Positions 1 to 30,580 of a stretch of 30,580 nt of DNA are shown here, piece by piece (positions within the stretch are counted from its first letter, which is position 1; each line of letters begins with the position of its first letter). The notes beneath the pieces were generated by a model. That model saw nothing but the letters and a program-made list of their open reading frames with translations, was not told the DNA's origin and did no database searches. The position numbers and the translations under genes were made by a program. Source of the stretch: a virus. The DNA lies in the IMG/VR virus record IMGVR_UViG_3300017963_000173, positions 1 through 30,580 of that record; one strand, 5' to 3'.

Positions 1-123
1 GATTAATACAGATGTGCGTAAATCTATATTATTACCTGATGCTTTTAGTAAACCACTTAGCTTGCAAAATCCTGTGCCATCATTGCTGGGTCAATTTTTA
101 TCTTATGTTTTTGAAGCATCTAA
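1..123. repeat. Terminal overlap, left copy
   Basis: Bases 1-123 are identical to 30458-30580. Both copies lie inside the same reading frame of the internal virion protein, so this is best read as the overlap left when a circular or circularly permuted genome is assembled. A physical terminal repeat would cut this gene. Confidence 0.95.
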
Positions 124-625
124 TAAATTCACTATCCCAGCATTAACTAGCCCTGATTCTACCAAATTTATTGGCGCGTTATCTATGATGGCAATTTCAT
201 CAATGGTAGGACCACTTAGACAGTTATCTAGAGGTGAAGAACCAGATTTAGACACAGGTACACTAATTAACGAAGCATTGACTAATTCGGCACTGCTTGG
301 TTGGCATTATGAGTTGGGCATGAAAGCTAACGCTTATTTAGATTTACCGTTTTTAAGGCCGTTGCAACCTGATAGATTTAAACGTAAATCTGGGGGTGCA
401 TTGTCGCTTGGTCCAGCTAGTGGATTATTAGATATGGCTTATAGCTTTATTAGTGCTGTCGCTAACAATGAAATGAACGAATCAGACGCACGTAAAGGCA
501 TGAGGCTGCTATTTGGCGGGACTTATAACTGGTACACAGCTAAATTATTTAATAATGCTTTAGAATCAATGGAGCTGCCAAAAAATAGATATGAAGCTAA
601 ACGGCAAAAAGAATTAGAGGAGTAA
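1..625 (+). CDS. Internal virion protein (gp16-like), C-terminal part
   Basis: This is the C-terminal end of the gene that starts at 27225. With the 123-base overlap removed, 27225-30457 plus 1-625 is one frame of 1286 codons (1285 residues). The GTG at 14 is an internal valine codon (about residue 1083), not a start. The part contains helical, Ala/Met-rich segments followed by a basic, Glu/Lys-rich end. Long proteins at this position in T7-like phages form the internal core and are ejected at infection to help DNA cross the envelope. That role is inferred from gene order, size and general resemblance. The stop at 623-625 is followed after four bases by the fibre gene, which suggests translational coupling. 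Confidence 0.8.
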   Translation, partial: INTDVRKSILLPDAFSKPLSLQNPVPSLLGQFLSYVFEASNKFTIPALTSPDSTKFIGALSMMAISSMVGPLRQLSRGEEPDLDTGTLINEALTNSALLGWHYELGMKANAYLDLPFLRPLQPDRFKRKSGGALSLGPASGLLDMAYSFISAVANNEMNESDARKGMRLLFGGTYNWYTAKLFNNALESMELPKNRYEAKRQKELEE

Positions 626-629
626 TTAA

Positions 630-1550
630 ATGGCTATACAAATTGGTGATATAACCCCAAGACAACAATATATTGCGACCGCTGGTCAAACAGTTTATAT
701 TTTGCCGTTTCCATTTTACGCTGATACGGATTTGTTGGTTTATTCTAGAGCGTCTGGCTCAAGTCCAAATGATGTTAATGATATTTTAACATTGAATGTT
801 GATTATACAGTTACAGGCGCAGGCTTGGCTAGTGGTGGCACTGTTACGTTAACTGCTGCCTCAACAGTTGGTGATATTGTCACTGTTATGCGCGATATGC
901 CAGAAGATAGAAGTAATTTATATATAAACACAGGTTCATTTACAACTGAAGCGGTAAACGCTGATTTTAACCGTGACGTTATGATGAACCAACAAAATGA
1001 ACTTGCTGCTAAAGGATTATCACCTAAGTATGACAATAATGCGGTTATTGGTTCTGGTGATTTAATACTTGATACATTATTGCCTGGCTACTCATGGAGA
1101 ATGAACGCAACTGGTACAAGAATTGAAGCTTATCTGCCAAGTTCTGGCGGCGGAGGCGGCGGAGGCGGCGGAGGCGGCGGCTCTGGCGATGATACTGCAA
1201 TTAAAGTTGATATATCGCAAAATTCACACGGCTTAAGTGTTGGTGATATTGTTAGAATTGATGGTAGTGGTAATTATGTAGTATCACAAGCAGATAGTGC
1301 TAGTAACGCTGAAGTGGTAGGGATTGTGTCGGCTGTATCAGGGGTCGATGATTTTACGCTGCAAATGGGGGGTGTATTAGCAGGGCTTGTGGGTTTAACC
1401 GCAGGCAGTATTTATTATTTGTCACCAAGTGCTGCTGGGGCTTATACTGTAACTAAGCCAACTACCGCAGGACAGGTGGTAAAAGCAGTATTTCAGGCAG
1501 CCTCAACAACGACTGCAATATGGTTAAATTATCTAGGAATATTAATATGA
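630..1550 (+). CDS. Tail fibre protein with T7 gp17-like N-terminal domain
   Basis: 306 residues, placed directly after the internal virion gene as in T7-like late operons. Residues 1 to about 135 resemble the T7 tail-fibre N-terminal domain that anchors fibres to the tail: a start of the type MAIQIGDITPRQQYIATAGQ, a YTVTGAG-GGTVTL segment and a VMRD segment. Residues 173-184 are twelve consecutive glycines encoded by a GGCGGCGGA repeat, probably a flexible hinge. Residues from about 190 to the end form a compact domain that is clearly repeated at the C-terminus of the protein at 17973. It probably contributes to receptor recognition. Start: ATG with GAGGAG six bases upstream. The stop overlaps the next start (ATATGATG). 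Confidence 0.8.
   Translation: MAIQIGDITPRQQYIATAGQTVYILPFPFYADTDLLVYSRASGSSPNDVNDILTLNVDYTVTGAGLASGGTVTLTAASTVGDIVTVMRDMPEDRSNLYINTGSFTTEAVNADFNRDVMMNQQNELAAKGLSPKYDNNAVIGSGDLILDTLLPGYSWRMNATGTRIEAYLPSSGGGGGGGGGGGGSGDDTAIKVDISQNSHGLSVGDIVRIDGSGNYVVSQADSASNAEVVGIVSAVSGVDDFTLQMGGVLAGLVGLTAGSIYYLSPSAAGAYTVTKPTTAGQVVKAVFQAASTTTAIWLNYLGILI
1146..1181 (+). repeat. GGCGGCGGA microsatellite encoding 12 Gly
   Basis: Three copies of GGCGGCGGA followed by GGCGGCGGC encode residues 173-184 of the fibre. It is purely G+C in a low-G+C genome and separates the tail-anchor domain from the C-terminal domain. Confidence 0.9.
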
Positions 1551-1675
1551 TGAAAAAAAAAGACGCATCAAACAAAGGAAGTAAACCAATGACAGGTGGC
1601 AAACCTCCAATGGTTAAATTGGCAAAAGCACCAAAACCTAAAGGTAAGGTTATGAAGCCTAAGGGCAAGAAATAA
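1547..1675 (+). CDS. Lys-rich 42-residue protein
   Basis: Small ORF starting at the ATG that overlaps the TGA stop of the fibre gene and ending in TAATG shared with the next gene. The product ([13 protein letters not shown] then [18 protein letters not shown]-type sequence) is very basic and rich in Lys, Pro and Gly, with no recognisable domain. The overlaps on both sides argue that it is translated. It could be a DNA-binding virion component; the function is unknown. Confidence 0.6.
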
Positions 1676-1818
1676 TGCCTTTAAAATCTGGAAAATCAAA
1701 AAAAGTTATTTCAGCTAATATTAAGACTGAAATAAAAGCGGGAAAGAATCCTAAAGTTGCTGCAGCAATAGCATATTCTAAAGCAGGAAAATCTAAACCA
1801 AAGAAGGGGAAAAAGTAA
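1675..1818 (+). CDS. Small basic phage protein, 47 residues
   Basis: The start is shared with the preceding stop (TAATG) and the stop abuts the ATG of the next gene. The sequence has the form [20 protein letters not shown], followed by a helix with an [13 protein letters not shown] segment. Short proteins of this pattern (PLK-GKS-K-ISxNIK, then AIAIAxxxAGKS) are common in phage late operons, but I know of no firm function. The lysine-rich character suggests nucleic-acid contact. Confidence 0.65.
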
Positions 1819-2121
1819 ATGGCATTTGATTTTAAATACTTAACTAGTGTACAACAGACTAACAATTTAGATAAAACTTTAAATGTTAAGGCTGGTATGG
1901 ACACTCAAGCAAGACCTCAAATGTGGTGTTACGATGCATCTAGTAATGGGGCAGATGACACTAAAGCCGAAACTGTAGCATCTGATTATTTTCTTAGTGC
2001 GTATGCTTACTTAAAAGCAGGGGATTTAGTTTATGTGTATGCATCAGATGGGTATCAAATGCTATATGTTACTGCATCCAGCAGCGTTACAGTTACAACA
2101 GCAGCAGGGTGGGCATCATAA
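1819..2121 (+). CDS. Virion-associated beta module protein, 100 residues
   Basis: Predominantly beta and Thr/Ser/Val-rich. Residues about 31-97 (WCYDASS, VASDYF, LKAGDLVYVYASDG, then a V-T-V strand) share a pattern with residues about 20-90 of the protein at 17973 and with the N-terminal half of the protein at 20840. I infer one small beta module reused in three late proteins. A role as a decoration or fibre-attachment unit is plausible but unproven. It starts immediately after the previous stop and ends in TAATG shared with the next gene. Confidence 0.7.
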   Translation: MAFDFKYLTSVQQTNNLDKTLNVKAGMDTQARPQMWCYDASSNGADDTKAETVASDYFLSAYAYLKAGDLVYVYASDGYQMLYVTASSSVTVTTAAGWAS

Positions 2122-2357
2122 TGCGTGACAAAAACACATTTATTATTGACCAAAAGCAACCCTATGGCGTTGTTAACCAATCAACCCCAATGGGCGGCCA
2201 GCCAACAGATTTAGGATTTATTAAAAAATCTTTAGGTTTAGAGACAACAATTACTAATCATGGATTTGATAGCGCACCCCCTAGTAATGCACAAAGCCCA
2301 ATGGCCAGAATGCAAGCTAAAGGCAGCGGTAATCCATTTGACCCAGTTAACAAATAG
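2121..2357 (+). CDS. Hypothetical late protein, 78 residues
   Basis: I chose the ATG at 2121, which overlaps the upstream TAA (TAATG), rather than the in-frame GTG at 2109 inside the preceding gene. The product is Gly/Pro/Asn-rich (MRDKNTFIIDQKQPYGVVNQ, then STPMGGQPTDLGFIKKS-type sequence) and probably largely disordered. No family recognised. Its position between fibre-associated genes and the lysozyme-like gene suggests a minor virion or assembly factor. Its stop codon overlaps the first base of a parS-like palindrome. Confidence 0.6.
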   Translation: MRDKNTFIIDQKQPYGVVNQSTPMGGQPTDLGFIKKSLGLETTITNHGFDSAPPSNAQSPMARMQAKGSGNPFDPVNK

Positions 2358-2370
2358 TTCCACGTGGAAC
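2357..2370. promoter_or_regulatory. parS-like palindrome GTTCCACGTGGAAC
   Basis: A perfect 14-bp palindrome in the 20-bp gap between two late genes. It fits the bacterial chromosomal parS core GTTYCACGTGRAAC bound by ParB. The flanks are A on the left and A on the right, so the usual outer T on the left is absent. No ParA or ParB gene is seen in the genome. Confidence 0.5.
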
Positions 2371-2377
2371 ATTAAAT

Positions 2378-2851
2378 ATGTTAAATAATAAGCAATTTAG
2401 AGAACTTATAGTAAAGCCATGTCTGCATGATTTAAATTATTGGTCTGAAGCAGCAGAGGAATTAATGGTTTTAACTTGTGCCACTGAGTCATTAGGTGGC
2501 ACATATATTAAACAGGTAGAAGGCCCTGCGCTTGGAATCTACCAAATGGAACCTGTAACTTATCATGATATTTGGGCAAGTTATATATCGAAAAAATCGC
2601 ACTTTGCGTACATTATTTTGCAAAATGTCGGTGTTGCGTACATGCCACCCCCAGAATTTATGATATATAATTTAAAGCTTGCAACTTACATGGCAAGACT
2701 TTGTTATTTGCGTGTGCCTGAAAAGCTGCCAGAGGCTAATGATATTAAAGGTTTAGCTGAGTATTGGAAAAAATATTACAATACTGAGCATGGAGCTGGC
2801 ACGGTGGATAAGGCAGTTAAACATTACAATAGGTTCATTGGTAAAAGATAA
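2378..2851 (+). CDS. Lysozyme/transglycosylase-like protein (putative endolysin)
   Basis: 157 residues. The segment around residues 33-59 has a candidate catalytic Glu (E37 in CATESLGG) followed by GPALGIYQMEP, the arrangement seen in SLT/lysozyme-like peptidoglycan hydrolases. The C-terminal helices (YLRVPEKLP, YWKKYYNTEHGAGTV) match what I recall of phage members of this group. It probably cleaves glycan strands during lysis or entry. There is no signal peptide or membrane segment, so release would need a holin, or it is carried in the virion. The internal virion protein from 27225 shows no obvious N-terminal SLT domain, so this gene may supply that activity. The start is supported by GGA in the palindrome about 10 bases upstream; the stop overlaps the terminase start region. 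Confidence 0.65.
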   Translation: MLNNKQFRELIVKPCLHDLNYWSEAAEELMVLTCATESLGGTYIKQVEGPALGIYQMEPVTYHDIWASYISKKSHFAYIILQNVGVAYMPPPEFMIYNLKLATYMARLCYLRVPEKLPEANDIKGLAEYWKKYYNTEHGAGTVDKAVKHYNRFIGKR

Positions 2852-2853
2852 GT

Positions 2854-4176
2854 GTGCTATTAAAGCTACCACACAAATTTACACCAAGGCCATATCAATT
2901 AGAAGTATTAAAAGCTATTTTTATAGACGGCTATAAGAATATCAATTTATTAATGCATCGACGCGCAGGTAAAACTATTTTATTGGTCAACATTATTACA
3001 ATGCTTGCGGTGGAAAAGCCTGCCCTTTATATTTGTTTGCTGCCTCAAACTAACCAAGCTAGGCGCGTTATTTGGGAAGGGCGCGGTAAAGACGGAATAA
3101 AGTTTTTAGACAGAATACCTCAAGAATTAATAGCTAAAAAAAACAATGCTAGCATGAATATTGAGTTAATAAATGGCAGTATAATTGCATTTGTTGGCTC
3201 TAATAATTTTGACGCATTAGTTGGGATTGGCGCGCGAGCAATTATTTACGATGAATATTCACTTCAAAATCCATTGGCTAGAGAGTTCTTAAGTCCTGTA
3301 TTGGTGGAATCTGAAGGCATAGAGATATTAGTTGGAACACCACGTGGCCATAATCATGCTTATGACGCATATAATACAGCGTTAAATAATGATGAATGGT
3401 TTTTAAGACGTTTAACTGTTGATGATACGTTTGATAATGATGGCAATCAAATTATCACCCCCAAAATGTTAGAGCGTGAAAGAGCTAACGGTAAAGATGA
3501 AGAAATTATACAGCAAGAATATTATTGCAGTTTTGATATTGGTAATCGTGGAGCTTACTATACACGAGAAATAGCTCAAGCTGAATATGACAACCGCATA
3601 ATAGACTTTCCAATTAGAAAAGATATTAGAGTTAATACGGCTTGGGATATCGGAGTATCTGACAGTACCACAATTGTATTTTTTTATCAGCAAGGCGATA
3701 AAATTTATTTTATTGATTACATTGAAGATAATAGCAAGGGGGTGGAAGATTACATTAAAGATATAGAAAATGTAAAAACCAGGATAGGATTTAGCAAATG
3801 GGGTTATCATTTTGCGCCACATGACATTAAAAATCGGGAATGGGGGTCTAGTGCTAGAAGCAGATTATCTATAGCAGCGTCACTTGGATTGCATTTTTTA
3901 ATTACGCCTAATGTATCAGTGCAAGATAGGATACAGGCTGGGCGTGCTTTTATGCGTGATTGTGTATTTCATAAAACTAATTGTAAACACCTTATTAGAT
4001 GTTTGCGTGAGTATATGCGTGAGTACAATGAAGTTACTAAGGTTTACGATTCAAAGCCATTACATAATTGGGCATGTCATGGAGCAGATGCGTTTACTTA
4101 TGCCGCTGTTGCTTGGCGTGATAAATTTCAAGATATACAGTTTAATTCGCCTAAACAATATAAAATTAATGTTTAA
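2854..4176 (+). CDS. terL: Terminase large subunit
   Basis: 440 residues; DNA-packaging motor with ATPase and nuclease domains. The Walker A-like motif is MHRRAGKT (G39, K40, T41). A hydrophobic strand with PQTNQARR follows, and Walker B is RAIIYDEY (D133, E134). The nuclease half shows TAWDIGVSDSTTIVFF with a likely metal-binding Asp, and near the end CHGADAFTYA with another. The frame has no ATG before the ATPase core, so GTG at 2854 is the likely start, three bases after the lysozyme stop. It would act with the portal (14423) and probably the small protein at 13410. The final 11 bases overlap the end of a convergent - strand gene. Confidence 0.92.
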   Translation: MLLKLPHKFTPRPYQLEVLKAIFIDGYKNINLLMHRRAGKTILLVNIITMLAVEKPALYICLLPQTNQARRVIWEGRGKDGIKFLDRIPQELIAKKNNASMNIELINGSIIAFVGSNNFDALVGIGARAIIYDEYSLQNPLAREFLSPVLVESEGIEILVGTPRGHNHAYDAYNTALNNDEWFLRRLTVDDTFDNDGNQIITPKMLERERANGKDEEIIQQEYYCSFDIGNRGAYYTREIAQAEYDNRIIDFPIRKDIRVNTAWDIGVSDSTTIVFFYQQGDKIYFIDYIEDNSKGVEDYIKDIENVKTRIGFSKWGYHFAPHDIKNREWGSSARSRLSIAASLGLHFLITPNVSVQDRIQAGRAFMRDCVFHKTNCKHLIRCLREYMREYNEVTKVYDSKPLHNWACHGADAFTYAAVAWRDKFQDIQFNSPKQYKINV

Positions 4177-4435
4177 ATCTATTATAATAATTATTTAATC
4201 CGTTGTATCGCTTTATCAATGCATTGCGTACAGCTTCTTGTATAAGCTCTGATGTCTTCCACTCACCTAATACCCAGGCATGCCATACCTCTAAAATCAA
4301 TAAAGCTAAAGTCGCATACATTATTTTTTCCTGCGCGCCAGGACGAACAGAAAAAATTAAAATTAAACACAATAGCGCAGTTCTAATACATGCAATTATA
4401 ACTTTTTGTAATAAATGTATCTTAATTTTTGTCAT
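4166..4435 (-). CDS. Two-helix small membrane protein (holin candidate)
   Basis: 89 residues if started at the ATG at 4435 (a second ATG lies two codons upstream at 4441). Residues about 11-31 and 38-57 are hydrophobic helices. The C-terminal tail is charged and amphipathic (WKTSELIQEAVRNALIKRYN). The start overlaps the end of the ribbon-helix-helix gene at 4422, so the two are probably co-transcribed. Size and topology fit a holin or other phage inner-membrane effector, but several similar small membrane proteins exist here and none can be assigned with certainty. The 3' end overlaps terL by 11 bases. Confidence 0.55.
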   Translation of the reverse strand: MTKIKIHLLQKVIIACIRTALLCLILIFSVRPGAQEKIMYATLALLILEVWHAWVLGEWKTSELIQEAVRNALIKRYNGLNNYYNRFKH

Positions 4436-4592
4436 CAGCATTTTTCACTAATCCCAAATCCTTTGCAATCAAATACCTTACATATGAACTACGGTTATGA
4501 CCTTCTGCTTCCGCTTTCTTATCTATTTTCTTCAAAATAGTATCTTTGATTCTGACCAATAAATGAGAGCTTTTTGGTTGTTGTTGGTTCAT
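4422..4592 (-). CDS. Ribbon-helix-helix (Arc/CopG-like) regulator, 56 residues
   Basis: Short ORF starting MNQQQPKSSHLLVRIKDTIL, then K-rich helix, GHNRSSYVRYLIAKDLG. The pattern of a short beta strand (HLLVRIKD), a first helix, a turn and a second helix beginning RSSYVRYLI is typical of ribbon-helix-helix DNA-binding proteins. AGGATATAAAA precedes the ATG. A promoter and an overlapping inverted repeat lie directly upstream (4606-4648), consistent with autoregulation. It forms a two-gene unit with the membrane protein at 4166. Confidence 0.7.
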   Translation of the reverse strand: MNQQQPKSSHLLVRIKDTILKKIDKKAEAEGHNRSSYVRYLIAKDLGLVKNADDKN

Positions 4593-4605
4593 TTTTATAT
4601 CCTTT

Positions 4606-4640
4606 GTTAATACACATTGAATATAACAATATGTGTTAAC
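4606..4640. promoter_or_regulatory. Inverted repeat operator candidate
   Basis: Arms GTTAATACACATTG (4606-4619) and CAATATGTGTTAAC (4627-4640) pair at 12 of 14 positions around a 7-base centre. The repeat covers the -10 element and most of the spacer of the promoter at 4620-4648 and lies 14 bases upstream of the ribbon-helix-helix gene start. Likely target of that protein. Confidence 0.55.
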
Positions 4641-4648
4641 AACATCAA
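4620..4648 (-). promoter_or_regulatory. Sigma70-like promoter for the 4592 operon
   Basis: On the - strand, TTGATG (4648-4643) and TATATT (4625-4620) are separated by exactly 17 bases. The start codon of the regulator is about 28 bases downstream of the -10 element. Confidence 0.55.
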
Positions 4649-5109
4649 TTATTTTCTATATAGTTTTTAATTATCTCAATAGCATCTAAATCACTATAAC
4701 AAATCTCAACTTTGTAATCTTGCGCTCTTAAAGATTTAATTACTTCACGCTGATGTGAGCTTAATTTTTCACCTGGCAATTTAAATTCTATAAATAATCC
4801 GTGATAGCCGCCTTTAGCAATAAAAAAGACCAGGTCAGGAACTCCAGCTAGCACCCCCATTTTTTTAAACAGTGCTGCTTCTCTAACGTCCCGTCTACCC
4901 CCATTTGGGGGGTGTGTGCAGAGTTTATTGTATTTTGGGTATTGGCATATGAACCACTGATATACCCTTATCTGCATCTGTCTTTCTAGCGATTTCCTTG
5001 CCATATTGTAAAAAAAGCCAGGGGTTGGAACTGGCTTAAGAGATTTTAACTGTGTGAGTACGGAGAGTACTTTATTAATATAGAACAATATATCTTTGTT
5101 ATACAACAT
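4645..5109 (-). CDS. VRR-NUC domain nuclease
   Basis: 154 residues from the ATG at 5109; an internal ATG at 5004 (MARKSLERQMQIRVYQW) begins the conserved part and may be the real start, since neither has a strong ribosome binding site. The core has GVPDLVFF (Asp), FIEFKLPG (Glu and Lys) and a later SSHQREVI helix, giving the PD-(D/E)XK arrangement of VRR-NUC nucleases. Phage members are generally thought to act on structured DNA such as replication or Holliday junctions. Alongside the ERF recombinase at 11445 it would resolve recombination intermediates before packaging. Confidence 0.8.
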   Translation of the reverse strand: MLYNKDILFYINKVLSVLTQLKSLKPVPTPGFFYNMARKSLERQMQIRVYQWFICQYPKYNKLCTHPPNGGRRDVREAALFKKMGVLAGVPDLVFFIAKGGYHGLFIEFKLPGEKLSSHQREVIKSLRAQDYKVEICYSDLDAIEIIKNYIENN

Positions 5110-5153
5110 GCTTTATGGTAATATGTCAGATAATTAAAATTAGGAGCATTACA

Positions 5154-5312
5154 ATGACAAAAAAAGCAACAGCAAAAAAGATACCAAACAAAGACTATAA
5201 TTTCCAAATGCCTGCATCTATGCATAAAAAATTAAAAGCAAAAGCTAAAAAGCTAAAAACAACAATGTCTATATTATTGCGTGAAAAGATAGCAGAAATA
5301 ATAAAAAAATAA
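5154..5312 (+). CDS. Small ribbon-helix-helix-like protein, 52 residues
   Basis: I chose the ATG at 5154 because TTAGGAGCATTACA precedes it; an earlier in-frame ATG at 5115 lacks such a site. The product starts MTKKATAKKIPNKDYNFQMP and continues with helices rich in Lys (LKAKAKKLKTTMSILLREKI). YNFQMP as a strand, then a helix, a turn at TTMS and a helix LLREKIAEI fit a ribbon-helix-helix DNA-binding fold. It is divergent from the nuclease gene (45 bases between starts), so it could control that intergenic region. Confidence 0.6.
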   Translation: MTKKATAKKIPNKDYNFQMPASMHKKLKAKAKKLKTTMSILLREKIAEIIKK

Positions 5313-5337
5313 AAAAAGCCCGCAGGATTAGGCGGGC
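5311..5337 (-). terminator. Rho-independent terminator for - strand
   Basis: GCCCGC (5318-5323) and GCGGGC (5332-5337) form a 6-bp stem with an 8-base loop. Seven A on the + strand at 5311-5317 give a U tract after the hairpin for leftward transcripts. It would end transcription of the - strand genes from 6652 down to 5373. Confidence 0.7.
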
Positions 5338-5372
5338 AATACTTACTATGGAACTTCTATAGTATAGCACAG

Positions 5373-5621
5373 CTATTTTGAGTCATCTTTTGCAATAACC
5401 ATTTGACCATATTTTGCATAATGATTATTAATAGCTTTTTTTAGCTGCCATGCAACAAGCACATTGTAAACAATTACTATGTTTGCAAAAATTATCTCAA
5501 ACTTTTGCATCTCAAAAAAATAAGACATCGCAGTTAATATTACATACCCAACAAACATTACAAATATTTTTATAGCTGCATTTGATGCGTCTAATATTAA
5601 CCTGCGATAACTATTTAACAT
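5373..5621 (-). CDS. Small membrane protein, 82 residues
   Basis: The start at 5621 (ATGTTAAATAG) overlaps the stop of the upstream gene by seven bases. Two hydrophobic helices (about residues 15-36 and 43-58) precede a charged tail ending KDDSK. The topology resembles holins or antiholins and membrane superinfection proteins; I cannot tell which. It is the last gene before the leftward terminator at 5311-5337. Confidence 0.55.
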   Translation of the reverse strand: MLNSYRRLILDASNAAIKIFVMFVGYVILTAMSYFFEMQKFEIIFANIVIVYNVLVAWQLKKAINNHYAKYGQMVIAKDDSK

Positions 5622-5809
5622 GATTTGAACAAAATTGGTGTACAGTGAACACAAAGCGTATAAAAAGCAATTAAAAACCATGCGTTAACTCTAACGGTTT
5701 TAAACATATGACTGCGATTAGCAACTGCTTGCTTATACGCTACCCCAATTATTGGTAACTCTATAACAAGATATATCAATAAAAATATTAACAGTGATTT
5801 ACTGTGCAA
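5615..5809 (-). CDS. Small membrane protein, 64 residues, TTG start
   Basis: The frame lacks an ATG; TTG at 5809 is preceded by GGTGA. The product begins MHSKSLLIFLLIYLVIELPI, a strong membrane helix, and has a second hydrophobic stretch near residues 43-55 with two Cys near the C-terminus. It lies between a 44-residue membrane peptide and the 82-residue membrane protein, overlapping the latter. Three consecutive tiny membrane proteins suggest a shared envelope-related job. Start uncertain. Confidence 0.45.
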   Translation of the reverse strand: MHSKSLLIFLLIYLVIELPIIGVAYKQAVANRSHMFKTVRVNAWFLIAFYTLCVHCTPILFKSC

Positions 5810-5822
5810 AGGGTCACCAAAT

Positions 5823-5957
5823 TTAAAAATGACTTAGTACATAGGTTATAAAATCTAACAGCTTGCTTTCTTTCCCTGTTTTCTTTTGATATATATAAGA
5901 CAAATATAAGCAGAAAAAAAATAAAAAAATACTAGCAAGAGTTAGATATATATTCAT
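5823..5957 (-). CDS. Single-pass membrane microprotein, 44 residues
   Basis: Reads MNIYLTLASIFLFFFCLYLS, then YIYQKKTGKESK and a short amphipathic end. One N-terminal transmembrane helix (residues 3-23) is followed by a cytoplasmic-type basic segment. The ATG at 5957 is close after the stop of the 155-residue gene at 5963 (5 bases). No family recognised. Confidence 0.5.
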   Translation of the reverse strand: MNIYLTLASIFLFFFCLYLSYIYQKKTGKESKLLDFITYVLSHF

Positions 5958-5962
5958 TATAA

Positions 5963-6430
5963 TTAAGGCTTTTTAGGCACGTAACGAATAGATTCTTTTA
6001 CACAGATGTTGTGATTTTTATTTATGTCTCGCACCGAGCCCATTGCTGCATTTTTCATAGCATTTATAACAATCTTTTGAGGTGGTTTACCTTGCGCAAA
6101 ATCCTTACAAGCGTTTATCGATGTACCTTTTTGCGCGCTAATCGCAGACATGACACTTTCGCGCCCCATACAACTTGAGTATTTAACAGGGTCTATAATT
6201 TCTCTTTGCGGTGTAAAAACCAACGGTGATTGATACTGATATTCATTTCTAGCATTAGAAAAACTAGTTGTAAGATTGCTATTTAATCTCTCAACATAGT
6301 TTGTGCGAGAGTTATCATTAACTCTTGAAGTGTCACCATTACTGCGACCACTGAAATTCAAACTTGGTGAAGAATTAAGAACATCACTTGGATTACTTAA
6401 ATCCTTGTTTCTTTTTTTAATTATTGGCAT
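5963..6430 (-). CDS. Hypothetical protein, 155 residues
   Basis: An Asn/Ser-rich, probably disordered N-terminal half (MPIIKKRNKDLSNPSDVL and on) is followed by a more structured C-terminal half with three Cys (SSCMGRESV, NACKDFAQG, HNICVKES). AGAGG is placed well before the ATG. The first residues resemble those of the next upstream protein (MPNIKDDK), though there is no convincing full-length homology. Function unknown. It belongs to the leftward operon 6652 to 5373. Confidence 0.6.
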   Translation of the reverse strand: MPIIKKRNKDLSNPSDVLNSSPSLNFSGRSNGDTSRVNDNSRTNYVERLNSNLTTSFSNARNEYQYQSPLVFTPQREIIDPVKYSSCMGRESVMSAISAQKGTSINACKDFAQGKPPQKIVINAMKNAAMGSVRDINKNHNICVKESIRYVPKKP

Positions 6431-6445
6431 TTGTATACCTCTTAT

Positions 6446-6652
6446 TTAAAATCTAATTGTAAAATTAAATCCGCCTGAAGTTCTGGAATTGCCAGACAAG
6501 TCATTTTGGAATTTCAAATATGGCCCTGCTGATACATCTTTGTTGCTGCTTAAATCTAATTTAACATTCGTTTCCATAGTTGTACTACTTGTTGGTCTTG
6601 AATCCACCTTTACGCTTGGCGCACTTTTTTTGTCATCTTTAATATTTGGCAT
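6446..6652 (-). CDS. Hypothetical protein, 68 residues, with OMP-like C-terminus
   Basis: A strong site (GGAGAG) precedes the ATG at 6652. The sequence is Ser/Asp/Lys-rich and ends SGGFNFTIRF. That ending alternates hydrophobic residues and finishes in Phe, as in the beta-signal of bacterial outer-membrane proteins recognised by the BAM complex. No signal peptide is present, so export is not evident. First gene of the leftward operon whose control region is the inverted repeat at 6682-6718. Confidence 0.6.
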   Translation of the reverse strand: MPNIKDDKKSAPSVKVDSRPTSSTTMETNVKLDLSSNKDVSAGPYLKFQNDLSGNSRTSGGFNFTIRF

Positions 6653-6681
6653 GATATACTCTCCTATATTTTTTTAAAAGT

Positions 6682-6718
6682 ACTTGCAAGATGGATTTTA
6701 CAACAAAATCTTGCAAGT
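6682..6718. promoter_or_regulatory. 11-bp inverted repeat between divergent genes
   Basis: ACTTGCAAGAT (6682-6692) and ATCTTGCAAGT (6708-6718) are perfect inverted copies separated by 15 bases. They sit between the leftward gene starting at 6652 and the rightward lipoprotein gene at 6766, where promoters for both must lie (weak + strand candidate TTTACA 6697-6702 with TGTTAT 6721-6726). Likely an operator serving both directions. Confidence 0.55.
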
Positions 6719-6765
6719 TATGTTATAGTATACAAAAGAGATACAAGATACAAGAGCAATATACA

Positions 6766-6924
6766 ATGAAAAAAATTATATTAATTACAGTGATTTTCTT
6801 AGCAGGTTGCGTTAATCACAAATGCGATGAGTCGATACAAGATAGATTAGATCGTGAGCGTATAGCAGACCCGCATTTGTATATTTGTGTAGCACGTGAT
6901 GGTTTTGATTGTAAAACTAAATGA
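6766..6924 (+). CDS. Small lipoprotein, 52 residues
   Basis: Starts MKKIILITVIFLAGCVNHKC: a basic N-terminus, a hydrophobic core and the lipobox LAGC, predicting lipid modification at Cys15 and about 38 mature residues containing three more Cys. It would sit in the envelope of an infected Gram-negative cell. It could be an outer-membrane spanin-type or superinfection-exclusion lipoprotein, but it is not proline-rich like classical Rz1. The stop overlaps the methyltransferase start (ATGA), so the two are translationally coupled. An in-frame upstream ATG at 6691 lies inside the operator and is unlikely. Confidence 0.65.
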   Translation: MKKIILITVIFLAGCVNHKCDESIQDRLDRERIADPHLYICVARDGFDCKTK

Positions 6925-7898
6925 AATATTTAGATTTATTTAGTGGCGGGGGTGGCATAGCGTTGGGATTCGAAAAAGCAGGATTCACCCCCATCGCTTT
7001 AATAGATTCTGACAAAGACTGTTGCAAGACTTTAGGATTTAATCGGCCAAATTGGAATATTATTTGCCGCGACATTAAAGATATTAATTTTAATAGGTAC
7101 AATAATATAGATTTAATCACTGCCGGTATTCCTTGCCAAGCTTTTAGCTATGCCGGCAACAAGTTAGGACTTGAAGATACTAGAGGCACTTTGTTTTATG
7201 AAGTTGCAAAAGCTGTAACACACACAAACCCTAAAATTTTTATAATAGAAAATGTCAAAGGCCTAGAGTCACATAATGCTGGATTAACCTTAAAAACTAT
7301 GGTTACTGTATTTGAAGATTTGGGTTATACAGTAAATTACAAAATTTTAAATGCAATGAATTACAATGTGGCGCAAAAACGCGAGCGATTATTCATAGTT
7401 GGAACAAAAGCCAATTTAAATATTAATTTTAAATTTCCTGAGCCAAGCGATAATATATTAACTTTAAAAGATGCTTTGATTGATGTTCCAGAATCTGCTG
7501 GTTATTTTTACTCAAAAAAAAGATACGATATTTTAAAATTAATTCCACCTGGGGGGTGCTGGCGTAACTTACCTATCCACATACAAAAACAATACATGGG
7601 TGCTAGCTATTATCAATCAGGTGGCAAAACTGGTATAGCAAAGCGATTAAGCTGGGATGAGCCTTGCCTTACGCTTACTTGCAGCCCTTCACAAAAACAA
7701 ACAGAGCGTTGTCATCCTGATGAAACAAGACCATTGACAATCAGAGAGTACGCAAGAGTCCAGACCTTTCCTGATGACTGGGATTTCCAAGGCTCTATTA
7801 GTTCTCAATATAAACAAATAGGTAATGCTGTGCCTGTTAATCTAGCGTATGCCATGGGCAAGGCTAGTCTAACAGCCCTGCAAACGCATCACCATTAA
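6921..7898 (+). CDS. DNA (cytosine-5-)-methyltransferase
   Basis: 325 residues with the canonical motif order: I, DLFSGGGGIALGFEKAGF (residues 5-22); IV, IPCQAFS with catalytic Cys72; VI, ENV (Glu111); VIII, QKRERLFIVG (residues 153-162); a target-recognition region; IX, RPLTIREYARVQTFP; and X, QIGNAVPVNLA. It transfers methyl from S-adenosylmethionine to C5 of cytosine in a specific sequence. The target is not readable from the sequence. No restriction endonuclease lies beside it, so it probably protects phage DNA from host restriction. It is coupled to the upstream lipoprotein gene. Its last 35 bases overlap the convergent initiator gene. Confidence 0.93.
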   Translation: MKYLDLFSGGGGIALGFEKAGFTPIALIDSDKDCCKTLGFNRPNWNIICRDIKDINFNRYNNIDLITAGIPCQAFSYAGNKLGLEDTRGTLFYEVAKAVTHTNPKIFIIENVKGLESHNAGLTLKTMVTVFEDLGYTVNYKILNAMNYNVAQKRERLFIVGTKANLNINFKFPEPSDNILTLKDALIDVPESAGYFYSKKRYDILKLIPPGGCWRNLPIHIQKQYMGASYYQSGGKTGIAKRLSWDEPCLTLTCSPSQKQTERCHPDETRPLTIREYARVQTFPDDWDFQGSISSQYKQIGNAVPVNLAYAMGKASLTALQTHHH

Positions 7899-9894
7899 CC
7901 ACAATTTTTCTTTGAGTGTACTCAGGTATTAAACCAGCGGCTTCCATTTCTTCGCGCATCCTTAACGCCTTTTCGTTTCTCGACCTTACAAAGTCATCTT
8001 TTTCTTGCGCTTGCCTTTTGGCCTCAAGCTCATCAATTTTTATAACTTGATGCCCATCAACAAAATCTTCCATTCCTAGTTTTGCTTCCAAGTCAAAAAT
8101 TTCCACCTCCAAATCTAATTTTACGTTAGGCTTTGGATAGCTTGGATATTTTTTTGCATAATATTTAAACGCCAACAAATCCAATTTTTTGTTTAATTTA
8201 ATATTTTCGATGCACTCGTAAGATTTATCCTCGATAACCTCATAGGCGTTTTTTTCTTTGCCCAAATATCTATACATTTTTTTTAAATCTATTTTACGTG
8301 AACCTAGGTTTAATTTGTTTACCAACTCACTTCTGACTTCAATAAACAACTGTAATGCCTTGGCTTCAGTTATATACTGTGACTGAATCTCAGCCTGCTC
8401 ACGCTGTTTTTTTAACTCAGCAATAGGATTTATCATTTGAAGCAGCGTTTGCGTCTCCTGCCCTATTATTTGAGCGTTATAGCGCATCTCAGAATACAAA
8501 TCATTGACGACTTTGTCTTGCATCATGGTTTCAGTCAACAATTCAGCTACTGCATATCCACGATTGATTAAATAATCATTTGTGTATTCATCTATTGCAA
8601 ACCCTTGTTTCTGCATATGCTCATGAATCAAATCAATATTTTCGTTAACAATATCGCTCAAGCGTTTGTTGATTTCGCCTGGAATATATCTATTGCGGTT
8701 TTCAGCTTTAAGTTTTTTCCATCTAAGCTCATAGTCAAATAGTTCATTTACAAAGCTATGCTCAAAAGCTTGAACATAGCCCTCTGGTGGATGCCTCAAC
8801 ATGTCAATCAATGCCCCGATAGGTGATATTATTTTTTTATTAATTTTTATTTTGCCGAGTAAGAATGTGACATAATCCAATCTGTCAGTCAAGTTATTAG
8901 ACTCAATTACACCTTTCAAGTCTTGTTCGAAATTAGGTTTGTTGCAGGTTCTAGCAAAGTAAGCGCACAAATTTTTGAGATGATTTTTTATTTTTTTATT
9001 TAAAACGTTTCGTTCTTCCTGTGTGGCTGCGTGCAAAGGGGGTGGTAATTTCATGTTGTTGTACTTTCCTCGAGGCTTTGAGTCTTGGCTGATTTCCTGC
9101 TTCCTATTCTCTGACGTAGATAATATACGAGACGAATATATAATAAAATTAAAGCTATCTATGTCTGTACGAAATGTATGCATACTTTGTGTCAGGGGGG
9201 GGTGACGTTTTGCAGGGATACTTTGGGGGCAATCTGTACGTTTTGCAGGGGTACTTTTAACACCGCTGCCTTTGCTGTAGCTAATGCCTCTGCACAAAGG
9301 TGAGATTACAAGAGTTGATTTAACCAGCTCGTTTTCTTTTTGTTTTTTCTCTTGTAAAAATCCTGATTGTCTAAGCTCAATACTAGTTCGACGCCAAACT
9401 CTATCAGACACCCCCAGCTCAGATTTAATATTATTAACTCTAATCTCCCAAGTGCTTTTGAAGCTGGTTCTATACATGCAATATATCGCGCAAATAATCG
9501 CCTCTGAGCTTAGATTTGAATCAATTAGATACTTTGGTGCTTTGAGATAAACATTGCCTTCAATCGAATTTATGAGCTCTAAGCTTTTACCTGCTTTGCC
9601 AGTCGTGCTGCTTACAACTTTAATAAAATTATTTTCTTCTAGATTTTGGCGGACGGTTGCCCAAGCTCTGTCTTTAAATTTAAATTTCTTTTTGATGTCA
9701 TACACTCTAGGACTCCAACCTTCAGGCCGTGAATGCAAATATAACAATACTGCTTTAGCTCTAAGCGACAGAGACTCAGAGAAAAATATTTCAGTTGATA
9801 TGCGAGTGTGATAATTGTTTTGGAAATTGAAGAAAGATTTTGCTTTGATAGCTTCTAGTGCTTGTGCACATGTTGACTTATTTTTCCTAGCCAT
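7864..9894 (-). CDS. Replication initiator protein with two winged-helix domains
   Basis: 676 residues. Residues about 30-105 (LSLRAKAVLLYLHSRPEGW, then a recognition-helix region and NNFIKVVSS) and about 122-185 (LSSEAIICAIYCMYR, NNIKSELGVSDRVWRR, SGFLQEKK) look like two winged helix-turn-helix domains, as in plasmid and phage initiators. Residues about 205-250 are a Pro/Lys/Arg-rich linker encoded by iteron-like repeats. The remaining 420 residues are mainly helical, with no Walker motif or polymerase signature seen. The architecture (DNA-binding N-terminus, linker over repeats, C-terminal recruiting half) recalls lambda O. The start at 9894 is supported by CAAGAGGA. The function is inferred from domains and context. 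Confidence 0.65.
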   Translation of the reverse strand: MARKNKSTCAQALEAIKAKSFFNFQNNYHTRISTEIFFSESLSLRAKAVLLYLHSRPEGWSPRVYDIKKKFKFKDRAWATVRQNLEENNFIKVVSSTTGKAGKSLELINSIEGNVYLKAPKYLIDSNLSSEAIICAIYCMYRTSFKSTWEIRVNNIKSELGVSDRVWRRTSIELRQSGFLQEKKQKENELVKSTLVISPLCRGISYSKGSGVKSTPAKRTDCPQSIPAKRHPPLTQSMHTFRTDIDSFNFIIYSSRILSTSENRKQEISQDSKPRGKYNNMKLPPPLHAATQEERNVLNKKIKNHLKNLCAYFARTCNKPNFEQDLKGVIESNNLTDRLDYVTFLLGKIKINKKIISPIGALIDMLRHPPEGYVQAFEHSFVNELFDYELRWKKLKAENRNRYIPGEINKRLSDIVNENIDLIHEHMQKQGFAIDEYTNDYLINRGYAVAELLTETMMQDKVVNDLYSEMRYNAQIIGQETQTLLQMINPIAELKKQREQAEIQSQYITEAKALQLFIEVRSELVNKLNLGSRKIDLKKMYRYLGKEKNAYEVIEDKSYECIENIKLNKKLDLLAFKYYAKKYPSYPKPNVKLDLEVEIFDLEAKLGMEDFVDGHQVIKIDELEAKRQAQEKDDFVRSRNEKALRMREEMEAAGLIPEYTQRKIVVNGDAFAGLLD
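9120..9257. other. Candidate replication origin (iterons plus A+T-rich tract)
   Basis: ACGTTTTGCAGGGATACTTT (9205-9224) and ACGTTTTGCAGGGGTACTTT (9238-9257) differ at one base. A degenerate third copy, ACG-N11-TACTTT, is at 9169-9188. The centres are 36 and 33 bases apart, about three helical turns. Next to them, 9120-9160 is almost pure A+T. All lie in the linker-coding part of the initiator gene, as in the lambda O gene. A run of eight G then TG lies at 9195-9204 between copies. Confidence 0.5.
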
Positions 9895-9922
9895 TTAATA
9901 TTCCTCTTGACGATAAAGATTT

Positions 9923-9951
9923 GCCCGCCCCCTCGGCGGGCTTATTTTTTT
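9923..9951 (+). terminator. Strong hairpin with + strand U tract
   Basis: GCCCGCC (9923-9929) and GGCGGGC (9935-9941) form a perfect 7-bp G+C stem followed by TTATTTTTTT. It is a rho-independent terminator for rightward transcripts, yet the neighbouring genes run leftward. It would stop antisense transcription crossing the initiator gene. On the - strand it lies in the leader of the initiator mRNA. Confidence 0.65.
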
Positions 9952-9981
9952 AACGTTTAATTAAATAATTTAATTAGCGAA

Positions 9982-9990
9982 ATTGTATCA
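9982..9990 (-). promoter_or_regulatory. Extended -10 promoter candidate for the initiator
   Basis: The - strand reads TGATACAAT (9990-9982), an extended -10 element, about 90 bases upstream of the initiator start. It is adjacent to a perfect A/T palindrome (9958-9976, arms TAATTAAAT/ATTTAATTA) and to one GGGGGTG word (9995-10001). The -35 match is poor. Confidence 0.35.
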
Positions 9991-10020
9991 AAATCACCCC
10001 CAAAGATAAAGCGATCATAT

Positions 10021-10761
10021 TCACGGTGTGGATTCATTGTTGTTTGAATTTTCTATGTCATCCCAAAATTTTTTTAATTCAGTTTCAGAACAGCGCAGTA
10101 TATCAATAGTACTCCAATATTCTTCTTCTTCTTTAAAATGATAATAAAACAGAGTTTCCGACACTTTCATTCTGAATCTAGAGCCTTCAGTTGCCCTTAA
10201 ATACAAATCACCGTCTTGTCTAAATCTTTGCAAATCGCCTTCAAGTATCGCTACGTTTTCTGATGGTGATAATGTGTTTTCATACTTGTTGTGATAAAAA
10301 ACTGTATAACCACAAAAAGTAAATGCTTGATTGCTTTCTGAGACTTTCTTAAAACATTTGTCTGAGGCCATAAGCTCAACGGTGATAAGATTATGATTAA
10401 TGCACTCATCTAATTTTTCGACCTCGTCCTTAACAATATCTGAGAACATCCAAGCTTTTGTTTCCGGGTCAAATCTTCCGCCGTATTGTTTGCAAAACCC
10501 AATGATGTGTTCATTGTACGTAAACTTAAGCGTTACAACACTTGCTTTTTCTTGGCCACCTCTAGAAAGCTCGTATACTCTATCAGTGCCCCATTTTGTT
10601 TTTACAGATAGGTCATTTACTAGCAATAAGTGATTTTTGCCAACCTCTAATTTTTCTGAGTGTTCGTTAATTTTCAGCCGCGCTTGATATCCATTTTCTA
10701 AACAGTGATAGTAAATTCTCCCTTTTTTTACTATTTCTAATTTTACAGTCTTTGGTTTCAT
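10021..10761 (-). CDS. Hypothetical protein with GGRF-KAWMF motif
   Basis: 246 residues, mainly alpha/beta, acidic C-terminus. Residues about 84-120 read HIIGFCKQYGGRFDPETK then AWMFSDIVKDEVEKLDE. The pattern of helix, GGR(F/W)D, K-AW-F, helix resembles a short module seen in HARP-like and other DNA-processing proteins; I cannot name the family. It sits between the initiator and ERF genes in a leftward block, so a replication or recombination accessory role is inferred. The ribosome binding site is weak. An 11-bp inverted repeat lies about 50 bases upstream. Confidence 0.55.
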   Translation of the reverse strand: MKPKTVKLEIVKKGRIYYHCLENGYQARLKINEHSEKLEVGKNHLLLVNDLSVKTKWGTDRVYELSRGGQEKASVVTLKFTYNEHIIGFCKQYGGRFDPETKAWMFSDIVKDEVEKLDECINHNLITVELMASDKCFKKVSESNQAFTFCGYTVFYHNKYENTLSPSENVAILEGDLQRFRQDGDLYLRATEGSRFRMKVSETLFYYHFKEEEEYWSTIDILRCSETELKKFWDDIENSNNNESTP

Positions 10762-10812
10762 GTTATTATTTTTATTAATTTGTGTTACAATAGATTAATT
10801 CCATGTATTCAG

Positions 10813-10848
10813 TCCTTTCTCTGTGCATTGTTTCCGCCAGAGAAAGGA
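10813..10848. promoter_or_regulatory. 11-bp inverted repeat
   Basis: TCCTTTCTCTG (10813-10823) and CAGAGAAAGGA (10838-10848) are perfect inverted copies with a 14-base loop. They lie between two leftward genes, just after the stop at 10856. There is no clear U tract on the - strand, so an RNA hairpin (processing or attenuation) or an operator is more likely than a terminator. Confidence 0.45.
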
Positions 10849-10855
10849 TATTTTG

Positions 10856-11230
10856 TTAATTCAATGTTGCACCCGCACATAAGTTTTTAATTGTGTCGTA
10901 CTGCTCAGCTTCTATTAATTCTCTTGCATGTTTGGCAATTAACTTGTATAAGACGCATAGCTCGTCAAAAAAATACGTTTTTTCTTTAGAGTCAATGCCA
11001 AGATTATATTTTTCTAAAATAATTTTTATCACGTTAGTCATTTCTTCAGGTACGGCATGCTTAAAATCAAATCGATGTAATAGTTCTTTTTTAAATTTTG
11101 CTTGCTCTTTCATATCTTTTAATTCTTTTAAATCATTTTCTATTTTCAAAAAAATGGCGTTTCTGACAACAGGTAAATAATGCGTTTCAAGCATCCAGTT
11201 TAAAACTTTTTTTTCGGTTTTATCGAACAT
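10856..11230 (-). CDS. Hypothetical helical protein, 124 residues
   Basis: Starts MFDKTEKKVLNWMLETHYLP, and the whole sequence is predicted helical with many Lys/Glu. No motif recognised. CGAGG before the ATG gives a fair ribosome binding site. It lies in the leftward replication block between ERF and the 246-residue protein. On its upstream side is the divergent zinc-ribbon microprotein gene at 11282, so a promoter region must lie in 11231-11281; ATTATATC on the - strand is a possible -10. Confidence 0.6.
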   Translation of the reverse strand: MFDKTEKKVLNWMLETHYLPVVRNAIFLKIENDLKELKDMKEQAKFKKELLHRFDFKHAVPEEMTNVIKIILEKYNLGIDSKEKTYFFDELCVLYKLIAKHARELIEAEQYDTIKNLCAGATLN

Positions 11231-11281
11231 TTGTTAGCCTCGTGATATAATAGTGTATGTTAAAGTTTAAAGGGGGTGACA

Positions 11282-11455
11282 ATGTCACAATGTGAGCATA
11301 ATTATATCGTAATTTTATGGAACAAAACAGTAAACACTAAAAGCGCGCGTGAACTGCTTTGCACCAAATGTTTAAATATCCTAGATTACGAAGACCTATT
11401 AAAATTAAAAGAAAGAAAAAATCTAGATTTAAATGACAAAAAATCTAAAGATTAG
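11282..11455 (+). CDS. Zinc-ribbon-like microprotein, 57 residues
   Basis: Starts MSQCEHNYIVILWNKTVNTK and continues to LLCTKCLNILDYEDLL plus a lysine-rich tail. C4-x-H6 and C27-x2-C30 form a likely zinc-binding four-ligand set around a beta hairpin. AAAGGGGGTGACA upstream of the ATG is a good Shine-Dalgarno match, with one of the 36 GGGGGTG words serving as the site. It is the only + strand gene inside the leftward replication block and its end overlaps the ERF stop by 11 bases. Possible transcription or replication modulator. Confidence 0.65.
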   Translation: MSQCEHNYIVILWNKTVNTKSARELLCTKCLNILDYEDLLKLKERKNLDLNDKKSKD

Positions 11456-12038
11456 TAATTCTTTCAATTAATTCTAACATTTGACGTTCCTGTAATTCTT
11501 TTAGTTTATTAACTTTATACATGTTACAAAAACTTTGTACATTTTTTTCTAACTTTCTGTCTTTAATCAAAGTCACAAGTCTATCATATGTGTTTGCAGG
11601 CTGATTATATTTAATTTCATGATGCGAGTTCTCTGTATCATTATCGCCTTCAACAGGAATACAGAATACTTGTAAAGCTGCATACTTATACGCTGCTGAT
11701 AATGCTTTGTTAGTTGCTTTATCGCCGCTGTCCATTGCTTCACCATATACAACAACTTCATGTTTGCTACCATCCTCTGCTGCCACAAAAGTGTATTTAA
11801 CTTTAACTGTGATATAAAATAATGCTGTGCCTTTTTGATTGACGCGCTCAACTACTGTGCGTTCCATAACTTCAGGTAGCATACACAGACCATATTTAGA
11901 TAATAATGGTGCTAGTGCATTATATACATCATCAATACCACGAAATTTATATCTTTGCGCTTGATTAATATTATCTTTACTGATTCCAGTTTTTGCTAAC
12001 TCTGTTTGTATTTGATTAATGCAGTTATATACTTTCAT
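11445..12038 (-). CDS. erf: ERF family single-strand annealing recombinase
   Basis: 197 residues. The N-terminal 140 residues follow the ERF pattern: an amphipathic helix, then YKFRGIDDVYNALAPLLSKY, a beta segment (VVERVNQKGTALFYITVKV), a second (HEVVVYGEAMDSGDKATNKA) and LSAAYKYAALQVFCIPVEGD. ERF proteins form rings that anneal complementary single strands, supporting phage recombination, concatemer formation or genome circularisation after infection. The C-terminal 55 residues are variable. A 31-residue membrane peptide gene ends exactly at its ATG, so the two are coupled. Confidence 0.88.
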   Translation of the reverse strand: MKVYNCINQIQTELAKTGISKDNINQAQRYKFRGIDDVYNALAPLLSKYGLCMLPEVMERTVVERVNQKGTALFYITVKVKYTFVAAEDGSKHEVVVYGEAMDSGDKATNKALSAAYKYAALQVFCIPVEGDNDTENSHHEIKYNQPANTYDRLVTLIKDRKLEKNVQSFCNMYKVNKLKELQERQMLELIERITNL

Positions 12039-12134
12039 TTATTTTTGCCTTTTTGCTTTGTTTTCTTTTAATTTAAAAAATATATAATATACTCCTAACC
12101 AAAAAATCATTTTAAAAATAAATAGTTCTATCAT
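12039..12134 (-). CDS. Membrane microprotein, 31 residues
   Basis: Reads MIELFIFKMIFWLGVYYIFF followed by a basic tail (KLKENKAKRQK). AGAGAGG is well spaced before the ATG and the stop directly abuts the ERF start codon, strong signs of real translation. One transmembrane helix with a cytoplasmic positive tail. It may be an effector or may serve mainly to couple ERF translation. Confidence 0.55.
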   Translation of the reverse strand: MIELFIFKMIFWLGVYYIFFKLKENKAKRQK

Positions 12135-12142
12135 TGTATGCC

Positions 12143-12177
12143 TCTCTTATGTTAAAAATTTATTGTAACATAAGAGA
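12143..12177. promoter_or_regulatory. 12-bp inverted repeat upstream of the ERF operon
   Basis: TCTCTTATGTTA (12143-12154) and TAACATAAGAGA (12166-12177) are perfect inverted copies with an 11-base centre. They begin eight bases upstream of the microprotein start and include its ribosome binding site on one arm. Operator or translation-controlling hairpin. Confidence 0.5.
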
Positions 12178-12193
12178 AGACAAAGGGAAACAT

Positions 12194-12358
12194 CTAATTA
12201 TCATCAGGCGAAAAATCTACAGAATCGTCAGGCAGTCCCAGGGTTTTTTCTAGCGCACGTTCTGCGGTTTGTTCTGCGACACCGTCATTTTTCTTAAAAA
12301 TATAAGGTGCTGAAACACCCCCCATTATTAATAAACATACAATAATGATTTTAATCAT
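12194..12358 (-). CDS. Small membrane-anchored protein, 54 residues
   Basis: Starts MIKIIIVCLLIMGGVSAPYI, a membrane anchor or signal segment, then FKKNDGVAEQTAERALEKTLG and an acidic end (LPDDSVDFSPDD). CGGAGA lies at suitable distance upstream. Small phage proteins with a single N-terminal helix followed by an E-x-AER-like helix and DLTP-like end are known to me from other podovirus genomes, without firm function. It is upstream of the ERF pair in the same orientation. Confidence 0.55.
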   Translation of the reverse strand: MIKIIIVCLLIMGGVSAPYIFKKNDGVAEQTAERALEKTLGLPDDSVDFSPDDN

Positions 12359-12407
12359 GTGAGAAATCTCCGATATTTAAATTACACCTATTATTGTAAA
12401 CTATAAA

Positions 12408-12460
12408 TGCTATGTGCTGCGCACCATATGCAAGGGTCAAGGATGAAAACGCACATAGCA
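12408..12460. promoter_or_regulatory. 10-bp inverted repeat, widely spaced
   Basis: TGCTATGTGC (12408-12417) and GCACATAGCA (12451-12460) are perfect inverted copies 33 bases apart. They lie in the 144-bp divergent region between the leftward gene at 12358 and the rightward gene at 12503. They may be paired operator half-sites bridging two promoters. Confidence 0.4.
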
Positions 12461-12472
12461 CCATTTAAGTTA

Positions 12473-12492
12473 CCCACTATACTTATAGTGGG
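12473..12492 (+). promoter_or_regulatory. Palindrome overlapping the ribosome binding site
   Basis: CCCACTATA and TATAGTGGG form a near-continuous hairpin with an ACTT tip. Its 3' arm supplies the first three G of the GGGGGTG at 12490-12496, which acts as Shine-Dalgarno for the ATG at 12503. The hairpin could hide the ribosome site or be a DNA operator. Confidence 0.45.
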
Positions 12493-12502
12493 GGTGATTC
12501 AT

Positions 12503-12763
12503 ATGAGAAAAAGGGCATACACTGTGCTGCTAGGCACAGTAACGGCAGTAGGTCTAGGGCTTTGCGTCGGGGGTGTATTTTTTGTGCCATTACTGCCTAT
12601 AGGTTGCACAATTCTAGGTGTGGCAGGTCCCTTAGCTCTTGTTGACGCTAAAACATCAAGTTGTCGAAAAACTTTACTTTCTAAATGTGGAGATAATAAC
12701 ACTGAAGAAAACAGTAATTCCGAAGAAAAAAAAGATTCTGTACATCGAAATTTTACTATTTAA
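12503..12763 (+). CDS. Membrane protein, 86 residues (holin candidate)
   Basis: I start at 12503 because GGGGGTGA lies seven bases upstream; an in-frame ATG at 12407 would run through the inverted repeats. Starts MRKRAYTVLLGTVTAVGLGL, with helices at about 6-27 and 30-50 rich in Gly and Val, then an Asn/Glu/Ser/Lys-rich soluble tail. Two helices with a charged tail fit class II holins. It is the first + gene before the late promoter and may be expressed separately. Confidence 0.55.
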   Translation: MRKRAYTVLLGTVTAVGLGLCVGGVFFVPLLPIGCTILGVAGPLALVDAKTSSCRKTLLSKCGDNNTEENSNSEEKKDSVHRNFTI

Positions 12764-12764
12764 C

Positions 12765-12793
12765 TTGTATCCTGTTGTCGTATTTAGTATAAT
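12765..12793 (+). promoter_or_regulatory. Sigma70-like promoter for the late operon
   Basis: TTGTAT (12765-12770) and TATAAT (12788-12793) are separated by exactly 17 bases, the best promoter match found in the window. All virion genes lie downstream on the same strand, with no equally good site between 12.8 kb and the capsid gene. Confidence 0.65.
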
Positions 12794-12838
12794 AATCAAA
12801 AGCAAGATTCATATTACAAACAAAACGCAACAACAGGA
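12770..12838. promoter_or_regulatory. 9-bp inverted repeat around the late promoter
   Basis: TCCTGTTGT (12770-12778) and ACAACAGGA (12830-12838) are perfect inverted copies. One overlaps the end of the -35 element and spacer, the other the ribosome site of the first gene. Possible operator for the ribbon-helix-helix-like protein encoded at 12959. Confidence 0.4.
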
Positions 12839-12846
12839 ATGCAACA

Positions 12847-12969
12847 ATGGTATCATATCTAGACGAAAGAATAAATGAATATAAGCGCATAGCTGAAGAA
12901 TTAAAGGTTAAAATTGCTGAACTTGAAAAGCTTTTAGAAAAGCTTCAGGGGGCAAATAATGCTAAATGA
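12847..12969 (+). CDS. Coiled-coil microprotein, 40 residues
   Basis: Starts MVSYLDERINEYKRIAEELK, followed by VKIAELEKLLEKLQ: clear heptads of a leucine zipper-like coiled coil. It begins 54 bases after the -10 element of the late promoter, with AGGA nearby, and overlaps the next gene by 11 bases. It may dimerise by itself or with the next protein. Function unknown. Confidence 0.6.
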   Translation: MVSYLDERINEYKRIAEELKVKIAELEKLLEKLQGANNAK

Positions 12970-13384
12970 TTACGATTATGTTTATGGCGGTTATGCATAC
13001 GAATTAGAATTACAACAAAGGCTAATACATGAATTGCAGCAGGTCAAAAGGTATGAGACAATAGCACCCATGAAAAAGAAAGAAAAAAAAGTAGCTTTTA
13101 ACTTTGGCCGTAAAGACTCAATAATTTTAAAAAGAATGGCCGAAGATGATTACACATGTATTAGCCATTATGTCAGGCGCGTATTGTTTAAATTTATTGA
13201 TTCAAAAGCAGTGCTAGATAACACAGTTTACCCGTCAGATTTAGATTATCAAAAAGTAGCCCTTAGATTGTCTATGCAAGAATATGAGGCGATTGAAAAG
13301 CAGTTGCGCAAATACAAAATGAATTTAAGCGACTATTTACGCAGAGTGATGCTAATGCACTTAAAGGATGCTAGAATAAAGTAA
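12959..13384 (+). CDS. Tandem ribbon-helix-helix-like protein, 141 residues
   Basis: After a helical N-terminus with a basic patch (MKKKEKKVAFNFG), two similar segments occur: residues about 46-79 (VAFNFGRKDSIILKRMAEDD, then ISHYVRRVLFKFI) and about 100-134 (VALRLSMQEYEAIEKQLRKY, then LSDYLRRVMLMHL). Each shows strand, helix, turn and a second helix beginning SxYxRRV, as in ribbon-helix-helix domains that normally dimerise. Having both in one chain suggests a pseudo-dimer. Its place as second gene after the late promoter suggests a regulator of that promoter. Confidence 0.6.
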   Translation: MLNDYDYVYGGYAYELELQQRLIHELQQVKRYETIAPMKKKEKKVAFNFGRKDSIILKRMAEDDYTCISHYVRRVLFKFIDSKAVLDNTVYPSDLDYQKVALRLSMQEYEAIEKQLRKYKMNLSDYLRRVMLMHLKDARIK

Positions 13385-13409
13385 GTTAACAAATAGTGGA
13401 AATCTTTAT

Positions 13410-13940
13410 ATGGAAAAGATGGATTTTAACAAGCTTGCAGATGAAATTGTAAGAGGAGCGTATGCAAAATTTGATGGAAATTATCATCCAAAATTATTAT
13501 TAGAAATATTTGCAGATGGGGGTGACTCTTGGGACTTCTGTGCTGCCGCAAAAGTAGGACAATCCACATTTCAGAAATGGACTAAAATTCATGAGAAATT
13601 TGGCAAATGCTATGAAGTTGCTAAGGCTCTAGCATACGCAGCCGTTGCTAATAATCCCAAATGGGATGATCCGCAAATGTTTCCCAGATATCGTTTAATG
13701 ATGAAAAACAGATTTAATTATACTGAGCAGCGTAAAATCAAATTAGATGAACTGGACGAAAACGCAACAATTCAAGACCAATACAAAACACTAATTCGCT
13801 ATATGAAAAGCGGTGAATTAACCACGCATGAAATGAATCAATTATCTAATATGTTGCTTGCAGCTATTAAGATAGATGAGTACACTGACTTAGTTAAACG
13901 ATTAGAGGAAGCTGAAAAAACAATTAAAAGTAAACTGTAA
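13410..13940 (+). CDS. Probable terminase small subunit
   Basis: 176 residues. The first 70 hold a helix-turn-helix-like segment (SWDFCAAAKVGQSTFQKWTK), after which MFPRYRLMMKNRFNYTEQRK resembles the linker seen in small terminases. The C-terminal half is helical (LTTHEMNQLSNMLLAAIKID, EEAEKTIKSKL), fitting oligomerisation. Small terminases recognise phage DNA and hand it to the large subunit (2854). Gene order before the portal supports the call; there is no diagnostic motif, so it is tentative. The stop overlaps the next start (TAATG). Confidence 0.55.
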   Translation: MEKMDFNKLADEIVRGAYAKFDGNYHPKLLLEIFADGGDSWDFCAAAKVGQSTFQKWTKIHEKFGKCYEVAKALAYAAVANNPKWDDPQMFPRYRLMMKNRFNYTEQRKIKLDELDENATIQDQYKTLIRYMKSGELTTHEMNQLSNMLLAAIKIDEYTDLVKRLEEAEKTIKSKL

Positions 13941-14086
13941 TGTCGGTTAAAGCAAGGATTTTGCGACTTCTCAAACAAACGGATAAGCTAATTAATGCAG
14001 TCACATATAAATTGATTGCAAAGTCTGAAGTAAGGGCAGAAATGGAGCAAGACAAGAAAGTTTTGTATATATATTTTGATATATGA
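13940..14086 (+). CDS. Hypothetical protein, 48 residues
   Basis: Starts in TAATG at the end of the small terminase gene and reads MSVKARILRLLKQTDKLINA, then VTYKLIAKSEVRAEMEQDKK and VLYIYFDI. Helical with a terminal beta strand, slightly basic. Tight coupling on the 5' side and TGAGG for the next gene at its stop argue it is real. No family recognised. Confidence 0.55.
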   Translation: MSVKARILRLLKQTDKLINAVTYKLIAKSEVRAEMEQDKKVLYIYFDI

Positions 14087-14094
14087 GGTAAAAA

Positions 14095-14421
14095 ATGGGA
14101 TTTTTTAAAAGTATATTTAAAGCGGCTGCCCCAATTATCGGTGCAGTTATTGGTGGCCCGCTTGGGTTTGCAGGCGGCAGCGCGTTAGCTGGTCTTGCGC
14201 AACAGCAATCTGACAAAAGAAAACGCAAGATTGCTGAACAAGCAGCCGAGGCGCAAAGAGCATCAGAGCGCAGCAAGGTAAAAATGGCCGAAGATAAGCT
14301 TAAGCGTGAGCGTGACAGAGCATTAAACAGGATTAACAAAGGCAGATTACGTGCAGCGCGTGGGCGGATTAGAGGGGGTTTATTTGGCAACCCTGAAGAA
14401 TCAACAGGCCTAGGAGGCTAA
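14095..14421 (+). CDS. Small virion-associated protein upstream of portal
   Basis: 108 residues. Residues 1-35 are a Gly/Ala-rich hydrophobic stretch (MGFFKSIFKAAAPIIGAVIG, then GPLGFAGGSALAG), followed by a basic coiled-coil helix rich in Lys, Arg, Ala and Glu, ending in an Arg/Gly-rich tail (RLRAARGRIRGGLFG). Proteins of this architecture often lie among head-tail genes in podoviruses; a membrane-active ejection or head-tail role is possible. TGAGG precedes the ATG. Its stop is immediately followed by the portal TTG start. Confidence 0.6.
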   Translation: MGFFKSIFKAAAPIIGAVIGGPLGFAGGSALAGLAQQQSDKRKRKIAEQAAEAQRASERSKVKMAEDKLKRERDRALNRINKGRLRAARGRIRGGLFGNPEESTGLGG

Positions 14422-14422
14422 T

Positions 14423-15970
14423 TTGAGCTTAAGAAATTATAAAAAGCGGTATGACAAAGCCCGCAGCAATGCATATCAATGGTGGAATTTGCATGAAGCT
14501 TGTTATCATTACTGTATCCCAAATCGCAATATGTTCTATTATCCGAGCCGCACTCAGGGGTCACAAAAGAATGTAAAGGTTTATGACACCACGGGGGTGG
14601 CAGCTGCCAATAATTTTGTATCTAAGCTACATTCATCGTTAACACCCCCAGCTCAGGTCTGGGCGATGTTTGAGGCATCGGATGAAGTTCCAGAAGATGA
14701 GCAACATGACGTTAATCTAGAGCTTAAGAATTACACTGAGCGCATGTTCTCATTTATCCGTCGCTCTAATTTTGATTTAGTTATCCAAGAATGTTATTAC
14801 GATTTAGCAGTTGGTACGGCAGTATTAGTAATCAATGACTCTGGCGATGATGAAAGCCCGCTCACATTTAGCTCAATCCCACTTGACCAGGTATCAGTTG
14901 AGGAATCAATCAATCATTTGCTTGAAACCGTGTTTAGAACATGGGGTGAAGTTAGAATTGATGATATCCAGATGATGTGGCCTAAGGCTAAGCTATCGCA
15001 AACCATGCAGATAGAATTACGTGATAATCCTAATGCTATGGTCACAGATTTGATTGAAGGTTGTATTTATAATCATTCAGACAAGAAAACACCTTACACT
15101 TACGTTCTTTGGCATAAGGAAGATGTCTTATTTGAAGAGAAGCTAGAAAGCTCACCTTTCGTGTTATTTAGATGGTCAAAGATTAATAATGAAGCTTTTG
15201 GGCGTGGCGTTATTATGCAAGCATTGCCAAGTTTAATTAGCTTGCAGACCGCAGCTTATTTTGAGTTTGCCGCAGCTAATCTAAATATAGCTAAGCCCCT
15301 AATGGCCTATAGCGATGGTATATTTAACCCGTATACGTTTGAAATGAAACCTAACACTGTAATTCCGGTTAGCCCTAACTCCGCGGGGCAATGGCCAATC
15401 CAGCCGTTCCCTGACACGATTAGCCCGCAATTATTTCAGTTAACCGCATCTGATTTAAGGCAGCAAATTAATACGCTGATGTTTGCAAACCCATTGGGGC
15501 CTATTACTCAAGCACCTGATAGAACAGCAACTGAACTTGCACTTAGACAGCGCAACTTTGCTGAAGAAATAGGGCCGCCTTTTACTCGCTTGCAGCAGGA
15601 ATTTATGCCGCGGATGTTAAAGCGTATTAGTTATATTTTAAATAAGCGCGGCGTGCTTAAAAAGCCAAAGCTTAAAAATAATGAAATTAGGATTCAATAT
15701 AAATCCCCATTGGTCATCAATCAGAATCAAGCCGATGTACAATCTAGCTTGCAGTATTTTCAATTGTTACAGGGGGTGCTAGGACCTGAACAAACGCTTA
15801 TCTTTATGAATACAATCAAATACCCTGAATGGCTGGCTGAAAAGATGGGAGTTGACCCAAATATCATTAACTCATCAACTCAGGTTGCAGCGCAATTGCA
15901 AGAAGTTAAAAACAAAATGGATGCTGAAAAAATGCAACAACAACAAGGCATGATGAATGAGCAACAATAA
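14423..15970 (+). CDS. Portal (head-to-tail connector) protein
   Basis: 515 residues, the size of T7-like portals. Characteristic stretches are YNYKKRYDKA-like N-terminal helices, then YDTTGVAAANNFVSKLHSSL with TPPAQVWAMF, and the mid-protein PFVLFRWSKINNEAFGRGVI and QAPDRTATELALRQRNFAEE. It forms the dodecameric ring at the packaging vertex. The frame has no early ATG; TTG at 14423 has a perfect AGGAGG (14412-14417) at ideal distance, so this is the start. The end overlaps the next gene by 14 bases. Confidence 0.93.
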   Translation: MSLRNYKKRYDKARSNAYQWWNLHEACYHYCIPNRNMFYYPSRTQGSQKNVKVYDTTGVAAANNFVSKLHSSLTPPAQVWAMFEASDEVPEDEQHDVNLELKNYTERMFSFIRRSNFDLVIQECYYDLAVGTAVLVINDSGDDESPLTFSSIPLDQVSVEESINHLLETVFRTWGEVRIDDIQMMWPKAKLSQTMQIELRDNPNAMVTDLIEGCIYNHSDKKTPYTYVLWHKEDVLFEEKLESSPFVLFRWSKINNEAFGRGVIMQALPSLISLQTAAYFEFAAANLNIAKPLMAYSDGIFNPYTFEMKPNTVIPVSPNSAGQWPIQPFPDTISPQLFQLTASDLRQQINTLMFANPLGPITQAPDRTATELALRQRNFAEEIGPPFTRLQQEFMPRMLKRISYILNKRGVLKKPKLKNNEIRIQYKSPLVINQNQADVQSSLQYFQLLQGVLGPEQTLIFMNTIKYPEWLAEKMGVDPNIINSSTQVAAQLQEVKNKMDAEKMQQQQGMMNEQQ

Positions 15971-16283
15971 TCCGTATATTGTCACCCCCAACCCATTTGA
16001 TGAATACAACAGATATTTAAAAGAGCATTTAAAATATGACTCTAAGTCACAGAACTTAGCTAAGCTTTGCTACGAAGTATTTGAGATAAACGAACACGGT
16101 AAAAAATTAATGGAAAAATGGATTGATAATTTCTTGTTTAATTCTCAGGTGCATTTATCATCAAGCCACCCCCGCGATGACGCATTGTATTGGCAAGGTT
16201 TTACCGATTTTATTAGATACTGTCGAAAATTTGCAAAACAACACAAGGAACACATAGATGCTGAACAACGAAACAAACAATAA
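15957..16283 (+). CDS. Bbp19-like phage protein
   Basis: 108 residues, overlapping both the portal and the scaffold genes. The central part (YEVFEINEHGKKLMEKWIDN, then SSHPRDDALYWQGFTDFIRY) resembles Bbp19-type proteins found between portal and scaffold in many podoviruses: GKxLxExW, a short variable part, then a GxxDFIR helix. Function in virion assembly is not established. Moderate confidence in the family. Confidence 0.6.
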   Translation: MSNNNPYIVTPNPFDEYNRYLKEHLKYDSKSQNLAKLCYEVFEINEHGKKLMEKWIDNFLFNSQVHLSSSHPRDDALYWQGFTDFIRYCRKFAKQHKEHIDAEQRNKQ

Positions 16284-16968
16284 TCCAGCTACCGAGAACA
16301 CTGAGAACACCGAGAACACAGCTGTTGCGCAAGAGCCAAGTTGGTATTGGGATGAGAACACACCAGGCCAAGGTGAGCGTCCAGAATGGTTAAAAGAAAA
16401 ATACAGCAAAGTAACTGACCAAGCAAAAGCATATATTGAAGCTGAGAAATATATTGGCCAATCTAAAGCCCCAGAGGCATATGATTTAAAAGAATTTGAA
16501 GACTATATAGATTTAGAAGCTGAACAAGTAGCAAATCTAACTGCGGTTGCCAAACAGCATAAATTAAGCCAGGAAGCTTTAAATGACATATTGAGCCCGC
16601 TAAAGGCATATCACAAATCATTAATTCCTGATATTAACAAAGAAATAGAGAAATTAGGTCCCCATGCTAAAACCAGAATTGAAACTGTAAACACCTGGGC
16701 AAGTAATAATTTATCTGAAAAAGCACTTGAAGCAATTGGTAATTTGCCAGAAACTGCTGAAGTTGTAGAGCTTTTAGATGAAATTAGACAGCTTTATGCG
16801 CAATCTAGTCGTGTACCAACTGGCAACGAGGGTACAACTGAACATAAGGTTTTAAACGCTGAAGACATTCAGGAAGAAATTAAGCAAAATTATCAGCGTT
16901 ACAGAACAGATGCTAAATACAGACGCGACTTGCAAGAAAAGCTACATATCGCACTTGGCGATGGCTAA
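16258..16968 (+). CDS. Scaffolding protein
   Basis: 236 residues, strongly acidic and helical. Features: N-terminal repeats of Glu-Asn-Thr encoded by three tandem GAGAACACN copies (16294-16320); then RPEWLKEKYSKVTDQAKAY, YIGQSKAPEAYDLKEFEDYI (a pattern of podovirus scaffolds); and a basic C-terminal helix (YRTDAKYRRDLQEKLH) that would contact the capsid. It directs procapsid assembly and is then removed. AAGGA precedes the ATG. It overlaps the previous gene by 26 bases and lies just before the capsid gene. Confidence 0.85.
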   Translation: MLNNETNNNPATENTENTENTAVAQEPSWYWDENTPGQGERPEWLKEKYSKVTDQAKAYIEAEKYIGQSKAPEAYDLKEFEDYIDLEAEQVANLTAVAKQHKLSQEALNDILSPLKAYHKSLIPDINKEIEKLGPHAKTRIETVNTWASNNLSEKALEAIGNLPETAEVVELLDEIRQLYAQSSRVPTGNEGTTEHKVLNAEDIQEEIKQNYQRYRTDAKYRRDLQEKLHIALGDG

Positions 16969-17119
16969 GTTTGACAACTTCGCGATTTAGAGCAAGAATA
17001 GAATTAAATCAAGATGGATACTTCTTGAGGCGAACCCCGCCTGGGATACTTCGAACACTCAGAACCCATAGAAGATTATTAGGTTAATTTTTTATATATA
17101 GGACATTTAAGGGGACGTT
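16969..17119 (+). promoter_or_regulatory. Scaffold-capsid intergenic region with repeats and hairpin
   Basis: A 151-bp gap, the longest in the late block. GGATACTTC occurs at 17016-17024 and 17044-17052, flanking a hairpin AGGCG (17028-17032)/CGCCT (17038-17042). A TTGACA at 16971-16976 could be a -35 element, with only a poor -10 (AAGAAT) 17 bases on. It may raise capsid expression relative to scaffold. Confidence 0.4.
16971..17087 (+). CDS. Possible Arg-rich 38-residue peptide (TTG start)
   Basis: An open frame from TTG at 16971 encodes MTTSRFRARIELNQDGYFLR, then RTPPGILRTLRTHRRLLG. It fills most of the scaffold-capsid gap. Codon choice (CGA, CCG, CTC) differs from neighbouring genes and no Shine-Dalgarno is visible, so it may be a chance frame over a structured RNA element. 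Confidence 0.25.
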   Translation: MTTSRFRARIELNQDGYFLRRTPPGILRTLRTHRRLLG

Positions 17120-17962
17120 ATGAGTTTATCCTTATCCACCGTGCAGCAAACCGAGTTTGATGCAATGGTAAAAGCCGAATATTATTCGCACGGCTTTATT
17201 TTACGTGATTGTTGTTACACAAAAAAAGATGTTATCGGTGCAACCGAGCAATTTAGAAAAGTTGGATATGTTACCGCTAATGCGCAATCTTACCAACAAA
17301 CAGTCTCGATTCAAGACCCGAATTTCCAAGCTATTACCGTAAATTTAACTAAATATGCGGCAGGAACTGCGGTTGATGAAATTCAAGATTTAACAGTTAA
17401 TTTTTCATCTAAAGAGGAATTAGCAATGTTAGTTGCGCATGCAATTGGCAGACGCTCTGACCAAATTATTATTGATGCAATAAACGGCAGTGCTGGTACC
17501 ACTATTGCAAATGGCGGTACTAACATGAGTTATGCAAAATTGCGTAATGTTGTGCAGTTATTTGAAGAAAACGCAGTACCAATTGAAATGCGTTATATGG
17601 CAATGTCAGGTAACAATTTACGTGCACTGCTTGCTGCTGACCAAATCATTTCTAGATTCTATACATCTAATGATGCAGTAGCGACTGGCACATTAAACAA
17701 CCGTGATTTACTTGGTATGAACATTAAAATCATCCCAACTATGGTTGAAGGCGGTCTGCCAATTGCTGCTAACATCCGTGAAGCTTACGCTTGGCATTGG
17801 CGTTCTGTCGGTATGGCGATTGGTCAAGATATGCGCACTGAAGTAAATTATCTGCCGCGTGAAACCTCATGGTTTATAAACGGTTTATTCTTTGCTGGTG
17901 CAGGCGTTATTGACGATCGCGGTGTATTCCAAATCGATTGTGATGAATCAGTAAACCCATAA
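17120..17962 (+). CDS. Major capsid protein
   Basis: 280 residues following scaffold at the expected place, with a good site (AAGGGGAC) before the ATG. The sequence has the style of a compact HK97-fold podovirus capsid: a start MSLSLSTVQQTEFDAMVKAE, a region IGRRSDQIIIDAINGSAGTT, then LLAADQIISRFYTSNDAVAT (P-domain region) and an A-domain loop with MRTEVNYLPRETSW and FFAGAGVIDDRGVFQIDCDE. It would form the head shell. No separate decoration gene is certain, but the proteins at 20294 and 20840 are candidates. Confidence 0.87.
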   Translation: MSLSLSTVQQTEFDAMVKAEYYSHGFILRDCCYTKKDVIGATEQFRKVGYVTANAQSYQQTVSIQDPNFQAITVNLTKYAAGTAVDEIQDLTVNFSSKEELAMLVAHAIGRRSDQIIIDAINGSAGTTIANGGTNMSYAKLRNVVQLFEENAVPIEMRYMAMSGNNLRALLAADQIISRFYTSNDAVATGTLNNRDLLGMNIKIIPTMVEGGLPIAANIREAYAWHWRSVGMAIGQDMRTEVNYLPRETSWFINGLFFAGAGVIDDRGVFQIDCDESVNP

Positions 17963-17972
17963 GGGGGATTAA

Positions 17973-18998
17973 ATGGCTTTTAATGTTCAGTCATTTGTGC
18001 CTGTATCATCAAGCGGTAACACGGACATAATCCAATTACCTGACGGGACCTATATCGGAGGTCCCGCTCTTTATACGTATATCACAAATGACACTCTAAC
18101 TGAGGTTGAAACCTCGGGTTATTTTAATAATCAAGCAGGCATATTAAATGTCTATGACAGAGTTTACGTTAGAGCGTCTGACGGTTCTAGAGATTATTAC
18201 ATAAGCACAGTTTCGTTTAATCCAACCAATGTGGAAATTTTAACCGATGGTATTAGTGGGAATGTGGATGGCCCTGCATCAAGTACAGATAACGCAATAG
18301 CTAGATGGGATGGCGCTGGGGGTGATGCACTTCAAAACAGCGGCATTTTAATTGATGATTCAAACGCTGTAAGCGGCATAACTTCATTAGATGTTGATAA
18401 TATTAATATTAATGGCAATACAGTTATAAGCACTGATACTAACGGCAATATTAATTTAACTCCAAATGGCACTGGTATTAATGTACTTGCCAATGCTCAG
18501 GTTACAGCTCTTACAGCATCAAGAGCAGTTGTGACAGATGCGTCTAAAAATTTGACTTCAAGCGCAGTAACTAGTACTGAACTTGGCTACGTGTCTGGGG
18601 TTACTAGTGCAATTCAAACTCAATTAAATGCTTTAAGTGGTCAAACTTCACGCGCCATTAATCAAGTAGCTCACGGTCTTAGTGTGGGCAATATTGTTTA
18701 TATTGACGGCTCAGGTGATTTTCAACCAGCAATAGCTAGTGCCGCAGCTACAGCGGAAGCCATAGGCATTGTTACAGCGGTTGCAGGAGTTGATGATTTT
18801 ACCTTGCAATTTGGCGGTTATATAAGCGCAGGTCTTTCTGGGTTAACTCCAGGCGCGGTGCAATATTTATCACCATCATCTGCAGGCGACTTAACTGAAA
18901 CTAAACCAACTACCGCAGGACAGGTAATTAAGCCATTGATTATTGCAGATTCGGCAACCAGTGGGTATTGGACAAATTATCTAGGAGTATTAATTTAA
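17973..18998 (+). CDS. Modular fibre/decoration protein
   Basis: 341 residues in three parts. Residues about 1-90 contain the beta module also found at 1819 and 20840 (VETSGYFNNQAG, YDRVYVRASDGSRDYYIS). Residues about 95-225 show a pattern common in phage fibre-like proteins (GPASSTDNAIARWDGAGGDA, GNINLTPNGTGINV, VTSTELGYVSGVTSAIQTQL). Residues 228-341 match the C-terminal domain of the fibre at 630 (HGLSVGNIVYIDGSG, GVDDFTLQFGG, KPTTAGQVI, NYLGVLI). It is a chimera of reused modules, probably virion-surface exposed. Its stop shares TAATG with the next gene. Confidence 0.7.
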   Translation: MAFNVQSFVPVSSSGNTDIIQLPDGTYIGGPALYTYITNDTLTEVETSGYFNNQAGILNVYDRVYVRASDGSRDYYISTVSFNPTNVEILTDGISGNVDGPASSTDNAIARWDGAGGDALQNSGILIDDSNAVSGITSLDVDNININGNTVISTDTNGNINLTPNGTGINVLANAQVTALTASRAVVTDASKNLTSSAVTSTELGYVSGVTSAIQTQLNALSGQTSRAINQVAHGLSVGNIVYIDGSGDFQPAIASAAATAEAIGIVTAVAGVDDFTLQFGGYISAGLSGLTPGAVQYLSPSSAGDLTETKPTTAGQVIKPLIIADSATSGYWTNYLGVLI

Positions 18999-19729
18999 TG
19001 TCTTCAGCTTTAGAGATTAACAAAAAGATTTCGCAAGATGGCAGTACAGTATATGCCGCATCTAGCGCAGGGTCTGATGATTATGCTATAACGTTAGTGC
19101 CTGCAATTGCAGCTTACACGACTGGTCAAATAGTACAATTTGAAGCCGATGTTGCTAACACTGGCGCGTCTACGCTTAATATTAATGGCATTGGCGCAAT
19201 TGCTATCAAAAAAAATCACGACCAAGATTTAGCAGATAATGATATTGAAGCAGGGCAGATTGTAACTGTTGTGTACGACGGTACTAATTTTCAGATGCAA
19301 TCGCAGTTGGCTAACGCAACCAGTCTAAGTGCTGCGTCGCAGGCAGAGCAAGAAGCAGCAACAGCAACAAATGTTTATGTATCACCTGGCAGACAGCAGT
19401 TTCATCCAAGTGCAATTAAATCTCAATGCTTGGTAACAATTTCAGGTGGTTCCCCTACATTGCAAACTAATTATAATGTTTCATCTATTACAGATAATGG
19501 CGTAGGTTTGTTTACTATAAATTTTTCAACTAGTTTTTCATCTGAAAATTATGCAATATCTGGAATAACACAAAGAAACCCAGGGGATGCTAATAATGGA
19601 GGATTTATAAGTTTAAATAGAAATATAAGCAGAACTGCAAGTTCATGTTCAATTGCTATAGTTAGCAATGCTGCAAGCGCAGAAGATTTCCCAGTATTTA
19701 CAGTAATGTTTGCAGGTGACCAATCATGA
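18998..19729 (+). CDS. Tail fibre-like protein
   Basis: 243 residues from the ATG in TAATG; an in-frame ATG at 18968 lies inside the upstream gene and is less likely. Residues about 20-105 (YAITLVPAIAAYTTGQIVQF, STLNINGIGAIAIKKN, AGQIVTVVYDGTNFQMQS) match a domain common in phage fibres. QAEQEAATATNVYVSPGRQQ follows, a typical junction, and then a C-terminal beta domain (SITDNGVGLFTINFS) that varies between phages. Likely receptor-binding fibre. It overlaps the next gene by four bases, which encodes a likely partner. Confidence 0.7.
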   Translation: MSSALEINKKISQDGSTVYAASSAGSDDYAITLVPAIAAYTTGQIVQFEADVANTGASTLNINGIGAIAIKKNHDQDLADNDIEAGQIVTVVYDGTNFQMQSQLANATSLSAASQAEQEAATATNVYVSPGRQQFHPSAIKSQCLVTISGGSPTLQTNYNVSSITDNGVGLFTINFSTSFSSENYAISGITQRNPGDANNGGFISLNRNISRTASSCSIAIVSNAASAEDFPVFTVMFAGDQS

Positions 19730-20256
19730 CAAATTTAACCAAAAGAATAAATCCCGAAACTAACCAAGAAGAAACTTATTTAAAAAAAATAGTTTTTACT
19801 GATAGTGAAGGAATGGCTAATTTAATTATCCCAAGTAGCAAAGAATCTATAAATAAATTTTTTAACATTGAGATGAATAACACCGAGTATCAAGAACATA
19901 TAATAAAAGGTGCAATTCCTGAATACATAAACACTTATGAGTTTATAGATGACAAAGACCATCCCGCCGACAGAGAATTTAGAAACGCATGGAAACAAAA
20001 CGGTAAATCTATAGAATTTGATTTGGATAAGGCTAAAAATATTCAATTAAAAAATATAAGAGATGCACGTAAAATTAAATTAGAAGATTTAGATAAACAA
20101 ATTAATGGCGCAATTCTAGAAAACAATGCAGCAGAAAAGTCTAGACTAGCCAAAGAACGTCGAGAGCTTTTAGATATAACTGAGCCATTGAAAGCAATGA
20201 TTCCATCATCTATTGATGATATTAAAACCGCCTTTCCGGACAAGCTTAAGAATTAA
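19726..20256 (+). CDS. Fibre-associated protein / possible assembly chaperone
   Basis: 176 residues, overlapping the fibre gene (ATGA). The C-terminal half reads DREFRNAWKQNGKSIEFDLD followed by KAKNIQLKNIRDARKIKLED and a helix to LLDITEPLKAMIPSSIDDIK. This arrangement (DRxFRNAW, then KA-x2-I-x3-IR-x2-R, L-x3-D) is shared by many phage proteins encoded beside fibres and thought to help fibre assembly or attachment. The N-terminal half is less conserved and probably specific for the adjacent fibre. Called from pattern and position. Confidence 0.6.
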   Translation: MTNLTKRINPETNQEETYLKKIVFTDSEGMANLIIPSSKESINKFFNIEMNNTEYQEHIIKGAIPEYINTYEFIDDKDHPADREFRNAWKQNGKSIEFDLDKAKNIQLKNIRDARKIKLEDLDKQINGAILENNAAEKSRLAKERRELLDITEPLKAMIPSSIDDIKTAFPDKLKN

Positions 20257-20258
20257 TC

Positions 20259-20294
20259 ATGACTTTAACAAAACTAGTATCGGATAAAGAATAA
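20259..20294 (+). CDS. 11-residue leader-like ORF
   Basis: ATG at 20259 gives MTLTKLVSDKE and stops in TAATG shared with the next gene start. Too short for a function by itself. It may couple translation or be a remnant of a fibre/spike N-terminus. No strong ribosome site. Confidence 0.2.
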   Translation: MTLTKLVSDKE

Positions 20295-20827
20295 TGGCAA
20301 TAGATTACGACAGATATCCTACTTTCTTTGCAGCATCAACAGCGTTTACCCCTGGTGCTACGCCACAAGATGTTTTTACAATTACAGGTAGCGCGACTAA
20401 AAATATTCATATATTGCAAATAGCAATATCTACAACTCAAACAACCCCAGGTTACAACGTTTGGTTTTTAGCTAAACGTTCAACTGCTAATAGTGGCGGC
20501 ACATCATCATCTATAGCCCCTATTGCTGCTAATTCTAATAAAAATTCAGCTACTGCAACAGTTAGACAATACACAGCTAATCCAACCGCAGGCAGCCTAT
20601 TTGGTAATATTTGGGGTGGATGGGTTCCATCACCTGACAGGGCGCCAGCAAGCGGAGCGGGGGCAGCTTTTGGTGATATAGTTGTAAATTTTGAAGATAT
20701 ATTAGGTGGGCCTGTTACATTAATAGATGAAACAGAAGTATTAAGTTGGAATTTTAACGGAGCAGCACTGCCAACAGGCCTTAGTGTATTAGCTTGGGTA
20801 AAATGGGTAGAATCAAGTAAATCATAG
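20294..20827 (+). CDS. Virion protein of unknown function, 177 residues
   Basis: Mostly beta, Gly/Ala/Thr/Ser-rich. Notable stretches are MAIDYDRYPTFFAASTAFTP, LFGNIWGGWVPSPDRA and LSWNFNGAALPTGLSVLAWV. The WNF-GA-LP-GL-V ending suggests a beta-sandwich virion surface protein; a decoration or head-fibre role is plausible. It sits between fibre-type genes and the tail tube genes. The start is in TAATG with the tiny ORF at 20259. Confidence 0.6.
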   Translation: MAIDYDRYPTFFAASTAFTPGATPQDVFTITGSATKNIHILQIAISTTQTTPGYNVWFLAKRSTANSGGTSSSIAPIAANSNKNSATATVRQYTANPTAGSLFGNIWGGWVPSPDRAPASGAGAAFGDIVVNFEDILGGPVTLIDETEVLSWNFNGAALPTGLSVLAWVKWVESSKS

Positions 20828-20839
20828 GAGTAAAATTAA

Positions 20840-21550
20840 ATGGCTTTAACAATTCAAACATGGTGCAGAGCATCAGCAAGCGCAAACGAACCACTAGACT
20901 CAGCTAACAGTCGTGGATGTTTTCGTGAATACAATTATTTTACCGCAGACTCACAAGCAACTGTGTCAGCTAGTGGTTATTTTAATGGTGGCGTTGCATA
21001 CAGAGGATTATCAAATGATATCGTAACTGGTGACTATGTAAGCGTTTATTCAAGCGCTGATAGTTCATTGCGCAAATATCGATTAACTAACACATCTGGC
21101 GTTGTAACTAGCTTATTAGTGCCTGCTGCAGGTTCTAGTGTGCAAGCTAATGTTACATTAACTGCTGCTGAATTTATCGCAGGCTATGCAACTCCAATTC
21201 AGGTATTGCCTGCCCCTGGTGCTGGCCTTGCTTACACTAATGTTCGCATGGTAGTTAGACTTAATTACGGCTCAGCTCAGTTTGCTAACGGTGGCGCAGT
21301 TGGTCTTCAATACGGAGCAACTGCTAACTTAGGTGGTACTAAAGTCACTGCTACTACTGCGGCCGTGGCAATCAATGCCTTAACTGCTGATTCAGCTTGG
21401 GCGGTTATTCCTGTAACTGTTGTGCCTGTTGCTTTAGCTACTGCGGTTAATGCTGCTATTACATTATCTAATGATTCAGGCGCATTTACTGGCGGTACTG
21501 GTGCTACATTAGAAGTTGCGGTTTTAGCTGATGTTGTAGAAACTGCTTAA
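20840..21550 (+). CDS. Virion protein with N-terminal beta module, 236 residues
   Basis: Residues about 25-97 (FREYNYFTADSQATVSASGY, VTGDYVSVYSSADSS, KYRLTNTSGVVTSLLV) belong to the same module found at 1819 and 17973. The C-terminal 140 residues are another Ala/Val/Thr-rich beta domain (VRMVVRLNYGSAQFANGGAV, TVVPVALATAVNAAITLSN). TAGGAG lies before the ATG. Likely a decoration or fibre-base protein. The use of the same module in three late genes suggests a shared docking partner on the head or tail. Confidence 0.65.
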   Translation: MALTIQTWCRASASANEPLDSANSRGCFREYNYFTADSQATVSASGYFNGGVAYRGLSNDIVTGDYVSVYSSADSSLRKYRLTNTSGVVTSLLVPAAGSSVQANVTLTAAEFIAGYATPIQVLPAPGAGLAYTNVRMVVRLNYGSAQFANGGAVGLQYGATANLGGTKVTATTAAVAINALTADSAWAVIPVTVVPVALATAVNAAITLSNDSGAFTGGTGATLEVAVLADVVETA

Positions 21551-21567
21551 TTTAATGGGGGTGAAAT

Positions 21568-22164
21568 ATGGCAATGCAAAAAGTGCAAATAATATCATTT
21601 GCCTTAAGCTTGCTTGGCAAAAAACCAATTGTATCACTAGATAATCAAAGCGATATAGTTGGAGCTGCCCAGCAGGCTTTTGATTTTTTATTGCCATCTG
21701 TTATTAGCAAACATCAATGGCGATTTGCAGTTAAAATTCTGCAATTATCTAAATTGGTAGAAACACCCCCAGTTACTGATTGGAAATATATATTTCAACT
21801 GCCAAGTGATTATAAAAAACTAATTAGGTTATACCCGCAAAATTATTTGTATGAGGTATATAATAATTCGGTTTTATACACAAATATTGACGGTCCATTA
21901 TATATTGAATATCAAATAGAGCCTACCGTATCACAATTGCCCGATTACTTTAATCATTATTTTGCTTACTGTATTGCTGAAGCTTTGGCTTTATCTAATG
22001 CGCATAGTGTTAGTTTTTCTAATAAACTGTTTCAAGACAAGGAAGCTTATTTAGCTCAAGCATTAGCGGCAGATGCGCAAAACAGACCAAATCAAGGTAT
22101 ACAATCAATGCCAATGATTACTAATCGCGCTTTAGGATATCCAGGAGCCTATGGCCAACGTTAA
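21568..22164 (+). CDS. Tail tubular protein A-like (gp11-like)
   Basis: 198 residues. The N-terminal helices (MAMQKVQIISFALSLLGKKP, then DIVGAAQQAFDFLLPSVISK and HQWRFAVK) follow the pattern of T7 gp11-type adaptor proteins that attach below the portal: a repeated L-G-K-P segment and an A-x2-A-x3-LL helix. TYLEYQ-like beta segments (GPLYIEYQIEP) follow. The ribosome site is GGGGGTGA, one of the 36 GGGGGTG words. It overlaps the next tail gene by 14 bases, as in many podoviruses. Confidence 0.75.
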   Translation: MAMQKVQIISFALSLLGKKPIVSLDNQSDIVGAAQQAFDFLLPSVISKHQWRFAVKILQLSKLVETPPVTDWKYIFQLPSDYKKLIRLYPQNYLYEVYNNSVLYTNIDGPLYIEYQIEPTVSQLPDYFNHYFAYCIAEALALSNAHSVSFSNKLFQDKEAYLAQALAADAQNRPNQGIQSMPMITNRALGYPGAYGQR

Positions 22165-24370
22165 TGTTATTTTATCTGGTTTTTCATATGGCGAATTAGA
22201 CCCAAAGCTTGCGGCTCGGGTAGACTTTGCAGGTTATACACGCGGGGTTAAAACTGCCCAGAATGTATTATCAATTCCTCAAGGTGGCTTTCAAAATCGA
22301 TTTGGTACAAGTTATCGCGTAACTTCAAGTACTACAAATAAAAATTATGCAACCTTAGAATCTTTTACTTATGACGATAAAGCTATTTATAACTTACTGG
22401 TTGAAAACAATTCAATTAAAGTTTATTTAGAAAATACTTTAAATGCTACAGTTGTAACAACATACCCCGAAGAAATCGTCAAAGAATTATATTTTATTTT
22501 TGTTAATGAACGTGTAATTATTTTGCATCCTAATTATGTACCGCGCCAATTAATTAGAAGCGCAGCGGCTGCTAATGCGATTACGGGGGTGGATGCAACC
22601 AATGACTACATTAATATCACCAATGCTTTAACTGCTGGGGTTATTTATCCAGCTACTTTTACGACAGGTGGCACTCTGCCTGTATCTGACCCTAGTATTT
22701 TTGTTAACACAACTTATTACATAAGAGCTATTACAGCCACATCAGTTAGAGTTTATGCAACGCCAACCGATGCAGCTAGTGACACAAATTACTTTGATAT
22801 TACAGCGACAGGAACTGGCAATGTTATTGTGCAAAATAGTTGGGCTATTTCTGATATTCCTTTTTCTATTTATCCGTCTTACGACTTTGACGGGTTTGCC
22901 ACGTATTCTGCAAGTGGGTTTACTTTTACTGCTAGCGCAACAAGTGGTACTGTCGGCACACCAGTTACCATAACTGCGTCAGGTAATATATTTAGCGCGG
23001 CTTATGTTGGCGGGTTATTTGTTGGTAATGGCGGTATTTTAAGAATTACTGGCTATACTAATCCTACGACTATTACGGGTTACACGTATGAAGATTTTAC
23101 TAATACCTCAGCTTTCCCAGGCAGTGAATCATTTTTAGGTGAGCCTGCTTGGTCAGCCGCTAGAGGTTACCCAAGTTGCGGCACGTTTTTTCAAGAAAGA
23201 TTATTTTTAGGCGGCTCTCGCTCTATACCCAATGGTGTATGGGGAAGTACTATATTTAGCGTATTTGACTTTGATGATTCACAAAATCTAGATGATAATG
23301 CAATTAGTTATTATCCAGCATCTGGTGGTTCTAATGTTATTAAATCAATGCTAGCCTCTAAAACATTATTAATTTTTTCAAATAGCGGCAATTATTCAAC
23401 TACTTTAACCAGTGACCTACCTTTAACTCCGCAAACGTTTAGCTTGGTTGCGCAAAGCAAAGACGGGGTAAATGATGTTGTACCTGTTGAGATAGACAAT
23501 CAAATTTTATACGTTGATAAATCAGCTAACAATGTTAAATCTATGGCATGGGACATTGTCCAATCATCATATGTAAATACGAATATATCTTTGCCCTCAT
23601 CGCATTTAGTCCAAGACCCAATCGATATGGCCGTTTATTCAGAGCCAAATTATACAGATGGCTATTATTTATTAGTTGTTAATGAAGACGGCACTATGGC
23701 AATTTATAATTCATTGACTGAACAAGATATTAAAGGCTGGACTAAGGCTAATACTGGAGCGTCAGGATTAGTGCGCGATATTACAGCTAGCGAAAATCGT
23801 TGCTGGGTATTAGTTGAGCGTTTGATTAATGGCAATCAAGTATTATATGTTGAAGAAATAGATTTTACCGTTAGAGCAGATAGCGCAGTTACTTATGATT
23901 TAACTGCCCCATCTAATACATTAACTGGCCTTTCACACTTAGAAGGTGAAACAGTTCAAGTTTATGGTGATAGCATTTATCAAGGCGCGTTTACTGTATC
24001 TAGCGGTCAAATTACTATTGATAATGAAATATCAGAAGGCTTTGCGGGGTTACAGTATATTTGTTTAATTGAGCCATGGCCAATTAATTTAGACACACGC
24101 GAAGGTCCAACTTTATATCAGCTAACCCATATTAGGTCTATTCATATACATTATTATGAATCTTTAGGTATGACTTTCCAGGGCTATGATATTCCAACGC
24201 AAGAAATGCAACAAGTATTGCTTAATACTCCAGTGCCACCAGCCACGGGCGTTTATGAGTATACTTTAATGGAAGGGTGGGAATCTTTCGAGTACAATAT
24301 ACAGATTAAACAAGAATTACCGCAGCCAATGACGTTGCTTGGTATAGGATATGAGGTGGAATTGCCATGA
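22151..24370 (+). CDS. Tail tubular protein B-like / stabilisation protein
   Basis: 739 residues. The N-terminal pattern VILSGFSYGELDPKLAARVD, YTRGVKTAQNVLSIPQGGFQ, NRFGTSYRV is diagnostic of the gp12-like nozzle protein of podovirus tails. Further motifs are QERLFLGGSRSIPNGVWGST, QSKDGVNDVVPVEIDNQILY and GWTKANTGASGLVRDI. It forms the distal tube of the short tail on top of the gp11-like ring. Mostly beta, with a long variable insert at residues about 145-300. Start overlaps the gp11-like gene by 14 bases; end overlaps the next by four. Confidence 0.87.
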   Translation: MANVNVILSGFSYGELDPKLAARVDFAGYTRGVKTAQNVLSIPQGGFQNRFGTSYRVTSSTTNKNYATLESFTYDDKAIYNLLVENNSIKVYLENTLNATVVTTYPEEIVKELYFIFVNERVIILHPNYVPRQLIRSAAAANAITGVDATNDYINITNALTAGVIYPATFTTGGTLPVSDPSIFVNTTYYIRAITATSVRVYATPTDAASDTNYFDITATGTGNVIVQNSWAISDIPFSIYPSYDFDGFATYSASGFTFTASATSGTVGTPVTITASGNIFSAAYVGGLFVGNGGILRITGYTNPTTITGYTYEDFTNTSAFPGSESFLGEPAWSAARGYPSCGTFFQERLFLGGSRSIPNGVWGSTIFSVFDFDDSQNLDDNAISYYPASGGSNVIKSMLASKTLLIFSNSGNYSTTLTSDLPLTPQTFSLVAQSKDGVNDVVPVEIDNQILYVDKSANNVKSMAWDIVQSSYVNTNISLPSSHLVQDPIDMAVYSEPNYTDGYYLLVVNEDGTMAIYNSLTEQDIKGWTKANTGASGLVRDITASENRCWVLVERLINGNQVLYVEEIDFTVRADSAVTYDLTAPSNTLTGLSHLEGETVQVYGDSIYQGAFTVSSGQITIDNEISEGFAGLQYICLIEPWPINLDTREGPTLYQLTHIRSIHIHYYESLGMTFQGYDIPTQEMQQVLLNTPVPPATGVYEYTLMEGWESFEYNIQIKQELPQPMTLLGIGYEVELP

Positions 24371-24843
24371 TAGAATTTTTATTAATGGGCGCACAGGCAG
24401 CAGGAGCTATTACCGATATAATTGGCAAATCACAAGCTTATAAAACTGAAAAACTCGCAATAGGCATTGAACAAGAACAAATCAAAGCACGCATGGATCA
24501 AGAACGCCTAGTATTCCAAGAACAATCCTTAGCTGACCTTAGAAATTTAGAACAGACTCTGGCAAGCCAAAGGGCATTTGCTGCTGCAAGGGGGGTGAAT
24601 CCTGGCCAAGGCTCAGCATTAATGCAGATGCAGCGTAGTATAACTGAATTTAGAAATGACGAAATAGCGCGTAATCTATCCCAAATGTTTTTAACTCAGC
24701 AGAGAAGTACGCAACTTAGAGCTAAAGATTTAGAGCGTAAAAGCGCACGTGATAAATTTAGAATTGGATTATTTAAAACAGCATTTGAAAACATATCAAC
24801 CATGGGTAGTAGCGGTGGCTTGGGTAGCTTAACATTAAATTAA
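24367..24843 (+). CDS. Internal virion protein (gp14-like)
   Basis: 158 residues. A short hydrophobic N-terminus (MIEFLLMGAQAAGAITDIIG) is followed by long helices (IEQEQIKARMDQERLVFQEQ, LASQRAFAAARGVNPGQGSA). The segment LASQRAxFAARGVxxGxGSA is typical of small internal core proteins preceding gp15-like genes. In T7 the equivalent is ejected and forms a pore in the outer membrane. Start in ATGA with the tail tube gene. Confidence 0.72.
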   Translation: MIEFLLMGAQAAGAITDIIGKSQAYKTEKLAIGIEQEQIKARMDQERLVFQEQSLADLRNLEQTLASQRAFAAARGVNPGQGSALMQMQRSITEFRNDEIARNLSQMFLTQQRSTQLRAKDLERKSARDKFRIGLFKTAFENISTMGSSGGLGSLTLN

Positions 24844-24844
24844 T

Positions 24845-27232
24845 ATGGCAACAGAAATACCAGAATATAAAAGACGCAGACAAATCACCCCCGCCGCAGA
24901 CACAGTGGGAGCTAAAAGCGCAGTAGCAGGCAGCATTGATGCGTACAATGCGCTATCCGCCTTTGGTGCTACCGTCGCATCTAACGCAGGCCGGGAGCGC
25001 ATGGCAATGTCAGGCTATGAAGCAGGTTCTAAACCAGGCGCAAAATTAACAGGCGTCGCCGTCACTCCCCTCGATAAAACATATGAGCAAGCATTCTTAG
25101 AAAGCTCAAGTCAGACACTAGCCAACAACGCTAACCAATTCTTGAATGAATTAAATCTAACTTTTGCCAAAAACCCTAATCCAACGGCAGGCGATTTAGC
25201 AACCTATCAGTCTGAAGCAGCTAAAGGCCTTAGCAGTATAATTGATTCGTCTGACCCTAGAATTAAAAATCAGTTAAAAACCCAATTTAATCGTCAACTT
25301 GAATCTAATTTATATAATCAAGCGCAAAAAGTTAACCAAACTGATTTAAATAATTTAAAATCGATTTACGCTGAAGGCACAAGAAATAATTACAATGATA
25401 TATATAACAATTTCAGAGCTGGGCTTAATGTTAACGCAACCGAAGCATATCAAGCGCAAGTACAGAATTTAGAAGCTAATCGTTATTTAATTGGTGAAAA
25501 AGCATATAACGAAGGTATAGAAGCAGCCAAGCTTACGTATTTTGGTGCTAAGCATGAAGCAGAAATGTTAGATATTTATCAAAACCAGGGGCAAGCCGCC
25601 GCTAATAAATATCTGCAAGACTTCATGAAAAATAAACAAGTTGGTTTAGATGACGCTGACAAAGAAAATATTCTGCCAAGCTTGTACAACAGATTATCAC
25701 GCGAACAATCATTAAACAGCTTAAATGATAATTTATTGCTAGAACAGGCTAAGCGTGACGTTATGATGTCACCAAGCAATGTTTTATCTAGTGACCAACT
25801 TAGTTATTATCGTGAAAATTTATCCGATTTAGCATTTGAGCGATTGCAAAATTCGCAATTGCAACAATTGCAAGAAAACCAATTAGCAATTGGCGCGGCT
25901 AATTTTATGTTAGAAAATGCTGGTAACGCTCTAGCACTATCACAATTAACTGAAAATCAAAAAGATAAAGCTTACGAGTCTATAGTTAACCAACGCGCTG
26001 AGCAGCTAGAAAGACCTTTAACTTTAGAGGAAGAACGCGATATAGCTGCATCTTTTGACACGCCTATACCTGCTTTTAACAAAAGATTAAATGCTGCAAT
26101 TAATTCTATTAATCCTGAAATGGCGCATTTAGGAGCGCAAATTTATAACTCATTGCAAAGCACTAGACCTAGGGTGGATAATGCAGCAGCAACTCGCGCA
26201 ATGGCTATTGCTAAACAAACAGATGCAGGAGCAAGTCCATTAGATGCATATAAATATGTGTCTGAAAAAATGGACGGCGTAACTCCAACTGAGCAACAAG
26301 CGCGCAAGGCAATGTTTAATAGTTATTTAAAAGACTATAAAATAACTGATGGCAGGTATGAGAAGCAAAGGGAGTTTGTAGCTAAAAAACTAGGTTTCCC
26401 AACTGAAATGATGACAGGTAGCGCGCAATCTAGATTTATGAATGCTTTTGAGCGTGAATATGTTAGAGCTAATGATATAGATGTAGCTATAGAGCGTGCA
26501 ACTGAGGAAGTATTAAGAACTACTAGCATATCAAATGCCAATGGCATTCCAACTGTAATGGATTATGCGCCTGATAAAGTCGCGCCACTTGAAGTAGTTC
26601 AAGAGCAAATGCAAGCATCTTTAGATGATTATTTAGGTAATTTAAAATCTAGATTTAATGAAGATGATGCAATTGGGTTTTATTATGAAAAGGCAGAGCC
26701 TGCTAGTATAGATGAACAAACTAGATTGCAGTTTGGTTTAGATGAAGAATTAGCAGTTCAAGAATATCAAGCCGCTCAAAATGAACGCAATAAATTCAAA
26801 TATCATCGAATTAATCGCAATGGTGACAAAGTTACAGGTTATTTAATGATTCGCGCAGATGAGCAGACTGAAAGACGCGAGACACAAGAAATTATAAATA
26901 AAAACGGACAAAGAATAAATAAAGTCACCCCCCAGTCATATTCATGGATATTTGTGCCAGAAGATTTTAGCAACATATCTTTATTAACTGATGTTCGCGA
27001 TTTTTCAAATGCTAGATTTTATTTTAAATATGATGAATATGCAGATGAGCAAAGACAGTTAAATCAAGAGAAAATGCAAGCTGCTAAAAGATTTACTGAC
27101 TTAAGACGCGATACGTTAAATCAAATCAATAACAAATACTATTGGTTTAACCCGATTAAATGGGGTCAATTTTTAGACGTATATTTCTACCCTGAACGTT
27201 TCTTTAGCTCAAAGGATATACCTAATGACTGA
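24845..27232 (+). CDS. Internal virion protein (gp15-like)
   Basis: 795 residues, largely helical, rich in Gln, Asn, Ala and Glu, with no enzyme motif. The N-terminus (MATEIPEYKRRRQITPAADT) and LSAFGATVASNAGRERMAMS are of the kind seen in internal core proteins at this place. It begins right after the gp14-like stop and ends in ATGACTGA overlapping the gp16-like start. In T7-like phages this protein joins gp14 and gp16 in the ejected core complex that conducts DNA into the cell. The call rests on gene order, size and composition. Confidence 0.75.
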   Translation: MATEIPEYKRRRQITPAADTVGAKSAVAGSIDAYNALSAFGATVASNAGRERMAMSGYEAGSKPGAKLTGVAVTPLDKTYEQAFLESSSQTLANNANQFLNELNLTFAKNPNPTAGDLATYQSEAAKGLSSIIDSSDPRIKNQLKTQFNRQLESNLYNQAQKVNQTDLNNLKSIYAEGTRNNYNDIYNNFRAGLNVNATEAYQAQVQNLEANRYLIGEKAYNEGIEAAKLTYFGAKHEAEMLDIYQNQGQAAANKYLQDFMKNKQVGLDDADKENILPSLYNRLSREQSLNSLNDNLLLEQAKRDVMMSPSNVLSSDQLSYYRENLSDLAFERLQNSQLQQLQENQLAIGAANFMLENAGNALALSQLTENQKDKAYESIVNQRAEQLERPLTLEEERDIAASFDTPIPAFNKRLNAAINSINPEMAHLGAQIYNSLQSTRPRVDNAAATRAMAIAKQTDAGASPLDAYKYVSEKMDGVTPTEQQARKAMFNSYLKDYKITDGRYEKQREFVAKKLGFPTEMMTGSAQSRFMNAFEREYVRANDIDVAIERATEEVLRTTSISNANGIPTVMDYAPDKVAPLEVVQEQMQASLDDYLGNLKSRFNEDDAIGFYYEKAEPASIDEQTRLQFGLDEELAVQEYQAAQNERNKFKYHRINRNGDKVTGYLMIRADEQTERRETQEIINKNGQRINKVTPQSYSWIFVPEDFSNISLLTDVRDFSNARFYFKYDEYADEQRQLNQEKMQAAKRFTDLRRDTLNQINNKYYWFNPIKWGQFLDVYFYPERFFSSKDIPND

Positions 27233-30200
27233 TGAAACCAAAGATTTTGACCAACAGGTTGAAAAAAACACTGGAATTAATCCGACTCCAACACTAAATT
27301 TTTACCCTGATTTAGTGCTTCCCAATCAGAAACCACTTGGATTAATTCCAGCCTCTATTTATAGACCACAGTATAAAAAACCTCCTACATTTGGCGAGAC
27401 AGCAGCCGCAGCATTCCGTGAAGCAAACCCAGTTTATAATGCGGCTAAACTTGCAATTGGCTTATTTCGAGATAGGCTAACAGTTGAGGAAGGGTTTGAC
27501 CCAATTGCCGAAGGATTGCTTGATGATGTACCACCTGAGTATTACAGTACAATATTGCAATATGGTAATAGATTTGATGCATCCGAGGCGCGTAAAAATG
27601 TATTGCAGGAAATAGAAGATAAGCAAACATTAGAAAACTCTGGGTTTATTGCGCGTAATGTATCTTATTTTGGCGCAAACATTGCCGACCCAACTAATTT
27701 TATTCCGCTTACCGTCATGGCTAAATATGCCAATGTTTCCAAAGGCGCATGGATGGGGGCGATTGACACAGCTAAAACCATGGGGCCATTTTTTGCCATT
27801 CAAAATGCTGTTATTTATGGCGCCAAAGAAACTGAAGGCGTAGAAGAATGGGCAACCCAAACACTTATTGATTCATTTTTTGCGGCCTCTTTTGGGGGTG
27901 CTTTAGGCGCATATGCATCACGAAATTTAATTAAAAACACAGCTAATGCTAAAGCTTTTTTTAAAGCAATGCATAATGATGTCGATATCAAAATGCAGAT
28001 AGATAAAAGCGGCAAGTTTATTAAAAACAAAGCTGTGCCTATCCCAGGCTCTAATGTATCGGCCGCTACAGTTAATGAAATTCAACAAATACTAGATTCA
28101 GGCACTGTATCTTTTAAAGACTCTAAAACAATTAAAAATGTATTTGGCTCAGCAAGTCCAATTGTTAGAGGTGTTACTTCAGAATTTGAAACCGTGCAAA
28201 AACTAGTATCTGAGTTATACCCGCATACATTTGAATTAGCTGGCGGTAATCCTGATTTAATTCCAAACAATGCCGCGGCTACTGTAGTTAAATATTGGCG
28301 CGGATTAAATGAATCAGTATTAATTGATATACGCCAAGATTGGATGGACTCATTAGGATTAAGCGGGCCATTTAAAGGAACTCAGGCAGCTATTGGCTCT
28401 TGGTCTGGTAAGTTTCAAAGTTATGAACAGTATTCAGAAGCTGTGGCTAAATCATTTAGGCGTGGTTTCATTCCTATTGATGGCAATGAAATGGTAGCTA
28501 AATCAGCTAAAAAAATTGAAGAAAAAGTATTTAAGCCATTACTTAAAGAAATTAAACGTATCTACCCTGATTTTAAAGAAACGCAATTTACTAATATAAA
28601 TAATTATTTAATGCGTATTTATAATAAATCTAAAATATTAACTGACCCTGAAGGATTTATTAATACATTAGTTAATGAATTTACCAAAACTAATGAAAAA
28701 ATCAAAGTAATAAGACAGCCAATAGATAACCTTAATGTGCAATTAAAACAAACTCGTGCATATATAAAAGAACTGGAAAATCAAGCAGTTAGACCACGCG
28801 CAAAACGAGTTAGTGAAACTGAAAAAGAATTAAAGAAAATTAATGAGCAAATAGCCGCAGAGCAAACTAAAGCTAATAGTTTATTTGGGGGTGATAGCGC
28901 GCAAAAACGTGATTATCTAGACAGGGTATTAAATCCATTAACCGCCAAAGCTAAGCAATTAGAAGATGTTTTACGTAAATTTGATACTAAAGAAATAAAA
29001 CAATTTAGACAAGAATTATCACAGGCTAAAGAATCACGCAAAAACATTAAAGAGCAAATTTTAATTGAGCAGCGTAAAATCAATAAAATGATTGAGGATG
29101 GCGAAGTTGGGTTAGATATGCTGGATGGTAAACCTAACCTCACCCCCGAACAAATAAAACAAATTCGAGAAATAAACAAGCCTATTAGCGAGCTTGAAGC
29201 AGAGATTAAAGCAGCTAAAGACTCAAAAACTAAAGCTAAGCTTAAAGAAAAATTAAAACAAGAAAAAGCTAAATTAGAAAATAAAATTCTAAAAGGCGAA
29301 ATTCCAGAGAATTTATATTATTACACAGCTAAAGGGGCTAAATTATATAATCCTGATGCTATGCCTAACTTGCGAAAGGTGAGAGATAAACAAGAGATAT
29401 TAAATAGCGCACAAGCAACACGTGATACAATATTGCAATTAAACCCTGAGCAACTAACCGCAGAGACATTTGACCAGGTAATATCTGGTGGTAACAATCC
29501 ATTTAAAGCTAGAACACTACTAGTTAATGATGCGGCTATAGAAAATTATTTAGTTAATGATATTGAAGCTTTATCTAGTATTTACACGTCAAAAGTATCT
29601 AAACGCATATATTTAGATGACGTATTAAAACGTTATGGTTCAAATGCAACAGAAGGGATGGATGGTATTAATCGCTTTCTAAATGCTGAATATAAAGCCA
29701 AAGAGGCAGAAATATTAAAACAAAAGCCTAGTGATGCCAGAGCTAAAGAATTAAAGCGTTTAAAGAAATCATTAGATGACAATGTTAAATATCTTGGTGA
29801 TATGTATAAGACCTATCAAGGCACTTATGCTGACCGTGATAGTGGTCTGGCTCGAACTGCTGATAGCGTAAAAAAATTAAGCGTTTGGACAATGCTTGGT
29901 AATGTACCAATTTTGATGTTAACTGAATTTGCAACGCCACTATTTAATTACACATTTAATAGTTACATTAAGGATGGATTGGTTAACAGCGTTAAAAGAT
30001 TATCTAAGTTTTCTAAAAGCACAGATTCTGCTTATAGCCGCGGGTTATTCTCTGATGCCGCATTATGCACAAATAGATTTATTGGTAACAAGTTTCAAGC
30101 ATTAATGGGGTTTGGTAGTGAATATAATTACACCCCCAAAACAGGCATTGAGAAAACCATAGATTATTTGGCCGCCTTTTCGCAAAACGTTAGTGGTGCA

Positions 30201-30580
30201 AACTATATCATGGATTTCCAAGAGTTTATGAGTGCATCCATGGCTGATACTGGCTTGATGAAAATCATATTAAAGTATAATCGCGGTGAAAAACTATTAA
30301 AGCAAGAAGTAGCCAAATTAGACGCAGCTAGAATAAATCCTAAAATTTGGGGTGAGAGAATAGAAACGCAGTTTAGACGTTATGGCGACACTGAAGATAT
30401 TTTTAGTAATTTTCATGCATGGGATGATATTGATGCCAAAAGACAGTTTGCAATTGGGATTAATACAGATGTGCGTAAATCTATATTATTACCTGATGCT
30501 TTTAGTAAACCACTTAGCTTGCAAAATCCTGTGCCATCATTGCTGGGTCAATTTTTATCTTATGTTTTTGAAGCATCTAA
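27225..30580 (+). CDS. Internal virion protein (gp16-like), N-terminal part
   Basis: ATG at 27225 overlaps the previous stop by eight bases. The frame is open to the window end and continues at bases 1-625 after removing the overlap, giving 1285 residues, near the size of T7 gp16 (about 1320). It shows Ala/Gly-rich hydrophobic stretches near residues 185-230, a long charged coiled coil around residues 490-700 (QEKAKLENKILKGEIPENLY type sequence), then amphipathic segments (WTMLGNVPILMLTEFATPLF). An N-terminal transglycosylase domain like that of T7 gp16 was not recognised. Expected role: core protein spanning the inner membrane during genome entry. Confidence 0.82.
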   Translation, partial: MTDETKDFDQQVEKNTGINPTPTLNFYPDLVLPNQKPLGLIPASIYRPQYKKPPTFGETAAAAFREANPVYNAAKLAIGLFRDRLTVEEGFDPIAEGLLDDVPPEYYSTILQYGNRFDASEARKNVLQEIEDKQTLENSGFIARNVSYFGANIADPTNFIPLTVMAKYANVSKGAWMGAIDTAKTMGPFFAIQNAVIYGAKETEGVEEWATQTLIDSFFAASFGGALGAYASRNLIKNTANAKAFFKAMHNDVDIKMQIDKSGKFIKNKAVPIPGSNVSAATVNEIQQILDSGTVSFKDSKTIKNVFGSASPIVRGVTSEFETVQKLVSELYPHTFELAGGNPDLIPNNAAATVVKYWRGLNESVLIDIRQDWMDSLGLSGPFKGTQAAIGSWSGKFQSYEQYSEAVAKSFRRGFIPIDGNEMVAKSAKKIEEKVFKPLLKEIKRIYPDFKETQFTNINNYLMRIYNKSKILTDPEGFINTLVNEFTKTNEKIKVIRQPIDNLNVQLKQTRAYIKELENQAVRPRAKRVSETEKELKKINEQIAAEQTKANSLFGGDSAQKRDYLDRVLNPLTAKAKQLEDVLRKFDTKEIKQFRQELSQAKESRKNIKEQILIEQRKINKMIEDGEVGLDMLDGKPNLTPEQIKQIREINKPISELEAEIKAAKDSKTKAKLKEKLKQEKAKLENKILKGEIPENLYYYTAKGAKLYNPDAMPNLRKVRDKQEILNSAQATRDTILQLNPEQLTAETFDQVISGGNNPFKARTLLVNDAAIENYLVNDIEALSSIYTSKVSKRIYLDDVLKRYGSNATEGMDGINRFLNAEYKAKEAEILKQKPSDARAKELKRLKKSLDDNVKYLGDMYKTYQGTYADRDSGLARTADSVKKLSVWTMLGNVPILMLTEFATPLFNYTFNSYIKDGLVNSVKRLSKFSKSTDSAYSRGLFSDAALCTNRFIGNKFQALMGFGSEYNYTPKTGIEKTIDYLAAFSQNVSGANYIMDFQEFMSASMADTGLMKIILKYNRGEKLLKQEVAKLDAARINPKIWGERIETQFRRYGDTEDIFSNFHAWDDIDAKRQFAIGINTDVRKSILLPDAFSKPLSLQNPVPSLLGQFLSYVFEAS
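30458..30580. repeat. Terminal overlap, right copy
   Basis: Exact copy of bases 1-123. Joining 30457 to 1 closes a 30,457 bp circle and restores a 1285-codon gene. Confidence 0.95.

Follow-up and report, generated by a model that had tools for sequence, protein, structure and literature searches.

What does a small podovirus gain from carrying the 7-bp word GGGGGTG dozens of times, on both strands of its DNA? The window, which is the whole 30,580-nucleotide stretch that was analyzed, closes into a circular genome of 30,457 bp because its terminal 123 bases are identical at both ends. Across this genome GGGGGTG has 36 exact matches, 20 on the plus and 16 on the minus strand, corresponding to 1,182 per Mb (1.18 per kb) with a mean interval of 846 bp and a widest interval of 3,239 bp (18318 to 21557). 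The recount thereby confirmed the number, strand split, mean spacing and largest gap given in an earlier note on this DNA. By our own gene calls, 18 of the 36 copies are sense, 15 antisense and three intergenic (1.2-1.5 intergenic copies expected), and the reversed word occurs once. The copies, in order, are as follows.

392-398, plus: copy 1, sense, in the gene 27225..625 spanning the join
1368-1374, plus: copy 2, sense
2275-2281, minus: copy 3, antisense
2646-2652, minus: copy 4, antisense
3456-3462, minus: copy 5, antisense; TerL ITP is ATCACCCCC, and relatives write ITP with other codons
3738-3744, plus: copy 6, sense; TerL KGV is AAGGGGGTG, and relatives write QGV/KGV with other codons
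4852-4858, minus: copy 7, sense
4908-4914, plus: copy 8, antisense
6948-6954, plus: copy 9, sense, C5-methyltransferase
6986-6992, minus: copy 10, antisense
7552-7558, plus: copy 11, sense
9038-9044, plus: copy 12, antisense
9198-9204, plus: copy 13, antisense
9409-9415, minus: copy 14, sense
9995-10001, minus: copy 15, intergenic
11272-11278, plus: copy 16, intergenic under our gene calls; it runs into the GTG start assigned to 11276-11455
12316-12322, minus: copy 17, sense
12490-12496, plus: copy 18, sense
12569-12575, plus: copy 19, sense
13518-13524, plus: copy 20, sense
14593-14599, plus: copy 21, sense, portal
14643-14649, minus: copy 22, antisense, portal
15772-15778, plus: copy 23, sense, portal
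15983-15989, minus: copy 24, antisense
16167-16173, minus: copy 25, antisense
18318-18324, plus: copy 26, sense
21557-21563, plus: copy 27, intergenic; placed where the Shine-Dalgarno of the gene at 21568 would lie
21764-21770, minus: copy 28, antisense
22585-22591, plus: copy 29, sense
24591-24597, plus: copy 30, sense
24886-24892, minus: copy 31, antisense
26926-26932, minus: copy 32, antisense
27894-27900, plus: copy 33, sense
28887-28893, plus: copy 34, sense
29141-29147, minus: copy 35, antisense
30131-30137, minus: copy 36, antisense

Low-order Markov models predict only 0.7-1.1 copies, and the observed number is 53-fold above the order-1 expectation, which bears out the roughly 50-fold enrichment claimed earlier, and 32-fold above order 2. 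The excess is still 8.6-fold and 5-fold against the order-3 and order-4 models, whose expectations already learn from GGGGGTG itself. A synonymous shuffle that kept the proteins and codon usage (2,000 runs) gave a mean of 1.7 and a maximum of 8 copies against the 33 found in coding sequence, a 19-fold excess; this was the codon-matched control that the earlier note had named as a possible refutation, and it did not overturn the enrichment. Composition and codon effects are thus rejected, and protein or codon causes are excluded because the shuffle yields far fewer copies. The copies rest largely on synonymous codon choices, and of 34 CCC codons in the coding set, 15 fall inside them. In distant relatives, residues at word sites are conserved about like the rest (320/941, 34.0%, versus 23,112/65,592, 35.2%), leading us to reject a protein motif, while in the two closest relatives conservation is somewhat higher at word sites (20/33 versus 1,197/2,502). 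Together, the shuffle and the residue conservation support the earlier proposal that selection acts on the DNA.

The signal is sharp and unadorned. The 21 single-mismatch neighbors of GGGGGTG total 20 copies, with 19.7 (order 1) or 26.6 (order 2) expected, and no flanking position of the 36 copies holds an informative base. The intervals show no departure from random spacing (CV 0.86, P 0.25). Three close inverted pairs, pointed out previously, are indeed present, but they are the only three gaps below 60 bp where 2.5 are expected, and we reject any regular or paired arrangement as indistinguishable from random.

The reading that we favor, at a probability of about 0.5, is that GGGGGTG is a Chi-type site for a RecBCD/AddAB-like nuclease of the phage's host. 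The word fits because it is 7 bp, G-rich, non-palindromic, sharp and without informative flanks; Chi words are short (5-8 bp), non-palindromic and strongly over-represented, as GGGGGTG is in this phage, and it is an exact word lacking a flanking consensus, as is Chi in phage P1. The gene products that bear on this and the competing readings are listed here; all 43 were searched against PHROGs and part of them also against Pfam and NCBIfam, the join-spanning gene being only partly covered.

4645-5109, minus: VRR-NUC nuclease (PF08774)
6921-7898: C5-cytosine methyltransferase, from profile matches
7864-9894: 676-aa HTH-containing protein with weak N-terminal HTH/DNA-binding matches
10021-10761: 246-aa protein with no family above cut-off
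11445-12038, minus: ERF single-strand annealing recombinase (PF04404, phrog_155), the phage's own recombinase

Mechanistically, GGGGGTG would be recognized, as a short G-rich word on a single strand, by a host end-degrading helicase-nuclease of the RecBCD, AddAB/RexAB or AdnAB class. Free ends of phage DNA would come from entry, rolling-circle tails, restriction cuts or packaging, and the enzyme would unwind and degrade from such an end until it met a correctly oriented GGGGGTG, where degradation would cease and the 3' strand would be passed on. Phage ERF or host RecA could then use that strand to rebuild concatemers, possibly with the VRR-NUC nuclease as resolvase, and copies facing both ways about every 850 bp would keep losses small whichever end was attacked. 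In this scheme we infer that there is such a host enzyme, that it recognizes the word and that the phage benefits.

Among known systems, the closest counterpart is the E. coli Chi site GCTGGTGG, read by RecBCD, in P1, where it is the top 8-mer by z just as GGGGGTG tops its length here. P1 carries 50 copies (31 plus, 19 minus) and one reversed (50:1, against 36:1 here) at an O/E of 11 (order 2), and both words are dispersed on both strands without flank information. They differ in that P1 Chi is 8 bp at 0.53 per kb, that its one-letter neighbors are mildly enriched (122 versus 60-87 expected) while those of GGGGGTG are not, a contrast that weighs against the Chi reading, and that the host and enzyme are known in the case of P1. 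The Lactococcus/Streptococcus Chi GCGCGTG, read by RexAB, is likewise 7 bp and G-rich with a GTG end and shares five of seven letters with GGGGGTG (PMC5959072, Table 3), but it is a different word with four copies in the window, where known Chi or uptake words number 0-4 copies each.

Profile searches of the 43 gene products recognized no Gam/Abc2-type RecBCD inhibitor, a lack that Chi use would lead one to expect without strictly demanding it; this negative is a weak point, because such inhibitors are small and fast-evolving. With ERF present and no inhibitor recognized in these searches, the phage would fall among those with a recombinase but without a RecBCD inhibitor, reported by Bobay 2013 to carry more Chi than expected (PMC3784561). 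However, the published median Chi O/E of lambdoid phages, 2.3-3.1, is far under the enrichment seen here, and the lambdoid recombinase-plus, inhibitor-minus class is reported to be no more Chi-enriched than the E. coli core genome. An undescribed Chi word would be unsurprising, because few are known (five species by one count, with candidates in 85-87 species, in PMC8022716; eight bacteria in Table 3 of PMC5959072) and most Proteobacteria probably use Chi-like words that have escaped detection (PMC8022716). In the literature searched, which excluded the 75 words derived de novo in PMC8022716, no paper contains both GGGGGTG and Chi as whole words.

Three further observations count against the Chi reading, namely the lack of an enriched host, the Chi-poor phages of lactococci and streptococci, and the lack of the word in the nearest relatives. 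A Chi word should be over-represented in the core genome of its host, with leading-strand polarity. The earlier note had suggested counting the word in candidate hosts, and in the survey of 895 distinct genomes, with tables read by eye, none was clearly enriched. The highest ratio of word to reversed word so read was 3.4 (G393), and the 18 genomes examined as a sample of those with the higher ratios are mostly GC-rich (G+C from 3 kb each), with only G349 (O/E 3.7, 552 per Mb, ratio 2.3) and G116 (1.7) clearly above composition. High copy numbers are not seen in phages of AT-rich hosts whose Chi is known: of seven phages of Lactococcus and Streptococcus thermophilus, six have 0-1 copies of their own host's Chi and DT1 has four. 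A host Chi-like site, one of the options put forward earlier, remains the best fit by its P1-like signature but lacks a clearly enriched host among the 895 genomes.

The earlier note proposed that relatives not maintaining the copies would refute the signal, and the relatives go part of the way toward this. The nearest (L036, L078, L227) have one copy each, making the word specific to this lineage. A twin contig (L012) keeps 21 of 21; over 18,761 bp it shows 32 differences, none inside the word. The twin adds little, because only about 0.25 differences would be expected within the words. More distantly, the portal is 26-31% identical to those of HTVC010P/MEP301-type podoviruses, TerL about 32% to those of HTVC034P and HTVC035P, and the major head protein 35% to that of MEP301; in whole records MEP301 has one copy and Hodr none, showing no enrichment, unlike this phage. 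In 187 loci (L009-L195, 2.26 Mb; phage and viral loci plus 17 genome-contig loci) there are 174 copies. Loci L009 and L012, which belong to the twin contig, account for 36; the other 185 hold 138, at most seven per locus, against about 272 expected from composition. A further 28 loci contain 34 copies, with a maximum of nine in a locus of 67.5% G+C where 10 are expected, and 40 whole records have 0-7 each. The best lead among relatives is G723 (L116/L204), with seven copies versus 1.04 expected and GGGGGTG as its top 7-mer, a weak signal after many tests. When top words were inspected in six relatives, those of L050, L080, L094, L075 and L112 were mostly local or tandem repeats and those of L068 looked by eye like ribosome-binding sites.

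The absence of a clearly enriched host among 895 genomes and of a related phage clearly sharing the word is also what would be expected of a private reader, a tentative second reading in which a phage protein recognizes GGGGGTG as an address for its own replication, condensation or packaging. It is similarly doubtful, though conceivable, that the word is a lineage-private dispersed code through which an unassigned phage protein would protect, condense, prime or package DNA; we know of no dispersed viral DNA code of this kind. Candidate readers are the HTH-containing 676-aa protein, one of the three encoded RHH-like proteins, a partner of ERF/VRR-NUC or a packaging protein. The 676-aa protein, with its weak N-terminal matches, has no relative in the viral scan, and the 246-aa protein has no family; no closest relative was confirmed by scanning with either the methyltransferase or the 676-aa protein. 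However, the replication or partition sites known so far sit in clusters whereas GGGGGTG is randomly spread, RHH proteins usually bind palindromic or tandem sites, and the AlphaFold models of the 676-aa and 246-aa proteins (mean pLDDT 34) fell short of the quality that a fold search needs.

Less probable still is another double-strand signal, either a modification or self-recognition mark or the product of a mutational process favoring one word. The phage does encode the C5-cytosine methyltransferase, yet phages usually avoid the targets of methyltransferases and restriction enzymes instead of accumulating them, and mutational bias is disfavored because one-letter neighbors, which should rise too, sit at expectation.

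Marginally weaker, and improbable, is a DNA uptake word of a competent host, gathered by biased uptake and recombination as in Pasteurellaceae phages. The uptake sequence of Haemophilus phage HP1, AAGTGCGGT (17 copies versus 0.3 expected), belongs to the same statistical class, being sharp and dispersed on both strands with a z of 30 against 33 here, and neighbor spill-over is no guide to Chi versus uptake words (HP1 has none, P1 some). The HP1 word, whose host word is known, has a 9-bp core with flanks of 3.15 bits within eight positions, three of them significant, whereas GGGGGTG has no significant flanking position despite twice the copy number, making this option, also raised earlier, less likely. 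Known uptake words are 9-12 bp with informative flanks, but GGGGGTG is 7 bp. No integrase was recognized in the gene products scanned, although small Arc/CopG-like repressors are present, and while the phage has the dispersed over-represented word, no host carrying it was found among the 895 genomes, none of which has the word far above its reverse. In its favor, H. influenzae-type words are reported to reach saturation, in prophages as in hosts, at about 750 per Mb (PMC6776037), against 1,182 per Mb here.

The earlier suggestion of a primase start site finds no support, as no primase, helicase or polymerase was recognized among the 43 gene products (PHROGs; part Pfam/NCBIfam) and a PHROG with the name DNA primase does match, but only over the methyltransferase domain of 6921-7898; a host primase reading GGGGGTG is possible. 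The Markov models, the synonymous shuffle, the strand balance and the twin contig dismiss, with near certainty, chance, base and codon composition, ribosome-binding sites and an assembly artefact as causes, although a Shine-Dalgarno position would fit one copy (21557) and perhaps a second (11272).

If GGGGGTG is a host Chi, this phage would join a signal known from only a handful of bacteria, and a phage carrying a host word tens-fold over expectation would reveal it more sensitively than the host genome, as Chi has an O/E of 2.3 in the E. coli genome (PMC3784561) against the 11 computed here for P1. Searching virus collections for words that are sharp, dispersed and flankless could then yield candidate Chi words for uncultured hosts and tie phages to the bacteria they infect. 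Our blind word scan of 150 sequences suggests that such phages are rare: GGGGGTG ranked first, above the known uptake sequence of HP1, the sole near rival was a six-copy word in one contig, and only this virus, its twin and HP1 had a word this strong in more than a few copies.

The 36 copies of GGGGGTG that had been noted from the sequence alone, 20 on the plus strand and 16 on the minus strand, were confirmed by count, in striking excess over the 0.68, 1.13, 4.2 and 7.2 copies expected at orders 1, 2, 3 and 4, respectively, the last two of which already learn from the word itself. When synonymous codons were shuffled with all proteins and codon usage preserved, the codon-matched comparison the earlier note had called for, genes carried a mean of 1.7 copies and a maximum of 8 in 2,000 runs versus the 33 observed. 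The word is used at 33 of the 101 places where the window proteins permit it, compared with 0-1 used among the 54-100 permitted places for each of nine control words, and 15 of the 34 CCC codons in the window gene set lie inside it. The reversed word, with the same letters read backwards, occurs once, and the 21 one-letter neighbours total 20 copies against 19.7 (order 1) or 26.6 (order 2) expected. Copies are randomly spaced, lie sense (18), antisense (15) or intergenic (3) relative to genes, and have no informative flanking position within 20 bp.

What is observed directly is the word itself and selection acting on DNA; the latter, as previously claimed, is borne out by the synonymous shuffle, by codon choice in the terminase TerL and by residue conservation. 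The TerL peptide ITP is common to the window and the related contigs L036, L078 and L227, as is GV at a second word site; the window codes these sites with ATCACCCCC and AAGGGGGTG, while the three relatives use other codons. Across aligned relatives, residue conservation is 34.0% at word sites versus 35.2% elsewhere, and in the two closest relatives 20 of 33 residues are conserved at word sites versus 1,197 of 2,502 elsewhere. Since word-site residues are about as conserved as others, GGGGGTG occupies places where the proteins tolerate it.

Because the first 123 bases of this virus record recur at the window end (30458-30580), the genome closes into a circle of 30,457 bp (or is terminally redundant), with a G+C content of 36.6%. 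Its gene content is that of a podovirus-type tailed phage, with a portal/head-tail connector (PF12236), terminase, major head protein, tail proteins and internal virion proteins, together with an ERF annealing protein, a VRR-NUC nuclease, a C5-cytosine methyltransferase and the following:

12959-13384, RHH-like protein, PF21983 above cut-off
4422-4592, RHH-like protein, weak match
5115-5312, RHH-like protein, weak match
27225..625, internal virion protein of 1,285 aa, spanning the join of the circle ends
10021-10761, minus strand, protein of 246 aa in which one stretch weakly resembles HARP (E 0.085, below cut-off)

The 246-aa protein might partner ERF in annealing. Among the 43 gene products scanned against PHROGs, the product across the join being covered in part, none was recognised as an integrase, primase, helicase, polymerase or RecBCD inhibitor. 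The one PHROG named DNA primase matched the methyltransferase domain alone. Bases 1-25000, searched in near mode, had no nucleotide-level match to the phage collection.

Phage P1, which carries E. coli Chi sites, and Haemophilus phage HP1, with its known uptake sequence, served as yardsticks. Chi is the top 8-mer of P1, with 50 copies (31 plus, 19 minus), one reversed word, an observed/expected ratio (O/E) of 11 at order 2 and somewhat enriched neighbours (122 versus 60-87 expected). Its flanks, with 0.21 bits and no informative position, are like those of GGGGGTG (0.58 bits, no significant position). The word is short, G-rich and exact, lacks flank signal and occurs on both strands, and the phage combines a recombinase (ERF) with the absence of any recognised inhibitor; on these grounds we place a probability of about 0.5 on a Chi-type site, the best-supported mechanism. 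A host enzyme of the RecBCD/AddAB class would read the word; we infer this enzyme, the host and the benefit to the phage. Phages with a recombinase and without a RecBCD inhibitor are reported to carry Chi above expectation, although at no more than about the enrichment of the host core genome (Bobay 2013, PMC3784561). Chi enrichment is not general even among phages of AT-rich hosts, since GCGCGTG, in phages of hosts using this 7-bp Chi, has 0-1 copies in six of seven and 4 in DT1. GGGGGTG is absent from the identified Chi sequences in Table 3 of PMC5959072 and from the five motifs put forward as candidates in PMC8022716, which has 75 further words in a supplementary list, and none of the papers in the collection searched contained GGGGGTG together with Chi as whole words. 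A signal private to the phage is less likely than a Chi-type site, and some other mark and a DNA uptake word are less likely still, about equally so. The magnitude of the signal is like that of both P1 Chi and the HP1 sequence AAGTGCGGT (top 9-mer, 17 copies versus 0.3 expected, reversed word 3), the flanks of which have three significant positions and 3.15 bits within 8 positions.

We counted GGGGGTG and the reversed word in 895 distinct genomes. Loci led to 13 of them; the class of G001 (369 genomes searched) added 368 and its order 57, the class of G008 added 141, the phyla of G004, G009 and G005 added 117, 49 and 118, respectively, and the order of G010 added 32. By title, these six centres are a Methylococcaceae, a Sneathiella, a Bacteroidetes, a Parachlamydiaceae, a Coxiella-like and a Clostridium genome. 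No evident host emerged, the top ratio of word to reversed word, read from tables by eye, being 3.4 (G393); either the host is not apparent among the genomes surveyed or it carries the word in mild excess. Twenty genomes were sampled for G+C, 18 of which yielded sequence, and most were GC-rich. The strongest enrichment among these 18 was in G349, with an O/E of 3.7 (a rough value, G+C being taken from 3 kb of each genome), a ratio of 2.3 and 552 copies per Mb. As Chi has an O/E of 2.3 in the E. coli genome (PMC3784561) while reaching 11 in P1, mild host enrichment would be compatible with Chi, and G349 or similar genomes stay possible hosts. Among the copies listed, the G-rich word is strongly strand-polar in some chromosomes, lying on one strand of contig C1 in G407, G778 and G861.

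Maintenance in relatives, proposed earlier as a check, did not extend clearly beyond the near-identical twin contig L012: no clear enrichment was found in 187 loci (up to L195), 28 further loci and 40 whole records. The sole hint in a related record is weak, GGGGGTG being the top 7-mer of G723 (L204, 17.5 kb; ERF relative, 51%) with 7 copies versus 1.04 expected. The nearest relatives, L036 and L078, each have seven proteins in common with the window at 35-60% identity, one short partial match at 84% falling outside this range, and the L227 TerL is 54% identical. As L036, L078 and L227 hold one copy each (contigs of 9.6-13.8 kb, part of their genomes), the enrichment was either gained in the window lineage or lost from the others.

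L012 is 99.95% identical across 12151-30580 and 94.9% across 1-454, with 9 differences over 18.3 kb versus 23 in its last 454 bases (18308-18761). This jump, sharp and inside one gene, possibly reflects recombination between close strains. The metagenome number in its name is 3300017971, probably a sample of Salton Sea sediment. That metagenome is credited to David Valentine (PMC7449369).

When 150 sequences (2.36 Mb; each at least 9 kb and without N; L009 and L205 excluded as duplicates) were scanned blindly for words of 6-9 bp dispersed over both strands, GGGGGTG came first (z 32.8), followed by the HP1 uptake sequence (z 30.0), a 9-mer of L162 (z 26.6) and the twin, below which the best 40 rows held weaker words of few copies. 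In L162 (9.3 kb), CACGAAAGG has 6 dispersed copies on both strands versus about 0.05 expected, and is possibly another word of this kind. The terminase relative L050 has degenerate short-repeat arrays at 4662-4846 and 5504-5745, with AAGCGGCA in 29 copies, which probably encode a repeat protein.

Follow-up and report, generated by a model that had tools for sequence, protein, structure and literature searches.

The phage genome and its initiator-like gene

The stretch of DNA analysed here (the window) is the entire 30,580-nucleotide IMG/VR virus record IMGVR_UViG_3300017963_000173. Since it carries a 123-bp direct terminal repeat (positions 1-123 are identical to 30458-30580), the record represents a complete phage genome, circular or terminally redundant, with 30,457 unique bases. 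A T7-like head-tail connector, a large terminase and a phage capsid protein were recognised among its genes, and the virus is a small tailed phage. A short GGCGGCGGA array is found at 1146-1189, within a glycine-rich tail-protein ORF. Another public record, L057 (IMGVR_UViG_3300017971_000925), is 99.95% identical to positions 12,002-25,967, a comparison that covers the window from 12,002 onward and lies outside the repeat region described below.

An early block on the minus strand codes for a VRR-NUC protein, an initiator-like protein of 676 amino acids and an Erf-type annealing protein. No polymerase, helicase or homologue of lambda P was recognised among the window proteins scanned, and comparison of the neighbours of the initiator-like gene with Pfam and PHROGs (small ORFs scanned in part) revealed no recognisable P-type loader or DnaB/helicase gene. 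Helicase loaders can be unrecognisable. The initiator-like gene is convergent with a C5-cytosine methyltransferase gene on the plus strand (6921-7898), the two overlapping by 35 bp at the 3' end of the former. The features of the locus are as follows:

7864-9894, minus strand: initiator-like gene (676 aa), with an HTH_36-like winged helix, a second HTH-like stretch, a repeat-bearing linker and an orphan C-terminus of ~400 aa
9580-9822, minus strand: first winged helix, aa 25-105 (HTH_36, phrog_1456, phrog_270, AlphaFold2)
9310-9561, minus strand: possible second winged helix, aa 112-195 (phrog_186, phrog_11046; uncertain)
9238-9257, minus strand: iteron copy 1, AAAGTACCCCTGCAAAACGT, continuing as ACAGA; 19/20 to copy 2
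9205-9224, minus strand: iteron copy 2, AAAGTATCCCTGCAAAACGT; 19/20 to copy 1
9164-9188, minus strand: degenerate copy 3, AAAGTATGCATACATTTCGTACAGA; 18/25 to copy 1, 20-mer register 9169
9120-9163: A+T-rich tract, presumed unwinding element; best 40-bp window 80% A+T

As judged from profile matches and structure prediction, the N-terminus of the protein is a winged helix, probably of the HTH_36 or phage-initiator type. The match to HTH_36 (aa 42-91, E 2.1e-4) scores 21.5 bits, which is below the 25-bit cutoff of Pfam, while phrog_1456 (E 3.7e-7) and phrog_270, annotated as "replication initiation protein" (E 0.007), match the same terminus. A profile built from 17 relatives aligns weakly to aa 38-95. 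AlphaFold2, run without relatives, gave a pLDDT of ~72-85 over aa 61-110 and a poor prediction outside the first winged helix; a Foldseek/PDB fold search with this domain returned weak, generic matches, the top ones mostly to winged-helix regulators. A second HTH-like domain at aa ~112-195 is uncertain: it is indicated by weak matches to phrog_186 ("DnaD-like helicase loader", E 0.001) and phrog_11046 ("transcriptional regulator", aa 152-189, E 2.7e-4), and the single-sequence model, with a pLDDT of only 58, does not support it. No profile matches were found for the C-terminus of ~400 aa. The protein does not match Phage_rep_O (PF04492), for which the lambda O control matches at 5.7e-36, and searches of IMG/VR, named phages and plasmids yielded no full-length homologue; searching these with the N-terminus alone or the C-terminus alone gave the same result, and sampled Gammaproteobacteria gave winged-helix matches or noise only. 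A match of the linker to L062 is spurious, and PDB sequence matches to PPR proteins were rejected as repeat noise.

Repeats and A+T-rich tract within the gene

The original prediction placed two 20-bp elements with 19 identities (9205 and 9238) and a degenerate third (9169) inside this gene, and all three are borne out. Copies 1 and 2 are the sole pair of 20-mers with at least 18 identities within 20-100 bp in the 30.6-kb genome, and such a pair occurred in 0 of 100 genomes simulated with a first-order Markov model. The identity of copy 3 to copy 1 (18/25, 72%) was not reached once when the adjoining 104 bp were shuffled 5000 times. No further copies with up to three mismatches are present elsewhere in the window genome. 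The pitch was measured at 33 and 36 bp, as proposed, which corresponds to 11 and 12 codons, so that all three copies lie in one frame; the peptides they encode are KSTPAKRTD, QSIPAKRH and QSMHTFRTD. The elements are located downstream of the winged helix, where they had been expected, and more precisely after the second HTH-like stretch and before the orphan C-terminus. The A+T-rich tract said to adjoin them is real but modest, and unexceptional for so A+T-rich a genome: its best 40-bp window reaches 80% A+T, where the genome averages 63%, and 4.6% of all windows are as rich or richer. The 60 bp following copy 3 are 73% A+T, compared to 63% for the gene.

Related initiator genes with in-gene repeats

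When viral contigs were scanned for three CCTGCAAA units, at least 120 stretches were obtained, most of which are low-complexity coding repeats. At least 7 distinct genes with a winged-helix initiator layout were nevertheless retrieved, with the repeats directly after the winged helix (among the matches listed: L065, L068, L075, L079, L094, L142 and L178; L083, L134 and L139 are duplicates and were left out of the count of distinct genes). HTH_36 or O-like membership was assigned by profile to L065, L075, L094, L178 and L191; L068 has weak HTH matches only, and the layout of L079 and L142 was judged by eye. Scanning for two CCCCTGCAAAA gave 15 contig stretches, 9 of them (5 distinct genes) within O-like initiator genes, and among the matches listed 3 of the 7 distinct initiator genes from the first scan are common to both sets. 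Going by these matches, scans using only the DNA of the repeat core find initiator genes out of proportion. One gene, L195, is a Phage_rep_O (PF04492) gene, lambda's own family, and carries ACCCCCTGCAAAAAATGTA. In the relatives, the arrays consist of elements like those of the window, cACCCCtGCAAAAtcTGCA, in the corresponding part of the gene. Outside recognised initiator genes, CCCCTGCAAAA repeats were seen in L189 (a longer array) and L192 (where they lie in no ORF over 100 aa). Two exact copies of CCTGCAAAACG in viral and bacterial contigs were mostly unrelated coding repeats, and a scan with an extended single-copy repeat pattern gave no matches.

Relatives were also collected by protein similarity. 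A tblastn search starting from the L065 protein matched 267 named phage records, of which many are annotated as O-like or replication initiation protein, from which 12 regions were fetched, 10 of them with a usable gene. In all 10, repeats lie within the gene, immediately behind the winged helix. Elements of the ACCCCYGMA type are present in 8 of the 10, mostly 220-360 nt into the gene, and RAH1 and D77 carry ACC-plus-palindrome elements of their own, seen by eye. Outside the initiator genes, the fetched loci contain 2 sites at the same threshold in ~43 kb, one of which is on the opposite strand within an array. The A+T content rises after the array in all 15 measurable relatives. In many O-like genes (L197-L206, L065, L094 and L191), the tract immediately after the iterons contains a second repeat, roughly GAACCRTCAA; this repeat may be part of the unwinding region.

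When a motif trained on the relatives was scanned back onto the window, 9235-9253 ranked 1st of 61,124 positions. With the IMG/VR-trained motif this element ranked 1 and copy 2 ranked 8, the first rank being partly circular because part of the window's core had been used to fetch the IMG/VR set; with a motif trained on named GC-rich phages alone, the window element ranked 13 of 61,124. The location of the matches in initiator genes, their position and the A+T-richer tract after them (15/15) were not selected for by the core. In the window, TACCCCTGCAAAACGTACA is likewise an ACCCCYGCA-type in-gene repeat after a winged helix.

Comparison with known in-gene origins

Lambda-style origins inside an initiator gene are a kind already known from lambda, Stx phages and MD8. 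In lambda, the annotated iterons lie inside O (Phage_rep_O, PF04492), after the N-terminal DNA-binding domain, and are followed by an adjoining A+T-rich tract (78% A+T after the array vs 52%), which is the order found in the window and agrees with the parallel originally drawn. The cores also resemble each other (ATCCCTCAAAACG / ATCCCTGCAAAACG), copy 2 and lambda iteron 1 sharing ATCCCT(G)CAAAACG with one inserted base. Lambda differs in having four iterons with a pitch of 20-24 bp in three frames (0, 2, 2 and 1), whereas the window protein does not belong to PF04492, is twice as long and has no recognised P gene in its company. The O genes of the Stx phages P27 and 933W, which are close lambda relatives, have in-gene iterons beside an A+T region that are bound by O (PMC7466680), as in the window for their placement but with six iterons.

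The named relatives are HTH_36 "O-like" initiators (for example Pseudomonas phage MD8 gp56, Riah, PotUPM1, Vibrio pA2SJ1 and Microcystis Mvi-Yong1342-1; PHROGs 391, 678 and 1032). They share with the window a winged helix, followed by in-gene repeats of the cACCCCYGCAnnnnnTGCA type and then an A+T-richer tract. The authors who described MD8 drew attention to repeats in its O-like gene and to a mechanism like that of lambda (PMC8508860). These proteins are ~210-300 aa long with one winged helix, and their genes have 2-7 copies, mostly at a pitch of 17-23 bp; the 676-aa window protein does not match PHROGs 391, 678 or 1032, having weak N-terminal matches to other PHROGs only, and its two good copies and one poor one at a pitch of 33-36 bp count against an in-gene origin. 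On the same side weigh the absence of a full-length homologue and of a recognised P or DnaB gene, and the rank of 13 given by the motif from named phages.

Proposed origin function and alternative explanations

In spite of these points, the gene at 7864-9894 very probably contains a lambda-style replication origin, as the original prediction had it; the O-like relatives, including one Phage_rep_O gene with the same core at the same place, point in this direction. The protein would bind the GC-rich repeats via its N-terminal winged helix, perhaps together with the second HTH-like domain, and assemble a complex on them that could help melt the A+T-rich tract alongside. Recruitment of the host DnaB helicase may then fall to the large C-terminus of the protein or to a phage protein that escaped recognition, which is proposed because no polymerase, helicase or P-type loader gene was recognised in the phage.

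It is unlikely that the main origin lies elsewhere, for instance at the divergent junction at ~12.2 kb, with the in-gene repeats being secondary or a relic. The cumulative GC skew is lowest at 12,487, but both this point and the maximum, at 4,120, fall where genes change direction, third-position skew is erratic in the window, and the searches of the genome turned up no other repeat array of this kind. GC skew had been suggested as a check on an origin at 9.2 kb; as it switches only where transcription changes direction, it was rejected as evidence either way, and so lends that location no support.

That the repeats are binding sites acting as an operator for their own gene, or for transcription through it, rather than an origin, is quite improbable. 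Winged-helix proteins are often repressors, and weak promoter-like matches overlap the A+T tract (9117-9144 on the plus strand and 9167-9140 on the minus strand), although these are not clearly above chance overall. The sites are, however, ~640 bp inside the gene, away from its start, and in the relatives arrays of up to 7 copies precede an A+T-richer tract and adjoin P-like or DnaB genes. Autoregulation and origin function can coexist.

Very improbable, finally, is a role at the protein level only, in which a flexible linker contains a duplicated short basic peptide, S-x-P-A-K-R, and the DNA itself has no function: although the copies share a frame (33 bp being 11 codons) and encode STPAKR and SIPAKR, all five shared codons are identical (P ~0.005), and in the relatives a single gene can present this DNA element in different frames, translated as PAK, PLQ or PCK. 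Judged on the window alone, the claim that the DNA dictates the linker peptide is weakly supported by these identical synonymous codons, which a recent duplication would also preserve. The relatives make the case strongly: their 79 sites in 16 genes are distributed over the three frames as 47, 22 and 10, with 15 of the 16 genes using two or three frames, and this is the chief ground for concluding that it is the DNA, and not the peptide, that is conserved.

With an in-gene origin at this locus, a phage whose initiator lacks close relatives would have an origin open to testing. More broadly, the comparison with relatives indicates that origins placed within coding sequence are frequent outside lambda too and that their DNA takes precedence over the peptide it encodes, and in-gene repeats in several frames could be used as a simple means to mark phage origins and name initiators in unannotated genomes. 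Tentatively, and with somewhat less than even confidence, a large, little-studied group of phage initiators may share one origin grammar: ACCCC plus a subgroup-specific short palindrome, repeated within the gene in any frame, with an A+T-richer tract behind the array that often contains GAACCRTCAA-like repeats. The window phage might then represent an outlying, sparse form, in which one large protein would both recognise the sites and recruit the helicase, with no P partner.
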